A stretch of 64,000 bases of DNA, from positions 1 through 64,000 of IMG/VR virus record IMGVR_UViG_3300017751_003243; one strand, written 5' to 3'. Of the stretch, positions 1 to 64,000 are shown piece by piece. The notes beneath the pieces were generated by a model that did no database searches, was not told where the DNA came from, and saw nothing but the letters and a program-made list of their open reading frames with translations. Both the position numbers and the translations under genes were made by a program. This stretch comes from a virus. Positions within the stretch are counted from its first letter, which is position 1. Each line of letters starts with the position of its first letter.

Positions 1-2211
1 AAAGTCCCTGTCAAAAAAGAACCTACAAAAATTGTATACACAACAACTTCTAATATAAAAGAAAACATCTTAGATCAGTTTATTACACACAACCAAGTTT
101 GGAGTATGTATTGTTTAAGTCCAAACGAAATGCAATTTCCAGACGATACCTATATGAAAAGCGAACCTGTGATTAATATTATCAGCGGTGCTGGTGGTAA
201 TCAAAATATAAAAGGTCGCAGAGTAACAACTGCACAAGAAGAGAATTTAGGAGCCAGGGTTGAATACTATATTGACAATGTAGTAATAGAAAGTGTACTA
301 GGTCAAGGTGGTCCAAGTAGAATGCCCCCAGTACATCAATTTAGATTTGAAGTAACAGAACCTTACAGTATGGGAATGTTTTTAGAAGCATTACAAATTG
401 CGGCACAAACATCTGGATATAACAGTTACATTGATGCTCCTATGTGTTTGATGTGTGACTTTATAGGACACACAGACGATGGACAAACAAAAAGAGTAGC
501 AAGAAGATTCTTTCCAATTCAAATGTCAGGGGCTAACATGACAGTTGATGCAGGTGGAACAAAGTATGAGTGTGAAGCTATTGCAACTAGTGGAATGGCA
601 AATAGAGATTCAGTACAAAGACTACAAACTGATATAACAGTTATCGGCGGCACAGTTGAACAAGCATTACAAAGCGGAAGCCAAAGTTTAACAAGGGTAA
701 TGAATTCAACATTACTTGAAAGAGAACCCACTGAAACACAGGCGTTTGCTGATGAATACATTATTGTATTTCCTAAGGCAGAAAATCTTGCAAGTAGTAA
801 CTCACAATCGGAACAGAACGATAGTGGCGAATCTGCAACGTATGATCCTCAAGAGGAATACAGAACAAGATACGGTGACACAGGCGGTAAGCAAGATGTC
901 AACTATGAGGAATGGTTTAAGAATGTTACGGGATTTAGTGTTAAGAGATCTAAGACCTCAGATGCACTCAAGGCCCAAAGTGTAGAAATTGAAACCATGA
1001 ACGAAATAGGAAAAGGTAAGCTACTTGAAGATAAGCTAGACAAGGGCGGAGTAAGACCAGCAAACTATTACGCAAGTTATGACAAAGAAAAAAATGTTTA
1101 TGAACAAGGTAATATTTCAATACCACCTAACCTAAGAGCATTTAAATTTACAAAGGGAACCAAGGTTAATAACATAATTGAGGAATTAGTTGTTGGAAGT
1201 TCCTTTGGTAAAGAACTATTAGATAAAGAACCAGATGACAAGGGTTTTAGAGAATGGTTTACGATACAACACATGGTGTTTAGTGTTCCTGTAAAACAAG
1301 TGCAAGAAAAAAAAGCACGTATGCCTAAGATTTATCTTTTCAAGATTATACCTTACAAAGTTCATGCAAGTTTATGGATGAAGCCTAGTGATAATCCACC
1401 AGGTGTAAAGGAAATGATACGTGAAGTAAGAAAAGAATACAATTATATCTATACAGGTAAAAACAAAGATATCATAAATTTTGATATCAAGTACGACTAT
1501 AGATTTTTTACACCAGTACCTAAAGACAAAGGTGCTGTAGCAGAACACAACTTTGCAGGAGAATCGTCAAGAGACAAAACAGAAGACGGTAAGAAACTTG
1601 TTGAAGGTAATGGAAGTTCCAGTTACACCGATCATAAGTTTCCTGTAAAACAGGTTGGTGCGTCAGATGTACAACCAATTGTTTCAGGTATGAGTGCAGT
1701 TGGTGGAGACGAGAAAGATAAGATAGCAAGAGAATTCCATAATGCACTGATCAACAGTAACGTTGACTTGGTCAAGTGTAACTTACAAATAATGGGGGAT
1801 CCTTGGTACCTAAGCGACAGCGGTATAGGAAACTATCAAGCTGATGCAGGACCAATAATGTTTGACACAGATCAAAAACCACCACAGATGGATTACATAA
1901 GACAACAGGTTTTTATTTTATTAAACTTTAGAACACCTTTTGATTATCCAGACGAACTTGACCAGCGTCGTGTTAGAAACGGATCGATGGATAATAATTC
2001 TTTGTTGGACGGAAAAGGCTTTGTTGAAAAAGTTGATACGTTTAGTGGACTTTACAGAATAACAAGAGTAACAAGTGAATTTAGCCAAGGACAATTCAGC
2101 CAGACGCTAGAGATGTTACGTATGCCAAATCAAAGTGTAACAGAAGATGCACCAGAATCAAAAACAGCAAACTTAGAAGTTGAACAAGCAAAACCTAACG
2201 GACCAGGATAG
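1..2211 (+). CDS. Baseplate hub-like structural protein (5' truncated by window edge)
   Basis: The reading frame is open from base 1 with no stop, so the gene starts upstream of the window; the first ATG at 106 is probably internal. The N-terminal part (around residues 85-150 counted from that ATG) reads like the FRFEVTEPYS... fold of phage hub proteins of the gp27/gpD type. The C-terminus has a segment of the form SGLYRITRV followed by QTLEMLRM, which is common in tail hub proteins that contact the spike. It lies 2 bases upstream of the gp5-like spike gene, the expected place for a gp27-like partner in the baseplate centre. Position and motif style support a structural role; the exact T4 equivalent is inferred. 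Confidence 0.6.
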   Translation, partial: KVPVKKEPTKIVYTTTSNIKENILDQFITHNQVWSMYCLSPNEMQFPDDTYMKSEPVINIISGAGGNQNIKGRRVTTAQEENLGARVEYYIDNVVIESVLGQGGPSRMPPVHQFRFEVTEPYSMGMFLEALQIAAQTSGYNSYIDAPMCLMCDFIGHTDDGQTKRVARRFFPIQMSGANMTVDAGGTKYECEAIATSGMANRDSVQRLQTDITVIGGTVEQALQSGSQSLTRVMNSTLLEREPTETQAFADEYIIVFPKAENLASSNSQSEQNDSGESATYDPQEEYRTRYGDTGGKQDVNYEEWFKNVTGFSVKRSKTSDALKAQSVEIETMNEIGKGKLLEDKLDKGGVRPANYYASYDKEKNVYEQGNISIPPNLRAFKFTKGTKVNNIIEELVVGSSFGKELLDKEPDDKGFREWFTIQHMVFSVPVKQVQEKKARMPKIYLFKIIPYKVHASLWMKPSDNPPGVKEMIREVRKEYNYIYTGKNKDIINFDIKYDYRFFTPVPKDKGAVAEHNFAGESSRDKTEDGKKLVEGNGSSSYTDHKFPVKQVGASDVQPIVSGMSAVGGDEKDKIAREFHNALINSNVDLVKCNLQIMGDPWYLSDSGIGNYQADAGPIMFDTDQKPPQMDYIRQQVFILLNFRTPFDYPDELDQRRVRNGSMDNNSLLDGKGFVEKVDTFSGLYRITRVTSEFSQGQFSQTLEMLRMPNQSVTEDAPESKTANLEVEQAKPNGPG

Positions 2212-2213
2212 AC

Positions 2214-3773
2214 ATGGCAGTACAAAGAAATCAAAACATAGACAGAACTAGTAAGCATGAAATAGTAACCATGGAGCCAGGCCCGTATGAGGCTATCGTT
2301 ATCAATAACTTGGATCCAACATATCATGGTGCCCTTACTGTAAACTTGTTAAAAACAAACACAGCATCAAACGAAGCGTTTGCAGATGGCGAACTTTATA
2401 CTGCAAAATATCTTTCACCGTTTGCAGGTAACACACCTGCGTTTGCAAACACAAAGAATGACAGCTACAAGGAATCACAACAGAGTTACGGTATGTGGTT
2501 TGTTCCACCAGACGTAGGAACAAAGGTATTGGTTATATTTGCAGAAGGTAATCCAAATATGTGTTACTGGATAGGTTGTGTAAATGACCAGTATCAAAAC
2601 TTTGCAGTACCTGGCAACGCCGCAACCACATATACAACGGACGGAACGCCTAGTTATTTAAAAGGTAAGAAATTACCAACGGGTGAATACAATAAAAAAA
2701 TTGAAACAGCGGTACACCAAGATCCTACAAAATTTAAAAAGCCATATCAGAAAGAATTTACTGATAGCCTTATGGCACAAGGATTGTTGGACGACGAAAC
2801 ACGTGGTATAACAAGTTCAAGTGCAAGACGTGAAGTACCTAGTGCGGTATTTGGAATAAGCACACCAGGACCCATTGACAAGAGTATAGGATCGCCTAAA
2901 GCAAAGATAGGATCAAAGGAAGACTTTACAACGGTATTTAAGGCAAGACTCGGCGGAACCAGTTTGGTATTTGACGACGGTAATGACAAGTACCTAAGAA
3001 AAAAATCTGCAGGTGACGGAGCACCAGAATATGCAAACGTAAACCTCGGAGAGACCGACGGTAAGTCAGACCTATTACACAACGAATTAGTAAGACTGCG
3101 TACACGTACAGGACATCAAATATTATTACACAACACGGAAGATTTAATCTACATAGGTAACAGTAGAGGTACAGCTTGGCTTGAATTAACTTCAGATGGT
3201 AAGATTGATATATTTGCTGAAGACTCAATCAGTATGCACACAAAAAACGACTTTAACCTTACAGCAGACAGAAACGTCACAATAGAAGCAGGTGCTAATC
3301 TAAGCCTAAAAGCATCAGGTGATTATAAGGGTGAAAAACTTTCTGTAGGCAGGGTACAGGTAGAATCAGACAAGGACACAAACATACTTGTAGGTGGTAG
3401 CACAAAGATCACAACAGAAATGGACCTTGATATTAATAGTGGCTTTAGTAACAAACTTACAGCAGGGTCAACAACAGAAATACTCAGCTCAGGGAACCAT
3501 ATAGAAACCGCTTCCGAAATCCATATGAATGGACCGCAGGCGGCTACGGCCGCTACCGCGTCCGCTCTGTCTGTACATCGCGTACCTGGTCACACAATCG
3601 AAGGCATTCTTTCACAACGTTCACCACAGGAAGAACCGTGGACACACCATGAAAACTTAAACCCATTGGCATTTAAAATAGTGCTTACGGATAGGGATTC
3701 TATTACTACAGTAACTAATCCACTACCAAACCCAACTACGCCAGATGTGTTCAAGAAGGAGTTTAAAGGATAG
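2214..3773 (+). CDS. gp5: Baseplate central spike, gp5-like, without lysozyme domain
   Basis: This is the cell-puncturing spike at the baseplate centre. Residues about 20-125 form the OB-fold region, with the characteristic WFVPPDVGTKVLV stretch at about 93-105 that is shared by T4 gp5 and VgrG-type spikes. From about residue 290 to 430 the protein is rich in short alternating hydrophobic/polar repeats (for example IDIFAEDSISM, NVTIEAGANLSL), as expected for the C-terminal triple beta-helix needle. T4 gp5 (575 aa) has a lysozyme domain between these parts; here (519 aa) I see only a linker and no lysozyme-like motif. It follows the hub gene directly and precedes gp25. Confidence 0.85.
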   Translation: MAVQRNQNIDRTSKHEIVTMEPGPYEAIVINNLDPTYHGALTVNLLKTNTASNEAFADGELYTAKYLSPFAGNTPAFANTKNDSYKESQQSYGMWFVPPDVGTKVLVIFAEGNPNMCYWIGCVNDQYQNFAVPGNAATTYTTDGTPSYLKGKKLPTGEYNKKIETAVHQDPTKFKKPYQKEFTDSLMAQGLLDDETRGITSSSARREVPSAVFGISTPGPIDKSIGSPKAKIGSKEDFTTVFKARLGGTSLVFDDGNDKYLRKKSAGDGAPEYANVNLGETDGKSDLLHNELVRLRTRTGHQILLHNTEDLIYIGNSRGTAWLELTSDGKIDIFAEDSISMHTKNDFNLTADRNVTIEAGANLSLKASGDYKGEKLSVGRVQVESDKDTNILVGGSTKITTEMDLDINSGFSNKLTAGSTTEILSSGNHIETASEIHMNGPQAATAATASALSVHRVPGHTIEGILSQRSPQEEPWTHHENLNPLAFKIVLTDRDSITTVTNPLPNPTTPDVFKKEFKG

Positions 3774-3780
3774 GTAAATA
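3773..3780 (+). promoter_or_regulatory. Weak late-promoter-like element GGTAAATA
   Basis: The octamer resembles the T4 late promoter TATAAATA. It ends exactly five bases before the ATG at 3786. With T4 spacing (element at about -13 to -6), transcription would start on the A of the start codon. It overlaps the last base of the preceding stop codon, so it could also be chance. Confidence 0.35.
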
Positions 3781-3785
3781 TTGTT

Positions 3786-4217
3786 ATGGCAGACTTATAT
3801 AAAAAAATCACAGTTCCAACAGCAGACAGAGGCAAACCCGTAGTCACTAATCGTGCATACAAAGGGTTAAGCACGGTCAATCCAAATAACAACAGCAAAT
3901 CCCTGTTTGACATAGCATTGATCAAACAAGATATACTGAATCATTTTCATATAAGACAGGGTGAAAAGCTGATGAATCCTACTTTTGGAACAGTTATATG
4001 GGACGCAATACACGAACCGCTAACAGAACCAATGAAAGAAGCCATAGCAAAGAACGTTACAAGTATTGTAAACAGCGACCCACGTGTGGTAGCAAGTAAA
4101 ATTAACATAGATTCATATGAAAGCGGACTTCAAGTAGACGTAGACTTGATGTATTTGCCATATAATATTTCAGAAAGTTTAAGACTAAAATTTGATGAAA
4201 ATAACGCACCGTATTAA
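3786..4217 (+). CDS. gp25: Baseplate wedge protein gp25
   Basis: A 143-residue protein matching the gpW/gp25 family in length and pattern. Residues about 35-130 contain the sequence HFHIRQGEKLMNPTFGTVIWD, typical of the family's conserved Arg-Gly-Glu ... P-x-F-G core, followed by a VNSDPR segment. gp25 sits in the inner baseplate wedge, contacts gp6 and gp53, and is related to contractile-injection sheath-initiator proteins. Gene order spike-gp25-gp6 matches T4-like phages. No clear Shine-Dalgarno is present directly before the ATG, which fits the possible leaderless transcript suggested by the element at 3773-3780. Confidence 0.92.
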   Translation: MADLYKKITVPTADRGKPVVTNRAYKGLSTVNPNNNSKSLFDIALIKQDILNHFHIRQGEKLMNPTFGTVIWDAIHEPLTEPMKEAIAKNVTSIVNSDPRVVASKINIDSYESGLQVDVDLMYLPYNISESLRLKFDENNAPY

Positions 4218-4237
4218 GTACGCAGATTATGAAGTCA

Positions 4238-4245
4238 AATAAATA
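4238..4245 (+). promoter_or_regulatory. Late-promoter-like element AATAAATA upstream of gp6
   Basis: It lies in the 50-base gap between gp25 and gp6. With T4 late spacing the transcript would begin at the A at 4251, giving a 17-base leader that contains the ribosome-binding sequence AAGGA before the ATG at 4268. The same octamer occurs before the gene at 22540. Confidence 0.6.
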
Positions 4246-4267
4246 GTATTATATTAAGGAAAGCAAA

Positions 4268-7200
4268 ATGTCGTCAACAAATAGACAAAATAGATTATTG
4301 TTAGCTGAAGATTGGAAGAAGGTCTATCAGTCATTTAGAAATGCGGAGTTCAAGTCATATGACTTTGATAACTTACGCAGAACAATGATCAACTATTTAA
4401 GACAGAACTATCCAGAAGATTTTAACGACTATATTGAATCAAGTGAATATCTTGCACTTATTGACCTAATTGCTTTCCTAGGTCAAAACCTAGCTTTCCG
4501 CGTAGATTTAAATGCAAGAGAAAACTTTTTAGAGTTAGCTGAACGTAGAGAATCAATTTTACGTTTAGCTAGACTCTTATCATACAGTCCAAAACGTAAC
4601 CAATGTGCTAACGGCTTATTAAAGTTTGAAAGTATTGCTACAACAGAAGATATTGTAGACAGCAACGGAACTAACCTAGCTAGTCAAACTATCCTATGGA
4701 ACGATCCGTCAAACATCAATTGGAGAGAACAATTTGAAAAAGTTCTTAATGCGGCATTACCGGTAAACAGCACAGTTGGAAAACCTATCAAGAAAGATAC
4801 AGTTGAAGGTGTACCAACAGACCAATATAGATTTGATTCAAGCAACTCAGACGTTCCTGTTTATACTTTTAGTAAAAACGTTGACGGTAAGAATATGCAG
4901 TTTCAAGTTGTATCAACTAATGTTACTGGTGGAGTTATTGAAGAAGAAGCACCACTACCAGGAAACAACCTAGCATTTTTATACAGAGATGATGGACGTG
5001 GCCCAGGAAGTTCTAACACAGGATACTTTGCACATTTTAGACAAGGTATATTAGATCAAGGTACGTTTAATGTTGATTCACCAAGCACTAATCAAACTAT
5101 TAGTCTTGAAGCAACAAACGTCAATAACACAGATATCTGGTTATACAAATTAGATTCAATTGGTGCTGAATCGGAATCATGGACTAAAGTTGATTCAATT
5201 GAAGGTAACAATATTGTTTACAACAGTTTACGTAAAAGCATAAGAAACATTTATGGAACTTTAAGTAAGACACAGGATAAAGTAGATTTAATTTTTAGTG
5301 ATGGTACGTTTGGTAACTTACCAAAAGGACAGTTTAGGGTTTATTACAGAACAAGTATTAATGATCAGTATAATATTGTACCTTCAGATTTAGTTGCAAT
5401 TAGTGTTACAATTCCTTACACTTCTAAAACAGGTAATCCAGAAAATATAACATTAAGTTTGGAACTAAAATATACTGTAGACAATGCTACGGTTTCTGAA
5501 ACCAATGCAAGTATTAGAGAAAATGCACCAAGCACTTATTATACACAGAATAGAATGGTTACTGGTGAGGACTATCAAGTTAGTCCATTAGGAATCAGCC
5601 AAGAAATTATTAAAACTAAAAGTGTTAATAGAACAAGTTCAGGTATTTCAAGATACTACGATTTGTTAGATAGCACAGGAAAATATAGTTCAACTAATTT
5701 ATATGGTGCTGACGGAATCATATACAAAGATAAGTTTACAGAAAAGAAAACATTTACTTTTAGTACTAAAACAGACGTACAAGGAGTTATTGCAAATACC
5801 ATAACACCTATTCTAAGTCAAAAGCAAATGTTAAATTATTATTTGACTAACTTTCCTAAGACACTAGTTGCTGACTTAGGTGCTAAATGGTCACAGAAAA
5901 CAGCTATAACAAATCAAGCAACAGGATCATTTGTTGATGTAACAGATTCTACGTTACAAGTAGGAACGTTTACAAGTAGTGCGTTAAAATTTATTGAAGC
6001 AGGAACACTATTAAAGTTTGTTGCTCCAACAGGTTTTCACTTTATGTCAAACAACAGCCATGCACTTATGCAAGGCAATGCAGATCATCCTAATGCAATA
6101 ACTTACAAATGGGTAAAAGTTGTAAGTGTTACTGGAGATGGTAGAACTGATAATGATGACGGTACAGGACCTATCATACTAAATGATATTATTCCTACAG
6201 GTGCTATTCTTTCAGAACTAAGACCTAAGTTTGGTAAAACATTATTATCAGATGTACAGTCACAGATAGTTGACCAAGTATTTGCATTCAAAACATTTGG
6301 ATTACGTTATGACGTAAACCTAAGACAATGGCGTATGATTACGCAAAACAATTTAGATATTACAAGTGACTTTAGTACAGGTAAAACAGGAGATGTTACT
6401 GATCAACAGTTAGACAGTTCTTGGTTATTGCTATTTGAAACAGATGGTGAAAAGTACACAATTACTTCTAGAGGACAAAGATACATTTTTGAAAGTAATG
6501 AAGAGATTAGATTCTATTATGATAGTACAAGCAAGATATTTGATAATAGAACAGGACAAATTATTAAAGACAAGATTAACATATTAAGCATTAACACACG
6601 ACCAGACAGTACAAGTGCGTTTACTGTTGATTATCCTTGGGAAGTATCTAAGGAATACAGAGACGGTGACGGCTATATTGATAGTAAGAAGGTAGAAATT
6701 TCTTTCTTTGATTCAGACAGTGACGGTGTAGTTGATGATCCAGAAACTTTTGTAACAGTTGTTGATGAAGCTACAAATCCATTGACGAAATATATCTTCC
6801 AAAAGAAATATACAACGTCAGATGGTATTGAAGATTACAAATATATGGACAATAGTTCCAATGCAGTACAAATAAAACAAAGCGAAAGTGTAGTAGGTGC
6901 ATTAAGCTCTTACACAGACGGGCAAGTGTTTTATCTAGTTACTGAAGGTGTGTTTAAAATTTACAGTTCAACAGCAGGCACACTAGCATTAACAACAGAC
7001 TACAAAGCATACGTAGGTAGAGATGGAATCAAATTCCATTATATTCACTCTGCAGACGATGACAGTAGAATCGATCCAAGTTCAAGTAACATCATTGACA
7101 CTTATTTGTTAACTAGAACTTATGATACAAACTTTAGACAATACTTAGATGGCACACTTACAGCTAAACCATTACCGCCAAGTAGCGATAATCTGTTTAA

Positions 7201-7798
7201 CAACTATGGTGGAGAAATTAATAAAATTAAATCTATCAGTGATGACGTAATTTACCATCCAGTAAAATATAAAGTTTTATTTGGAGCAAAAGCTGACGCT
7301 CAGGTTCAAGCTAATATTAAAATTGTAAAGAACCCAGATCAAGTTGTTAATGATAACGATATTAAAGCAAGAGTGATTTCTGCAATAAATGAATACTTTG
7401 CTTTAGAAAACTGGGACTTCGGTGACAGTTTTCATTTCTCAGAGATGGCTACTTATGTAATGAATCAAGTTGCACCTGATCTAGTTAACATTGTAATTGT
7501 TCCTAAGCAAGACTCACAAGGATTTGGAAGTCTTTATGAAATTAAGTCTGAATCAGATGAAGTTTTCATAAGTGGAGCAACAGTTGATGACGTAACAATT
7601 ATCGATGCAATTACGGCAAGTAAGTTAAAAGCATCAGGTACAGTTATTACAGGAACAACAGCTACAACAAGCGGTGTTACAAGCGGATCAAGTTATACTT
7701 CAGGAAATACAACAAGTTCAAGCAGTTCTAGTTCAAGCAGTTCTAGTTCAAGCAGTTCTAGTTCAAGCAGTAGCGGATCGTCTGGGAGTGGATATTAA
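4268..7798 (+). CDS. gp6: Baseplate wedge protein gp6
   Basis: The N-terminal ~130 residues match T4 gp6: a helical start with FDNLRRTMINYLRQNYPE, then ALIDLIAFLGQNLAFRVDLN and the ARENFLELAERRESILRLAR segment. gp6 dimers join wedges into the baseplate's inner ring. At 1176 aa it is much longer than T4 gp6 (660 aa); the extra length lies in the middle, a beta-rich region. The region near residues 1030-1090 (DNDIKARVISAINEYF...) resembles the C-terminal part of J/gp6-type baseplate proteins. The C-terminus ends in a Gly/Thr/Ser-rich tail with 20 consecutive serines. The stop TAA overlaps the ATG of the next gene (TAATG), implying translational coupling. Confidence 0.88.
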   Translation: MSSTNRQNRLLLAEDWKKVYQSFRNAEFKSYDFDNLRRTMINYLRQNYPEDFNDYIESSEYLALIDLIAFLGQNLAFRVDLNARENFLELAERRESILRLARLLSYSPKRNQCANGLLKFESIATTEDIVDSNGTNLASQTILWNDPSNINWREQFEKVLNAALPVNSTVGKPIKKDTVEGVPTDQYRFDSSNSDVPVYTFSKNVDGKNMQFQVVSTNVTGGVIEEEAPLPGNNLAFLYRDDGRGPGSSNTGYFAHFRQGILDQGTFNVDSPSTNQTISLEATNVNNTDIWLYKLDSIGAESESWTKVDSIEGNNIVYNSLRKSIRNIYGTLSKTQDKVDLIFSDGTFGNLPKGQFRVYYRTSINDQYNIVPSDLVAISVTIPYTSKTGNPENITLSLELKYTVDNATVSETNASIRENAPSTYYTQNRMVTGEDYQVSPLGISQEIIKTKSVNRTSSGISRYYDLLDSTGKYSSTNLYGADGIIYKDKFTEKKTFTFSTKTDVQGVIANTITPILSQKQMLNYYLTNFPKTLVADLGAKWSQKTAITNQATGSFVDVTDSTLQVGTFTSSALKFIEAGTLLKFVAPTGFHFMSNNSHALMQGNADHPNAITYKWVKVVSVTGDGRTDNDDGTGPIILNDIIPTGAILSELRPKFGKTLLSDVQSQIVDQVFAFKTFGLRYDVNLRQWRMITQNNLDITSDFSTGKTGDVTDQQLDSSWLLLFETDGEKYTITSRGQRYIFESNEEIRFYYDSTSKIFDNRTGQIIKDKINILSINTRPDSTSAFTVDYPWEVSKEYRDGDGYIDSKKVEISFFDSDSDGVVDDPETFVTVVDEATNPLTKYIFQKKYTTSDGIEDYKYMDNSSNAVQIKQSESVVGALSSYTDGQVFYLVTEGVFKIYSSTAGTLALTTDYKAYVGRDGIKFHYIHSADDDSRIDPSSSNIIDTYLLTRTYDTNFRQYLDGTLTAKPLPPSSDNLFNNYGGEINKIKSISDDVIYHPVKYKVLFGAKADAQVQANIKIVKNPDQVVNDNDIKARVISAINEYFALENWDFGDSFHFSEMATYVMNQVAPDLVNIVIVPKQDSQGFGSLYEIKSESDEVFISGATVDDVTIIDAITASKLKASGTVITGTTATTSGVTSGSSYTSGNTTSSSSSSSSSSSSSSSSSSSSGSSGSGY
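7715..7768 (+). repeat. 15-bp tandem repeat coding for a poly-serine tail
   Basis: Three perfect copies of AGTTCTAGTTCAAGC (7724-7738, 7739-7753, 7754-7768) follow a partial copy. All copies are in frame and read only as serine codons. Such an in-frame repeat can gain or lose five residues by slippage. Confidence 0.95.
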
Positions 7799-10700
7799 TG
7801 TCATATGATGATAACCAAAACGAATATCCGTTACCAGTTCCAGGACAAGAAGACAAACGTACTAGAACTAGTGCAGAACATCTGCCAAGATACTTTCGTA
7901 CTTCACACAACAAAAAGTTTTTACAAGGTACACTAGATCAACTTACACAACCAGGTGTTGCTGAAAAGATTAGTGCTTACTATGGTAGAAGAATTTCTAA
8001 AGCACGTAAGGCGGCTGACAACTATGTTGGTGATGTAAGTACTCAAAGAGAAAATTATCAGTTAGAGCCTGCAACAGTAATCAAGGACGAATTAAACAAC
8101 GTTACTTTTTACAAAGACTATAACGATTTAAAAAATCAAATCAAAGCATTTAACGGTACTGTAGACAACGACAGTAAATTGTTTAGCCAAGAATATTATG
8201 CTTGGAATCCTAACATTGATTGGGATAAGTTTACAAACTTTAGAGATTACTATTGGTTAGAGAACGGACCATTGTCTATTCCTGTTGTTGGACAAGCAAG
8301 AGGACTAGTAAGCACATACACGGTTACAAGCCAAGACAACTTGGATAACAAAGCATACATATTTTCCACAGACGGAAATACATCTAATCCAACACTTAAA
8401 TTATACAGAGGACAAACATATAAGTTTGATATTAATACTCCTGGTATGCCGTTGTCAATCAAGACAGCTAGAACATTAGATTCACAATACAATTATAGTG
8501 TAGGTATTAGCGATAGTACACACAGCACAGACGTTGGTATCATTGAGTTTGAAGTAGACTTACTTGCACCAGACACATTATATTATGTAAATGGTAATGA
8601 TATTAATGCAAGTGGATTAATACAAGTTTATGATATTTTAGAAAATACTGAAATTGATGTAGAAAAAGAGATTGTTGGTAAGAAAACTTACAAAATGACA
8701 AACGGTTACGAGTTGTCAAATGGTATGAAGCTAGACTTCCAAGGTACAGTAACACCTGCCAAGTATGCAGAAGGTAATTGGTATGTTGAAGGCGTTGGTG
8801 ATGAGATTAGATTAATCAACGAACAAGAAATAGAAGTACCAGGTACTGTAAGCACAAACAAATCTATTCCTTTTGATAGCGAAAGTTTTGATAGAGCACC
8901 TTTCAGTAATGCCAATGCTTGGGCAAAAGACAAAGATTACATTATACAAAACAGAGCAAGTCCAAGTAAATCACAATGGTCAAGATATAACAGATGGTTT
9001 CACAAAGATGTTTTAGAAACTATAGCATTAATTAACAAGCAACCTAGTGATGTTAACCAAACAGGTAGAGCGGCAAGACCTATTATTGAATTTGATAGCG
9101 ATCTTAAACTTTGGAACTTTGGTACATCTGCAAAAGATAATGTTGACTTATTAGATACTTTTACAACTGATGTATTTTCAACTATTGAAGGAGCATTAGG
9201 TTACAACATTGACGGAGTAGACGTAGCGGACGGAATGAGACTTCTGTTTACTGCTGATCCTGATACAAGAGTTGCAGGTAAAATTTTTAAAGTAAAATTT
9301 ATCACACATAACTTTATTAGACAAATTAGTTTAATTGAAGAAACAGATACTGATCCATTAGAGAATGAAACAGTATTGATTAATGATGGTACAGACTATA
9401 AAGGTAAGATGTGGTACTTCAATGGTACCAAGTGGTTAGCTGGACAGGATAAAACTGCAATTAACCAATCTCCTACGTTTGACTTATTTGATCAAAGCGG
9501 TAACAGTTTCAATAGTGCAACAATTTATAACAATTCAACGTTTAGTGGAACTAAAGTATTTTCATATAAAAAAGGAACAGGAACTAATGATGTTGTATTA
9601 GGATTCCCTTTAACTTATAGAGCATTAGAAAACACAGGTGATATTGTATTTGACTTTAACTTATTACAAGATTCATTTACATACCAAGACGAAGACAATG
9701 CAAACGTAACAGCTAACACAGATGTAGGTCTTTTAAGAAGATATTCAGATAGAACTACATTTACATATACATCAGGTTGGACTAAAGGCTATGAAGATAG
9801 CAAACAGTTAGTAGAACGTCAATATATTGTAGATACACAATACAATGACTTTGGAATTGATGTTTACGATAACAGTGGCGATCTAAACGACTTGTTTGTA
9901 AGAGTATACGTAAACAACAAAAGAAAAATGAATGGTATAGATTATACCATCAACAGAATTAATAGAACTGCATTTGTAACATTTGTTACAGATCTTAAAG
10001 TAGATGACATACTTGTTATTAAAACAAAAAGTGCTACAAAGAAAAATGCTAACGGTGTTTATGAAATAGCATCAAACTTAGAACACAATCCACTTAACAA
10101 TAACATAGATTCTTTTACACTAGGTGAAGTTAACGATCATGTGTTAAGCATCTGCGAGATGCGTGATGATTTTGTAGGAGACTTTCCAGGTACAGGTAAT
10201 TTAAGAGATTTAGGAAATTTATCTGCATATGGTAACAGATTTGTACAACACAGTGGACCATTTAATTTAGCAAACTATCATATCACAAGCAAAGATGCTA
10301 ACATTATTAAATCGTTACAATTTGCAAAAAGAGAATACGGCAAGTTTAGAAAGCTGTTCTTACAAACAGCAGACAAGCTAGGATTTGACGGACAGAATAA
10401 GATTCACTTTGATTTAGTGATGGAAAAACTTAATAAAGATAAGTCAAATGATATGCCGTTCTACTTCAGTGATATGCTTGGCTATACAAGTGCTAAGAGG
10501 TCAACACACGTTGTAGAGAATCCAAGCACACAATATTACGCATTGAATACAGCATTTGATCTTACAACACTTTCTAATAAGTCCGTAAACGTTTATATAA
10601 ATGGGGTTCAACTTATAGAAGGCACTGATTACAAATTTGAATCAGACTTTAGTGGCTTTGTAACTATTACTAAAACAAAAGTTATTAATGATGTTATTGA

Positions 10701-13700
10701 TATTTACGAATACAATACAACTGACGGAAGTTACATTCCTGCAACTCCTACTAAACTAGGTTTGTATCCAAAGTTTAAACCAGAGATATTTACTGATACA
10801 ACATATCAAGTTCCAACTAAAGTTATTCAAGGACACGACGGAAGTATTTTTGTTGCGTACGAAGACTTTAGAGATGATTTATTATTAGAACTAGAAAAAA
10901 GAATTTATAATAATATCAAAGTAGAATATGATGCTACTATGATAAACATATTTGAATTCATCGGCGGTGAAAGTAGGGATACAACATTTACAAGATCAGC
11001 TAGAGACAAGTCATTGTTACCAGAATTTATTGAATGGAATAATGCAGTAGGTTCTCCGGACTATGCAGATAACAGCTTTTGGTCAAGAACTAACAGCTTT
11101 ACATTTAATTACAGCAACACCAATAGTCCAAGCGGAAAACAAAACGCAGGGTATTGGAGAGCAATATACAAAGAAGCATATGATACTGATCGTCCTCATA
11201 CACACCCTTGGGAAATATTAGGATACAGCGAAGAGCCAACTTGGTGGCAGACTGTTTATGGTGCGGCACCTTATACAAGTGAAAATAAAATACTATGGCA
11301 AGACATAGAGAAGGGTGCATATAGAATACCTAATGAACCTGTAACTTATAACAGCAAGTATGCTAGAGCAAATATAACAAAACATATTCCTGTAGATGAT
11401 GGCGGCGAACTGTTAAGTCCATTGGATTCAAACTATGCAAAAGATTATATTAGTAATAGAACACAACAGACGTTTGTGTTTGGAGATCAAGCACCTACAG
11501 AAACAGCTTGGCGTAGAAGTTCAGAGTATCCATTTGCACTAATGATTGCTTGGTTGTTAAATCAGCCAACTAAAATCTTAGGACTAGGTTATGATAGATC
11601 AAGAATTAAACGTAACCCTGCTAAAGAAGTTATTTACAGTGAAACAAATAAAAGATTAAGACTTGAAGATGTTGTTTTTCCTAATACAACTTCAGATACT
11701 ATTAGAGTACAAACAGCAGGACTAGTAAACTATGTTCATGATTACATGAATAGTAGAACAGTTAAGTATTACAAAAATTATCAAACAGATCTTAAAAATG
11801 TTACTAACCAATTGGGATTAAAGATTGGCGGATTTACTGACAAGAGTAAATTTAAACTTATACTAGATTCAAGAACACCGTTCAACGAAGGTAACGTGTT
11901 TGTTCCTGAAGAAAACTATCAAATATTTTTAAACAAGTCAAGTGTAATTGACCTTGTTCCATACAGTGGTGTAATTATTGAAAAGGTCCAAGGCGGATTT
12001 GTTATTAGAGGTTACAACTATAATAATCCTTACTTTAAATATTACTCACCAATATCATTAGCAGACGATCCTGTAGTGAGAGTGGGCGGAGTAAGTGCAG
12101 ACTTTGTAACTTGGACAGAAGGACAAAGTTACAGCCCAGGACTAATTGTAGAGTTTGGTGGACGTTATTTTATGACAGAAAGCCAACACATTGCCGCTGA
12201 AAGTTTTGATCAAACAAAATTTGTTGCTATGCCAGAACTTCCTGTAGAGGGTGGCAGAACAGCAGTATTCCATAGACAGTGGAATGAAGGAATAAATGAC
12301 GAACCATTAGAACTTGCTTACGGAACACAATTACAAACTATTCAACAAGTAGTAGACTTCTTGCTAGGTTATGAAAGATATTTAAAAGTTCAAGGATTTG
12401 TTTTTGAGAATTACAATACAGATATAAACGAAGTTGAGGATTGGCGTTTAAGTGCAAAAGAATATATGTTCTGGACTACACAGAACTGGGCAGAGAAAAG
12501 TGTTATTACTTTAAGTGCTGGTGCAAACAAGATTTGCTACTATAAAAAATATCACGTAGCTGATGATATCTTTGATAACTTTTACGGTTATAACTTATTC
12601 AAAGCAGATGGTAAAAAATTAATTCCTGCTTATGCAAGTGTTTATAGAGACAATGATAACAGGATTGAGATCACTACTAAAAATACACCGGACGGAATCT
12701 TTAGTGTTAAGTTACCATTAGTACAAACTGAACACGTTGTATTATTAGACAATACAACTGTGTTTAAAGATTACATTTACGATCTAGAACCAGGCTACCG
12801 TCAGTCAAGAATAAAAGTTATGGGCTACAGAACAGACAAATGGACTGGTGGCTTTAACATTCCAGGATTTATATATGACAATGCCAAGGTTACAGAATGG
12901 GCAGAGTGGACAGATTACGCAGTTGGCGATACAGTAAAACACAAAGAATTTTATTATGTTGCAAAAGTAAAAATTCCAGGACAATTAAACTTTGATGCTA
13001 AACAATGGGAACGTTTAGATAAACGACCAGAGCCAGGACTAATGGCAAACTTTGATTACAAAGCAAAACAGTTTGAAGATTTCTATGATTTAGATACAGA
13101 TAACTTTGATACTTCACAACAAAGAGTTGCACAGCATTTAATTGGTTATCAGAAACGTAAGTATTTGGAAAACATTATTAATGATGATGTTTCACAGTAT
13201 AAATTCTATCAAGGATTTATTCAAGACAAAGGTACAAAGAATAGTTTAACTAAACTGTTTGATGCTTTATCAAACACAGATGCTGATAGTGTAGAGTTTC
13301 ATGAAGAATGGGCTTTACGTTTAGGACAAATAGGTGCGGCACAATCCTTTGACGAAGTAGAATACAAACTTGACGAAGCGAAGTTTAGATTATCTCCGCA
13401 ACCTGTTGCACTTGTAGATAGTGTCACAGGAACAGAAACTGATTTAATTTACAGACAAAGACCGTTTGAAACTTATTTAAAACCAGATGGATATAATCAT
13501 AAACCATTCCCTACAAAATATAAAGATGTTGATTACATTCAAACAGCAGGATACGTTAATCCTTCAGATGTTAAAACACAGGTTGCAAACTATGATGCAA
13601 TTTTAAATATTGCAATTACAACTCTTAACGTTGGTGATTATATTTGGACAGGTACAAACAAAACTAACGACTGGGACGTATTTAAATATCTACGTACAGA

Positions 13701-16700
13701 AGACAAAGTAATTAAGCTAACAAAAAATAGTACAACTGATGAAGTTGAAGTAAAACTAAACAATCAAGCAAGATATGTCAAAGACGATATCATTGGTTTA
13801 GTTGATGTTACTGACAATGAAAGATTTTACAAAGTATTACGTTCAGAATTAGATACTGTATTTTGTACTGAAAATGGAAAAACAACAGATGTAGATCCTG
13901 CAACAGGATTTGTTACTAACTTTACTTCTGTTAGAGTTGCAGACCTAGAAGCGGCAAATACAAAACTTATAAACAGTGAAATAAAAGTAGGTGAAACTAT
14001 TTGGGTTGACGATGATAGTTCTAGCAAATGGGTAGTAATTAAAAACAATCCTGTACATAGCCAACACCAAGTTATTTCTAATGTAGAAACAAGTGATATT
14101 ACCACAAACTTTGGTAAAGTAATTGCTTGTGATGAAAGAAACTCAACACTAGTTGTAGGTGCAAGTGAATCCAACAAGGTTTACATATACAATAGAACAA
14201 ACGACGGTGGACAATATATACACGCACAAACATTAGACGCACCAACAGGTATTTACACAGGTGACGGTAAGTTTGGTACAGGACTTGCGTTATCAAGAGA
14301 TAGCAAATGGTTAGTGGTAGGTGCACCGCAGGCAAGTAACGTTAAAACAAAATTTGCAGGAAGCTTCACAGGTGCTCAGTCTTATGTTAAGAACGACATT
14401 GTAAACTATCAGGAAAACTTCTGGGAAGCACAATTTCCTATTGCACAGGCACAAGGTACATTAACATTTAACAGTTTTTATGATACTGCCACAGTAGCAG
14501 AAGCTTCATGGAACGGGTCAAACTATCCAGAAGTTGTTTATGCTGTAAGGGGTAATTATCACTTTAATGTTCCAACGGATCATATGTTAATTAGAGCTCC
14601 GTTGTCTCAATACGAAGCAACAGCGGCTGGCGACACTATTGTATTAAACTGGGATCAATATTCACAAAATTATCCAGCGGGTATTTTACCTTTTGGTAGC
14701 AACGGCCCGGGCGTAGCACAATTCGAAGGAAGTAAAACTATTGCAAGTAAAGTAGATGCAATACTATACTTTGATAATATGTTAAGAACACCTAACGTTG
14801 GTGATACTATTAGTACAACAACTGCAATAGGTACAGTTGATTACATCCATGTTGAAAACGTAAACCAAGCAACTATCTATATCAAAGATATGAACGGTGA
14901 GTTCACTGATAGTGGTAGTGCAACACTTGGTACGCAAAACATGGGAACTTATGTTGCATTGAATCCTTTAAATTCTGGAGCAACGTTTGGCGGCTGGTGG
15001 AAAGTAACTGGCTTAACAAGTTTTACAAGTTCAGTTAAGAGTGTAACAACTCCACAGTTTGTAGTACAGGATATTATTACACAATCAGAAAGTAAATCAC
15101 CTGAAGTATACTATAACACAATGGACGATGTGTATGCGTTGAATCAAGTTAGTGATCCAACCAAGGGCGGTAAGTTAGGACATTTAAGTTTCTACAACAA
15201 ACAAGGTATGCCAGACCTAAGTCCATACTGGTTCTTTAGAGCAAACAAGGCTTGGACAGATACACTAAACACAGGCGATACATTTAAGATGTATGTCAAT
15301 AAGGTTAGAAATAGTTTGAATACTGTATTTGATCCTGCAACACTAGGAATAAACACAAACTACATTAACCAAGCACTAGGACACGAAGTTTATGATCTAT
15401 GGGACGGTTATGTAGATGTTACATTTACAAACTTTGATAACCAAGGTAATGCTTTTATTCCTCAGATAGGACAAACGATTATTGATCAAAATACAAACGC
15501 AACTGGTGAAGTTGTTTATGTACAAGAACAATTATTGGATTGTAGAGTATACGTTAAAAATAGAAGCGGTACATTTAGCTTTGGTAATTTACACTCCGCA
15601 ACAAGCACCATTGCAATTAAAGATGGAGTAAGTGCAGGCATTGACAGACTATCAGGTAGATTAGACAATATGGATATGTCTAGTTCGTTAACTGGTAAGT
15701 TAGTAGTTGTAAGATTTACAGACTCAACACAATTACCTGTAACAACACCTACATTTAGAAATGAAGTTGAAATACAAGTTTATAACGATAGGACCGTAAA
15801 TGGTGTAGCAAGAACACCTAACTATCCTAATCCACTTAACAAGGATTGGAAACAAGTTTCAGCACTTAAAACAGACAGTACTGGTTCAGCAAGTTCATTT
15901 ACAAACGAAGGTGTATATTTTGTTTATGAAAAAATGGGTACAGGACTTTATAGTTACCAGCATGGTTACACAAATCCTCAAAGAGCAAGTAACCGTAATC
16001 TAGGTACTCAGATAGAATTATGTAAGTCAAATACAATAACAGATTTTTATAGATTATATGTAAGTGCTCCAGGAAACTTAGATGTTAGCAACAGTGGTAG
16101 AATACACTTTGTTAATCACGGTACAGATGCAGACGGTACAGTTTACGAATGGGGTAGAAGTAAGAATCTATTCTTTAGAGGCGAGTATGATGTCGCACAA
16201 ACTTATTACACAGACGATATAGTTTTATATCAAGGAAGTTTCTATCAAGCAAAAACTAATTTAACACCAGGTGCGTTTGTTTTAACGTATTGGACATTGT
16301 TAGCAAACAACATTGACTACATTGGTTATGTTCCTAATGATACAGGATTAAGTGTAAGTGATGATAGCACATTTGATAAAGGCAACTTAATACAGTATGC
16401 ACACCCATTCTCAATTAGCAAATACGGAGATGTACTTGCAACTGTGGCAGACTTTAACAACAGTGATCCTAAGATTATAATTTACAGAATTAACAACGGC
16501 CACTATGAATTTTCACAGATGCTTCCTGCTCCGACAGTTGGAATAAAATATGGAAGTGCAATTAGTCTAAACGACACAGGAGATATGTTAGCCGTAGGTG
16601 CACCAGAAGACGATACACGTTCAGACAATAACGGTAAGGTATTTGTATACACTAGTGTAGGCGGTGTGTTTAGTCAAACACAAACTTTATACAGTCCTGA

Positions 16701-19700
16701 AAATGATGTAGCTGAAAGATTTGGAGCCGCGATAGACTTTGAAGGCAATGATTTAATTGTAAGTTCTAAAGGCGGAGACCTTGTAACAAGCACAACGTTT
16801 GATGTGTTGTCAACTACATTTGATAATAACTTAACACAATTTGAAAGTGTAAACACAGATAGCGGACAAGTGTTTATGTATCAGAAGGTACAAAACAAAT
16901 TATTATACGCAGAGAAGTTTAATTACAAAAATGCTTCAGTAGAAAGATTTGGCGAATACTTATTGTTTAATGAGAATCACGTTTACGTTCCGATGCCAGA
17001 GCTTTCAGTTAGAGATATGGAAGATTCATCTACTTGGAACAACTACATAGGTACGTTACTAGATTACAAGAGAGATAGAGAAGCTCTACCTTGGCAAACT
17101 TTGCACACACCAACTGACCAAGTTGACTTAACTAAATTTAAAGGCGTATTCATTTACACAATGGGACCTAATCCTATTGCACAAAAAATAGATTACATTG
17201 ATCCTATACAAGGAAAAATTGCCGGAGCGGCTGAGGAAGAATTAACTTTCAAAACACATTATGATCCAGCAGTTTATACTAACGGAACTAACACACCTAA
17301 TACTGTAATTGATCCAGAAAATTATTGGAATAATGCAAACGTAGGCAGACTATGGTGGGATATTAGCACAGCTAAATTTGTAAACCCATACCAAGGAAAC
17401 ATAATTTACAATACAGCTAACTGGAATAAATTATTTACTGGAGCAAGTATTGATGTTTATGAATGGGTTGAATCTACACTTACTCCAACACAATGGAACG
17501 AAACAGCAGACACAGAAGAAGGTCTTGTAAAAGGTATAAGTGGTACAGCTAAAGATGTAAACACCTTTGTACAAGTACAAGTTTACAATGAAATATCAAA
17601 AGGATTTAGTAACAAATATTACTATTGGGTTAAGAATACAAAAGTTATTCCAGACTTAGAGTGGAGAAAAACTTCTGCTTATGACGTAGCACAATTAATT
17701 ACGGATCCAATGGCAATGGGACAAAAATTTGTTGCACTTTACAGCAACAATAAATTTGGTTTATACAACTGTGAATCACTTGTAAGTGGACCAGACAATG
17801 CAATCAACTTCCGTTATTGGACTATTGATAATAAAGAAATTAACATACACAATCAGTATCAGTTAATGTCAGAAGGTTTAGGTACAAGTAAACCAAATGC
17901 AGATATTGAACGTAAATGGTATGACAGTTTAATTGGTGTTGATACAAACGAAAGACCGGTGCCAGACACTATCTTAAGTGAAAAACAAAAATATGGTATA
18001 CTAGACAGACCAAGACAAGGTATGTTTAAAAATAGAGTTGAAGCACTTAAACAAGTTGTTGAAAGAGCTAACACTACATTAAAAGCAAACCTAATTGTTG
18101 ACGAATTAAATCTAAGTGCTTTCTTAAGCAAAGATCCTACACCAACATTGTTAAGCAAACAGTTTGACAAGTCAGTTACAACAAATGCAGAACTACAGTT
18201 TGTTGGAGTATCAAATGTTATTCCAGCAGTACTAACACCTGTGTTTGTAAACGGCAAACTTGAAAGAGTTGATATTGCAAATGGTGGTAAAGGTTACGTT
18301 ACAGTTCCAACATACGAGTTTGGATTAGTAGGTAACGGTAGCGGTGCAGAAATTACAATTACAATGAATACAGCAGGTACCATTACAAATGTTGCTGTTA
18401 AGAATGCAGGTTCAGGATATCCTAGCACAACAACATTGTCAGTAAGAAAATATAGTGTACTTGTTGCTGTTGATGAAACAGTTAGTAACAAGTGGGCAAT
18501 ATATGCCTACAACAACACAACTAAATTATGGGAAAGAACATCAAGTTCAAGTTACGACACAACTAAATGGTGGAGTTACACAGACTGGTATGACATAGGT
18601 TACAGCGAATTTACAGATATTAATTTCCTAGTTGATTATTCATATGAATTAGAAAGTTTAACTGACACAGTTGGTGATATTGTAAAAATTAGTACAATAG
18701 GATCAGGTGGTTGGTTACTGTTAGAAAAGATCAGCGATATCGGTACAGACTACACAACAAAATATAAAACTGTTGGTAGACAGAACGGAACAATAGCTTT
18801 ATCAAGAGCATTATACGATCCAGCAAGTAGTAATATTGGTTACGACGGATTAAGTTATGATACTTCATTCTATGACGATCAACCAACACTAGAGTTAAGA
18901 AAAATCTTAACAGCATTAAGAGATGATATCTTTATAAATGATCTTGCTGTACACTATAACGAACTGTTCTTTGCAAGTTTAAGATATGCGTTTAGCGAAC
19001 AACCAATGGTTGATTGGGCATTTAAAACTTCATTCTTGAAAGCTAAACATAACGCAGGTGATTTAACACAGAAAATTACTTTCCAAAATGATAGCTTACC
19101 TAGTTATGAAGATTTTGTTGAAGAAGCTAAACCATACAAAACAAAAATTAGAGAATACATTAGTTCTTACACAAAAACAGATCCAACTGCAACAGGTGTA
19201 ACGGACTTTGATATACCACCAGCTTACAGCATTGATGATGGTAAGATTGTTCCTTCAAGTTTAAAAGTTAAAGATGATTTAATATATGGACAAGATGCAA
19301 ACATAGTTGATTACCCTAACAAGTATTGGGCTGAAAATGTTGGCTTTGAAGTATTAACGGTAAACATCAAGAATGGCGGAACAGGTTATTTAGATGTACC
19401 AGTAATTAAATTTACAGGCGGCGGCGGATCAGGTGCAACTGCAACAGCAACACTTGGTACAGGCGGAGCAATAAAATATATTACAGTTACAAATCCAGGA
19501 AGTGGATATCTAAGTGCTCCTACAGTTAGCATTAATGGAACACAGTCAACAGGTTCGGTTGCGGCAGTTGTTTCAGCACAGTTAGGTAACAGCAAGGTTA
19601 GAGCATTACATCACGTATCTAAGTTTGATAGAGTAACAGGAACGTTCTTAATTACTACACTATCGCAGACAGAAAACTTTACAGGTACAGGAAGTAAAAC

Positions 19701-22518
19701 AACATTTAACCTAACATGGCCAATGGATTTAAGAAAGACTCAAATAGAAGTTACTGTAGATGGTGTTGAATCATTACAAAGTGAATACACATACAGCAAC
19801 GTTGAATACTCAGATAAGTCCTATGTTAGAACCAAAGGACAAATCATGTTTGCTGAACCTCCGGCAAATAATGCTGTGATTGTTGTTAAGTATTCTAAAG
19901 AAATTACTATGCTACAAGCACAGGATAGAATTAACTTGTTCTATACTCCATCAACAGGTATGTTAGGAAATGACGTATCGCAGTTAATGGACGGTATTGA
20001 TTACGGAGGAATTGAAGTTAAGAGTTTCACGTTTGGAGCAGGTACAGGTTGGGCTAGTGATCCTTACTACACAACAACTTGGGACACTTATGATAACACA
20101 TACGAAGATGAAGTTTTTGTATTAGACGGAAGTACAAATGTATTTGCACTTGCTAAACCATTAGCGAATGGCGTAGTATATAACGTATACAAAAATGGTA
20201 TTAGAGTAGATGATCCGCAATACGATGGTTCAACAGTTCCTACAAATGTAAATGCTGTAATGCAAAGTATTACAGGAACAGGACAAACTACAGTACAGTT
20301 AGACGAAGAAAAAATTCCAACAGTAGCAAATGATGTTATTGTAATTAGAAAAGCATCAAGTGACGGTTCGTTTATTCCAGATCCAGATGGATATGATACA
20401 TTAGTACAAGGTGGTGACCTAGCTTATGCTACTGCCAAAGGTATTAGTGCAGAAGAAATTGTTATTGACGGTGACGGATTTGTTACTCCACTAACTTCAA
20501 AAGGACCTGAAGAGCTTGTTCCAGGACAAGTTTTAGATACACTAGATATTAAGGTTTATGAAAGAACTGGAGACGGTTCAAGTGTGTTACATAGTTACAA
20601 CTATTTAGGTGACGGAACTAATAAAGACTTTGATATTAATTACGTACCATTAAGTCAAAAGGACGTTTGGGTAAAAGTACATGGCACTATTTTATCACAC
20701 TCAGAGTTTACAGTTGACTATCAAAACAAAAAACTTAAATTAACAACTGCACCAGGTGACAAACAACAGGTACACATTATTACAATGAGTAACAATGGTG
20801 AGAAAATACTTGATGTTGATCAGTTTATAGGTGACGGTTCAACTGCACAGTTTGTTACAAGCATTCCATTTAAATCAACATTAAGTTTCTTCTTAACAGT
20901 TGACGGTGTAACAACAAACGTTGACATGGCAGAAACAGATGGCACTTATGCACAAAAAGGAATGTGTGTGTTTAAACTAGGTACTGCACCTCTTAACAGT
21001 ACTGTAATACAATATGCAATATTTGATAGTGCAAGTAAATCATTCTCACAGATTGCAACAGATACATTTACAGGTGACGGAACAAACAAAGAATTTGCTC
21101 TTGCACAAACTCCACTAAATCAAAAACCATTAGAACATAATGTAATTGTTAAAGTTGGAAACAAAGTATTAAATGCAGGATACAATCAACAGTTTAAAGT
21201 AACAACAGGAGTAAGAGAATATCAATTAAGAGATTATCAAATTACTCAAGCTGGTGTTGGTGCAAACCAAGTTAGAGTTTTCTTAAACGGAACAGAACTT
21301 ACACTTTCAACTGCTTGGAACTGGAATACGTTTAATGCTTCAGTAGAACTGTTCTCTGACATAGGTGTTGACGGTGATGTATTAGATGTTTATGTAATTG
21401 ACGGTGGCGAATACGCATTTGGTTTCTTAGACGGTAACGGCTTATGGGTTGAAACTCCAGGTAAAGTTTATCTTGATACTGCTCCTGCAAACAATGAAAG
21501 TGTAACTGTATATCAGTTAACAAATCATGATGTAAGACAAATTGAAAGAGAAAACTTAGACATAGTTACACGTAACCCAATTACAGTTGGTACAGATAAT
21601 TACACAGAATATCATCAACTTACAAACGGTATCATCAAGTTGCGTAAAGCGGCCATCGATGCTGAATATGTTTGGTTAGTAGTAAATGGCGCCTTGTTAA
21701 CTCCAAGTGTTGATTATTACTTACAAGATGATAAACAAACTATTAGAGTTGTAGTAGATCTTAATGCAAATGATGTAATTGAGTTGATACACTTCTCAAA
21801 CAGCACAATAGTTGGCAAGTTTGGATTTAGACAGTTTAAAGATATGCTTAATAGAACACACTTCAAACGTTTGGGTGATGATGTTGAATACACACTAGCA
21901 CAGAACTTAAACTGGTATGATACTAAAATATTTGTAACTAACGCAGACGGATTACCACAGCCAAACAGAGATAAAGGTATTCCAGGCATCATATTCATTG
22001 GCGGAGAACGTATTGAATACTATCTAAAAGAAGAAGGTGCTATTAGACAGTTACGCAGAGGTACACTAGGTACAGGTATTAAAACACTACACACAGCTGG
22101 AGCACAGGTGCTAGATCAGAGTGTGTACCAGACTGTACCGTATAAAGATGAGATGAGAACACAGACATTTACAGCAGATGGCTCAACTAGAGCTGTAACT
22201 GTAGACTTTATACCAAACAACGTAAACGAATTTGAGATTTTTGTAGGTGGACGTAGATTACGCAAGAATGCGATAAGTTCCTTCAATCCAAGCAATGATT
22301 TGGACAGTCCAGAGGGAGATATTACACTACCAGCAGAATTTAGTGTTGATGGAGTCAATCCAGTAGTAACACTAACAGACACACCAGCGATTAACACCAA
22401 GATAATGGTGGTTAGACGCATAGGTAAAAAATGGACTGATAACGGAACTCCACTAAGATTGCAAGAAAATAACATCGGAAGGTTCTTAAGAAACAAAGAG
22501 GTGGCGTTACCTAAATAA
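7798..22518 (+). CDS. Giant 4906-residue baseplate/fibre-like structural protein (gp7 position)
   Basis: One uninterrupted frame of 14.7 kb directly after gp6, the slot occupied by wedge initiator gp7 in T4 (1032 aa); gp7 equivalence rests on position only. Modules seen: a cupredoxin-like YRGQTYKFDI segment at about 200-225; aromatic carbohydrate-module-like stretches (VKNDIVNYQ at about 2195, TDDIVLYQGSFYQAK at about 2805); FG-GAP-like beta-propeller units (LVVGASESN at about 2120, LVVGAPQ at about 2175, LAVGAPEDD at about 2932); two GSGY modules (about 3492-3548 and 3851-3914); and several FxGDGT/S beta repeats between about 3960 and 4830. No signal peptide or membrane segment is apparent. 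It looks like a wedge protein fused to a long multi-domain adhesive arm. Confidence 0.75.
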   Translation: MSYDDNQNEYPLPVPGQEDKRTRTSAEHLPRYFRTSHNKKFLQGTLDQLTQPGVAEKISAYYGRRISKARKAADNYVGDVSTQRENYQLEPATVIKDELNNVTFYKDYNDLKNQIKAFNGTVDNDSKLFSQEYYAWNPNIDWDKFTNFRDYYWLENGPLSIPVVGQARGLVSTYTVTSQDNLDNKAYIFSTDGNTSNPTLKLYRGQTYKFDINTPGMPLSIKTARTLDSQYNYSVGISDSTHSTDVGIIEFEVDLLAPDTLYYVNGNDINASGLIQVYDILENTEIDVEKEIVGKKTYKMTNGYELSNGMKLDFQGTVTPAKYAEGNWYVEGVGDEIRLINEQEIEVPGTVSTNKSIPFDSESFDRAPFSNANAWAKDKDYIIQNRASPSKSQWSRYNRWFHKDVLETIALINKQPSDVNQTGRAARPIIEFDSDLKLWNFGTSAKDNVDLLDTFTTDVFSTIEGALGYNIDGVDVADGMRLLFTADPDTRVAGKIFKVKFITHNFIRQISLIEETDTDPLENETVLINDGTDYKGKMWYFNGTKWLAGQDKTAINQSPTFDLFDQSGNSFNSATIYNNSTFSGTKVFSYKKGTGTNDVVLGFPLTYRALENTGDIVFDFNLLQDSFTYQDEDNANVTANTDVGLLRRYSDRTTFTYTSGWTKGYEDSKQLVERQYIVDTQYNDFGIDVYDNSGDLNDLFVRVYVNNKRKMNGIDYTINRINRTAFVTFVTDLKVDDILVIKTKSATKKNANGVYEIASNLEHNPLNNNIDSFTLGEVNDHVLSICEMRDDFVGDFPGTGNLRDLGNLSAYGNRFVQHSGPFNLANYHITSKDANIIKSLQFAKREYGKFRKLFLQTADKLGFDGQNKIHFDLVMEKLNKDKSNDMPFYFSDMLGYTSAKRSTHVVENPSTQYYALNTAFDLTTLSNKSVNVYINGVQLIEGTDYKFESDFSGFVTITKTKVINDVIDIYEYNTTDGSYIPATPTKLGLYPKFKPEIFTDTTYQVPTKVIQGHDGSIFVAYEDFRDDLLLELEKRIYNNIKVEYDATMINIFEFIGGESRDTTFTRSARDKSLLPEFIEWNNAVGSPDYADNSFWSRTNSFTFNYSNTNSPSGKQNAGYWRAIYKEAYDTDRPHTHPWEILGYSEEPTWWQTVYGAAPYTSENKILWQDIEKGAYRIPNEPVTYNSKYARANITKHIPVDDGGELLSPLDSNYAKDYISNRTQQTFVFGDQAPTETAWRRSSEYPFALMIAWLLNQPTKILGLGYDRSRIKRNPAKEVIYSETNKRLRLEDVVFPNTTSDTIRVQTAGLVNYVHDYMNSRTVKYYKNYQTDLKNVTNQLGLKIGGFTDKSKFKLILDSRTPFNEGNVFVPEENYQIFLNKSSVIDLVPYSGVIIEKVQGGFVIRGYNYNNPYFKYYSPISLADDPVVRVGGVSADFVTWTEGQSYSPGLIVEFGGRYFMTESQHIAAESFDQTKFVAMPELPVEGGRTAVFHRQWNEGINDEPLELAYGTQLQTIQQVVDFLLGYERYLKVQGFVFENYNTDINEVEDWRLSAKEYMFWTTQNWAEKSVITLSAGANKICYYKKYHVADDIFDNFYGYNLFKADGKKLIPAYASVYRDNDNRIEITTKNTPDGIFSVKLPLVQTEHVVLLDNTTVFKDYIYDLEPGYRQSRIKVMGYRTDKWTGGFNIPGFIYDNAKVTEWAEWTDYAVGDTVKHKEFYYVAKVKIPGQLNFDAKQWERLDKRPEPGLMANFDYKAKQFEDFYDLDTDNFDTSQQRVAQHLIGYQKRKYLENIINDDVSQYKFYQGFIQDKGTKNSLTKLFDALSNTDADSVEFHEEWALRLGQIGAAQSFDEVEYKLDEAKFRLSPQPVALVDSVTGTETDLIYRQRPFETYLKPDGYNHKPFPTKYKDVDYIQTAGYVNPSDVKTQVANYDAILNIAITTLNVGDYIWTGTNKTNDWDVFKYLRTEDKVIKLTKNSTTDEVEVKLNNQARYVKDDIIGLVDVTDNERFYKVLRSELDTVFCTENGKTTDVDPATGFVTNFTSVRVADLEAANTKLINSEIKVGETIWVDDDSSSKWVVIKNNPVHSQHQVISNVETSDITTNFGKVIACDERNSTLVVGASESNKVYIYNRTNDGGQYIHAQTLDAPTGIYTGDGKFGTGLALSRDSKWLVVGAPQASNVKTKFAGSFTGAQSYVKNDIVNYQENFWEAQFPIAQAQGTLTFNSFYDTATVAEASWNGSNYPEVVYAVRGNYHFNVPTDHMLIRAPLSQYEATAAGDTIVLNWDQYSQNYPAGILPFGSNGPGVAQFEGSKTIASKVDAILYFDNMLRTPNVGDTISTTTAIGTVDYIHVENVNQATIYIKDMNGEFTDSGSATLGTQNMGTYVALNPLNSGATFGGWWKVTGLTSFTSSVKSVTTPQFVVQDIITQSESKSPEVYYNTMDDVYALNQVSDPTKGGKLGHLSFYNKQGMPDLSPYWFFRANKAWTDTLNTGDTFKMYVNKVRNSLNTVFDPATLGINTNYINQALGHEVYDLWDGYVDVTFTNFDNQGNAFIPQIGQTIIDQNTNATGEVVYVQEQLLDCRVYVKNRSGTFSFGNLHSATSTIAIKDGVSAGIDRLSGRLDNMDMSSSLTGKLVVVRFTDSTQLPVTTPTFRNEVEIQVYNDRTVNGVARTPNYPNPLNKDWKQVSALKTDSTGSASSFTNEGVYFVYEKMGTGLYSYQHGYTNPQRASNRNLGTQIELCKSNTITDFYRLYVSAPGNLDVSNSGRIHFVNHGTDADGTVYEWGRSKNLFFRGEYDVAQTYYTDDIVLYQGSFYQAKTNLTPGAFVLTYWTLLANNIDYIGYVPNDTGLSVSDDSTFDKGNLIQYAHPFSISKYGDVLATVADFNNSDPKIIIYRINNGHYEFSQMLPAPTVGIKYGSAISLNDTGDMLAVGAPEDDTRSDNNGKVFVYTSVGGVFSQTQTLYSPENDVAERFGAAIDFEGNDLIVSSKGGDLVTSTTFDVLSTTFDNNLTQFESVNTDSGQVFMYQKVQNKLLYAEKFNYKNASVERFGEYLLFNENHVYVPMPELSVRDMEDSSTWNNYIGTLLDYKRDREALPWQTLHTPTDQVDLTKFKGVFIYTMGPNPIAQKIDYIDPIQGKIAGAAEEELTFKTHYDPAVYTNGTNTPNTVIDPENYWNNANVGRLWWDISTAKFVNPYQGNIIYNTANWNKLFTGASIDVYEWVESTLTPTQWNETADTEEGLVKGISGTAKDVNTFVQVQVYNEISKGFSNKYYYWVKNTKVIPDLEWRKTSAYDVAQLITDPMAMGQKFVALYSNNKFGLYNCESLVSGPDNAINFRYWTIDNKEINIHNQYQLMSEGLGTSKPNADIERKWYDSLIGVDTNERPVPDTILSEKQKYGILDRPRQGMFKNRVEALKQVVERANTTLKANLIVDELNLSAFLSKDPTPTLLSKQFDKSVTTNAELQFVGVSNVIPAVLTPVFVNGKLERVDIANGGKGYVTVPTYEFGLVGNGSGAEITITMNTAGTITNVAVKNAGSGYPSTTTLSVRKYSVLVAVDETVSNKWAIYAYNNTTKLWERTSSSSYDTTKWWSYTDWYDIGYSEFTDINFLVDYSYELESLTDTVGDIVKISTIGSGGWLLLEKISDIGTDYTTKYKTVGRQNGTIALSRALYDPASSNIGYDGLSYDTSFYDDQPTLELRKILTALRDDIFINDLAVHYNELFFASLRYAFSEQPMVDWAFKTSFLKAKHNAGDLTQKITFQNDSLPSYEDFVEEAKPYKTKIREYISSYTKTDPTATGVTDFDIPPAYSIDDGKIVPSSLKVKDDLIYGQDANIVDYPNKYWAENVGFEVLTVNIKNGGTGYLDVPVIKFTGGGGSGATATATLGTGGAIKYITVTNPGSGYLSAPTVSINGTQSTGSVAAVVSAQLGNSKVRALHHVSKFDRVTGTFLITTLSQTENFTGTGSKTTFNLTWPMDLRKTQIEVTVDGVESLQSEYTYSNVEYSDKSYVRTKGQIMFAEPPANNAVIVVKYSKEITMLQAQDRINLFYTPSTGMLGNDVSQLMDGIDYGGIEVKSFTFGAGTGWASDPYYTTTWDTYDNTYEDEVFVLDGSTNVFALAKPLANGVVYNVYKNGIRVDDPQYDGSTVPTNVNAVMQSITGTGQTTVQLDEEKIPTVANDVIVIRKASSDGSFIPDPDGYDTLVQGGDLAYATAKGISAEEIVIDGDGFVTPLTSKGPEELVPGQVLDTLDIKVYERTGDGSSVLHSYNYLGDGTNKDFDINYVPLSQKDVWVKVHGTILSHSEFTVDYQNKKLKLTTAPGDKQQVHIITMSNNGEKILDVDQFIGDGSTAQFVTSIPFKSTLSFFLTVDGVTTNVDMAETDGTYAQKGMCVFKLGTAPLNSTVIQYAIFDSASKSFSQIATDTFTGDGTNKEFALAQTPLNQKPLEHNVIVKVGNKVLNAGYNQQFKVTTGVREYQLRDYQITQAGVGANQVRVFLNGTELTLSTAWNWNTFNASVELFSDIGVDGDVLDVYVIDGGEYAFGFLDGNGLWVETPGKVYLDTAPANNESVTVYQLTNHDVRQIERENLDIVTRNPITVGTDNYTEYHQLTNGIIKLRKAAIDAEYVWLVVNGALLTPSVDYYLQDDKQTIRVVVDLNANDVIELIHFSNSTIVGKFGFRQFKDMLNRTHFKRLGDDVEYTLAQNLNWYDTKIFVTNADGLPQPNRDKGIPGIIFIGGERIEYYLKEEGAIRQLRRGTLGTGIKTLHTAGAQVLDQSVYQTVPYKDEMRTQTFTADGSTRAVTVDFIPNNVNEFEIFVGGRRLRKNAISSFNPSNDLDSPEGDITLPAEFSVDGVNPVVTLTDTPAINTKIMVVRRIGKKWTDNGTPLRLQENNIGRFLRNKEVALPK
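18271..18447 (+). repeat. First GSGY beta module inside the giant gene
   Basis: Encodes two half-units of the form (I/V)xNGGxGYxxxP ... VKNAGSGYPS. It is closely matched by the segment at 19348-19542, suggesting internal duplication about 1 kb apart. Confidence 0.7.
19348..19542 (+). repeat. Second GSGY beta module inside the giant gene
   Basis: Encodes IKNGGTGYLDVP ... VTNPGSGYLSAP, with the same arrangement as the module at 18271-18447 and a glycine-rich GGGGSGATAT centre. Confidence 0.7.
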
Positions 22519-22521
22519 ATA
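22514..22521 (+). promoter_or_regulatory. Late-promoter-like element AATAAATA
   Basis: It overlaps the stop codon of the giant gene. A start five bases downstream would be at 22527, giving a 13-base leader with the ribosome-binding sequence TAGGA before the ATG at 22540. It is identical to the octamer upstream of gp6. Confidence 0.6.
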
Positions 22522-22539
22522 CACTTGTAGGATATAAAC

Positions 22540-23154
22540 ATGACAGACAATTTTAAAGACAATTCAGGAGTTCTTTTGCAAGGACACATAAAGATACATA
22601 ACCCAGAAAGCGGTGAAATCTTTGTGGATAAGCGAAATGCTATCCACTATGAGAATATGAGTATTTCACTAGCAGAAAGTTTAGCTAACCAAGGGCAAGG
22701 AATGATATATTCCATGAACTTTGGTAATGGTGGAACATCAGTTGATCCAACTGGTATTATTACATACCTTTCACCAAATAGCACAGGAACAAATGCTAGT
22801 TTGTACAACCAAACATACACTAAAGTAATTGATGACAATTCAATCAACAACACAGATCCTACAAGAAATAAGATTGAAACTCGTCATGTTAGTGGTACAA
22901 ATTACACAGATATTATTGCAACTTGTTTACTAGACTACGGTGAACCTTCAGGACAAGATGCATTGGATAACGCAACAAGTTCAGACAGCTTATATGTATT
23001 TGATGAGCTAGGACTAGTAAGTTATGCAACAAGTGGTACAGGTAGATTATTAACACACGTAATATTCCACCCAGTACAAAAAAGTTTAAACAGACTAATC
23101 CAGATTGATTATACAGTTAGAGTACAATCATTAACTGGTTTTAACGAGGCGTAA
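22540..23154 (+). CDS. Small virion structural protein, unknown role
   Basis: A 204-residue protein between the giant baseplate-like gene and the fibre genes. It has no signal peptide. The sequence is rich in Asn, Thr and Ser with many short beta-prone segments, and its early part (LLQGHIKIHNPESGEIFVDKR) looks like a beta-stranded virion module. I do not recognise it as T4 gp8 or any other T4 protein. Location in the structural operon, its own late-type promoter and immediate coupling to the fibre gene 3 bases downstream support a baseplate or fibre-attachment role, but that is inference. Confidence 0.55.
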   Translation: MTDNFKDNSGVLLQGHIKIHNPESGEIFVDKRNAIHYENMSISLAESLANQGQGMIYSMNFGNGGTSVDPTGIITYLSPNSTGTNASLYNQTYTKVIDDNSINNTDPTRNKIETRHVSGTNYTDIIATCLLDYGEPSGQDALDNATSSDSLYVFDELGLVSYATSGTGRLLTHVIFHPVQKSLNRLIQIDYTVRVQSLTGFNEA

Positions 23155-23157
23155 TAG

Positions 23158-25185
23158 ATGGCATATACAGTTAACCATACAGACGTTGCTAACAAGGGTA
23201 GCATAACGGTTGAAGATAATACAATCAACCAACAGACGTCGTTGTCACTGCCAGGCAGAAATACAACTGCTTATGGTACTGCTATTGCTGAAAACTTTTT
23301 ACACCTATTAGAAAATTTTGCAAACACAACTGCACCAAACAATCCTACAGAAGGACAGTTATGGTATGATAATACAGCAGGTGTTGATCAATTAAAATTA
23401 TATGATGGTACTACTTGGATTAGTGCATCAGGATTAAAGAAAGCTACAACGGCACCAGGTGCGGCACAATCAGTTACAGGCGACCTTTGGGTTGATACTG
23501 ATAACCAACAACTATACTTGTACACAGGTTCAGGTTGGGTATTAGTAGGTCCAACATTTAGTGATGGACTGTCAACAGGTGTTAAGCCTGAATCAATAGT
23601 TGGAACAAACAATGTAAGTTATACTTGTTTGGTTATAGAAATTAGTGCCAAGACATTAGCAATTTATTCAACAGCGGCATTTACACCTAAGACAACCATT
23701 GCAGGATTTACAACAATCAATCCTGGCTTTAATTTAAGTTCAGCAGATATTACAGGTGCAGGTGCAGGAAAATATTACGGAACTGCGGAAAAGGCAGAAG
23801 CATTAGTTATTAATAACGAAAGCATACCTGCAACAAACTTTATGCGTAACGACAGTACTTCACAAAGTTTATATCCGATAACAGTTAAAAACAATGGTGG
23901 TATTACAGTTGGTGCTTCAAGTTTCTTTACAATGGGAGTTGAAGGACAAGCGGGTATTATTAGTCACCAAACTTCAGGATCAAACATTGACGTAAGAGTA
24001 AACAACAACGGTTCAGCAACGACTGTAATGAGAATTGACTCAACTGCTAAAGTTGGTATTAATAATTTAAGTCCGGATCAAGCATTAGACGTTACAGGAA
24101 ACATACAACTTTCAAACTCATTATTGGTTGACGGTACTACAGATGCTTCTACTATATCAACAGGAAGTATTATTACTAAAGGTGGTGTTGGTATTGCTAA
24201 GAAACTATTTGTTGGCAGTGATACAAACCTTTCAGGACTTACAACTACAGCAAACATTGTACCAAACGCAAATACATCACGTAACTTAGGTACAGCTAAC
24301 GAACAATGGTTAAACGTTTATGCACAGAACCTTATAGGTAACTTAACAGGTAACGTTACAGGAACAGTTTCAGGACGTTCTGGATCAACAGACAAACTTG
24401 CAAGTTCAACAACATTCCAAATGAATGGTGATGTAACTGCACCGTCATTTACATTTGACGGACAAGATGCAAGTAGCAAAACATTTACAACAACGATTTC
24501 AAATACATTTGTTGCTAATAAAACAGAAGTTTCTAGTTCATTATCAACAGACGAAATATTATTAAACAGAGTAACAGGCGATACTGGTGTTTATAAAGTT
24601 TCAAGAACTAATTTGTTTAAAGCAATTCCTACATTACCGATTGGAATGATATCACCATTTGGTGGCGATACTGCTCCAGTTGATTGGGTATTATGTTACG
24701 GACAAGAAGTAACTATTGCAACATATCAAAACTTGTTTAACGTGATTGGCTACAACTTTAAAGATCAATCATTGGTAGCGGCAGGTAAATTTGCATTACC
24801 TGATTTAAGAGGTAGATTCCCACTAGGTAAAGATAACATGGGTGGCGGATCAGCAAACGTTGTAACATCAGCGGCGGCCGACACAATGGGAAGTGTTGAA
24901 GGACAACAGAACCAAACTATTGCAATTAATAATTTACCAGAACACGAACACGATTTAAGAGGACCAAGTGGAGATCAGTACTATACTTTAAGAGATGTAA
25001 CAGGTACTCCAAACGATGCACAGGGTATTCAATACGATGCTCCGACAGGCACAGGTGCAGGTCAGGCATATCCTACTTCAGGTGGTGTGTTAACAAACAA
25101 CGCATTGGGAACAGCTATAGATGTTATGAACCCATACATGACTGTTAACTATATTATCTATGCCGGGGAGAATACAGCGATATGA
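23158..25185 (+). CDS. Tail fibre with C-terminal phage collar domain (fibre paralog 1)
   Basis: Residues about 1-140 form a module shared with the two following genes: (G)RNxxxYG ... ENFLHLLENFA ... GQLWYD ... LYDGTTW ... GDLWVD ... VLVGP. The middle has fibre-type beta repeats, including KVGINNLSPDQALDVTGNI at about 299. The C-terminal ~180 residues are a phage tail collar domain: PIGMISPFGGDTAPVDWVLCYG at about 495, ALPDLRGRFPLGKD at about 547, and the His-rich LPEHEHD at about 595, which in T4 gp12 and gp37 relatives holds metal ions in the trimer tip. This is probably a short or long tail fibre that touches the host receptor. Its stop overlaps the start of the next gene by 4 bases. Confidence 0.85.
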   Translation: MAYTVNHTDVANKGSITVEDNTINQQTSLSLPGRNTTAYGTAIAENFLHLLENFANTTAPNNPTEGQLWYDNTAGVDQLKLYDGTTWISASGLKKATTAPGAAQSVTGDLWVDTDNQQLYLYTGSGWVLVGPTFSDGLSTGVKPESIVGTNNVSYTCLVIEISAKTLAIYSTAAFTPKTTIAGFTTINPGFNLSSADITGAGAGKYYGTAEKAEALVINNESIPATNFMRNDSTSQSLYPITVKNNGGITVGASSFFTMGVEGQAGIISHQTSGSNIDVRVNNNGSATTVMRIDSTAKVGINNLSPDQALDVTGNIQLSNSLLVDGTTDASTISTGSIITKGGVGIAKKLFVGSDTNLSGLTTTANIVPNANTSRNLGTANEQWLNVYAQNLIGNLTGNVTGTVSGRSGSTDKLASSTTFQMNGDVTAPSFTFDGQDASSKTFTTTISNTFVANKTEVSSSLSTDEILLNRVTGDTGVYKVSRTNLFKAIPTLPIGMISPFGGDTAPVDWVLCYGQEVTIATYQNLFNVIGYNFKDQSLVAAGKFALPDLRGRFPLGKDNMGGGSANVVTSAAADTMGSVEGQQNQTIAINNLPEHEHDLRGPSGDQYYTLRDVTGTPNDAQGIQYDAPTGTGAGQAYPTSGGVLTNNALGTAIDVMNPYMTVNYIIYAGENTAI

Positions 25186-26999
25186 GTTATAAACTAAACA
25201 AAACTGACGGCACGTTACTCGTAGATCTAGTTGATGGACAATTAGATACTACAACGTCAAGCATTGGTCTTATTGGAAAAAACTATTCAGGATTTGGTGA
25301 AACACTAAACGAAAATCAAATCAAGATGTTAGAAAACTTTGCTTCTACATCAGCACCAACAGTTCCGTTAATTGGACAGTTATGGTATGATAAAACACAA
25401 GGTAGAATAAAAGTTTATGACGGAACATCATTTAGAGAAAGTGGCGGACCTATTGTTGCTACGGCACAACCGGCAACACTTGTAAGTGGTGACCTTTGGT
25501 TAGACAGTTTAAAGAATCAATTATATTTTTATGATGGTACAGACTTAGAATTAGCTGGACCTATATACTCTGCACAACAAGGCAAGACAGGGTTTGAAAC
25601 ATTTACAGCATTAGATACACAAAACAACAGCAAGGTGGTTGCAAAATTATTCATAGGCGGAGCACTTAACGGTGTATGGTCAAATGAAGAATTTACTCCA
25701 GCAGTAGGTTATACTATTGCAGGATTGACTGGAACAATCAAAAAAGGATTTACTCCAATTGATGCATCATCAACGGGAACTGTTTTCAGAGGCGTATCAA
25801 ATGCCGCACTAAACTTAATTAACGCCGCAGGTGTTGAAAAGAGTGCATCACAGTTTTTACCAGCTGACTCAAACGGTACCACAACAGGTGCATTAACAGT
25901 TAGTAACAGTGGCGGGGTTACAATAGGACCTGCACAAAACAATATTATGAAAATTATTGGTACTTCATTTGTAACTGAAAACCAATTATCCAATCATGAC
26001 TGGAAAGTTAGAGTTAGACAACCAACTGGATACCTTGATGCTATCGTAGTTGATACATCAGAATCACACGTAGGATTGTTTAAAACTTCTCCACAGTATA
26101 CTTTACACGTGGGCGGAGATGCTAAAATTGATGGCGACTTAATCATTGGTGGTACAAGTTTAGCAGTAGAAACAACAGTTTTAAGAGTTGAAGACAAGAA
26201 CATTGAACTTGCTATACAATCAGATAGTTCAACAGGTAACAATGCCGCGGTAGACGGTGGTGGTATTATTCTTAAATCTTCAGACTTAGATAAAGAATTT
26301 TTATGGCGTAATACTGAACAGGCTTGGACATCAAGTGAAAACATTGACTTGGCAGTAACTAAAGGTTACAAGGTTAATGGAAACGAAGTATTAAACGAAA
26401 CAGCATTAGGATCAACTGTAACATCAGCATTAGGCTTGACACAGGTAGGTACATTATCTACACTATCAGTTGACAACGTAACAATTAATAACTATGCAAT
26501 ATCTACATCAGGTAGCGGTTTGCAAATAACAAGTGATGGTTCAATTACTATTACTAATAACCAAAAAATTACAGGATTAGCTGAACCTACAACTAATACT
26601 GATGCCGCAACTAAATTTTATGTAGATGATTCACTAGATAATGAGCCAGTTATTGTACCATTGGATATTACAGGGTTAAGTAATGCCAATATTGCTACAA
26701 TTATTGAGGACATTTATCCGGCGGCAACTAAAAAGACAGGATCATATGCGTATGTTCCAACAAGCACATTAACTGGAGCAACAGTTAGTGGAATTGATGT
26801 AAACACGGTTGCAAGTAAATCATTCATTGCTGTAGACTCAAATGGTGTACAGAATGAAAGTGTTTTACAGGATATTGCGTTTAGTAATGCTTCAGGTACT
26901 GTTAATGCTTCAGTGGCTAGAGGTTTAAAAAGATTCAAGGTTCAAGCTGGATCTTGGGTGTTTGACACTGATCTAGGTAGCAGTGGCGGACTATGGTAA
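25182..26999 (+). CDS. Tail fibre-like protein (fibre paralog 2)
   Basis: The N-terminal ~130 residues repeat the attachment module of the neighbouring fibre genes (GKNYSGFGE, MLENFAST, GQLWYD, VYDGTSF, SGDLWLD). The middle contains GLFKTSPQYTLHVGGDAKIDG at about 298-320, a repeat type common in phage fibre shafts. About residues 464-485 read ITGLAEPTTNTDAATKFYVDD, a linker found in many tail fibres. There is no collar domain; the C-terminal 120 residues differ from both sister proteins and end in LGSSGGLW. It is probably a separate fibre or fibre subunit docked through the same N-terminal site. Confidence 0.78.
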   Translation: MSYKLNKTDGTLLVDLVDGQLDTTTSSIGLIGKNYSGFGETLNENQIKMLENFASTSAPTVPLIGQLWYDKTQGRIKVYDGTSFRESGGPIVATAQPATLVSGDLWLDSLKNQLYFYDGTDLELAGPIYSAQQGKTGFETFTALDTQNNSKVVAKLFIGGALNGVWSNEEFTPAVGYTIAGLTGTIKKGFTPIDASSTGTVFRGVSNAALNLINAAGVEKSASQFLPADSNGTTTGALTVSNSGGVTIGPAQNNIMKIIGTSFVTENQLSNHDWKVRVRQPTGYLDAIVVDTSESHVGLFKTSPQYTLHVGGDAKIDGDLIIGGTSLAVETTVLRVEDKNIELAIQSDSSTGNNAAVDGGGIILKSSDLDKEFLWRNTEQAWTSSENIDLAVTKGYKVNGNEVLNETALGSTVTSALGLTQVGTLSTLSVDNVTINNYAISTSGSGLQITSDGSITITNNQKITGLAEPTTNTDAATKFYVDDSLDNEPVIVPLDITGLSNANIATIIEDIYPAATKKTGSYAYVPTSTLTGATVSGIDVNTVASKSFIAVDSNGVQNESVLQDIAFSNASGTVNASVARGLKRFKVQAGSWVFDTDLGSSGGLW

Positions 27000-27001
27000 A
27001 A

Positions 27002-27009
27002 GATAAATA
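27002..27009 (+). promoter_or_regulatory. Late-promoter-like element GATAAATA
   Basis: It lies in the 31-base gap before the third fibre gene. The predicted start is A at 27015, leaving a 16-base leader with the strong ribosome-binding sequence AGGGG ahead of the ATG at 27031. Confidence 0.65.
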
Positions 27010-27030
27010 ACATTATAGGGGTTTATAACA

Positions 27031-28518
27031 ATGGCATATACTATAGATAGATACAGTGGCGTTACTTTGACAACAGTCGAAGACGGAACTGTTGACCAAA
27101 CTACCGATATTAAGTTAGTAGGTAAAAACTACGCTGGATACGGTGAAATACAAAACGAGAATTTTTTACATCTGCTAGAAAACTTTAGCGGAACTTCACA
27201 ACCACCTAAAGCGATTTCAGGACAAGTTTGGTTTGATGCTACAGCATCTAAACTTAAATTTTATGATGGTTCTAAGTTTAGAACAACAGGTGGAGCAGAA
27301 GTAAGTGCAACACAACCGGCTGGTTTAGCTACTGGTGATTTATGGTGGGATAGCACAAACGAACAATTATACGCATACAACGGAACTGGTTACGTATTAG
27401 TTGGACCACAAGGTTCAGGTACTAGTGTAACACAGATGAAAACTGTAACTATAAGAGATACAACAAGCACAAATAGACTAGTCATTCAAGCCATTGTTAA
27501 CGACGAAGTCATTTATATGATTAGTGCAGTTTCATTTACTATTGATAGTACAGATCCAACTAACGCAGTTACAGGATTTGACGTTGTTAAAAAAGGAATA
27601 ACCCTAAGAAATACACAAAACGCAACAGGCGGTGTTACAAGTACTACAGATTACTACTGGGGTACAGCAAGTAACTCATTAAAACTTGGTGGATATACTG
27701 CTTCAGATTTTGCATTAGCAGGATCAGGATCATTTACTTCACTTGTTAACTTTGCAGATGCTGGTATTTCAATTGGTGATTCCAACGATCTTAAAATTTA
27801 CGTTGAAAATGATAACGAAGGTGTTATACAAAACGACGTAGGTACAGTAATTAAAATTAAAGTTGATGATTCAGTAGGAACAGTTGCACAACCGTTAGCG
27901 ATTGAATCAACTGGTATGCACCCAGGTGCAGATAATACCTATAACATAGGTAAGTCTGGTAATAAATTTGCAACAGTTTACGCAACTTCATTTGCAGGAC
28001 TGGCAACACAGGCTTCAACATTAGCAGTTGGATCAAATTACCGTTCAGGATCAACAGCGGCAACTAATGATACAGTAGCAGTTAGAGATGGTTCAGGTAA
28101 CTTGGTAGCAAACTTATTTACAGGTACAGCTACACAGGCACAATACGCTGACTTGGCAGAGAAATACACAACTAAAGAAGAGTATCCAGTAGGTACTATT
28201 ATGACAGTAGTCAAAGCTGATCAAGAAGAAAGCATTGATGCTGAGATGGAGGCTTGCGGTGAAGGTGAAATACCATGCGGAGTTATATCTGAGAAACCAG
28301 CTTACTTGATGAATGCAGAAGCAGACGGTCAAGCAGTTGCACTTAAAGGTAGAGTGCCAGTTAGAGTTGAAGGACTTATTGTTAAAGGTGAGCCTATTTA
28401 CACAGCAATGGACGGAATAGGTAATCAAGATAATAGACACGGTACAATGATTGGTATTGCACTAGAAAATGATGACAAAGACGGCGAAAAACTAGTAGAA
28501 GTATTTTTAAAGGTATAA
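27031..28518 (+). CDS. Tail fibre with C-terminal chaperone/peptidase-like tip (fibre paralog 3)
   Basis: Residues about 1-135 carry the same N-terminal module as the two upstream fibre genes (GKNYAGYGE, NFLHLLENFSG, GQVWFD, FYDGSKF, GDLWWD, VLVGP). The C-terminal ~120 residues begin with ADLAEKYTTKEEYPVGTIM at about 374 and continue to KGRVPVRVEG and IGIALE. This pattern is found in C-terminal fibre tips of the intramolecular-chaperone or Peptidase_G2 type, which help trimerise the fibre and may cleave themselves; the assignment to that family is by resemblance. Its own late-type promoter precedes it. Confidence 0.75.
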   Translation: MAYTIDRYSGVTLTTVEDGTVDQTTDIKLVGKNYAGYGEIQNENFLHLLENFSGTSQPPKAISGQVWFDATASKLKFYDGSKFRTTGGAEVSATQPAGLATGDLWWDSTNEQLYAYNGTGYVLVGPQGSGTSVTQMKTVTIRDTTSTNRLVIQAIVNDEVIYMISAVSFTIDSTDPTNAVTGFDVVKKGITLRNTQNATGGVTSTTDYYWGTASNSLKLGGYTASDFALAGSGSFTSLVNFADAGISIGDSNDLKIYVENDNEGVIQNDVGTVIKIKVDDSVGTVAQPLAIESTGMHPGADNTYNIGKSGNKFATVYATSFAGLATQASTLAVGSNYRSGSTAATNDTVAVRDGSGNLVANLFTGTATQAQYADLAEKYTTKEEYPVGTIMTVVKADQEESIDAEMEACGEGEIPCGVISEKPAYLMNAEADGQAVALKGRVPVRVEGLIVKGEPIYTAMDGIGNQDNRHGTMIGIALENDDKDGEKLVEVFLKV

Positions 28519-28523
28519 ATTAA

Positions 28524-29414
28524 ATGGCAATCGGCGATATTATTACAGCGGCAAGGTATAACAACTTGCAATCAAGAGTAGCAACTATTATGGGAACAGG
28601 TTCCGGCGATGACGGATACGGACAGTCGCTGAATTCAAGCCAAGTAGGTGCATCAGATGTAATCAATGCAACTCATATGTCAACACTTTACACAGATATT
28701 GCTAATGGTAGAGTACACCAAACAGGTACAGCACCAAGTCAAATAGCAGTTATCAGTTCAACAGATACTATTTTAGACAGCGACACTATTAATAAGAAGG
28801 GTGTTGCACAGTTTGAAAATTTAACAACTACCTTAGAGAACGAAAAGTTTCAAATACACGCCTCTCAGGCAACAGCAGAAGCAACAACTTCCGCAACTTA
28901 TACATCAAACTGGAATGGTACATTAATACATTTACTAAACGTAACGTTTAGCACATCTGATCATAGAAGACAGTTTTTTAATGCAGGTGGAGAAATCCGT
29001 TTTGCAAGTAACATTACATACTTAGGCTCTAGTGCAAAAACTATTGACTGGATGGGTATGCTTGTTAACATGGGAACTATTAAGATGGGGTACACATCAA
29101 CTAGCTCAACAGGATCAGGATCAGGTTCAACAGTAGGATTTCATGATCTTACAACAGCTTTCCAGACATTGTTTACTAAATCAGGTACTGGTTTATATGC
29201 GGCCAACAACTATACATTAAAAGCTAAATTGGTTGGTACTACTCAAGTCCAATTCCAAGCAGAATGGAATGACGCAAACACTGGTAATCCAAACTACGAT
29301 GAAGATGTACTAGGTACTTTAAACAGCACAATTACTCAATTACGTCCTACAGGGACATACGTTGAGCTTCCTACACCAACACACAGCACAGACGCTGGTT
29401 CAAACTTAACATAG
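28524..29414 (+). CDS. Virion structural protein at end of the fibre operon, unknown role
   Basis: A 296-residue protein starting 6 bases after the third fibre gene. The N-terminal third (ARYNNLQSRVATIMG ... GYGQSLNSSQV) resembles the start of many marine myovirus structural proteins. The rest is rich in Thr, Ser, Gly and Asn with a beta pattern, including a short SSTSSTGSGSGST linker at about 191-203. No enzyme motif, signal peptide or membrane segment is visible. It may decorate or cap a fibre. Confidence 0.6.
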   Translation: MAIGDIITAARYNNLQSRVATIMGTGSGDDGYGQSLNSSQVGASDVINATHMSTLYTDIANGRVHQTGTAPSQIAVISSTDTILDSDTINKKGVAQFENLTTTLENEKFQIHASQATAEATTSATYTSNWNGTLIHLLNVTFSTSDHRRQFFNAGGEIRFASNITYLGSSAKTIDWMGMLVNMGTIKMGYTSTSSTGSGSGSTVGFHDLTTAFQTLFTKSGTGLYAANNYTLKAKLVGTTQVQFQAEWNDANTGNPNYDEDVLGTLNSTITQLRPTGTYVELPTPTHSTDAGSNLT

Positions 29415-29429
29415 TCCACTAAAAATTTA

Positions 29430-29437
29430 TCTAAATA
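29430..29437 (+). promoter_or_regulatory. Late-promoter-like element TCTAAATA at head of the accessory block
   Basis: It sits in the 47-base gap between the structural genes and the accessory block; CTAAATA-type elements are used as late promoters in marine T4-like phages. The predicted start is A at 29443. A small inverted repeat, GTAGT-ACA-ACTAC, follows at 29438-29450 and overlaps the predicted start. Its role is unknown. Confidence 0.55.
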
Positions 29438-29461
29438 GTAGTACAACTACGGATTACTATT

Positions 29462-29821
29462 ATGGATGAAAGATTAAAAAAAGCCTTAGACTTTTCTAAT
29501 TATATGGTGACTCTTAATAACCAAAAAAGAGTGTTAAAAGAGAAGTTTCTTGAAAGCAGAATTTACTATTTTAATGGTGGACAATTTTCTGTTACACAAG
29601 AACTATTGACTTTTGTAAAAATTCTGTGTGATAACGATGACTCAAACGTTGTTATTGTAGACGATAATGACACTCCAATAAGAATAGAACAGCTTCATGA
29701 ATTCTACGATAATATTAGTGACGTTTATTTTACATCTACTAACGAATACGAAACAGAATACCAAAAGCTAAGAGCTAAACGCAAGGTTTCGGGATTAGTA
29801 GATTATGACAAAGAAGACTAA
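29462..29821 (+). CDS. Hypothetical protein, first gene of accessory block
   Basis: A 119-residue acidic, soluble protein with a helical first half (MDERLKKALDFSNYM ... LKEKFLESRIYYF) and an Asp-rich segment (VVIVDDNDTPI) at about 62-72. I do not recognise the family. It overlaps the following glycosyltransferase-like gene by 17 bases and sits under a late-type promoter. Confidence 0.6.
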   Translation: MDERLKKALDFSNYMVTLNNQKRVLKEKFLESRIYYFNGGQFSVTQELLTFVKILCDNDDSNVVIVDDNDTPIRIEQLHEFYDNISDVYFTSTNEYETEYQKLRAKRKVSGLVDYDKED

Positions 29822-30665
29822 AGGTGCATTAATCTTTGCACGTAACAATGCACAGATTGATTACATAAAACAAGCTCACTATTCAGCTAAAAGAATAAGA
29901 AAATATTTAGATATACCAACTAGCATAGTTACGGATAGTGTAGATTACCTAAAGGAAACGTACAAGGACTATGAAGAAGTTTTTGATAAAGTCATTGAAG
30001 TGCCTTTCACAAACAATTCGACTACTAAAAGATATTTTGATGGGTCGGGAGTAGCAAAGCACTTACAATTTAAGAATGACCTACGCACACAGTCATATGA
30101 ACTAACACCATATGACGAAACAATACTACTAGACAGTGATTATATTATAGCAAATAGCTTATTTAAAAATTGCTTTGAACAAGATCACAATTTTCTAATA
30201 TTTAAAAATGCAAAAGACCTAACAGCCTGGAGAGATACTGCTGAGTTTGAAAAGATTAGTGATAGTAGCATAGACTTTTATTGGGCTACTGTTATATTCT
30301 TTAGAAAGTCAGAAGAGAACAAGGTATTCTTTGAACTAACAAAGCACATACAAGAAAACTGGGACCACTATAACAGCATCTTTCAAGTAAACAGAGGTCT
30401 TTTCCGTAACGACCATGTGTTTAGTGTAGCAATACACATAATGAATGGTTACCAAGAAGGAGACTTTGCACATAAGTTACCAGGTACAAAGTATTACACA
30501 GCAGATAGAGATATTTTGTGGGAACTTGACCAGGATAATTTTTTATTCTTACTAGAAAAAGAGAATCACCTAGGAGAATATACACCATTGCGTATCAAAG
30601 GCAGTAACATTCATGTTATGAACAAGTTTAGCCTTAACAGAATTATAGATAGAGGAGTAGTGTAA
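29805..30665 (+). CDS. GT-A glycosyltransferase-like protein
   Basis: A 286-residue protein with the layout of small GT-A (GT8-like) glycosyltransferases. It has an N-terminal Rossmann-like strand (GALIFARNN), a region that would bind the nucleotide sugar, and the strand ETILLDSDYII at about 105-115, whose D-S-D would hold the metal and nucleotide diphosphate. A second protein of similar build lies at 31619. It is followed with a 1-base overlap by the kdsA gene, so the sugar handled may belong to the host envelope or to a virion glycan. Acceptor and donor cannot be told from sequence. Confidence 0.6.
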   Translation: MTKKTKGALIFARNNAQIDYIKQAHYSAKRIRKYLDIPTSIVTDSVDYLKETYKDYEEVFDKVIEVPFTNNSTTKRYFDGSGVAKHLQFKNDLRTQSYELTPYDETILLDSDYIIANSLFKNCFEQDHNFLIFKNAKDLTAWRDTAEFEKISDSSIDFYWATVIFFRKSEENKVFFELTKHIQENWDHYNSIFQVNRGLFRNDHVFSVAIHIMNGYQEGDFAHKLPGTKYYTADRDILWELDQDNFLFLLEKENHLGEYTPLRIKGSNIHVMNKFSLNRIIDRGVV

Positions 30666-31438
30666 TGAGAATAATTGCAGGTCCTTGTCAACATGAAACA
30701 CTTACTGACAGTTTGATGATTGCAAAAGAATGTAAACGTGTATGTGATAAACACGAGATAGAATATTACTTCAAAGCAAGTTTTGACAAAGCAAATAGGA
30801 CTTCAGCTGATGGTACAAGGGGTGTTGGTCTTGCAACTACCATGGAAGACTTTATAGTTCTTAAAAATGACCTTGGTATAAAAACTTTAACTGATGTGCA
30901 TACCCAAAACGAAGTATTAAAAATTGCGGCATACTACAACGAAGCTGTAGACGTTTTACAAATACCTGCTTTCTTGTGTAGGCAAACAGATTTAATCAAG
31001 GCGGCTTGTAAAACAGGAAAGATTGTTAACATCAAGAAAGGACAATTCCTAGCACCATGGGATGTCAAGGGCATATTAAGTAAAACAAACGGTGCAAACG
31101 AAGTATGGATAACTGAAAGAGGAACTAGTTTTGGTTATAATACATTAGTGTCTGACTTTACAGGACTACAATATATGTTAGATAATTTTGATGTACCAAT
31201 AGTATATGATGTTACGCACTCTGTTCAAAAGCCAGGAGGCAAAGGAGACAGTAGTGGGGGTAACAGAGCATACGTTCCAGGTTTATCAAGAGCCGGAGCG
31301 GCATTAGGAATAGATAGTTTCTTTATGGAGGTTCATAATGATCCAGACAATGCACCTAGTGACGGACCTAACATGGTTAGGATTGAAGACTTTGAAAAAA
31401 TTATAGGCGACATTGTAAAAATAAGAGGAGTACTGTAA
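30665..31438 (+). CDS. kdsA: 3-deoxy-D-manno-octulosonate 8-phosphate synthase (KdsA), metal-dependent type
   Basis: It condenses phosphoenolpyruvate with arabinose 5-phosphate to give Kdo-8-phosphate, the precursor of the Kdo that links lipid A to the LPS core. Family signatures are plain: FKASFDKANR, TDVHTQNEV, QIPAFLCRQTDL, NIKKGQFLAPW and YDVTHSVQ. The N-terminal AGPCQHE places Cys at residue 8, where metal-independent enzymes such as E. coli KdsA have Asn. Together with H185, E222 and D233 this completes the metal site known from the Aquifex type. At 257 aa it is slightly shorter than bacterial enzymes (about 275-285) because the N-terminus is trimmed. An AGGAG site precedes the ATG. Confidence 0.93.
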   Translation: MRIIAGPCQHETLTDSLMIAKECKRVCDKHEIEYYFKASFDKANRTSADGTRGVGLATTMEDFIVLKNDLGIKTLTDVHTQNEVLKIAAYYNEAVDVLQIPAFLCRQTDLIKAACKTGKIVNIKKGQFLAPWDVKGILSKTNGANEVWITERGTSFGYNTLVSDFTGLQYMLDNFDVPIVYDVTHSVQKPGGKGDSSGGNRAYVPGLSRAGAALGIDSFFMEVHNDPDNAPSDGPNMVRIEDFEKIIGDIVKIRGVL

Positions 31439-31626
31439 TGGAATTCATTTGGCATATACTACTTACTGTATGTTTAGGTAGTGATTGCAAAACACAAGAC
31501 GTACAGTGGTTCAAAGATGAAAAAGAATGTAATACAATGCTTATATTATACAAAGAAATACCACAAGATGGTGAATGGGACACAGTAGAATATGTGTGTA
31601 AACCAGTAGGGAGCAAAAGTGCCTAG
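31438..31626 (+). CDS. Small four-cysteine protein with hydrophobic N-terminus
   Basis: A 62-residue protein whose first ~13 residues are hydrophobic (FIWHILLTVCLG), followed by a short polar region with Cys at 12, 17, 31 and 54. The start is well placed, with AGAGGAG upstream and its ATG overlapping the kdsA stop. It could be a small exported or membrane-tethered protein, but the hydrophobic part is short and lacks a clear positive N-terminus. I do not recognise the family. It overlaps the next gene by 8 bases. Confidence 0.5.
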   Translation: MEFIWHILLTVCLGSDCKTQDVQWFKDEKECNTMLILYKEIPQDGEWDTVEYVCKPVGSKSA

Positions 31627-32461
31627 TAAAGGATTCGTATTAATAGCACAAAACAGCGAATACGATTACGTACAGCAGGCGTGTGTGTTAGCTATGAGTA
31701 TTAAAGCTACTAATGACGCCAACATTTGTTTAATAACCAACGATAAAGTGCCATCTAGGTATGAAAAATTGTTTGATGTTATCAAACCCATACCTTGGTT
31801 AGATGATGCAAAGGACAATGCTTGGAAGGTAGACAACCGCTGGAAGTTATACCATGCAAGTCCTTATGATAGAACTATTGTGTTGGATACCGATATGTTA
31901 GTATTGCAGAACATAGACACATGGTGGAAGTTTTTAGAAAACTATGAAGTGTTCTATACCTCAAATGTTTATACATATAGAGGTGAAAAGGTAATAGACA
32001 ACCATTATAGAAAAACATACAAAGCAAATAACCTTCCTAATGTATATGCAGGATTCCATTACTTTAAAAAATGTAATTTTGCAAAAGAATTTTATACGTT
32101 GCTAGAAATTGTAATGAATAACTGGCAGATGTTTTACGGAAAGTATGCAAAGGAACAATATCAAAAGTTTTTAAGTGTGGATACAAGCACAGCTATAGTA
32201 ACAAAGATACTAGACTGTGAAGATAAGATTACAAATAAACGTGTTAAGTTTCCTACGTTTACACACATGAAGCCACACATACAAGGTTGGAGAAACGGTA
32301 GTGCTACTTGGCGTAGCAGAGTAGGATCATATCTTACAGATGACCTAACACTAAAGATAGGTAATCATTTACAATCAGGAATCTTTCATTACACAGAAAA
32401 AGAGTTCTTAACCGAAGAGAAAATTAAAAAATATGAAAACTATATTACAAAGAACTATTAA
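31619..32461 (+). CDS. GT-A glycosyltransferase-like protein
   Basis: It starts at a GTG that follows the ribosome-binding sequence AGGGAG by five bases. The 280-residue product has the GT-A pattern: an N-terminal strand GFVLIAQNSEYDYV, then DRTIVLDTDMLVL at about 81-93 with the D-T-D metal-binding motif, and a downstream YAGFHYFKK segment. It resembles GT8/glycogenin-like phage transferases. It lies between kdsA and hemE with overlaps on both sides. Donor and acceptor are unknown. Confidence 0.65.
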   Translation: MPSKGFVLIAQNSEYDYVQQACVLAMSIKATNDANICLITNDKVPSRYEKLFDVIKPIPWLDDAKDNAWKVDNRWKLYHASPYDRTIVLDTDMLVLQNIDTWWKFLENYEVFYTSNVYTYRGEKVIDNHYRKTYKANNLPNVYAGFHYFKKCNFAKEFYTLLEIVMNNWQMFYGKYAKEQYQKFLSVDTSTAIVTKILDCEDKITNKRVKFPTFTHMKPHIQGWRNGSATWRSRVGSYLTDDLTLKIGNHLQSGIFHYTEKEFLTEEKIKKYENYITKNY

Positions 32462-33374
32462 AGATAAGGAAACAAACTTATACCCTGTGTGGTTAATGCG
32501 TCAGGCTGGAAGATATATGCCTGAGTACATGGCAATCAAAGAAGCTAGTAACGGATTCTTGGATATGGCACTTACACCAAGCAAGGCAACAGAGATAACA
32601 ATGCAACCCATCAAAGCATTTGATATGGATGCGGCAATAATTTTTTCTGACATACTTGTTATTCCTTATGCACTCGGACAAGAACTAGATTATAATCCTG
32701 CACCAAAGCTAGGACCTTATAATGAAGATATGCTAAACACGGATAGGTTTCTTTTTATAGAAAGATGTCAACCTGTGTATGATGCAATCAAACAAACTAG
32801 GCAAGAACTAGATAGTAACAAGAGCTTGATAGGATTTGTTGGAGCACCTTATACACTTTGTAAGTATATGTGTGGTAACAAAGATCAAAAAGTTATAGAA
32901 GGATTAGTTCCTTACATAATTGAACACCTAGTACACCAAATAGAAGCAGGGTGCGACACAGTACAGATATTTGATAGTTGGGCAGGAGATCTAACAGAAC
33001 AAGAACTAGATAAACTATGTTATTCTCCAACAGCAAAGATAGTAGAAGCTATAAGAAAGATATACCCTGAAGTTAGCATAATTGCTTTTCCAAGGCTGAT
33101 AGGTAAAAATATAAATGACTTTGCAAAAATAGTAAATCCTGACTGCATCAATTTAAGTGATGACATACCTGTAGAAGAAGTATCTACTAACGTTGTTTTA
33201 CAAGGAGGCATACCCATTAGTGAATTACTTGCTGATGCTAATCCTACATCAATGTTAGAAAAAATGAAAGACAAACCTTACATAGTTAATCTAGCACACG
33301 GAGTTAACAAAGAAACTCCTGTAGAAAATGTTAGAAACTTTGTACAAACTGTAAAGGACTTTAGATGCAACTAG
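32433..33374 (+). CDS. hemE: Uroporphyrinogen decarboxylase (HemE)
   Basis: It removes the four acetate carboxyls of uroporphyrinogen III to give coproporphyrinogen III in heme and chlorophyll synthesis. The signature PVWLMRQAGRYMPEY (residues 18-32) supplies Arg23 and Arg27 of the active site. IIFSDIL gives the conserved Asp73, LIGFVGAPYTL the glycine/tyrosine loop, and LAHGV the His289 near the C-terminus. The AFPR segment looks more like alphaproteobacterial enzymes than E. coli, which is inference. At 313 aa it is shorter than the usual 340-355, mainly in the region after residue 85. All the expected active-site residues I can place are present, so it may be functional. It overlaps the upstream gene by 29 bases. 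Confidence 0.93.
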   Translation: MKTILQRTIKDKETNLYPVWLMRQAGRYMPEYMAIKEASNGFLDMALTPSKATEITMQPIKAFDMDAAIIFSDILVIPYALGQELDYNPAPKLGPYNEDMLNTDRFLFIERCQPVYDAIKQTRQELDSNKSLIGFVGAPYTLCKYMCGNKDQKVIEGLVPYIIEHLVHQIEAGCDTVQIFDSWAGDLTEQELDKLCYSPTAKIVEAIRKIYPEVSIIAFPRLIGKNINDFAKIVNPDCINLSDDIPVEEVSTNVVLQGGIPISELLADANPTSMLEKMKDKPYIVNLAHGVNKETPVENVRNFVQTVKDFRCN

Positions 33375-33952
33375 GTATTACAGTAGTCAATGAACGTTAT
33401 GCAGTATTTGATCCTACAACAGGAGAACTACTGTCATTGCCAAACATCAAACCCACTGAAGGAAGTTTTATTCCTGTAGCAGACGAGGAAGTAAAGGGTA
33501 TAATCGAAGGCAGAGAAAGTATGCACTTCTATTATGTACACTATATTAAAAGAGCTAATACATACGAACTAAGGCAACGTAGCAATCATGACATAGACAG
33601 TTACTTTGTTGACGACTTAATATACGAGCTACCAACAACAGGAAACAATGCGGATATAACAGTTACTAAAAATGTAAAAGATACCTGCTGGAAGATAACA
33701 ATAGGTGGCGATTTAGAAATGAACATTTTAGCACAAAAAATTAGCTTAACAAATGGACATTTATCATTTAGTATAACCAAGAAAGACGATCCAAACATTC
33801 TTTATAAAACACTACAATTTACGTTTGACAAACTTATAGGTGGAAAATACATTGTTTTACCATTTAGCGAACAATTTGAGTTTGACAACAAGCCGATTTC
33901 AGTGTATACTATAAAGAAGTTCGACAGTTACAAATATGAGGTTATAGAATGA
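33365..33952 (+). CDS. Hypothetical protein
   Basis: A 195-residue soluble protein with alternating beta-prone segments (for example WKITIGGDLEMNIL, HLSFSITKKD and GGKYIVLPFSEQFEF) and no enzyme motif or signal peptide that I recognise. It overlaps hemE by 10 bases and the GIY-YIG-like gene by 4. The beta-rich pattern would fit a small sandwich fold. No function is proposed. Confidence 0.55.
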   Translation: MQLGITVVNERYAVFDPTTGELLSLPNIKPTEGSFIPVADEEVKGIIEGRESMHFYYVHYIKRANTYELRQRSNHDIDSYFVDDLIYELPTTGNNADITVTKNVKDTCWKITIGGDLEMNILAQKISLTNGHLSFSITKKDDPNILYKTLQFTFDKLIGGKYIVLPFSEQFEFDNKPISVYTIKKFDSYKYEVIE

Positions 33953-34590
33953 AGTCAAAAATATTAGCAGAAAACATTGTAAAAGGTTCTGGTGGGCATG
34001 GTCTTAAACAGGATCAGCTTGTAAAGATATTTGATAAAATAGATAACTTGGAAGACTTTGCATACACTATGAAAAAGGTGTTAGAGCATGGTGGAAAAGA
34101 ATATCTTACAACACAATCTTACAAACTAGGTATGCCAAAGTTTGACAAGTTTACAACATGGCATCATATTGATGAGAAGTATGACGCTAGTTGGGGGTTT
34201 GATAAAAAAGATGCCGGCTGTTATATGTATGGAATGTTTAAGGATTCAGCTCCCGAAGTAGCAGACATTTTACAACCAGGTGTAATATACATTGGCGAAA
34301 GCAGAGCAACAACTAGAAACTGTATGCTAGGTAGACGCACAGATTTTAAAGGTACAGTACGTAACGATAGGTTATCACCATATGGTTGTGGTACTGCATT
34401 TAAGGAAAAGATAGGTAAGGAATACATTGATAACGTATATCAAGCATACTTGCCAATGCACAACAGTCTTGTAAAAGAAGCTGAAATGCAGATGCTAATT
34501 AACTATTATAGATACTATGGTCGTATTCCTGCTTGTAATCCAGTGAGTGATTTGCGTAGGGTTGAACTAAGGATAAAGAATGAAAATTAA
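33949..34590 (+). CDS. GIY-YIG-like nuclease domain protein
   Basis: A 213-residue protein. The segment from about 86 to 185 has the pattern of GIY-YIG nucleases: CYMYGMF (in place of GIY), then GVIYIGES (YIG), an Arg-rich stretch, and a later Glu in KEAEMQMLINYY followed by YGRIPACN, which resembles the family's metal-binding Glu and closing P-x-x-N. The first strand motif is degenerate. Such domains occur in homing endonucleases and repair enzymes. No intron or split gene is seen around it, so a free-standing enzyme is likely. Confidence 0.55.
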   Translation: MKSKILAENIVKGSGGHGLKQDQLVKIFDKIDNLEDFAYTMKKVLEHGGKEYLTTQSYKLGMPKFDKFTTWHHIDEKYDASWGFDKKDAGCYMYGMFKDSAPEVADILQPGVIYIGESRATTRNCMLGRRTDFKGTVRNDRLSPYGCGTAFKEKIGKEYIDNVYQAYLPMHNSLVKEAEMQMLINYYRYYGRIPACNPVSDLRRVELRIKNEN

Positions 34591-35461
34591 TATTGCTGAA
34601 CAAGATATCATATTCTTAAGTTATGATGAACCTAATGCAGAAAAAAATTATGTTGATCTGTGTAAGAAGGTGCCCTGGGCAAAACGTGTACACGGTGTAG
34701 ACGGTTCAGATGCGGCACACAAAGTCTGTGCAGAGCAATCAGAAACTAAACACTTTGTTACTGTAGACGGCGACACAATAATTGATCAAAAGTTTTTAGA
34801 CGTAGTACTTGATCTAGACGAACTAGGTGTAGATGATGACTATCAGTTTAGTTGGTGTGGTAACATTGACATCAACGGATTAAAATACGGCAACGGAAGT
34901 CTAAAGATGTGGACTAAAGACTTTGTTAGAAATATGAAAACACACGAAAACACAGACGGGTCAGACGATACACAGATAGAGTTTTGTTACTTTGACAACT
35001 ACTATCAGCTTAATCAAAACTATTCAACAAGCATTATTAGTTCAACACCACATCAGGCTTGGAGAGCAGGTTTCAGAGAAGGTGTTAAGATGTCACTAAA
35101 CAGAGGTGCAAAGGTACAGGATCTTGCAAACAATACTTGGTGGCAAAATTATCATAGATTACTTGTTTGGTTAAATGTTGGTGCAGATGTTGACAACGGA
35201 CTATATGCTATCATGGGTGCTAGAGATGGTTGCCAAAAGATATTAGCAACCGATTGGGATCATTCTGTAACAAGAGATTTTAAATGGCTTAATGAATATT
35301 GGAACGAGATTAAAGACTATCCTGTAGAACAAATGATTGCCGAGTATGGCGAAGTATTACAAGAGCAAGGATTACCTATAAGTAAAGTTGCACTAGATGA
35401 GGAGCAAAGTAAATTCTTTAAAACTGTTTATGTAAACAGTGATAGAGTACTAGGTAGGTAA
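34580..35461 (+). CDS. Glycosyltransferase-like protein with DGD motif (paralog of 43125)
   Basis: A 293-residue protein whose first ~65 residues match the protein at 43125-43820: (I)FLSYDEPNAE ... RVHGVDG ... AH ... FVTVDGDTII. The D-G-D after a hydrophobic strand is typical of the metal site in GT-A nucleotide-sugar transferases. The central region (STPHQAWRAGFREGVKMS) is also shared with the paralog. The C-terminal third differs. It is immediately followed, with a 1-base overlap, by a radical SAM gene, as the paralog is. I infer a sugar-transfer role, but the family is not one I can name. Confidence 0.5.
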   Translation: MKINIAEQDIIFLSYDEPNAEKNYVDLCKKVPWAKRVHGVDGSDAAHKVCAEQSETKHFVTVDGDTIIDQKFLDVVLDLDELGVDDDYQFSWCGNIDINGLKYGNGSLKMWTKDFVRNMKTHENTDGSDDTQIEFCYFDNYYQLNQNYSTSIISSTPHQAWRAGFREGVKMSLNRGAKVQDLANNTWWQNYHRLLVWLNVGADVDNGLYAIMGARDGCQKILATDWDHSVTRDFKWLNEYWNEIKDYPVEQMIAEYGEVLQEQGLPISKVALDEEQSKFFKTVYVNSDRVLGR

Positions 35462-36837
35462 TGAGCGAACTAGAAAAAATTAAAAAATTAATGCCTGTGA
35501 TTGAGGAGCAAACATCTCCTACATTCTGCTTGGCCAAATGGCATCACACCACAATATATCTAGCAACAGGTGAAACGCATAGTTGTTATCACCCTGCTCC
35601 GCACCCTATACCATTAGAAGAACTAAAAGATAATCCAAGTGCATTACATAACACCATAGAAAAGAAAGACCAACGTAAGAAAATGTTATGTGGCGAAAAG
35701 CCAGACGGTTGTAATTACTGTTGGAAGATTGAAGCTATGGGTAAAGACTATGTAAGTGATAGACATATTAAAACAACAAGCATTTATAATGAAGAAAGAT
35801 TAGCGGAAATAAAACAAAAAGGGGCGGATTTTAATGTAAATCCGGAATACATTGAAATAAGTTTTAGTAATGAATGTAATTTTAAATGCGGATATTGTCA
35901 CCCTAAAGCATCTAGCAGATACTATAATGAAATAAAACAACACGGACCATACAGTATGTCTACTTCACATAGACAAGATATTGATTGGTTTAAGATTTAC
36001 AAGAAGGAAGAAGAGAATCCATACGTAGACGCATGGTGGAGATGGTGGCCTGAAGTAAGTAAGACACTAAACATATTGCGTATAACAGGTGGCGAACCTC
36101 TAATGCACAAGAGCTTATGGGAATTGTTTGATAAGCTAGAAGCAGATCCAAAACCACACATACAAATAGAAGTCAACAGTAACATGGGTGTTAAGCCCAA
36201 GCTAGTAGAAAAGTTAACTTCTACTGTTAAAAGATTAAAAGAAAAGAATTGTATTAAAAGTTTTAAACTGTATACAAGCATTGACACTTGGGGACCTAGG
36301 GCCGAATATGCTCGTACAGGACTAGATATAAAGTTATGGGAACAGAACTTAGATCACTATCTAAGTAACACAGGATGGCCTGTAACGTTTATGATTACAT
36401 TTAATATATTTGGTGTAACTAGTTTTAATTTATTATTAGAAAAAATACTAGAATGGCGACACAAATATAATAGTGATGACAATGCCACACAATGGCAACG
36501 TGTTAGATTTGATACTCCTCATTTGAAAGAGCCAATCATATATGACATGAACATATTACCCAAGGAAGAATTTATGCCGTATATGGAAAGTCACTTAAAA
36601 TATATGCACGACTATCAAGATGATCAAGACAGAACAAAGTTTAGTTCATTAGAAGTAGAAAAATTTAGACGTGTGGTTGACTATATGCGTACAACAAACA
36701 TTGAACCTGCTAAATTAGATCAAGGACGTAGAGATTTTTATCGTTGGTTTACAGAGTTCGATAAACGTAGAGACTGTAACTTAACTGAAACGTTTCCTGA
36801 ATTAAAAGGGTTCTATAATGAATGTTCTAAAACCTAA
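35461..36837 (+). CDS. Radical SAM protein, N-terminal SPASM-like type (group A)
   Basis: A 458-residue protein. The radical SAM core begins at CNFKCGYC (Cys139, Cys143, Cys146), which would bind the [4Fe-4S] cluster that cleaves S-adenosylmethionine. ITGGEPLMHKSLW is the GGEP motif. Unlike classical SPASM enzymes, the extra cysteine-bearing region is before the core: FCLAKW at 22-27, a SCYH segment, and GCNYCWKIEAMG. The C-terminus ends in the TFPELKGF motif shared with the other group A proteins (37738, 48953, 53361 and, more loosely, 54911). Such proteins occur in marine T4-like phages; their substrates are not known to me. Confidence 0.85.
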   Translation: MSELEKIKKLMPVIEEQTSPTFCLAKWHHTTIYLATGETHSCYHPAPHPIPLEELKDNPSALHNTIEKKDQRKKMLCGEKPDGCNYCWKIEAMGKDYVSDRHIKTTSIYNEERLAEIKQKGADFNVNPEYIEISFSNECNFKCGYCHPKASSRYYNEIKQHGPYSMSTSHRQDIDWFKIYKKEEENPYVDAWWRWWPEVSKTLNILRITGGEPLMHKSLWELFDKLEADPKPHIQIEVNSNMGVKPKLVEKLTSTVKRLKEKNCIKSFKLYTSIDTWGPRAEYARTGLDIKLWEQNLDHYLSNTGWPVTFMITFNIFGVTSFNLLLEKILEWRHKYNSDDNATQWQRVRFDTPHLKEPIIYDMNILPKEEFMPYMESHLKYMHDYQDDQDRTKFSSLEVEKFRRVVDYMRTTNIEPAKLDQGRRDFYRWFTEFDKRRDCNLTETFPELKGFYNECSKT

Positions 36838-37738
36838 GTACTACAAATACACACCTGGAGCAAATGATCAAGATAGGTTGTTTAAGGATTTACAAGAAGT
36901 ATTAGTAAATGACAACAATAAAAAGCCTCTGCATATTAATCAAAATGTAAAGAATACAGAGTTCTGGGTCAAACGTGGCAAGAGAGAATGCACACTAGTA
37001 TTGGGTGAAAGCTGGACATATGGTGAAAGCCTTGAAGGCCGTGTACAATCAGCATTAATGAAATGGGACTTAGATACACAGATAAGATACTGTTGGGGTA
37101 CACAGGTTGCTACACTACTGGACACAGATTACTATCAGTATGCTATACCAGGAAACAACAATTTTTATATCTTTGGCAACGTAGAAAGATTACTAAAATA
37201 TCTATCACCTCAATACGATAAAATATATTTGTTAGTACAAATGACAGAGCCAAGTAGAGAAGATATTGTTATCAACGAATTAGGTGATCATCCTATTGCT
37301 AGGTTATATGATATAAATTATGTAAGTGGCATGAGTGTTAAAGACTGGTGTGTTGAAAACGAACACATTTTTTACACACAATTAAACGATACTATTGCAA
37401 AGTTTAATAACGTAAAAGCCACTGCCTGGAAAAACTTTTGTACGCAACAAAATGAAAACTATTGGGGATTTACTATGATTAAAGAAACATGGATGGAATT
37501 TAGTGCTAGGATGTCTGGCTTTAAATTACAAAGTCCTGATTTTTATGTTGCGGCTTGGTTAAAGAACTTTGTAAGTGATTATCCTGTAGTTCAAGAAAAT
37601 AAATATTTCAATAAGCAATTAGACAAGATTGAAGCGTCAAATAACTTTTTAAAACAAAGCCAAGATCATTGTCCTCACCCTGTAGCGGCCGCACACAAGG
37701 TTTGGGGATATAATGTCTATACACTGATGGACAAGTAA
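36818..37738 (+). CDS. SGNH-hydrolase-like protein
   Basis: A 306-residue protein. LVLGESWTYGESL places a nucleophile-like Ser65 in the block I position of SGNH/GDSL hydrolases. Near the C-terminus DHCPHPVAAAHKVWG carries the D-x-x-H pattern of block V. It overlaps the upstream radical SAM gene by 20 bases and ends 1 base into the next one, so the two enzyme types are paired. SGNH proteins commonly add or remove acyl groups on sugars. That role here is inference. Confidence 0.65.
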   Translation: MNVLKPKYYKYTPGANDQDRLFKDLQEVLVNDNNKKPLHINQNVKNTEFWVKRGKRECTLVLGESWTYGESLEGRVQSALMKWDLDTQIRYCWGTQVATLLDTDYYQYAIPGNNNFYIFGNVERLLKYLSPQYDKIYLLVQMTEPSREDIVINELGDHPIARLYDINYVSGMSVKDWCVENEHIFYTQLNDTIAKFNNVKATAWKNFCTQQNENYWGFTMIKETWMEFSARMSGFKLQSPDFYVAAWLKNFVSDYPVVQENKYFNKQLDKIEASNNFLKQSQDHCPHPVAAAHKVWGYNVYTLMDK

Positions 37739-38913
37739 TGAGTAAGACACTTTGCATACTACCCTGGATTCATATGTACGTCAATGCTGACGGAAGTGTG
37801 TTACCTTGTTGCATAGGTGATTACAAACAGCCTTTAGGAAATACACACAATCGTAGCATAGAAGATATTTGGAACAGTCATGAATATAAAACATTAAGAA
37901 AGCAATTACTTAATGGAGAAAAGCCTAGTATATGTAATCAATGTTGGAAACATGAAGAAGCAGGTAACACTAGCTCACGCATGAGTAACAATAAACGTTT
38001 CAAAGAAGAATTAAAATTTATAGAAACAACTAACGAAGATGGTAGCTTAGATGAAATGAATCTACGTTACTTTGATGTGCGTTGGAGTAACATTTGTAAT
38101 TTTAAATGTAGAACGTGTAGTTCAACATATAGTTCTAGCTGGGCTCAAGAAGATAACTCAACAAAGTTTGCACCTGAAAAACCTGTTTATATATTTGCAG
38201 GAGGTAATAACAATGATAACCTGTATCAACAATTCAAACCTCATTTTAAAAACATAAAAGTATTTTACTTTGCAGGTGGCGAGCCGTTGCTTACTGATAA
38301 GCACTATGATATACTAGAACATTTAATTGAAACAGGAAATACTAAAGTAAGATTAGAATACAACTCAAACGTAAGTAAATTAAAATATAAAAAGAAAAGC
38401 ATTATAGATTTATGGAATCAGTTCGAAGACGTTCAAGTAAGTGCTAGTTTAGATAGTTACGGACCAAGAGCAGAATATATTAGAGCAGGAACTGATTGGG
38501 ATCTAATTACGACTAATTTAAAAGTAATACGTGAACAAGCACCTCATGTAAAAATAAGTTTTAACACAGTAGTAAGTATTTTTAATCTGTGTACACTAAC
38601 AGACTTCTTAAATGAAATACAAAACGTAGATCCTAATAGTGCTAGTATGTATAACATTGTTGATCCACATTACTATAGTGTAAACGCATTACCTGAAGAA
38701 TACAAGACTATTGCGTTAGAAAAGATACAAAAATATATGAATAGTAATCCAGGAAAATATAAGTGGCAACTAGAAGGTGTTGTACGTTATATTGAAAATA
38801 GTAAGTTTGATGAAAGTGCGTTAAAGCAGTTTAGAGCAAAGACTCAACACTATGACTTTATTAGAAATCAAAAATTTATTGAAACGTTTCCTGAACTTAA
38901 AAGTGTATTATAG
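37738..38913 (+). CDS. Radical SAM protein, N-terminal SPASM-like type (group A)
   Basis: A 391-residue protein. N-terminal Cys cluster: CILPWIH ... VLPCCIGD ... EDIWNS ... ICNQCWKHE, a layout usually seen C-terminally in SPASM domains. The core follows with CNFKCRTC (Cys120, 124, 127) and YFAGGEPLLTDKHY as GGEP motif. ASLDSYGPRAEYIRAG resembles the beta-strand after the motif in peptide- or sugar-acting relatives. It ends in ETFPELKSVL. It converges with the minus-strand SGNH gene, the two 3' ends overlapping by 17 bases. Confidence 0.87.
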   Translation: MSKTLCILPWIHMYVNADGSVLPCCIGDYKQPLGNTHNRSIEDIWNSHEYKTLRKQLLNGEKPSICNQCWKHEEAGNTSSRMSNNKRFKEELKFIETTNEDGSLDEMNLRYFDVRWSNICNFKCRTCSSTYSSSWAQEDNSTKFAPEKPVYIFAGGNNNDNLYQQFKPHFKNIKVFYFAGGEPLLTDKHYDILEHLIETGNTKVRLEYNSNVSKLKYKKKSIIDLWNQFEDVQVSASLDSYGPRAEYIRAGTDWDLITTNLKVIREQAPHVKISFNTVVSIFNLCTLTDFLNEIQNVDPNSASMYNIVDPHYYSVNALPEEYKTIALEKIQKYMNSNPGKYKWQLEGVVRYIENSKFDESALKQFRAKTQHYDFIRNQKFIETFPELKSVL

Positions 38914-39775
38914 GATCTGGTTTTTCATCAGGCTTTATATTAGTTTCGTAATAAAACATATCCAACCAACGTTGTTGCATATTAAACAAATGAAAATCCT
39001 TTTTATCATTACTTGCATCTCGCAATAGTTTGATCCATTTGTTTTGTGCTTCTTCTACTGCTCTATCAGTAGTGTCCTTCCAGTCGTGTTTAAATGTATC
39101 CTTTAGAAATACATAGTGTTCCATAGGACTAGGATGTCCGTCTTGAAAGTTTTTATGAACTGTTTTTCTATCTCTTTTAAATTTACTTTCAATATTATTG
39201 TTATATAATGTTTGATAAAAGCTAGGCAATATTTCTCCTAGACTAGGAGCATAGTATTTCATCATGTCATCTATTCTATGATTCTTATCCCGTGTTGCAC
39301 CAGACCACTGATCTGTTTGCTCTAGTATATCACACATTTGTAGAAAGTGATATTGTGTTTTATGTTTTAGCATTTCATGTCCTGCTTTTATAAATGCTAA
39401 ATCTCTTACGTATGCACCATACTCACTAAAGTAATCTCTTACAAATTCTTCTCTGTATTGTTTTTGTGAGTAAATATTACCTGGAGTCATCCAAGGTCCG
39501 TTTGGATCCTGCGGAACATATCTATCTTCTCTACAAACATTGGTCCATTGTACAATAACTAAATCTTCATGCGTAAAGTCATAAACAGCATCGGCCTGCA
39601 TAAGCATATTGAATATAAAGTGATTACCTGCACCACTTCTACCAAAGTTTACAAAAGTACAGTCTAGTTCTTGCCCTAGTGCGTTTGCCCAGGTTCCCCA
39701 CATATAGTGAGTAAAGCTACAACCAAACGTAAACAGTCTTTTTGGTTTGTTATGATATAATACTTTCTTACTCAT
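38897..39775 (-). CDS. SGNH-hydrolase-like protein
   Basis: A 292-residue protein on the minus strand. RLFTFGCSFTHYMWGTWANAL provides a GCS nucleophile motif (Ser20) and the start of block I. VNFGRSGAGNHFIFN gives the Gly and Asn of blocks II-III. QDGHPSPMEHYVFLK near the C-terminus is a D-x-H block V. It is downstream of the glycosyltransferase-like gene at 39768, overlapping by 8 bases, in a two-gene minus-strand unit. Confidence 0.7.
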   Translation of the reverse strand: MSKKVLYHNKPKRLFTFGCSFTHYMWGTWANALGQELDCTFVNFGRSGAGNHFIFNMLMQADAVYDFTHEDLVIVQWTNVCREDRYVPQDPNGPWMTPGNIYSQKQYREEFVRDYFSEYGAYVRDLAFIKAGHEMLKHKTQYHFLQMCDILEQTDQWSGATRDKNHRIDDMMKYYAPSLGEILPSFYQTLYNNNIESKFKRDRKTVHKNFQDGHPSPMEHYVFLKDTFKHDWKDTTDRAVEEAQNKWIKLLRDASNDKKDFHLFNMQQRWLDMFYYETNIKPDEKPDPIIHF

Positions 39776-41036
39776 CTGCTAGATCTCTCATTTTAAGTGC
39801 CACATTTTTAAACTTTTCTTTAGTATACTTACCTTCTAAAAGTGTTTTAAAGTTATGCACCAATACCTGTTCGTTTTTAAACTTCCATCGTATGTGTTGT
39901 TTTACAGTTGGTAATGTTCTAATGTAATCTATTTGTTTGCATACTTCTTTCCACAAAGCTCTCCAACGTTTTACAGGGTCATGGATATCATCAAAACTTA
40001 AATCAAACCAATCGTCATATAATTTATATCCGTAATCTACCATGCGTTTGTTAATGCCAGGTTGTCCCCATATAACAAAAGGTTGCATATGATATATGCT
40101 TCTAAAAGTTTTTTCACTCCAGAACAAACTAGTTCCATGCCAATCATTTACAAACGTTTCGTTTACTATTTGAAACAATGATTGATCATTTAGATCACTG
40201 TGTAATGCAGTTGCATGATTAGTTTTAAAATCTTCCGTGTCTACAATCAAAGGTAGATGTTTCTTAAAATTTTTTAATTGCTGAAAATTTACACCACTGT
40301 TTGGAAAAGGCATCTCAGTAAGATAATAATCTAAGTTCATACCTTTTAAACTTCCATGACTAACATACATATCTTTAAAATGTTTGCTGTTGAATATTTC
40401 CATAGCACTAAAAGTTCTGTGTGGTCTGTTTACCCTACTTAAACTTAATCCTAGTTTATTGAATTGAGGGTGATGGTATTTTAACTTTGTTCTTTTTACT
40501 GCGGTATTAATTCTTTTATCTACAATAGCATCAACGTCTATGTTCCCACTCAACTCGACTTCTGTTTGTCCAGCTGTGCCAAATATCATCTGTTCAAAGT
40601 TTAGATATGTAAACACGTTAATACTTGTTTTTATGTTATGTTCCATGTTATAACGCATGATGTTATCATTGTCTTTCATGTTACTGCTGGTAAAAAATAT
40701 CCTGCGTGGATCTATGTCATACTTTTTAGCCATCTTATATAGAATATCAAAATACGGTTCTCCGTAGATAGTGCTAAATCCTTCAGTACTTGCATCAAAA
40801 AGAAAGAAACATTTCTTATCTTCCTTCATTTGATTTTGGACTTTTTTCTTAACATAGGTAAAAAAGTCAGTATCAGGGTACCATTTTGGATAGCCAATTA
40901 GCACAGTAATAACAGTGATATCGTCATGTACTATTTCATTCGTTCTAAAAGCCTTCTCCAATTCTACTGTAGTCTGAGTAAACTCGGGATCTTGTACAAA
41001 AGAGTTGAATCTTAAGAAGCCACGTATACGTTTCAT
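39768..41036 (-). CDS. Glycosyltransferase-like protein
   Basis: A 422-residue protein, first gene of a minus-strand unit behind an exact TATAAATA. Around residues 290-345 the sequence NETFVNDWHGTSLFWSEKTFRSIY, QPFVIWGQPG, and YGYKLYDDWFDLSFDDI follows the pattern of the C-terminal donor-binding part of fucosyltransferase-like and other GT-B phage transferases (SEKTF ... PFI ... G ... GF). The N-terminus has no known motif. I infer a transferase; the sugar is unknown. Confidence 0.5.
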   Translation of the reverse strand: MKRIRGFLRFNSFVQDPEFTQTTVELEKAFRTNEIVHDDITVITVLIGYPKWYPDTDFFTYVKKKVQNQMKEDKKCFFLFDASTEGFSTIYGEPYFDILYKMAKKYDIDPRRIFFTSSNMKDNDNIMRYNMEHNIKTSINVFTYLNFEQMIFGTAGQTEVELSGNIDVDAIVDKRINTAVKRTKLKYHHPQFNKLGLSLSRVNRPHRTFSAMEIFNSKHFKDMYVSHGSLKGMNLDYYLTEMPFPNSGVNFQQLKNFKKHLPLIVDTEDFKTNHATALHSDLNDQSLFQIVNETFVNDWHGTSLFWSEKTFRSIYHMQPFVIWGQPGINKRMVDYGYKLYDDWFDLSFDDIHDPVKRWRALWKEVCKQIDYIRTLPTVKQHIRWKFKNEQVLVHNFKTLLEGKYTKEKFKNVALKMRDLADE

Positions 41037-41049
41037 ATTAATAATCTTC

Positions 41050-41057
41050 CATAAATA
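41050..41057 (+). promoter_or_regulatory. Late-promoter-like element CATAAATA (rightward)
   Basis: It lies in the 61-base gap between divergent genes. The predicted start is A at 41063, leaving a 35-base leader with AGGAG at 41087-41091 before the GTG at 41098. It heads the long operon 41098-53380. Confidence 0.65.
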
Positions 41058-41063
41058 TTACTA

Positions 41064-41071
41064 TATTTATA
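41064..41071 (-). promoter_or_regulatory. Exact T4 late promoter TATAAATA (leftward)
   Basis: On the minus strand the octamer matches the T4 late consensus at all 8 positions. The predicted start is 41058, leaving a 22-base leader before the ATG at 41036. It lies six bases from the rightward element, so the two start sites would cross slightly. Confidence 0.75.
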
Positions 41072-41097
41072 TACGCATTTAATGGTAGGAGATTAGT

Positions 41098-42240
41098 GTG
41101 AAGATTAGTTTTATCGGATTGGGTAAACTTGGTTTACCTTGTGCAGAAGCAGTAGCACAAAAAGGACATACAGTAAGCGGTTACGACATAGTAAACGTAA
41201 CTAGCGACACAATTAACGTAAAAGATAGCATAGCAGAAGCAGTAGCAGGTCAAGACATAGTGTTTGTTGCTGTACCAACACCACACGACCCAGCCTATGA
41301 TGGCAGAGCTCCTACGGCTCATTTAGAACCCAAAGACTTTTCATATGACATTGTAAAAGAGTGTTTAGAAGAAGCCAACAAGTTTATGACAAAGAATCAA
41401 CTGCTTGTTCTTATTAGTACAGTATTACCTGGCACAACACGTAGAGAATTTGTACCGTTAGTAAACAACACAAGATTTGTTTACAATCCATATCTTATTG
41501 CTATGGGTACAGTTGCTTGGGATATGATTAATCCTGAAATGATTATGATTGGAACCGAAGATGGAAGTGCTACAACTGATGCTAGAGAGTTAGTAAAATT
41601 TTATCAAAGCATTATGGAAAACAATCCACGTTACGAAATAGGTACTTGGGACGAATGTGAATGTATAAAAGTTTTCTACAACACATTTATTAGTACAAAG
41701 ATTGGACTAGTCAATATGATGCAGGACGTAGCACAGAAGCAAGGCAACATTAATGTTGATGTTGTAACAAGAGCTCTTTCAAAGTCAACAATGCGTATCA
41801 TTAGTAAAGCATATATGAAAGCAGGTATGGGCGATGGCGGTGCTTGTCACCCACGTGATAATATTGCTCTACGTTACATGGCACAAGAACTTGGACTAGG
41901 TTACGATTTATTTGATAGTGTAATGAATGCAAGAGAGAAACAAGCAGAAAACATGGCTATTGAAATATTAAAATACGGAAACAAGGTTCAGTTTAGTAGC
42001 GATAGTTATAAGCCAGGTGTTGATTATGTTGACGGTAGCTACAGTTTACTAGTACAACACTACATAAAAAAACATGGCGGTTATGTTGTAAAAGAAAAGC
42101 CAATGATCTATGTGTTGGTACATGAAGGAGATACAGTTCCTGATAACGTACCTGTGTTCGATCCTTGGAGAACATACAAAGGAACCAACGTAGTTTATTA
42201 TGGAAACACAAGGAAAAACAAAGGTATAATTTGTGAGTAA
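41098..42240 (+). CDS. Nucleotide-sugar dehydrogenase (UDP-glucose/GDP-mannose dehydrogenase family)
   Basis: A 380-residue protein. ISFIGLGKLGLPCAEAVA is the N-terminal NAD-binding G-x-G-x-x-G motif. The middle has the family's KVFYNTFIS helix. GDGGACHPRDN places the thiol nucleophile at Cys250, the residue that forms the thiohemiacetal during oxidation of the sugar C6 alcohol to a uronic acid. The start is GTG, because the only nearby ATG (41082) runs into a stop after four codons; AGGAG lies six bases upstream of the GTG. The exact sugar is not known. A shorter relative is at 46380. Confidence 0.8.
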   Translation: MKISFIGLGKLGLPCAEAVAQKGHTVSGYDIVNVTSDTINVKDSIAEAVAGQDIVFVAVPTPHDPAYDGRAPTAHLEPKDFSYDIVKECLEEANKFMTKNQLLVLISTVLPGTTRREFVPLVNNTRFVYNPYLIAMGTVAWDMINPEMIMIGTEDGSATTDARELVKFYQSIMENNPRYEIGTWDECECIKVFYNTFISTKIGLVNMMQDVAQKQGNINVDVVTRALSKSTMRIISKAYMKAGMGDGGACHPRDNIALRYMAQELGLGYDLFDSVMNAREKQAENMAIEILKYGNKVQFSSDSYKPGVDYVDGSYSLLVQHYIKKHGGYVVKEKPMIYVLVHEGDTVPDNVPVFDPWRTYKGTNVVYYGNTRKNKGIICE

Positions 42241-43132
42241 AATACTAATAGCAGGTGATAGCAACGCACTAGGAGAATGGGGAACTATTGTTCCAGGACC
42301 TGCCTGTGCGAATCCTAATCACCCAGAAGTATTTCGTCCATGGAATAAAGAAAAATATTTAGAAGGCGATCATGCTAAACCCTTTCAGGTTGTTTGGCCA
42401 GGCTTTGGATATTACTTAGATCAAAAAGGACACGCAACAGTTAACTATGCGTTTGGCGGCTGTGGTAACTTTCAAGCATTATATAAAGTAGAAGAAGCAC
42501 TAGGACTAGCACCTTGCTTTACAAGTCCTGTATTTTACAATCCTGATTGTATTGTATGGATGATTTCAGAACCTTGTAGAGATTTAAAACAGCTATCAGA
42601 TGAAGCAGGGTTATATGACCTAGACAAGTACTACAAAGCATCAGATGATCTTGTACAAAATGCAAAAACAATTAAAGAAATAAATGACGGATTATTACAA
42701 CACGCATTAGATGGTGCACAAAAAATATATGAAGAAACCAACATACCTTGGGTAATAATAGAAGGTTGGACCAAAGTAGAATTAAAAGAACACCACACAT
42801 TTGTGAAACATATTCACAAAGACTGGATGGCCAAACTTATTAATAGACCTGTACCAATGTTTAGTAGTTGGCAGACTATAGATAATATTAGAAGGCGTAG
42901 ACCTGACCTAACTGAAAGTGCGTCAGAAAGTTTACGTTTATTTCAACGACAAAAACCAGAGCTAGGTATTCCAGATATACCAGAAGGCCCTGACAATGAA
43001 TTTAAAAGAATAGTTGATGATTACGAAGAAGTAATTAAGATTATGAATGAAAGTCCGTTGTTTCCTGATAACTGTCACCCAGATAGAACTTTACAGGAGC
43101 AACTGGCGTACGAGCTAGAACTTTATGTATGA
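42233..43132 (+). CDS. SGNH-hydrolase-like protein
   Basis: Starts at GTG, overlapping the dehydrogenase by 8 bases. The 299-residue product begins KILIAGDSNALGEWG, the GDS motif with nucleophile-like Ser10. FGGCGNFQALY gives the glycine/Asn block, and the C-terminal PDNCHPDRTLQEQLAYEL is block V with His. It is the third SGNH-type protein in the window, with different middle sequence from the others. The role is probably esterase or acyl transfer on a carbohydrate, by inference. Confidence 0.65.
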   Translation: MSKILIAGDSNALGEWGTIVPGPACANPNHPEVFRPWNKEKYLEGDHAKPFQVVWPGFGYYLDQKGHATVNYAFGGCGNFQALYKVEEALGLAPCFTSPVFYNPDCIVWMISEPCRDLKQLSDEAGLYDLDKYYKASDDLVQNAKTIKEINDGLLQHALDGAQKIYEETNIPWVIIEGWTKVELKEHHTFVKHIHKDWMAKLINRPVPMFSSWQTIDNIRRRRPDLTESASESLRLFQRQKPELGIPDIPEGPDNEFKRIVDDYEEVIKIMNESPLFPDNCHPDRTLQEQLAYELELYV

Positions 43133-43820
43133 TGCAGTTTTTATAAGTTATAATGAACCTGACGCAGATGAAAGATATAAACGTTTACTAGAACGTTATC
43201 CTAATACAAAGAGAGTTCACGGTGTAAAAGGAATACACCAAGCACACATCAAGGCCGCAAAGAAATGTCATACAAAGATGTTTTGGGTCATTGACGGTGA
43301 TGCAGACTTATTACCAGAATTCAATTTAGATCATAAAGTAAGTGATTATGATTTAGATTGTGTCCATGTTTGGCGTAGCCAGAATCCTATCAACAATTTA
43401 GTTTACGGGTATGGGGGTGTTAAACTCCTACCAAGACGACTCACCATGAACGTAGACGTTAGCAGTACTGATATGACTACCAGTATAAGTGATAGATTCA
43501 AGGCTATGCCAATCGTGAGTAACATCACTAGTTTTAACACAGATGAGTTTAGTACTTGGAAAAGTGCTTTTAGAGAATGTGTTAAGTTATCTAGCAAAGT
43601 AATACAAGGACAAGAAAATGAAGAAACAGAACAACGACTCAACGCATGGTGTACAAAAGGAGAAGAAAAAGAGTTCGGACTATTTTGTATACGAGGTGCT
43701 AGGAGCGGTCGTGACTTTGGTCATACTAATAGGACTGCACCTAGCTTACTAGCAAAAATAAATGATTTTGATTGGTTACAAGAACGTTTCCATATGGACG
43801 AGATGAATGATACCATTTAA
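43125..43820 (+). CDS. Glycosyltransferase-like protein with DGD motif (paralog of 34580)
   Basis: A 231-residue protein matching the one at 34580 in its N-terminal half: FISYNEPDADERY ... RVHGVKG ... AHIKAA ... FWVIDGDADLL. The D-G-D would be the metal-binding motif. A central TWKSAFRECVKLSS corresponds to the AWRAGFREGVKMS of the paralog. It lacks the long C-terminal region of that paralog and so is about 60 residues shorter. It overlaps a radical SAM gene by 14 bases at its 3' end, the same pairing seen at 34580/35461. Confidence 0.5.
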   Translation: MYDAVFISYNEPDADERYKRLLERYPNTKRVHGVKGIHQAHIKAAKKCHTKMFWVIDGDADLLPEFNLDHKVSDYDLDCVHVWRSQNPINNLVYGYGGVKLLPRRLTMNVDVSSTDMTTSISDRFKAMPIVSNITSFNTDEFSTWKSAFRECVKLSSKVIQGQENEETEQRLNAWCTKGEEKEFGLFCIRGARSGRDFGHTNRTAPSLLAKINDFDWLQERFHMDEMNDTI

Positions 43821-44784
43821 GGATATTACAAAACTAGGACATAAGAATATGTTAGACAAAGGTGTGTTTAACGTAAGCTGGATCCTTGGACGTTTTTGTA
43901 ACTATAATTGTAGCTATTGTTGGCCGTATGCTAGAAGCAGTACAGTTGACCACAGACCATTTGAAGTGTACACTAGAGCAATAGATGAAATAAAACGTCA
44001 AGCAAGAGCAAATGGATTTGACAAGTTTCATTTTAGTTTCAGTGGCGGAGAACCTACAGCATATAAAAAATTTATAGATCTAGTAAAACACTATGAGGAT
44101 TATGAAAGCAAATATTTAAGCATACACATGACAAGTAATTGCAGTCCTGCAAAACGCTGGTGGCAACGCTGGCTCGACGCAACGCACATTATGGACAGAA
44201 GAACCATTACTGCAAGTTACCATGCTGAGTTTTCAAATGAAGAAGAATTTGGTGACAAGTTATTATTCTTACAGGATAATGATGTTGGTGTCACTATTAA
44301 TCAGGTAATGGTACCTGAACATTGGGAGGAATATTATGATAGAAGCAATCGATTCATTGAACGTGGTCTTCACGTTACTCTTAAGCCTCAGTCTGATCCT
44401 ACCGCTAGTTTTGTCGTTAGTGGTTATACTGATGCCCAAAAGAAAATATTACAAGAAGACAGTCAGCAAGATGAAAAACAAATGCGGTTACAAGATGTTA
44501 ATGGAGTAGAGTATTGGGTTGACCAAGCAGAAAGATTAAATGCTTTTGGCTTCAACAAGTTCAAAGGTTGGAACTGTTGGGCTGGTTATCAAAGCTGTAT
44601 TATACGAGAACCAGGCGGAGAAGTAAAACGTGCATATAGTTGCCATGATGAGCCTCTAGGCACGTTAGACGACGGATTTGAGCTGTTTAAAGCACCAATG
44701 CCGTGCATAACTCCAACCTGTGTTAGTAGTGCAGATAGCAAAATACCAAAAGAAAGGACGATAAGTAATAGTAATGGACTATAG
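43807..44784 (+). CDS. Radical SAM protein (group C)
   Basis: A 325-residue protein with the cluster motif near the N-terminus: CNYNCSYC at Cys31, 35, 38. FHFSFSGGEPTAYKKFIDL is the GGEP motif. It shares with the protein at 51900 the opening F/YKDITK, the motif context VSWxL, and the C-terminal FKGWNCWAG segment, defining a separate subfamily. The C-terminus has extra cysteines (NCWAGYQSC, YSCHD, PCITPTC) that may bind auxiliary clusters. Substrate unknown. Confidence 0.85.
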   Translation: MIPFKDITKLGHKNMLDKGVFNVSWILGRFCNYNCSYCWPYARSSTVDHRPFEVYTRAIDEIKRQARANGFDKFHFSFSGGEPTAYKKFIDLVKHYEDYESKYLSIHMTSNCSPAKRWWQRWLDATHIMDRRTITASYHAEFSNEEEFGDKLLFLQDNDVGVTINQVMVPEHWEEYYDRSNRFIERGLHVTLKPQSDPTASFVVSGYTDAQKKILQEDSQQDEKQMRLQDVNGVEYWVDQAERLNAFGFNKFKGWNCWAGYQSCIIREPGGEVKRAYSCHDEPLGTLDDGFELFKAPMPCITPTCVSSADSKIPKERTISNSNGL

Positions 44785-45391
44785 AGATTTAAGCCAATTC
44801 GGAAATCAAGTAGAATTAGAAACAACAACAGATGCAGAAATGCTGGTTGCTTGGGCTAATGACTTTGACTGGCAAAAATACAACCCACGTAAAGATGTTA
44901 ATCGTTGGGGACTGAGTGTTACAAGTTCAGACGGTACTTTTAATGGTATTGATTTAGATAGCTTGTATGAATACAACAAGGAGCATGGTACAGAGTACGG
45001 AGAAAAGGACTTTAACAAAGCAACTCCTGTACTAAACAAACAGATACACGATTTGTTATTACCATGGGAAGGACATTATTACAGAACACACTTTTTAAAA
45101 TTTGGTCCAGGTGGATTCTTTCCTCCACACAGGGATTGGGATTACAGCGGAGAGGCCATTGATACGTTTAGATTAATAATGCCATTACGTAATGTAAATC
45201 CTCCACAGTTTAATTTTATATTAGAAGGACAACAGTTACATTGGGAAGTAGGTAGAATGTATTTCATAGATACTTTGAAAATGCACTACTTGTTCAACAG
45301 TAGTTTTACAGATAGTTACTGGCTAATAGTAAATGTTGCCGCCAATGACGAAACAATAGAAGCAACAATGCGAAGGTTCAATCAAAAGTAA
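44774..45391 (+). CDS. Fe(II)/2-oxoglutarate oxygenase-like protein (aspartyl/asparaginyl hydroxylase style)
   Basis: A 205-residue protein. FGPGGFFPPHRDWD gives the H-x-D metal motif (His119, Asp121), and LKMHYLFN gives the distal His171. The FGPGG and PHRD context matches the aspartyl/asparaginyl beta-hydroxylase fold, as does the protein at 56991. It lies between two radical SAM genes, with 11-base overlap upstream and a 1-base overlap downstream. It probably hydroxylates a protein side chain or small molecule. The target is unknown. Confidence 0.7.
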   Translation: MDYRDLSQFGNQVELETTTDAEMLVAWANDFDWQKYNPRKDVNRWGLSVTSSDGTFNGIDLDSLYEYNKEHGTEYGEKDFNKATPVLNKQIHDLLLPWEGHYYRTHFLKFGPGGFFPPHRDWDYSGEAIDTFRLIMPLRNVNPPQFNFILEGQQLHWEVGRMYFIDTLKMHYLFNSSFTDSYWLIVNVAANDETIEATMRRFNQK

Positions 45392-46383
45392 TGTATAACC
45401 TAACGGATATAAGAGCAATTCATTTAGAAGTGACTAGTCGCTGTCAGGCAAAGTGCCCTATGTGTGCTAGAAGAATGAATGGCGGTCCGTTAAATCCTTT
45501 TATGGGCTTAGATGAAATAAACATTGACAAATTTATGGAATGGTTTGATGTAGATTTTATTAAACAGTTAAATCATTTAGGAATGTGTGGTAACTTGGGT
45601 GATCCTATAGTTGCAAAGGACACACTACAGATATATGAATACCTACGTGAGTCAAATCCTCACATGGGATTACAAATGCACACCAACGGCAGTGGTCGTA
45701 CAGACAAATGGTGGAAAGAATTAGCAAAATTAAAAGTAAATGTTGTGTTTGGCATAGATGGCCTGGCAGACACACACGCAAAATATAGAATTAACACAGA
45801 CTGGAAGAAGATCATACACAATGTTATGACCTTTGTAGACGCAGGTGGAAAAGCAAGATGGGATATGCTGGTGTTTGAACATAATCAACATCAGATAGAT
45901 GAATGTAGAGAACTATCTAAACGTTTAGGTATGGAAAACTTCTCTGTCAAGCACACTACACGTTTCAAAGACGGAAAGTTTGCTGTGTTAAATGAACAAG
46001 GACAACAAATAGATACTTTGTATCCATCACAAAAGAGTAAAGAGATGACCAGCAAAGTAAAACAAGCATCTGCAGAAACATTACCAACCATAAACTGTAA
46101 AGCAGTTAAGGACAGTATGTTATACGTAAGTGCATTAGGTACAGTTACTCCTTGTTGTTGGTTAGATCAACAATTTTATCCACCGTCACACGAGAATCGT
46201 ATAGACTATTTGAATAAAATTAAGATATGGCCAAACTTAAACGACACTAGCTTGAAAAGTATCTTTGCAAGTGGGTACTTTGATCTTATTGCAGGGTGTT
46301 GGAACAGTACAGGACTTAAAGAGTGTTCAAAACAATGTGGTAGTTTTGACAAATTAAACGAACAGTTCGTGGAGAGATCATGA
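45391..46383 (+). CDS. Radical SAM/SPASM protein (group B)
   Basis: A 330-residue protein with the classical order: N-terminal core CQAKCPMC (Cys18, 22, 25), then C-terminal SPASM-like cysteines TVTPCCWLD, AGCW and ECSKQCG. It matches the minus-strand protein at 55938 in the motif, in MxLDE/EHM ... after the cluster, in HTNGxG, FGIDGLxDT, and DAGGxARW(D/R)MLVF. SPASM enzymes commonly modify peptides, sugars or cyclise residues. Here the substrate is unknown. It overlaps the dehydrogenase-like gene by 4 bases. Confidence 0.87.
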   Translation: MYNLTDIRAIHLEVTSRCQAKCPMCARRMNGGPLNPFMGLDEINIDKFMEWFDVDFIKQLNHLGMCGNLGDPIVAKDTLQIYEYLRESNPHMGLQMHTNGSGRTDKWWKELAKLKVNVVFGIDGLADTHAKYRINTDWKKIIHNVMTFVDAGGKARWDMLVFEHNQHQIDECRELSKRLGMENFSVKHTTRFKDGKFAVLNEQGQQIDTLYPSQKSKEMTSKVKQASAETLPTINCKAVKDSMLYVSALGTVTPCCWLDQQFYPPSHENRIDYLNKIKIWPNLNDTSLKSIFASGYFDLIAGCWNSTGLKECSKQCGSFDKLNEQFVERS

Positions 46384-47126
46384 AAATATTAGTAGCAGGA
46401 TATGGAACAGTAGGAAAAGCACATGAAACATATCTAAGACCTTCCTTTGATGTTGAGATATACGATCCAATGAAGGGCTATAACGATATAAGCAAGGACA
46501 TAGACGGAGTAATCATATGTACAGCAACACCATCATTTGAAAATGGTGCTTGTATAGTAAACTCTGTGTATGATGTAATAAGCAGAGTACCTAACGTGCC
46601 TATAATAATTAAAAGCACAATAAGTTTAGAAGGTTGGAAGGCAATAAAACAAGACTTCCCCAAACATGATATTACATTTAGTCCGGAGTTTTTAAGAAAC
46701 AAAACAGCAACAGAAGATTTAGCTAATTCAGAATATTTTATGTTAGCAGAAGGTAACACACAGTTTTGGAGTACAATATTAGTAACTATGTTTGGTACGC
46801 CAACAATTAACCTTTACAATAAAGCAGAAGAATTAATACTTGTTAAATATTTCCGCAACAGTTTTCTAGCAAACAAGGTTGCTTTCTTTAATCAAGTTTA
46901 TGATCTGTGTAAAGCTACAGGTGTAGACTATGATAAGGTTGCTGAAGGTGTAGGAAAAGATAGACGAATAGGTTCAAGCCACACAGAAGTTACAGAGGAA
47001 AGAGGCTTTGGTGGTCATTGTTTTCCTAAAGACATACAAGCAATAATTTATACTGCAAAACAAAACGGCGTTGACTTAACTTTGTTACAAGAAGCATTGG
47101 AGTATAATAAGAAAGTTAGAAAATGA
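46380..47126 (+). CDS. Truncated nucleotide-sugar (UDP-glucose) dehydrogenase-like protein
   Basis: A 248-residue protein. ILVAGYGTVGKAHE is the NAD-binding motif, IKSTISLEGW the strand after the first domain, and TFSPEFLRNKTATEDL and KYFRNSFLANKVAFFNQ the UDP-glucose dehydrogenase core. GFGGHCFPKD supplies the catalytic Cys214. Family members normally have about 390-450 residues. This protein stops soon after the catalytic Cys helix and so lacks the C-terminal UDP-binding domain. It may be a partner subunit, a specialised variant or a non-functional remnant. It is co-transcribed with a full-length relative at 41098. Confidence 0.75.
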   Translation: MKILVAGYGTVGKAHETYLRPSFDVEIYDPMKGYNDISKDIDGVIICTATPSFENGACIVNSVYDVISRVPNVPIIIKSTISLEGWKAIKQDFPKHDITFSPEFLRNKTATEDLANSEYFMLAEGNTQFWSTILVTMFGTPTINLYNKAEELILVKYFRNSFLANKVAFFNQVYDLCKATGVDYDKVAEGVGKDRRIGSSHTEVTEERGFGGHCFPKDIQAIIYTAKQNGVDLTLLQEALEYNKKVRK

Positions 47127-47512
47127 GATTATTATTAGTAGCAATTTTTATGTGTATTATAGTTTCGGTAGGAGACAGTAAAGCATTAGATTTAAAACAG
47201 TTTTACAAAGAACCTTTAACAGAAACTGATAAGGCAGGTATCATTGCTTTTAATATATTACAAACAATAGATATGTTACAGACTTTAGAAATAGCAAACA
47301 ATGACAACTATTATGAAAAGAATAAAATATTAGGTAAGCACCCAAATGAGTTTCAAGTTATAACTTATTTTATTGCTAGAGGATTTGCACACTATGAAGC
47401 AACAAAGATGATACCTGAGAAATATAGATCCATATGGCATACGTATAATGTTGTTTATAATTATGATGTTATTAGAGATAATCACAGTATAGGAATAAGA
47501 ATAGGCTTTTAA
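47123..47512 (+). CDS. Small secreted or membrane-anchored protein
   Basis: A 129-residue protein starting MRLLLVAIFMCIIVSVGDSKA, a signal-peptide-like stretch with Arg2, a hydrophobic core of about residues 3-16 and a likely cleavage after SKA. The mature part has NILQTIDMLQTLEIA and EKNKILGKHPNEFQVITYFI, and further Tyr/His-rich segments, a pattern of small periplasmic or inner-membrane proteins I have seen in phages, though I cannot name the family. It overlaps its neighbours by 4 and 1 bases. Confidence 0.6.
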   Translation: MRLLLVAIFMCIIVSVGDSKALDLKQFYKEPLTETDKAGIIAFNILQTIDMLQTLEIANNDNYYEKNKILGKHPNEFQVITYFIARGFAHYEATKMIPEKYRSIWHTYNVVYNYDVIRDNHSIGIRIGF

Positions 47513-48120
47513 TGAAAATAGATATACACGATATAAAGTTCTGGATGGACGCAATACGTAACAGCGAAGATAAAGAACGTACACTTGAGAGTTTCTGGGA
47601 CGGTCAGATTAAAAGTAAGCTCTGGCTAATTGAAGCACTTGAAAAACACAAGTCTATTAGAAATGCAGAGTTTGTAATACATGGCGGTTGGAACGGAGTA
47701 CTAGCTTGTATGATGTTCAATAGTGAACTAGGTTGCAAACACATAACAAGCATTGACATAGATCCTAAGTGTAAAGAGATAGCAAGTACAATGAACAAAC
47801 GTTATGAGATGGAAGGTAAGTTTGAAAGTGTAACTGCTGATATGTGTGAATATGAATATACTAGAGAGCCTTACTTTGTTATCAATACAAGCTGTGAACA
47901 CATCACACAAGAACAATACAACACTTGGTTAGACAAAGTACCAGATGGAGCACAAATTATTTTACAAAGTAACAATTACTTTGAATTAGATGAACACGTA
48001 AACTGTAGCAAGGACCTTAAAGAGTTTGAATGGAAAAGTAAATTAAATGTATCTGAAAAAGCAGAACTTGAACTGCCTAAGTATACAAGGTATATGTTAG
48101 TTGGAAGGAAAAACAAATGA
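47512..48120 (+). CDS. SAM-dependent methyltransferase-like protein
   Basis: A 202-residue protein. FVIHGGWNGVLACMM looks like motif I of class I methyltransferases (G-x-G variant), followed by ITSIDIDPKCKEIA, with the acidic residue that binds SAM ribose. YFVINTSCEHIT would be the motif IV region. The first glycine motif is degenerate and there are no obvious specificity domains. It lies 4 bases overlapping hemC, so a role in tetrapyrrole methylation is possible, but this is not the SAM-uroporphyrinogen methyltransferase family. Confidence 0.55.
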   Translation: MKIDIHDIKFWMDAIRNSEDKERTLESFWDGQIKSKLWLIEALEKHKSIRNAEFVIHGGWNGVLACMMFNSELGCKHITSIDIDPKCKEIASTMNKRYEMEGKFESVTADMCEYEYTREPYFVINTSCEHITQEQYNTWLDKVPDGAQIILQSNNYFELDEHVNCSKDLKEFEWKSKLNVSEKAELELPKYTRYMLVGRKNK

Positions 48121-48956
48121 AAGTAAGGGTAGGAGTTAGAGGTAGTGAACTAGCATTGTCAATGGCAGAAATAGTAACTAGAAAATTAGAACAACTAAAC
48201 TGTACTGTAGAAATTGTTCCAATCAAATCAGATGGAGATATCCACGAAGATAAAGTTATTGCTGATATAGGTGGCAAAGGAGTGTTTTGTAAACGCATAG
48301 AAGATGAATTGTACAATGGTGCTGTTGATGTAGCTGTACACAGCACAAAGGACTTACCAACTGTAATGCCAAAAGAGTTAATACTTGCGGCAGTATTAAA
48401 ACGTAACGATCCAAGAGATTGTTACTTGGGTAAATTCTTTCCAGGTGCAAGAGTAGGAACAGGTAGTCCAAGAAGAATAGCACAACTTAAAAATAACTTT
48501 AAGGTAGACTTTGAGATAAAACATATCAGAGGAAATATTGCAACACGCATTAAGAAATTAAATGACGGTGATTATGATGCCATTATTTTGGCAAGAGCAG
48601 GACTTGAAATACTAGGATTAGAAAAATATATAACACATACATTTGACTTTGATAAAATGTTACCAGCGGTTGGACAAGGTGTTATTGCTGTACAGACACG
48701 TACTATGAGCCCTTACACAGCTCTAGTAAGGCAAATAAACCACTTGGATACATTTTATAGTGTATTAGCAGAACGTACAGCATTGAAGTTCTTAGACGGT
48801 GATTGTCATAGTGCAGTAGGAGTACTTGCACAGGTAGTAGGAGATTGTATTACACTAAAAGGAATCAACTACGAAAACATGAAACAGTCTACAGTTACAG
48901 GAAAGATATTGGAATATAAACAAATAGGTGAACAAGTAGGATTAGCAATAAAATGA
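48117..48956 (+). CDS. hemC: Porphobilinogen deaminase / hydroxymethylbilane synthase (HemC)
   Basis: It joins four porphobilinogens into hydroxymethylbilane. Family motifs are clear: VRGSELALSMAE (N-terminal Arg), KSDGDIHEDK, IGGKGVFCKRIEDEL, AVHSTKDLP with catalytic Asp79, GTGSPRRIAQL, IRGNIATRI and LARAGLEILGL. FLDGDCHSAVG carries Cys230, the attachment point of the dipyrromethane cofactor. At 279 aa it is shorter than the usual ~310, reduced in the C-terminal domain. All key residues are present, so it can be active. Its product goes to uroporphyrinogen III through HemD, which I do not see here, and then to HemE, encoded at 32433. Confidence 0.94.
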   Translation: MKVRVGVRGSELALSMAEIVTRKLEQLNCTVEIVPIKSDGDIHEDKVIADIGGKGVFCKRIEDELYNGAVDVAVHSTKDLPTVMPKELILAAVLKRNDPRDCYLGKFFPGARVGTGSPRRIAQLKNNFKVDFEIKHIRGNIATRIKKLNDGDYDAIILARAGLEILGLEKYITHTFDFDKMLPAVGQGVIAVQTRTMSPYTALVRQINHLDTFYSVLAERTALKFLDGDCHSAVGVLAQVVGDCITLKGINYENMKQSTVTGKILEYKQIGEQVGLAIK

Positions 48957-50257
48957 GTAAAACATTTTGCCCACTACCCTGGATACATTTAGCGACACGA
49001 CCTAACGGAGATGTTAGAGTTTGCTGTACTGCCAATGCCAGTGGTGCGGGTAAACAAGATGAAAAGACAGCAGGACTTGTTAAGAAAGATGGTATTGCTA
49101 TGAACCTACGTGACCATACAATAGAAGAAGTATGGAACAGCGAACACATGAGAAGAACAAGACTTCAAATGCTCAATGGCGAAATACCTGCTAGTTGTAC
49201 TAAATGCTTTAATGAAGAAGCAAAAGGTATTTCAAGTAAACGCCAATGGGAAAGTGCAGAATGGAAAGAACGTTTAGACTTTGATAAACTTATTGCAAGT
49301 ACAAAGGAAGATGGTACTGCACCTGTAAACATTCCTTACTTCGATTTACGTTTAGGTAACCTATGCCAATTGAAATGCGTTATGTGTAGTCCACATGATA
49401 GTTCAAGTTGGATTAAAGAATGGAAACTACAGTATCCGCAGTATAAGAACAAGGACCTAGTTGCTGACCAAGGTTGGGACGATCAATATGATTATACCTG
49501 GTATAAAAAAGGATCGTTTATAGATTCAATGAAAGACCAGGCACAGCATATACAAGAACTGTACTTTGCAGGCGGAGAACCGTTACTAATACCTGAACAT
49601 TATAAAATATTAGAGTTTATGGTCGACGAAGGATATGCAAAAAATTGCAACCTACGATATAATTCAAATGGATTAGAATTACCAGACAAGTTATTTAAAC
49701 TATGGGATCATTTTAAGGAAGTACGTTTTAATTTTAGCATTGACGCATATGGTGAACGTAATGATTATATACGTTACCCAAGCAAGTGGTCGGACGTTGA
49801 AACCAACTTAAAGAGATTAGATCAAAATACAAAGGATAATACGGTTATCAATATTGCCTGTGCAATACAATTATTAAACGTAGGTTACATAGATGAATTA
49901 GCTGAATGGAAAATGGATCAAGGCTTTAGCAAGATTAATCCATCAATGTTTGGCGGCGGAATCATAGGAACGCATTTGGTTTATTTGCCATCGTACCTAA
50001 ATGTACAAGTACTACCACAAGAAGCAAAACTATGGGCTAAACAAAAGATTGAAAATTTTATTGACAGACAGAAGTTTAATTTAGAATTTAATCAACACCC
50101 ATACGGTGCTCAACGTTGGAGAGGACTAATTAAATACATGATGCAAGATGATTGGGGAAACAAACTTCCTGCACTACAAGAATACTTAAAGATAACAGAT
50201 GAAAGACGTGAAACAGACTTTAGAAAAACATTTCCAGAGCTTGGGAGATATATGTAA
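48953..50257 (+). CDS. Radical SAM protein, N-terminal SPASM-like type (group A)
   Basis: A 434-residue protein. N-terminal Cys module: FCPLPWIHLA ... VRVCCTANASG ... EEVWNSEH ... SCTKCFNEEAKG. The core follows with CQLKCVMC (Cys138, 142, 145). YFAGGEPLLIPEHY is the GGEP motif, and FSIDAYGERNDYIRY follows. It ends in KTFPELGRYM, the group signature. It overlaps hemC by 4 bases and the aminotransferase gene by 1, linking tetrapyrrole and radical SAM genes in one transcript. Confidence 0.87.
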   Translation: MSKTFCPLPWIHLATRPNGDVRVCCTANASGAGKQDEKTAGLVKKDGIAMNLRDHTIEEVWNSEHMRRTRLQMLNGEIPASCTKCFNEEAKGISSKRQWESAEWKERLDFDKLIASTKEDGTAPVNIPYFDLRLGNLCQLKCVMCSPHDSSSWIKEWKLQYPQYKNKDLVADQGWDDQYDYTWYKKGSFIDSMKDQAQHIQELYFAGGEPLLIPEHYKILEFMVDEGYAKNCNLRYNSNGLELPDKLFKLWDHFKEVRFNFSIDAYGERNDYIRYPSKWSDVETNLKRLDQNTKDNTVINIACAIQLLNVGYIDELAEWKMDQGFSKINPSMFGGGIIGTHLVYLPSYLNVQVLPQEAKLWAKQKIENFIDRQKFNLEFNQHPYGAQRWRGLIKYMMQDDWGNKLPALQEYLKITDERRETDFRKTFPELGRYM

Positions 50258-51378
50258 TGGAATATAAAGGACTAATACTAGGACAACAGACTGACGTAAG
50301 TGTAGACACTGAACACTGGAAGTTTGGCACAATTAAAGACGGAGTCAAGTTAATTGACAACCTTTTATATTATAGTGCGTTTAGTCTAGGATATGACGAC
50401 CATGGTATCATTGATAAAGTATGTACTAGAATGAAAGGATTCAAACACGAGACAGGTGACAGTTTGTTTTTTGGTCATTCAGGACCAGCTGTAAATTCAC
50501 CACACATTGATTTAGCAAATAGATTGTATAACATGACCGATGGATACAGACCTGTGTTTGCATTATCAGGAAGTGACGGAGTAGAAGTTGCTATCAAGTT
50601 AGCCTTTGCATATCATCAAAGATGTGGAAATACTAGAAAGAAAATAGTATCATTTGACGATGCGTATCATGGATCAACTTTACTGTCAATGAGTGTTGGA
50701 GATGTACACTTTCAAAGTGCATACTACGGAATGGATCCATATCAAAACGTAATTAAATTATCACGCAATAATTTAGAACAGGAAGTTGATTGGGACGATG
50801 TTGCTTGTATCGTTGTAGAAACTTGTCCACATGATCAAGATATATCACCTTATGGGTATGACGTTTGGAATAAAGTAAATGAGATACAAGCCAAACATGA
50901 TGTACTCGTAATCATAGATGATGTGTTTATGGGTGGCGGTAAAACAGGAGACTTCTTTGGTTGGAGTAAACAACCTGTTAAGCCTGATCTATTTGTAATG
51001 GGCAAGGCAATTACAGGAGGCTTCTTTCCGTTATCAATGGCTATGTTTAATGAGAAAGTACATGAAAAAATAAAAGACGGAAAGTGGTTACATGGACACA
51101 CATACAGTATGACCCTGTCAGGTGTATTGTGTATGGACGAATACTTAAACGTTTTAGAAAATTACAAGTATATGGATAACGTTAATAATGTTATAGAACT
51201 TGCAAGACAGAATTTATCAATCGATGGTTGGAACATCAGCGGAAACTTTGGCACTACTTTTATGATAAACAAAAGTGATAAGCATTTTAGGTTTATTGTA
51301 CCTATTAATGCAGACCAAGAATACTTTGATGCAATACCAGATACGTTAAAAGAAATGGAAAAGGTACACGGATTATGA
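50257..51378 (+). CDS. Class III PLP-dependent aminotransferase-like protein
   Basis: A 373-residue protein. The SGSDGVEVAIKLA motif and DDAYHGSTLLSMSVGD resemble class III aminotransferases of the BioA/acetylornithine type. IIDDVFMGGGKTG has the acidic pair (Asp221/222) facing the pyridine nitrogen of PLP, and MGKAITGGFF gives the Schiff-base Lys250. HGHTYSMTLSG corresponds to the HGPTF-type substrate-binding loop. The presence of hem genes raises glutamate-1-semialdehyde aminomutase (HemL), but the motifs fit BioA-like members better. The real substrate, probably an amino or keto sugar or an amino acid, is unknown. Confidence 0.75.
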   Translation: MEYKGLILGQQTDVSVDTEHWKFGTIKDGVKLIDNLLYYSAFSLGYDDHGIIDKVCTRMKGFKHETGDSLFFGHSGPAVNSPHIDLANRLYNMTDGYRPVFALSGSDGVEVAIKLAFAYHQRCGNTRKKIVSFDDAYHGSTLLSMSVGDVHFQSAYYGMDPYQNVIKLSRNNLEQEVDWDDVACIVVETCPHDQDISPYGYDVWNKVNEIQAKHDVLVIIDDVFMGGGKTGDFFGWSKQPVKPDLFVMGKAITGGFFPLSMAMFNEKVHEKIKDGKWLHGHTYSMTLSGVLCMDEYLNVLENYKYMDNVNNVIELARQNLSIDGWNISGNFGTTFMINKSDKHFRFIVPINADQEYFDAIPDTLKEMEKVHGL

Positions 51379-51899
51379 GAGTAGGAATCACAGGACATTT
51401 GTCAGGACTAGGTAAAGAACTTTATACACGCATACCAGATAGTATAGGATTTGACTTAGGCAGTCATCATGACATAAAAAATCCTGATCCTTGGATTGAC
51501 GCCTTATTAAGTTGTGACGTTTTTATTAACAATGCGTATGATGGATTTCATCAAGCTAATATGTTAGAAAAAGTTTTTTTAAAGTGGATGAATGAGGATA
51601 AAACAATTATAAACATTAGCAGTACTGCTTCTGAAATAAAACATATAAATTATCAAATGGGATTTTATCCTATACATAAAAAAGCACTAGACGAAGCCTG
51701 CATGAGATTACAACACATAGAGAAAAAGTGTAGAGTAGTAAATATTAAAATAGGTTGGATGGACACGCCTATGACAGAAGGATTTGATACAGCTAAATTG
51801 CCCGTTGATGGTGTAGCCACAAAGATTATAGATGTAATGAATGATAAAGATATAACATCAATAACAATAGAAGGTCCATGGCAAAAGTGGGATTACTAA
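51375..51899 (+). CDS. Short-chain dehydrogenase/reductase-like protein
   Basis: A 174-residue protein. RVGITGHLSGLGKELY matches the TGxxxGxG cofactor motif. The INNAYDG segment corresponds to NNAG, and NISSTAS supplies the catalytic-type Ser. YPIHKKALDEA supplies the Y-x-x-x-K pair. It is shorter than usual (about 240-250), lacking most of the C-terminal substrate region. It follows the aminotransferase with a 4-base overlap and is next to a radical SAM gene, with a second SDR protein on the other side. Confidence 0.75.
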   Translation: MRVGITGHLSGLGKELYTRIPDSIGFDLGSHHDIKNPDPWIDALLSCDVFINNAYDGFHQANMLEKVFLKWMNEDKTIINISSTASEIKHINYQMGFYPIHKKALDEACMRLQHIEKKCRVVNIKIGWMDTPMTEGFDTAKLPVDGVATKIIDVMNDKDITSITIEGPWQKWDY

Positions 51900-52832
51900 A
51901 TGAAACTAGTATACAAGGACATTACAAAAAACGATTGGTTCTTAGTTAGTTGGACACTATCTAATAAGTGTAACTATCGTTGTGAGTACTGCCCCGACAT
52001 ACTACACAATGGTAGCACAGGACAACCACGTTGGGAAACTGTAGAACGTTTTATAAAAAATTTAAAAGTAAACAAGGATATCTGTTTTAGAATAAGTGGT
52101 GGTGAACCTACGTATTGGAAACACTTTATAGACATGGCAAAGTGTGCCAAGGAGCAAGGACATAAGTTTACATTTGTAAGTAATGGAAGTCAAAAGCCAG
52201 AGTACTTCAAACGTATTGCACCCTATACAGATGCTATGATGTTAAGCTATCATAAAGCATACGCAGATCCAGAACATTTTATAAAAGTAATAAATGAAAG
52301 CGGAATCAATACAGTTGTAAACATGATGTTATTGCCAACAGACTTTGAAGAAGCATTTAAGATATCAGAACTAATTTATAGCAATACAGATATAGCAAGT
52401 ATTGAGCCTAAAGTTATTGTAGATAAAACATCTAGTGAAAGTATTACAAATGAAGTTGTTACATATACACAGCAACAAAAGGATACAATTAAGAATTGGC
52501 CCTTTAGTAGAGATATACATTTCGGAGATGTACACAGAGGCGAAATGCAATTACAATACAATGACTGGTTCAAGGATAGCAAAGACGTAGACGCTAATCA
52601 ACTAATACTAGAAGGTAAGAACAAATTTGTAGGTTGGAAATGTTGGGCAGGTGTTGACGGAGTAAATATAGATATGTGGGGCAATATGTATAGAGCAGAC
52701 TGTCAGTTCGGTGGAGCAATAGGTAATTTAGAAAGATACAAGTTGCCAACAGAACCTATAGTATGTGGTAAAAGCATTTGCAGTTGTCTAAGCGACATAT
52801 ACATTAAGAAAGAACAAGTAGCAGAACTATGA
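51900..52832 (+). CDS. Radical SAM protein (group C)
   Basis: A 310-residue protein. CNYRCEYC at Cys24, 28, 31 is the cluster motif and FRISGGEPTYWKHFIDM the GGEP motif. The opening MKLVYKDITK and the later FVGWKCWAG match the protein at 43807, while the C-terminal region has KCWAG, ADC and the cluster VCGKSICSC, likely auxiliary-cluster ligands. It lies between two short SDR genes (51375, 52829), a radical SAM-SDR sandwich, all in close coupling. Confidence 0.85.
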   Translation: MKLVYKDITKNDWFLVSWTLSNKCNYRCEYCPDILHNGSTGQPRWETVERFIKNLKVNKDICFRISGGEPTYWKHFIDMAKCAKEQGHKFTFVSNGSQKPEYFKRIAPYTDAMMLSYHKAYADPEHFIKVINESGINTVVNMMLLPTDFEEAFKISELIYSNTDIASIEPKVIVDKTSSESITNEVVTYTQQQKDTIKNWPFSRDIHFGDVHRGEMQLQYNDWFKDSKDVDANQLILEGKNKFVGWKCWAGVDGVNIDMWGNMYRADCQFGGAIGNLERYKLPTEPIVCGKSICSCLSDIYIKKEQVAEL

Positions 52833-53380
52833 GCAAAATATTAGTAACAGGAAATCCTAACTACGAAGGTTTATGCAAAGGTATCTATGAAGCATATAAT
52901 CATAATAGGGTAGAGTTCATTGGCAGATGGAATGACTGGGATCTAGGAGACTTTGAAAAAGTCGCCAACTATGCGAAAGACTTTGATGTATTTGTAAACA
53001 GTCAGTATGGTCCTGATGGAGAACAGGTAGATATATTAAATGCTGTATACGATAAGTTTGAAAGAGGACATATAATTAATATCAGCAGTACAACAAGTTT
53101 CTGGGGTGACGGTTATAGTCCGGAAGGGTATCTTGAAAACAAAACTGCACTTGATAAAAGAAGCAAAGAACTTTGTAAGAATGTATGTTGGGGTAATAGT
53201 AAAATACGTATGAGCAATATTGCTTTTGGTCAACTAAATTCTAAAACACAAAAATTAAAAGACGATAAACACAAAATTAGTTTACAACAAGCAGGGCAAC
53301 TTGTTAAGTGGGTAATTGATAGTCCTACTTACACCAACGTTCACTATATAGCACTTGATCCTATACAAACAGATCTTTAA
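52829..53380 (+). CDS. Short-chain dehydrogenase/reductase-like protein
   Basis: A 183-residue protein. ILVTGNPNYEGLCKGIY has the T-G start of the cofactor motif but the glycine spacing is degenerate. INISSTTSFWG carries the Ser, and YLENKTALDKRSKEL the Y-x-x-x-K. It is a divergent sister of the protein at 51375. It overlaps the radical SAM gene by 4 bases. Its 3' end converges on the minus-strand gene 53361, overlapping by 20 bases. Confidence 0.65.
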   Translation: MSKILVTGNPNYEGLCKGIYEAYNHNRVEFIGRWNDWDLGDFEKVANYAKDFDVFVNSQYGPDGEQVDILNAVYDKFERGHIINISSTTSFWGDGYSPEGYLENKTALDKRSKELCKNVCWGNSKIRMSNIAFGQLNSKTQKLKDDKHKISLQQAGQLVKWVIDSPTYTNVHYIALDPIQTDL

Positions 53381-54488
53381 GTTCAGGACAATAATCTAAC
53401 ACACTTGTATTTCTAATCTTATCTAGATCTTTAGTATAGTTTACAAACAAGTCTATATGTTTACCTAGTTCCTTATCTTGTTCATATGTAATCTTAGGAA
53501 ATCTAAAATCAATCTTATCTAGTATCTCGTTAGGTAATATTCTAGGATTCAAGTAAGGCGGTTTAGCAACTACATTATTAAAATATATTTCCCAGTTGTC
53601 TTTTTTATTTTCTTCAAACCACCACCATATCTTATCTAGGTGTGCAATATTATATGCCATAACAGTTACAGCAATAATAATTCTATCAAAGTCGTACTGC
53701 TTTAGGTTTTCATTTAGTTGATCAAACGTAAAGTTCTTTCCACCTCTAATGTATTCATACAGCTTACCTGTTCCTTCTAAACTTACTGTCCATTTAGTTT
53801 CGCCAAAGTGTCTAGCAAGTTCCTGTATTTCTTCATCAACGATCGTACCATTCGTTGTCCAGTCAAGTGTAACATTTTTTGCAACTCCTAAGTCTATAAA
53901 CTTCTGCAATATCTTTTTGTTTGCAGGCTCCATGTAAGGTTCTCCACCCTTGATACTTAGATAACGTAAGTTCATAAATGGTGTGGGATCCTCGAATAAT
54001 TTTTCTATGATCTGATCGCTTTTATTAGTGTAACCAAATTCTGGATCGTCAGTTCTTCTAAAATACGGGTTACCATTTTGTGCAAGTTTAAGATCGTCCT
54101 TGACCCAAGCACTAGAATTGATACCGTCACACATACGACATTTTAGGTTACATATATTACTCATATTAAACTCCAAAAAGTAGATATCTGTGAAGTCTTT
54201 TGAGTAATCATATCCCTTGTCCTTAACCATAGGATTCAAAATATCTTCAAAAAATTTACGCCTGCTATGACCCACAGAAGCTTCTTTTAAAGCACATTGT
54301 TCGCACTCGGGCGGTAACACTCCACTACGGATAGAATCACGTGTGTATGACGCTGTATAGCTGTTTAAAAGGTCATTTAAAGGTGTTTGTAGCACGTTTC
54401 CGTAACGTTTTAAGTACACTCCGTCCGGTACTATATCACCGTTAAAACGTACCAAAATACTATGCCAAGGTGCCAAGCATTTCATCAT
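53361..54488 (-). CDS. Radical SAM protein, N-terminal SPASM-like type (group A)
   Basis: The product is about 375 residues. I chose the ATG at 54488 because GGAG lies 6 bases upstream and the homologous module starts at CLAPW; an ATG at 54506 would add six residues. N-terminal module: KCLAPWHSIL ... ECEQCALKEASVG. The core has CNLKCRMC (Cys113, 117, 120 from this start) and IKGGEPYMEPANKK. It ends in YCPELKDLFV. It is the last gene of the four-gene minus-strand unit 53361-56933 and overlaps the kinase-like gene upstream. Confidence 0.85.
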   Translation of the reverse strand: MMKCLAPWHSILVRFNGDIVPDGVYLKRYGNVLQTPLNDLLNSYTASYTRDSIRSGVLPPECEQCALKEASVGHSRRKFFEDILNPMVKDKGYDYSKDFTDIYFLEFNMSNICNLKCRMCDGINSSAWVKDDLKLAQNGNPYFRRTDDPEFGYTNKSDQIIEKLFEDPTPFMNLRYLSIKGGEPYMEPANKKILQKFIDLGVAKNVTLDWTTNGTIVDEEIQELARHFGETKWTVSLEGTGKLYEYIRGGKNFTFDQLNENLKQYDFDRIIIAVTVMAYNIAHLDKIWWWFEENKKDNWEIYFNNVVAKPPYLNPRILPNEILDKIDFRFPKITYEQDKELGKHIDLFVNYTKDLDKIRNTSVLDYCPELKDLFV

Positions 54489-54924
54489 ATTTCTCTCCAA
54501 AAGCACTCCTTAGATCACTATCCAATTTCTTGTGTATATCTAACGGTTCGTGCAATCCTACGTTATCCCAATCTATAAGATACATATTATCTCCGTCAAT
54601 TAAGATGTTACTCAACACCCAATCATAATGCACATAAGGTGACGTTTGTTTAATGCTGTCTATACAGAAGTCATATATCTTTCTAACAAACTCCGGGGTA
54701 TGTTCAAATGTATTTGCAGGTACACCTGGAACTATATGGTAATCAATCCATGTTGAGTTTGTAGTTACTCCACAATCAATTACCCAACCCTCCATTACTG
54801 TATTCAATACCGCAACGTGTTCTTCCATCATTTCTTGATGTACGCCTTCCCAGACTTTTCTATATCTATCTTCTAGCTTATAGACCTTACGTTGCTTTTC
54901 TTTGTTCTCTTTAATTAATTCCAT
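54460..54924 (-). CDS. Small aminoglycoside-phosphotransferase/choline-kinase-like protein
   Basis: A 154-residue protein. HYDWVLSNILIDGDNMYLIDWDNVG is the catalytic loop pattern (about residues 98-122), with Asp100 in the position of the catalytic Asp, Asn105 and a D-W-D metal motif. The N-terminal part has a helical segment around RKVYKLEDRYRKVW. It is far shorter than complete kinases (about 260-350), with most of the N-lobe reduced. It lies between two radical SAM genes and overlaps both. It may phosphorylate a small sugar or amino alcohol, or be a degraded kinase. Confidence 0.6.
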   Translation of the reverse strand: MELIKENKEKQRKVYKLEDRYRKVWEGVHQEMMEEHVAVLNTVMEGWVIDCGVTTNSTWIDYHIVPGVPANTFEHTPEFVRKIYDFCIDSIKQTSPYVHYDWVLSNILIDGDNMYLIDWDNVGLHEPLDIHKKLDSDLRSAFGEKYDEMLGTLA

Positions 54925-55948
54925 AATACCCTGCTACTTCTGGTAAGTAATCTTTTATGTTTACGCCTCTGTGTTTATCTAACACTCCTATCCACTTTCT
55001 AAATTCGTCTTGCTTTTCTATGCTTGTTGGTTGTGACATCCAATAATCAAAATGCTTTATGTTATCCTTCATAGCCTGAGGTGCATTTTTAATATGTAAG
55101 CTATCAGGTGTCATTAATAAGTTATCAAATATTTCTAGGTCGTTAGCCTGTGCGTATTCTATGTAAGTGTCGTGATCTAGTACATTCATTATTTGTACTG
55201 TTGGTCCTAAACTTACATCAGCTACTTCTCTAAACTTGTTTAAGTTGTATTCGATAGTATCCCAATCACTGCCCCAACGTATGTAATCGTTTGTTTTACC
55301 TATACCGTCAATGCTAAAGTTCATGTTAACACGATCAAATCTTTTTAATTCGTTAAACACCTTAGGATTGAATAGTGTACCGTTAGTGTTAAATCTTACT
55401 TCCACTGAAGGGTCTAGTTTTCCTAAGAACTTGTTTAAGCCCTTGACCATCATAGGTTCACCACCTGTTAGGTATACTTCTCTTAGATTAGGATTACGTG
55501 CAAGTGTTTCGCCTTGTTCATCAGTATACCAATTATACAATCCGTAATCAAACCAACCCCATGGGCTTTCTTGACCTTTAGCTTTTAGCTCGTTGTGTTC
55601 TTCATACAAGCTACTTGAACTACCAGGATAGCACATAGTACAACGTAGGTTACATTGATTACCAAACCGTATGTCTAAATGGCTTATGCCTGGACCATAC
55701 TCTCTTGGTCTTTGACGCATACTTGGTTTACCTGCTAGTTCCATAAGCTCACATTTTTGACAAGCCTTTGGAAACTGATTGTTTGCTAATTGTTCTCTAG
55801 CCTTTGTAGGAGTTTCACTAGCTAACCATTCTTCAGGAGACATATCGTTTATGTTTTCTTTATTAGTCTTTTCTGTACTAATACAACACATACGGAACTC
55901 TCCGTCAGGACGTATCATTGCCTGATGTTCTAAATATTTACACTTCAC
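54911..55948 (-). CDS. Radical SAM protein, N-terminal SPASM-like type (group A)
   Basis: Starts at GTG (55948), with GAGG about 10 bases upstream. The 345-residue product has MKCKYLEHQAMI ... FRMCCIS ... CQKCELMELAG as N-terminal module, then CNLRCTMC (Cys99, 103, 106) and YLTGGEPMMVKGLNKF. FSIDGIGKTNDYIRWG follows. The C-terminal DYLPEVAGYYG is a looser form of the PEL ending. It overlaps the kinase-like gene by 14 bases downstream and the group B gene by 11 bases upstream. Confidence 0.85.
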   Translation of the reverse strand: MKCKYLEHQAMIRPDGEFRMCCISTEKTNKENINDMSPEEWLASETPTKAREQLANNQFPKACQKCELMELAGKPSMRQRPREYGPGISHLDIRFGNQCNLRCTMCYPGSSSSLYEEHNELKAKGQESPWGWFDYGLYNWYTDEQGETLARNPNLREVYLTGGEPMMVKGLNKFLGKLDPSVEVRFNTNGTLFNPKVFNELKRFDRVNMNFSIDGIGKTNDYIRWGSDWDTIEYNLNKFREVADVSLGPTVQIMNVLDHDTYIEYAQANDLEIFDNLLMTPDSLHIKNAPQAMKDNIKHFDYWMSQPTSIEKQDEFRKWIGVLDKHRGVNIKDYLPEVAGYYGIN

Positions 55949-56933
55949 CGCAAGTTACCTCACAAATTTTAAATCTCTTGTTCATAGGATCTGTTAATGT
56001 ATTACTTTCTAATATATCTGTTAGTGGCATATCGTTTACGTTTAACCATTTAATAGTGTTTATGTCTTTACCATACGGACTGTTTAGGTCTTTAGGATAT
56101 CTATCTGCTAGTGTATAGCAACATGGAAACACTTCGCCCATATGGCTTATTTGTATCTTGCCTTTTTTCTGCCACTTACAAGTAATACAACCTTTATCAA
56201 ATCCTTTTTCTAATAATCCTTCAACACGTTTTACGTTATCTAAATGTTTCTTTTCATATGTAATAGTACGTGCAGTATCCTTCTTACTAGCCTTAAACTG
56301 CTCCATAGCTGTATTTACTACACTATCTATAGCACTAAACGTATAACCGCCATTTATATCAAACGCACCAAAGCCCATGTCTTTGCTTAACTGTTCTGCT
56401 TCTTCTAGTTGGTGTGCATTATGCTTGAACACTAGCATACGCCAACGTGCAAGTCCACCTGCGTCTATGAATGCTTTTGCATTTTCCATAACCTTGTGCC
56501 ATTGTACATTACGTCTATACAGATGATTAGTATCCTCCAATCCGTCTATGCTAAAAACAACATGGGTTGGAAATGGAAAGGGTTTCAAACATTCTGCCAA
56601 CTCTGCAAAAAATTGAGGACCATTCATTCCACCGTTAGTATGTATATGTATTTCAGGCATCTTATAATTACGCAAATAATTTAAGCACTCAAATATATAA
56701 GGGTTACGTAGTGGATCTCCATACGCACCATTTAAAACAATCTTGTTTATATTTTCACATATCTCCTCTGTAAACAATTTCTTCCATGTATTAGGCTTCA
56801 TGTGTTCGAGAGGCATCTGTGGATTAACTTCTGTACCACCTATATTACGACTGCAATTCCCACACATAGCATTACAATAGCTCGTAAAGTCAACAGTTAT
56901 TGTATCTATGTCCTTTGGATTTAAATATGGCAT
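55938..56933 (-). CDS. Radical SAM/SPASM protein (group B)
   Basis: The start at 56933 gives a protein opening MPYLNPKDIDTITVDFTSYC, aligning with the paralog at 45391 (MYNLTDIRAIHLEVTSRC); an upstream ATG at 56999 would add 22 residues unlike the paralog. CNAMCGNC (Cys20, 24, 27) is the core cluster motif. Later MHTNGG, FSIDGLEDT and DAGGLARWRMLVF match 45391. C-terminal SPASM-like cysteines include GCITCKW, FPCCY and ICEVTCG. It is the first gene of a four-gene minus unit. Confidence 0.85.
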   Translation of the reverse strand: MPYLNPKDIDTITVDFTSYCNAMCGNCSRNIGGTEVNPQMPLEHMKPNTWKKLFTEEICENINKIVLNGAYGDPLRNPYIFECLNYLRNYKMPEIHIHTNGGMNGPQFFAELAECLKPFPFPTHVVFSIDGLEDTNHLYRRNVQWHKVMENAKAFIDAGGLARWRMLVFKHNAHQLEEAEQLSKDMGFGAFDINGGYTFSAIDSVVNTAMEQFKASKKDTARTITYEKKHLDNVKRVEGLLEKGFDKGCITCKWQKKGKIQISHMGEVFPCCYTLADRYPKDLNSPYGKDINTIKWLNVNDMPLTDILESNTLTDPMNKRFKICEVTCGEV

Positions 56934-56938
56934 ACTAC

Positions 56939-56946
56939 TATTTAAG
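56939..56946 (-). promoter_or_regulatory. Late-promoter-like element CTTAAATA (leftward)
   Basis: It lies five bases upstream of the proposed ATG at 56933, so a T4-spaced start would fall on the A of the ATG. The match to TATAAATA is 6 of 8. It overlaps a small inverted repeat, GCTCA-AAAC-TGAGC, at 56946-56959 by one base. Confidence 0.35.
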
Positions 56947-56977
56947 CTCAAAACTGAGCATTTAACTGGGACCTGGC

Positions 56978-56985
56978 GGTAAATA
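56978..56985 (+). promoter_or_regulatory. Late-promoter-like element GGTAAATA (rightward)
   Basis: The same octamer and the same five-base distance to the ATG as before gp25 (3773). The predicted start is 56991, the A of the ATG. Together with 56939-56946 it makes a divergent pair with mirrored geometry. Confidence 0.4.
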
Positions 56986-56990
56986 TTACT

Positions 56991-57710
56991 ATGAAACATC
57001 TCATGTCATTCCACAAAGAAAACGGTAAAATCATTAACAAACAATACCCAGATCTATTTGACGTACAATGGTTACTTGAAGAATCACAGTGGCCTTACTT
57101 TCATTTAAGTGCATTAGACAAACAACCTTTTAATGGTATGTATGTAGAAGCAGAAAACTTAATTGATAAGTTTCACAGTCATAGGGATGATTACGGACAT
57201 GGTTGGAAGAGCCTTACACTACACGGACTTAATGAAGATACGCAATCGCTAAACAGTTACGGACTAGAACGTGACGAAGTTTTAAAACAATTAGATTGGA
57301 CTTGGGTAGCAGATAACTGTCCCGAAACTAAAAAGTTTTTAACAGATGTATGGCCAGCAGAATATCTTAACAGAGTAAGATTTATGTTATTGGAACCAGG
57401 TGGATACATTATGCCACACCAAGATCGCAAGGACGAAGAAAAACGTTTAAGTGTATGCAACATCAGTTTAAATAATCCTGAAGGTTGTGTATTTGTAATG
57501 AAGGACCAAGGTATAGTTCCTTTCAAAGATCAAGGTAGTGCTTTCTTAATGGATATAAGCAACGTACATAGTGTATGGAATCAAAGCGACAAACCAAGAA
57601 TACATATGATAATACATTCTGAAATAGGTAGACGTGCAAGAGACTTCTTCTATATTTTAAGAAAAAGTTATTACACGAATAAGGATAGACTGCATGAAGG
57701 ATTGGAATAG
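56991..57710 (+). CDS. Fe(II)/2-oxoglutarate oxygenase-like protein (aspartyl/asparaginyl hydroxylase style)
   Basis: A 239-residue protein. EPGGYIMPHQDR gives H-x-D (His143, Asp145); ISNVHSVWN gives the distal His193, and KPRIHMIIH the Arg expected to bind 2-oxoglutarate. The EPGG-PH-D context matches beta-hydroxylase-like phage proteins and the protein at 44774. It is the first gene of the last + unit, with a possible leaderless promoter, and overlaps the next gene by 17 bases. The target is unknown. Confidence 0.72.
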   Translation: MKHLMSFHKENGKIINKQYPDLFDVQWLLEESQWPYFHLSALDKQPFNGMYVEAENLIDKFHSHRDDYGHGWKSLTLHGLNEDTQSLNSYGLERDEVLKQLDWTWVADNCPETKKFLTDVWPAEYLNRVRFMLLEPGGYIMPHQDRKDEEKRLSVCNISLNNPEGCVFVMKDQGIVPFKDQGSAFLMDISNVHSVWNQSDKPRIHMIIHSEIGRRARDFFYILRKSYYTNKDRLHEGLE

Positions 57711-59154
57711 TCTATCAGTAGATAGATACTACGAGGATTTATCAAACAATAACGAAGTAGGTATAGGTATACTTGACATATCTCGTGATATAGAAAGCGA
57801 GTTTGTAAGTAAACGTACATTCGACATGACATACTTTTATGTTAATCGTATGTTAAAAATGAAACTAGCTTCATACGTTGGCTTTGATAGTAGTGTAAAA
57901 CAGTTATTAGAAAATGCAATACAAAAGAATAAAAAATATTGCATGATTGCTTGTCAAGGTCTTTTGTTATTTAGAGGACCTAGTTTAGTTACAAAAAGTT
58001 TAGAATACGCAAAAGACAAACCAGACTTTTTTGTAGTTGGACATATCATGGACAAGAAAAGTCAACACCATTATATAACACATGGTGCTTATCCCGGATT
58101 GCACAGACAATACCTATTTGTTAATTTAGACAAATGGACAGAACTAGGAAAGCCAGAGTTTGATGAACTAGGCATATTCCATGATAGAAAACCTACATAC
58201 AGAAATGTAACGTTCAGTAAAAATACAGTAAACAGTGAATACACTCCAGCTTGGGTAAGATCAGATACAGGCGAATCTAAATGGGAAATAACATCAGACG
58301 GTAGCAACTGGATTGACCTAGCTTGTAGAAACAATATTCAAATAGACAACCTTACTTTAGATATGCGTGAGTGCAAGGTATTCTTATATCCATACAATAA
58401 AAGCAAGTCATTAGAAAAAGTATGGTTAAACAAACGATATGATCCTATAGTAGATACATTAGAGTATAATCAAAAGGCGTGGATACGCAAACTAGGATAT
58501 CAAGAAGAAATTGAAAAGGATAGAGTATATGCGTTTAACACAGAAACATTATCAGCAGAAGGTAAACGCACAGGAACTATAGATCACTTGTTTAGTGCGG
58601 CCGCAGGCTTTAAGCCTTTAGCAATATTAAACACAAACGGATTCAACGAACTTACAAGGGTACACTACTTTGATTGGTGCGATGCTAGTTTACTATACAA
58701 AAGACACCTATTAGAGACGTGGGATGGCTTGGATTTACACCTATGGCTACTGGAACACGACCTAAAGTATAACTTCAGCTCAACGTATAGAGGCAATTAC
58801 GAGTCATATTGGCATCAAGAATTAAATGAATTTGGTGGTGCAATAGCATTTAAACAGTTGTGGGATAGGTATGTAGAACTTGAACATAACTTCTACAAAA
58901 TAGATATTGTTAACGAAAGTGAAAACTTGTTTAACCTTATACAAGCCCAACAGGGTAACAAAGTATTATGGACCACAAACATTTGGTCAAGCGAAATGTT
59001 ACATTGGAATGAAGAGCCGGAGCAGTTAGAATTAAAGTATAAAAAGTTTAAAGGACTTATTCCTCCAGACCTTACATTGTACGGACATGATTACGTGGCT
59101 ATGGATCTAAACGAAAGTATAAAGAATGATTATACCCATGTGAGGTACAGATGA
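57694..59154 (+). CDS. Hypothetical protein
   Basis: A 486-residue soluble protein I do not recognise. The N-terminal half has alternating strands (MIACQGLLLFRG, DFFVVGHIMD, QYLFVNLDKW) that would suit a Rossmann-like or transferase fold. The C-terminal half has many aromatic residues (FDWCDASLLYKRHLLETWDGLDLHLW). No catalytic motif, signal peptide or membrane segment is seen. It sits between an oxygenase-like and a glycosyltransferase-like gene and overlaps both, so a role in the same glycan pathway is plausible but unproved. Confidence 0.55.
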   Translation: MKDWNSLSVDRYYEDLSNNNEVGIGILDISRDIESEFVSKRTFDMTYFYVNRMLKMKLASYVGFDSSVKQLLENAIQKNKKYCMIACQGLLLFRGPSLVTKSLEYAKDKPDFFVVGHIMDKKSQHHYITHGAYPGLHRQYLFVNLDKWTELGKPEFDELGIFHDRKPTYRNVTFSKNTVNSEYTPAWVRSDTGESKWEITSDGSNWIDLACRNNIQIDNLTLDMRECKVFLYPYNKSKSLEKVWLNKRYDPIVDTLEYNQKAWIRKLGYQEEIEKDRVYAFNTETLSAEGKRTGTIDHLFSAAAGFKPLAILNTNGFNELTRVHYFDWCDASLLYKRHLLETWDGLDLHLWLLEHDLKYNFSSTYRGNYESYWHQELNEFGGAIAFKQLWDRYVELEHNFYKIDIVNESENLFNLIQAQQGNKVLWTTNIWSSEMLHWNEEPEQLELKYKKFKGLIPPDLTLYGHDYVAMDLNESIKNDYTHVRYR

Positions 59155-59906
59155 AAAAGAAAACACTAGCATACGTTATTGGCGGTGAAGCTAGACTAGT
59201 AGCAGAAACATACAAGCAAGATGAAATCTATAAACAGTTATGTGAGAAGTACAAGGTACACACATACATACACAGTTGGACACAAATTGGTAAGTGGACC
59301 AAAGACAATGAGAAGTATCGCTACGGTGACGGTACACGCCCAGAAACATCTGCGGTAACAAAATACTATCCGCCCGATTGGGAGATAGTAAAAAATAACA
59401 AGGAAACTATTCTTAATCAGTATAGCATATACAATCCTAAGTTTATTGAAGTAGAAGATTACGATCCTAGTTTTAATGTTGACAATTTTCCTTGTGGACA
59501 ATATATTAGCAGAGCCAAAGCATTTAGAAGCATAGCTGGTTTTAATTTAAAGAATGCAAACAAGTATGATTATGTTTGGCTAGGAAGATCTGATGCGGCA
59601 GGCAAAGGTCCGTTGCCTGAATTCCAAGAAGGTAAGATACATTGTCCAGAGATAAGTTTTGATGACGATTGCTTTAGAGCTGAGGATTGGTACTATGCAG
59701 GTCCGTACGAAATGTTTAAGAATTTACTTCCGTGGGCTGATGATCCTTTAACATCAATAGAGTCAATTCAAGAAAATCCCTGGCTCATGGAACTTGGAGA
59801 ACGCAGGGTAAAGAATACACATATTTGGCAAGCCATACTAACTGGTGATGCAGGAGAAAATATTTTCCTAAGAGATGAGATAGAATGGAAACTGTTAACT
59901 TACTAA
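59151..59906 (+). CDS. Glycosyltransferase-like protein of unknown type
   Basis: A 251-residue protein with a first strand LAYVIGGEARLVAE, a YIHSWTQ segment, and YDYVWLGRSDAAG at about 140-152, which recalls the strand-DxD position of nucleotide-sugar transferases but with R-S-D in place of D-x-D. Further on, FDDDCFRAEDWYYAGPYEMF fits the region after the metal site in similar phage proteins. The function is inferred from fold style and place; donor and acceptor are not known. It overlaps the HAD gene by 22 bases. Confidence 0.45.
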   Translation: MKKKTLAYVIGGEARLVAETYKQDEIYKQLCEKYKVHTYIHSWTQIGKWTKDNEKYRYGDGTRPETSAVTKYYPPDWEIVKNNKETILNQYSIYNPKFIEVEDYDPSFNVDNFPCGQYISRAKAFRSIAGFNLKNANKYDYVWLGRSDAAGKGPLPEFQEGKIHCPEISFDDDCFRAEDWYYAGPYEMFKNLLPWADDPLTSIESIQENPWLMELGERRVKNTHIWQAILTGDAGENIFLRDEIEWKLLTY

Positions 59907-60469
59907 TATTAGACTTTGATGGTACGTTGGCAGACTGTAAGCCATTACACCAACAGGCCTTTAGAAGGGCTTGTACCAAAGTCAACAATGCAATACAATA
60001 CACCGACGAAGAAGTCGAAGGAATGCCTACCTTTGGTAAGATAGAACATATCAAAGCAAAAGGTTACAAGTTTGATGAAACCTTGTTAATGGATCTTAAA
60101 CAAGAATATACAATGAACGATTTAAGCAAGTATATCAAGTTTGATCAAGAACTTAAAGATATATTTGTTAGATTAAGTAAAAAATATAAACTTGCAGTTT
60201 GCTCAAATGCAACACGTAAGTTTGTTGAAAGAAGTTTAAAGATACAAGAGTTAGATATGTTTGATCCTGTATTAACTGCAACGGAACACAGAGCAAAGCC
60301 TGAAGTTGATATGTACTATTATGCTATGTATCATTATGGAGTTGCACCTACACAAACAGTTATATTCGAGGATAGTCCCGTTGGTATACAAGCCGCAACA
60401 TCTACTACGGCTACCGTAAAACAAGTAAGTAATGTAGAACATTTAAAGAGGTTATTAAATGAGTATTAA
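59885..60469 (+). CDS. HAD-superfamily phosphatase/phosphomutase-like protein
   Basis: A 194-residue protein. LILDFDGTLAD is HAD motif I (Asp10 nucleophile, Asp12 acid/base). VCSNATRKFVE is motif II with Ser/Asn, RAKPEVDMY gives the motif III Lys, and IFEDSPVGIQAA motif IV with the acidic pair. The order and length fit the beta-phosphoglucomutase/phosphoglycolate phosphatase group. It lies directly before the sugar nucleotidyltransferase gene, overlapping by 11 bases, so a sugar phosphate is the likely substrate. Confidence 0.85.
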   Translation: METVNLLILDFDGTLADCKPLHQQAFRRACTKVNNAIQYTDEEVEGMPTFGKIEHIKAKGYKFDETLLMDLKQEYTMNDLSKYIKFDQELKDIFVRLSKKYKLAVCSNATRKFVERSLKIQELDMFDPVLTATEHRAKPEVDMYYYAMYHYGVAPTQTVIFEDSPVGIQAATSTTATVKQVSNVEHLKRLLNEY

Positions 60470-61163
60470 GTTAATAATGCCTATGGCAGGCGAAGGAAAC
60501 AGATTTAAAGAAAAAGGATATGATACACCTAAGCCTTTAGTTCCTGTAAAAGGAATTCCTATGTTTCAATATACTGAACAACAGATAGGTATTGATTTTG
60601 ATGAACGTATTTTTATAGTACGTAAGGATCATAATATCACAGACACAATAAAAGATTTATATTCTAATGCAACAGTTATAGAGTTGGACGAACTCACAGA
60701 AGGTACTGCTTGTACACTATACAAAGCCAAAGAGCTATTTGCTGAAGGCGATAGTGTGTTTGTTAGTAACTGTGATCAGAGTGTAGAATGGGATAGCAAT
60801 AAAGTTAGAACAATTATAGACAATGGCATTGACGGACTTATAGCAACGTTTGAATGTCCTGACAGAAATCCTAAATGGAGTTTTGCAAAAACTGTCGCAG
60901 ACAAAGTTGTAGAGGTTGCAGAAAAGAAAGCAATATCAGATAGAGCTACAGTAGGATATTATTATTGGCGTGATGCTGGACAGATGTTTAGAAACATAGA
61001 TCAAATGATAGAAGCCAATGATAGGGTAAACAATGAATTTTACACTTGCCCTGTGTATAACTACACTATAAAGGAAGGTGCGAATGTTTGTGCATTTGAC
61101 GTAGTGTCAATGCAAGGTATTGGAACACCAGAAGATTTAGAAAGTTACGTAAATGAAGATTAA
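60459..61163 (+). CDS. Sugar-phosphate nucleotidyltransferase
   Basis: A 234-residue protein. IMPMAGEGNRFKEKGYDTPKPL is the family signature: the G-x-G-x-R-F loop for the nucleotide and the KP Lys for the phosphate. FVSNCDQSVEW has the Asp that binds the metal. It would join a nucleoside triphosphate to a sugar 1-phosphate, producing the NDP-sugar used by the transferases nearby. The HAD protein upstream may make or remove the sugar phosphate. The exact sugar cannot be told. Confidence 0.85.
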   Translation: MSIKLIMPMAGEGNRFKEKGYDTPKPLVPVKGIPMFQYTEQQIGIDFDERIFIVRKDHNITDTIKDLYSNATVIELDELTEGTACTLYKAKELFAEGDSVFVSNCDQSVEWDSNKVRTIIDNGIDGLIATFECPDRNPKWSFAKTVADKVVEVAEKKAISDRATVGYYYWRDAGQMFRNIDQMIEANDRVNNEFYTCPVYNYTIKEGANVCAFDVVSMQGIGTPEDLESYVNED

Positions 61164-61989
61164 TTACTTAAATGATTGGGCCATAGAGCTAGAAGATTTA
61201 AATCTAGCAGATGTTGATATTGCTACTGCAAAAGAGATAGCAAGTTTAATTTTATCTAATATGGTAGTTGTGGTAAAGAATCAAACTCTTACACCAGAGC
61301 AGGAAGTTAATTTTTGTAAACACATTGGTAACGTACAATACATACTAGATCCTACGAAGCCCAAAGAAGGGCAACGCACAGAACATCTAGCAGTTGGTAA
61401 TCATATACTTCGTGTTACAGGACAAAAGAATGACAAGGGTGAAGAAGGATTGTTTGGACATACATCTGCATTAGATTGGCACGCCAACCAGGCAAGTAAC
61501 TATGAACGTGATCCTTTGATATGGTTATACGGAGTTGAAGGTACTAAAGGTAGCAAAACAAGTTGGCTTAATAATATTGCTAGTTACGAAGCAATGAGTG
61601 ACTCGCTTAAACACGAAATAAAAGACTCGTTAATAACACTAGGATATAAAAGCGGATCATACAGTCCTAGCAAGTTCTTTATAGAACATCATGCAGAAGA
61701 TAAACCTTTTAGTTTGGTACACACCAATGACGCAGGTAAGACAGGTATGTATTTTCCTTTCTTGCAAATACTTGGTATGCCAGGAAAAACAAAAGACGAA
61801 TTTGAAGACCTAATGGGTAGGCTTATAGAACACGTTACACAACCACAGTTCATCTACGATCATCATTGGGAAGATGGTGATGTTGTAATTAGTGAACAAT
61901 GGTTAAGCATACACAAACGTTGGGCATACGAAAAGATGGAAGATAGAATACTTCACAGAATAGCATTTAATTATGAAAACATATTATAA
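61153..61989 (+). CDS. TauD/TfdA-like oxygenase with altered H-x-N metal motif
   Basis: A 278-residue protein with the TauD/TfdA layout: an N-terminal VVVVKNQTLTPEQE strand, the region ALDWHANQAS around residues 107-116, and C-terminal QWLSIHKRW with distal His254 followed by LHRIAF with the 2-oxoglutarate-type Arg. In TauD the first motif is H-x-D. Here it is His110-Ala-Asn112, so the Asp ligand is replaced by Asn. Change of this Asp is known in 2-oxoglutarate halogenases (Ala/Gly). Asn is odd and may mean a changed or lost activity. Confidence 0.7.
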   Translation: MKINYLNDWAIELEDLNLADVDIATAKEIASLILSNMVVVVKNQTLTPEQEVNFCKHIGNVQYILDPTKPKEGQRTEHLAVGNHILRVTGQKNDKGEEGLFGHTSALDWHANQASNYERDPLIWLYGVEGTKGSKTSWLNNIASYEAMSDSLKHEIKDSLITLGYKSGSYSPSKFFIEHHAEDKPFSLVHTNDAGKTGMYFPFLQILGMPGKTKDEFEDLMGRLIEHVTQPQFIYDHHWEDGDVVISEQWLSIHKRWAYEKMEDRILHRIAFNYENIL

Positions 61990-62542
61990 ACTTTTAGAAC
62001 ATAGTCCGGACATGGACCTAACAGATTTTTACAAGGAAGCGGCCGAACAGGGTTACGTAAACAACTCAAATCAAAAAATTATGATTGATGCTTTTAACAA
62101 TGAAGAAAAGAGTCAAGTGTTTATATTGTTTAAAGATGACAAAGCCATGGGAGCAACCGCAGTACATACATTTCCAGAGATGGGAGAAAACAGTTATCGT
62201 ATACTAACAAGAACCTGTGCAGTTGGCGGTATGTTACACAATGCAGGATCAATGGGAAGAATGAAACGTTGTGAAGATCTTAGTTCACGTTTTTACGTTC
62301 CTAAGATGATTGAATGGTGTGGTATGGATAGCAATATGTATTGTACTACAAACGATTCAGAGGGCGGGTCACAAAGAGCAGTACATAGAGTATGGTTGCC
62401 TATAATGACCAAGCAAGGATTGTTTACAAAGATTAAAGAAATAGATTATAGAGGTGTAAAACAAACGGTATGGAAACTTAATCCAAAAGAGTTTCTAGCA
62501 CATTTAGATAAACACCCGTGGGAAGATCATGTTTTATTATAA
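61973..62542 (+). CDS. Hypothetical protein, weak GNAT acetyltransferase-like pattern
   Basis: A 189-residue protein. VFILFKDDKAMGATAVHTFPEMG at about 49-71 has the alternating strands of the GNAT core, followed by YRILTRTCAVGGM, but the acetyl-CoA loop (R/Q-x-x-G-x-G/A) is not clear; NAGSMGRMKR is the best candidate. It lies between two oxygenase-like genes and overlaps them by 17 and 14 bases. I give GNAT only as a possibility. Confidence 0.45.
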   Translation: MKTYYKLLEHSPDMDLTDFYKEAAEQGYVNNSNQKIMIDAFNNEEKSQVFILFKDDKAMGATAVHTFPEMGENSYRILTRTCAVGGMLHNAGSMGRMKRCEDLSSRFYVPKMIEWCGMDSNMYCTTNDSEGGSQRAVHRVWLPIMTKQGLFTKIKEIDYRGVKQTVWKLNPKEFLAHLDKHPWEDHVLL

Positions 62543-63077
62543 GCACATTGACATAGATGATAGGGTCTCACAAGAGATCAAAGAGTGGGGATTAGAAAAC
62601 ATACAGACCTCTGATGATCCTGTTGTTAAACTAGACGTGGATAAGTTTAAAACAGATTGTCCTTTGTTCCTAGAATGGTGTAAATGGAACGATTGTGAAG
62701 TGGGTTGGTTAGTAGGTATCAAGGTTCATAAACATAATGAACAACCTGCTACTAAATTGCCACATACTGATTACAGACCCGTTGATCAAAATTACGGACT
62801 AAACTTTCCTGTACAGAACTGTGAAGATACACATACAGAAATGTATAAGCATCTAACAGGTAAAGAAATTATCATTGAAGATGAAACTGTAGCAGGTGGG
62901 GGTAAAAGCTATAAAGTTTTTAGTCCTGATAGTACGTTTGAAGAAGTAGCTAGGTTCACTTTAAACAAACCTGTATTGTTTGATATTAATCAACCACACA
63001 AAGTTATAAACAATACTGATAAGACACGGCTAGCCTTAAGCATTCGCTTTATAAAAAATCCTTATAATTTAGTGTAA
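62529..63077 (+). CDS. Fe(II)/2-oxoglutarate oxygenase-like protein
   Basis: A 182-residue protein. TKLPHTDYRP gives H-x-D (His79, Asp81). NQPHKVINNTDKTRLALSIRF gives the distal His157 and an Arg near the C-terminus that fits 2-oxoglutarate binding. It resembles the beta-hydroxylase type in outline and is the last + gene of the accessory block. Its stop overlaps the end of the minus-strand fibre-like gene by 9 bases, so the two operons meet tail to tail. Confidence 0.65.
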   Translation: MFYYKHIDIDDRVSQEIKEWGLENIQTSDDPVVKLDVDKFKTDCPLFLEWCKWNDCEVGWLVGIKVHKHNEQPATKLPHTDYRPVDQNYGLNFPVQNCEDTHTEMYKHLTGKEIIIEDETVAGGGKSYKVFSPDSTFEEVARFTLNKPVLFDINQPHKVINNTDKTRLALSIRFIKNPYNLV

Positions 63078-64000
63078 GTCGACCCAAGCAACGCCTGTGC
63101 GTCCTTGGAATTTACTTGCAGTAGTATTGTAGATTACCATACCTTGAGCAACACTACCTAAAGCGTCTCTTTGTACAGTTGTCATACTTGCAAATTTTAC
63201 TGTTCCTGAAAATTCAGCAGTACCTTCTACGTCTAAGTTTGACGCAGGATTCTGTTTGTTTACACCAAGTCTACCTTGTGCATCAAATATCATAACACTT
63301 GAAACAACTGATGTACCTGTTCCTTTGTTATTAACAAATTCAATTTGACCTTTTGCAGTATCATTTGTTACTGTTTCATCTGGATCAAGTCTAAATGCAA
63401 TCTGTGATGAAATAATACTTGTTCCACCATTGTGTACTGGGTCATATGTTTGTGAGTTAATTTGACCTAGGTAATCACCTGCACTCATTTGTACTTCATT
63501 GCCTGATCCTATGAAGCCACCTGCATAACCTCTAAATCCAATTCCTCCTGGATCTAGTGATTCACTTCCTCCAATTGAGTGAAACTTCTGTGAACTAAAG
63601 TTTCCACCTGGTCCGTGATATAAATGTAATTCTGTGTTAATGTTTTCTGTTGTGTCACTAATTTGAAAAATACTCTGTGTAGCTTTTAGCACTCCACCAA
63701 CAATAGCAATCTCGCCGTTAGCTAAATTTACAGTACTGTTGACAGCATCAACTAGTACAGTTGAATCATCTCCAACAATAGTACCTTTGAAGTTACCAAC
63801 AATGCTTTCAGCAGTTATACTTGGAGCACTAATGGCCCCTGTTGCCGTAATAGAACCTGCGTTAACAGCCTTTGAAGTTGCATTAAAGAAACTTGAGTTA
63901 TCAGTTGCTTTGACATCACCTTTAAAAGTTCCTGTAGCATTAATGGCTCCAGTTGCTTTATTTAAAATTACTGTACTATCGTCACCAATGATGTTAGCAT
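63069..64000 (-). CDS. Tail fibre/adhesin-like protein, C-terminal part (runs off right edge)
   Basis: The minus-strand frame is open from base 64000 to the stop at 63069, so the N-terminus is outside the window; a GTG at 63692 is probably internal. Repeats of the form GDDSTVxL and GxFKG(D/T) occur in the first part. LGVNKQNPASNLDVEGTAEFSG and MTTVQRDALGSVAQGMVIYN are patterns common in C-terminal parts of phage fibre or neck-adhesin proteins. The end GRTGVAWVDLH is typical of such tips. It is separate from the fibre operon at 23158-28518 and on the other strand. Confidence 0.75.
   Translation of the reverse strand, partial: ANIIGDDSTVILNKATGAINATGTFKGDVKATDNSSFFNATSKAVNAGSITATGAISAPSITAESIVGNFKGTIVGDDSTVLVDAVNSTVNLANGEIAIVGGVLKATQSIFQISDTTENINTELHLYHGPGGNFSSQKFHSIGGSESLDPGGIGFRGYAGGFIGSGNEVQMSAGDYLGQINSQTYDPVHNGGTSIISSQIAFRLDPDETVTNDTAKGQIEFVNNKGTGTSVVSSVMIFDAQGRLGVNKQNPASNLDVEGTAEFSGTVKFASMTTVQRDALGSVAQGMVIYNTTASKFQGRTGVAWVDLH

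Follow-up and report, generated by a model that had tools for sequence, protein, structure and literature searches.

Genes of the block

The window, i.e., the whole stretch of 64,000 nt analysed here (positions 1 to 64,000 of the IMG/VR record IMGVR_UViG_3300017751_003243), belongs to an uncultured aquatic virus that infects bacteria. Nine radical SAM genes are set among sugar-transfer genes beside the tail fibres, and their open reading frames span positions 35461–56999 (21.5 kb; Table 1). The block is 99.3% coding with overlapping genes, and its only gaps measure 47, 180, and 61 nt. A tenth radical SAM gene, which is QueE-like, lies outside the window but within the same 83-kb record; this gene and a FolE gene are located approximately 15 kb from the last of the nine, outside the block. 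Neither a polymerase nor a flippase was recognised in the block, nor any other complete pathway for a polysaccharide.

Table 1. Features of the radical SAM block and its surroundings (scores in bits; "vs" precedes the cut-off of the model)
Feature	Position	Strand	Support
GT8-like glycosyltransferase a	29805..30665	+	Family profile matches glycogenin, E 4e-5
KdsA, Kdo-8-phosphate synthase	30665..31438	+	TIGR01362 328.9 vs 314
GT8-like glycosyltransferase b	31619..32461	+	Family profile, glycogenin match
HemE-like uroporphyrinogen decarboxylase	32433..33374	+	TIGR01464 257 vs 303, below equivalog cut-off
GTx1, GTx2 paralogue, 293 aa	34580..35461	+	Same family (analysis A6)
A1 radical SAM, N_Twi_rSAM, 458 aa	35461..36837	+	NF033640 318; PF04055 33.1; orthologues in marine relatives, 81–86% identity
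SGNH-like protein 1	36818..37738	+	GxxN and DxxH signature (analysis A12)
A2 radical SAM, N_Twi_rSAM, 391 aa	37738..38913	+	NF033640 396.5; N-terminal PF13186 58.2, residues 6–70
SGNH-like protein 2	38897..39775	-	Analysis A12
GTy, conserved protein, tentatively glycosyltransferase-like	39768..41036	-	53–64% in marine relatives
NDP-sugar dehydrogenase 1	41098..42240	+	TIGR03026 153 vs 190
SGNH-like protein 3	42233..43132	+	Analysis A12
GTx2, predicted GT-A-fold glycosyltransferase, 231 aa, invariant DxD	43125..43820	+	AF2 pLDDT 92; Foldseek; overlaps C1 start
C1 radical SAM, 325 aa, C-terminal 4-Cys region, triad member	43807..44784	+	PF04055 51.5
Asp/Asn beta-hydroxylase-like 2OG oxygenase	44774..45391	+	PF05118 25.7
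B1 radical SAM, 330 aa, C-terminal auxiliary Cys, triad member	45391..46383	+	PF04055 37.2
NDP-sugar dehydrogenase 2 (short)	46380..47126	+	TIGR03026 121 vs 190
MT, putative methyltransferase-like	47512..48120	+	Kept with triad in phages and cells
HemC, hydroxymethylbilane synthase	48117..48956	+	TIGR00212 270 vs 164; inside block
A3 radical SAM, N_Twi_rSAM, 434 aa, triad member	48953..50257	+	NF033640 431; 47–50% identity to Bdellovibrionota
Class III aminotransferase	50257..51378	+	PF00202 153.8
SDR-like protein 1	51375..51899	+	NCBIfam SDR 28.9, weak
C2 radical SAM, 310 aa	51900..52832	+	PF04055 52.5
SDR-like protein 2	52829..53380	+	Homologue of 51375, same cluster
A4 radical SAM, N_Twi_rSAM, 381 aa	53361..54506	-	NF033640 230; alignment
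A5 radical SAM, N_Twi_rSAM, 345 aa	54911..55948	-	NF033640 245; PF04055 51.2
B2 radical SAM, 353 aa, C-terminal SPASM	55938..56999	-	PF04055 36.1; PF13186 24.9 at 274–350
Asp/Asn beta-hydroxylase-like 2OG oxygenase	56991..57710	+	PF05118 51.5
HAD phosphatase and sugar-1-P nucleotidyltransferase-like pair	59885..61163	+	TIGR01509 and TIGR03992 matches
TauD-family 2OG oxygenase	61153..61989	+	PF02668 92.3

GTx is predicted to be a GT-A glycosyltransferase. The best Foldseek matches of the model were glycosyltransferases, GT-A enzymes, with moderate TM-scores (0.33–0.46 of the query), similarity to polypeptide GalNAc-transferases was also observed, and D57 and D59 of the DxD motif are invariant in this family of phages and cells. 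Sequence profiles of GTx and MT gave insignificant matches only. Conserved residues of MT include G59 and W60, D84, D110, and the motif INTSCEH; these searches returned no PDB or Pfam match for this putative methyltransferase. Profile searches likewise yielded no Pfam or PDB match for GTy and no match for the SGNH-like proteins. Among the phages compared, KdsA was present in the window only. HemC keeps the KDLP and GDC motifs, the latter containing the cofactor cysteine, and the HemE-like protein keeps the active-site motifs WLMRQAGRY, FSDIL, and NLAHG.

Families of the radical SAM proteins

The initial annotation had reported nine radical SAM genes within 21 kb falling into three subfamilies, and both statements held. 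With 33.1–52.5 bits, all nine products lie above the gathering threshold of PF04055 (29.5 bits) and carry CxxxCxxC, which reads CNFKCGYC, CNFKCRTC, CQLKCVMC, CNLKCRMC, and CNLRCTMC in group A, CQAKCPMC and CNAMCGNC in group B, and CNYNCSYC and CNYRCEYC in group C. A scan of the whole genome had picked up eight of the genes and overlooked B2, which passes in the PF04055 search. The NF033640 (N_Twi_rSAM) cut-off of 170 bits was exceeded over the full length by the five group A proteins (230–431 bits) and by none in groups B and C. The auxiliary Fe-S domain is N-terminal in group A, whereas the auxiliary cysteines of groups B and C are C-terminal; PF13186 (SPASM) was N-terminal in four of the five group A proteins and C-terminal in B2. 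In the alignment of 24 N_Twi_rSAM sequences, the N-terminal auxiliary cysteines C6, C82, and C85 are invariant. A4 has DG in place of the middle auxiliary CC. Judged by their sequences, the three subfamilies are real, and the members of group A are deeply divergent from one another.

In the profile search, all nine proteins scored far below the cut-offs of RiPP maturase models, and matches to the AhbD and NirJ models were weak. Structure prediction was applied to A3, whose AlphaFold (AF2) model (pLDDT 86) matched radical SAM structures in Foldseek. The best matches were the peptide maturases CteB and SkfB, with low TM-scores (approximately 0.36), and the sugar-acting enzymes BlsE, DesII, and BtrN were among the Foldseek and profile neighbours.

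Conservation among related phages

In related phage records, 7–14 radical SAM genes lie in a syntenic block immediately after the tail fibres, and several related contigs showed none. As 7–14 genes are usual in close relatives, the set of nine is not unique, contrary to its initial presentation as exceptional. Marine relatives keep orthologues of the nine in an unchanged order (46–95% identity), which is not what unrelated single insertions would give. Six of the nine differ between lineages; A2, for instance, has a close orthologue in only two relatives (G010 and G008). The order tail fibres, GT8a, GT8b, GTx1, GTx2, and MT, with A3, B1, and C1, is common to marine and freshwater phages. An assignment to marine T4-like phages is doubtful, because the baseplate hub, the single structural gene compared, was closest to those of PA5oct, Munch, and Erwinia jumbo phages (31–35%) rather than T4-like cyanophages, and because one relative record is 383 kb long.

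A radical SAM triad shared with Bdellovibrionota

A3, B1, and C1 were found with the same GTx and MT in marine phages, distant freshwater phages, and Bdellovibrionota chromosomes, where the three genes are adjacent with GTx and MT alongside. Identities to the freshwater phage and Bdellovibrionota proteins were 37–43% for B1 and 52–57% for C1. For the bacterial genome scan a narrower alignment was used, the 24-sequence alignment being too divergent. Of the 144 genomes compared within one class, 13 bear A3; each of these also has B1 and C1, and in 11 the triad lies within 3.6–6.7 kb. The hypergeometric probability (approximately 1e-16) is inflated by the relatedness of the genomes. Glycos_transf_2 genes adjoin some of the bacterial loci, and other triads adjoin non-glycan genes, such as SppA-like and transposase-like genes at locus L140. 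A prophage origin of the bacterial triads was rejected: a search of 12 host genomes detected no baseplate hub, although such an empty result weighs little. In cultured phages, A3 had four weak matches and C1 had none, and the literature searched contained no description of the triad. From these sequence comparisons, the triad is an ancient cassette co-inherited in phages and bacteria.

Possible functions of the block

The initial annotation had suggested one multi-step pathway for a modified glycan or a modified peptide or protein. The single pathway is supported for the core, because A3, B1, C1, GTx, and MT are shared with distant freshwater phages and Bdellovibrionota; the other six radical SAM genes are lineage-variable and may serve other steps. 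Of the two products, the glycan is favoured because glycosyltransferases, NDP-sugar dehydrogenases, and KdsA surround the radical SAM genes, and a peptide is unsupported because the densely coding block of overlapping genes contains no precursor gene and leaves no room for one. The sugar nucleotidyltransferase-like gene and the sugar-acting enzymes BlsE, DesII, and BtrN among the Foldseek and profile neighbours also speak for a glycan.

Glycan tailoring therefore appears to fit the block best, and we give a probability of roughly 0.57 to its being a phage-borne operon for glycan synthesis and tailoring, directly downstream of the tail-fibre genes, with A3, B1, C1, GTx, and MT as its core. In such an operon, the three radical SAM enzymes would work with GTx and the putative methyltransferase as a core cassette. 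Their substrate would most likely be a glycan or a nucleotide sugar, from which they would abstract hydrogen, with dehydrogenation, epimerisation, deoxygenation, and decarboxylation as candidate reactions. The glycosyltransferases would then place the product onto a surface glycan. The first-choice target would be the host envelope polysaccharide, whose change during infection could block superinfection, and the second the phage's own fibres. The other six radical SAM enzymes, together with the NDP-sugar dehydrogenases, KdsA, and the SGNH, SDR, and 2OG oxygenase proteins, may add lineage-specific decorations. Counting against the glycan are the peptide maturases at the top of the A3 structural matches, the triads beside non-glycan genes, and the lack of a complete polysaccharide pathway.

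SPASM/twitch radical SAM enzymes are mostly peptide maturases. The enzymes here could thus modify proteins or peptides, such as the tail fibres encoded upstream, with the glycosyltransferases glycosylating the same protein. The CteB and SkfB matches of A3, the position after tail-fibre genes in the compared phages, and the resemblance of GTx to polypeptide GalNAc-transferases point this way, but the block has no precursor-sized gene, the small ORF at 31401–31616 is not conserved, and the Bdellovibrionota triads have no tail genes beside them, so we regard this explanation as rather unlikely. Accumulation by chance, i.e., unrelated single insertions into a hypervariable region, would agree with the lineage-dependent presence of the six non-core genes and the deep divergence of the N_Twi members, but hardly with the order kept among marine relatives; it is improbable for the block and refuted for the core triad by co-inheritance and adjacency across phages and bacteria.

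Hypermodification of DNA, in which products of the block would build a glycosylated, modified base that shields the phage genome, draws on DNA as a possible substrate of phage glycosyltransferases (work cited in PMC12619734), on the QueE-like and FolE genes of the record, and on QueC-like PP-loop genes in the blocks of related phages. We consider it very unlikely, given that the triad, GTx, and MT occur in bacterial chromosomes, that QueE and FolE lie outside the block, and that the block of the window has no PP-loop gene. Least credible is a role in tetrapyrrole (heme-type) metabolism together with HemC and HemE. Both genes lie in the block and AhbD/NirJ matches exist, but these score far under the cut-offs. 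HemC and HemE are, from their distribution, separable from the radical SAM genes, because they are absent from radical SAM-rich relatives (G010, G016, and G021–G023) and the bacterial triad loci, and because other phages have both with no radical SAM gene detected; this co-occurrence pattern disfavours a tetrapyrrole pathway as the main function.

Returning to glycan tailoring, the three-gene set shared by the phage and Bdellovibrio-like bacteria suggests a common, so far uncharacterised remodelling of surface sugars. It is possible, though less likely than not, that A3, B1, and C1 with GTx and MT form an unreported cassette of three radical SAM enzymes for a single unusual sugar or glycan, and that its exchange between Bdellovibrionota and large phages of aquatic habitats has given predator and phage a common surface chemistry. 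The triad would connect the accessory blocks of large phages with the surface biology of Bdellovibrionota, and its fixed partners in phages and in a bacterial group with cultured members offer a testable pathway for the N_Twi_rSAM family. If the glycan product is confirmed, a multi-step radical pathway would take part in phage–host surface conflict.

Comparison with known systems

The family name N_Twi_rSAM carries no function, and here five divergent members share one block with two other radical SAM groups. BlsE, DesII, and BtrN resemble these proteins in the radical SAM fold and plausible chemistry, the auxiliary Fe-S region being comparable to that of BtrN, but the auxiliary domain of group A is N-terminal and the structural alignments show 13–15% identity. 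The RiPP maturases CteB, SkfB, and SuiB are among the best Foldseek matches of the A3 model, but the TM-score is low, no maturase model reached its cut-off, and the block has no precursor peptide gene. Viperin (NF038283) is the best NCBIfam match of group C, yet scores of 39.7 and 49.6 against a cut-off of 180 bits mark these proteins as non-members, and a viperin-like antiviral role was rejected.

A further known system is the host recognition cluster (HRC) of pelagimyophages, which harbours radical SAM cassettes and whose glycosyltransferases have been argued to alter the host O-chain (PMC7029224). Both blocks are hypervariable, lie after the tail fibres, and contain GT8 glycosyltransferases together with UDP-glucose dehydrogenase and radical SAM cassettes; heme genes (porphobilinogen deaminase) are also reported for one pelagimyophage ecotype. 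The pelagimyophages are T4-like SAR11 phages, whereas the phage described here has a jumbo-like hub and a triad shared with Bdellovibrionota. Radical SAM cassettes in the HRC were thus already known (PMC7029224); new here is the triad of A3, B1, and C1 with GTx and MT across phages and Bdellovibrionota.

Radical SAM genes and their subfamilies

All nine radical SAM open reading frames (ORFs) listed in the initial annotation were present at the positions given there in the window, which is taken from bases 1–64,000 of an 83,020-base IMG/VR record. Each passed the Pfam profile PF04055, with scores of 33.1–52.5 bits versus a gathering score of 29.5, and a motif accident is excluded. The division into three subfamilies also held: the five group A proteins (A1–A5) all exceeded the cut-off of 170 for NF033640 (N_Twi_rSAM), with Pfam SPASM at the N-terminus in four, and groups B and C are distinct, with C-terminal cysteines conserved in their alignments. 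Because A1–A5 each occupy a deep clade of their own in the tree, they are not recent tandem copies. In profile searches, the C-terminal part of BtrN aligned with the N-terminal region of group A, consistent with an auxiliary Fe-S domain that would be transposed relative to BtrN.

A tenth radical SAM gene, QueE-like, lies outside the window near a FolE-like gene; a long insertion seems to have shifted the third cluster cysteine of the QueE-like protein (CNLQCSGF...KGCDSSYTW). Radical SAM blocks of phages and bacteria repeatedly contain PP-loop (QueC/TilS/LarE-like) genes; the window block has none.

Coordinates of the features discussed (window positions unless a locus is named; L001, rest of the window's record)
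Feature	Position	Strand
4906-codon ORF	7798-22518	+
KdsA	30665-31438	+
HemE-like	32433-33374	+
GTx1	34580	
A1	35461	
A2	37738	
GTy	39768	-
GTx2	43125	
C1	43807	
B1	45391	
MT (putative methyltransferase-like)	47512	
HemC	48117-48956	+
A3	48953	
C2	51900	
A4	53361	-
A5	54911	-
B2	55938	-
QueE-like	L001:8867-9763 (record 72166-73062)	-
FolE-like	L001:10526-11212	
PP-loop	L119:9372-10235	
PP-loop	L124:7559-8230	
PP-loop	L130:8202-8888	
PP-loop	L143:6102-7211	
PP-loop	L144:7612-8718	
Beta-propeller-like pair	L128:5487-7863	

Related viruses and block synteny

Related viral records were retrieved via the baseplate-hub gene or via HemC/HemE. Ten (G010, G016, G021, G022, G023, G032, G035, G037, G038, and G041) carry 7–12 radical SAM genes each, counts that include a few genes under the Pfam cut-off, and the 383-kb record G047 carries 14; against these counts, nine is not unusual. 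No radical SAM genes were found in the long relatives G024, G026, and G028, records that may be fragments. The label "marine T4-like" is doubtful, as the hub protein, a single gene and thin evidence, is nearest to those of PA5oct, Munch, and Erwinia jumbo phages (31–35% identity), and relatives reach 383 kb. Among the cultured phages searched, C1 had no match and A3 only four, all weak. The nearest cultured counterpart found was the jumbo Vibrio phage K566 (L162), in which three radical SAM genes are annotated and their neighbours are hypothetical.

In marine relatives, the block shows the same gene order as in the window, running from tail-fibre genes through two GT8-like genes, GTx1, A1, SGNH/GTy (the latter tentatively glycosyltransferase-like), UDP-sugar dehydrogenase, and GTx2 to C1, B1, MT, A3, C2, and SDR, followed by A4, APH-like, A5, and B2 on the opposite strand. 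The freshwater-type lineage (G016, G021, G022, and G023; environment label inferred from contig sets) retains the tail fibres, GT8a, GT8b, GTx1, GTx2, and MT, together with B1, A3, and C1 orthologues, other radical SAM genes being interspersed. Between the APH-like and A4 genes, G041 and G038 encode a pair of beta-propeller-like proteins rich in repeats (414 and 379 aa); a Pfam search gave no match for the 414-aa protein. The window also holds a single ORF of 4906 codons between its baseplate and tail-fibre genes.

The block also includes HemC, which scored above its cut-off, and a HemE-like protein, which scored below, with motifs kept. Both are absent from several relatives rich in radical SAM genes and from the bacterial loci described below, and the pair occurs in other phages without radical SAM genes (L026, L028, and L034; ~39% and 67% identity for HemC and HemE, respectively). 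The pair seems to form an auxiliary module in its own right. An earlier study reported porphobilinogen deaminase in pelagimyophages (PMC7029224).

A three-gene cassette shared with Bdellovibrionota

The one real surprise in the block is a conserved cassette of three radical SAM genes, A3, B1, and C1. Scanning GTDB genomes for A3 relatives yielded hits chiefly in Bdellovibrionota, where the three genes are adjacent, often with GTx and MT alongside, at 47–50% (A3), 37–43% (B1), and 52–57% (C1) identity to the window proteins. Among 144 genomes of one class, clear orthologues by score were counted in 13 (A3), 15 (B1), and 15 (C1), with a wide gap between orthologue and paralogue scores in most records. 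All 13 A3-bearing genomes also have B1 and C1, within 3.6–6.7 kb on a single contig in 11 and split over more than one contig in the other two. The hypergeometric chance of this co-occurrence is ~1e-16, a value that overstates independence, the genomes being related. Since marine phages form their own clade in each of the three trees and freshwater phages fall among or beside bacterial sequences, the phylogenies suggest more than one transfer. No description of the cassette, or of its sharing with Bdellovibrionota, was found in the literature, which was covered in part.

Two contigs (L149 and L150), binned as Acidimicrobiaceae and Chloroflexi, contain about ten radical SAM genes within 21 kb, next to FkbM, PhyH, aldo/keto reductase, nitroreductase, or aminotransferase genes; these contigs could be misbinned phage.

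Nature of the pathway

The initial annotation had suggested one multi-step pathway, possibly for a modified glycan or a modified peptide or protein. The most constant partner of the radical SAM genes is the GTx family, which has a GT-A fold predicted at high confidence (pLDDT 92), an invariant DxD motif, and glycosyltransferases as its best Foldseek matches. GT8-like genes matching glycogenin adjoin it, and two NDP-sugar dehydrogenases, KdsA, and a sugar-phosphate nucleotidyltransferase-like gene lie nearby. The Foldseek matches of the A3 model include SPASM/twitch enzymes acting on peptides (CteB and SkfB) or on sugars (BlsE and DesII); because their TM-scores are similarly low, structure alone does not choose between the two. 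The block, at 99.3% coding, leaves no room for a precursor-peptide gene. From the sugar-related partners and this lack of room, a glycan product is therefore favoured over a peptide, and the earlier interpretation was, overall, partly supported.

Only in the window does KdsA stand between the two GT8-like genes. Because relatives have this pair without it, KdsA was probably inserted recently; a gap of 180 nt comes after it.

The block probably belongs to a known kind, the phage surface-glycan clusters. Some marine viromes are enriched in radical SAM and glycosyltransferase genes (PMC7150976), and the host recognition cluster of pelagimyophages contains both GT8 glycosyltransferases and radical SAM cassettes (PMC7029224).
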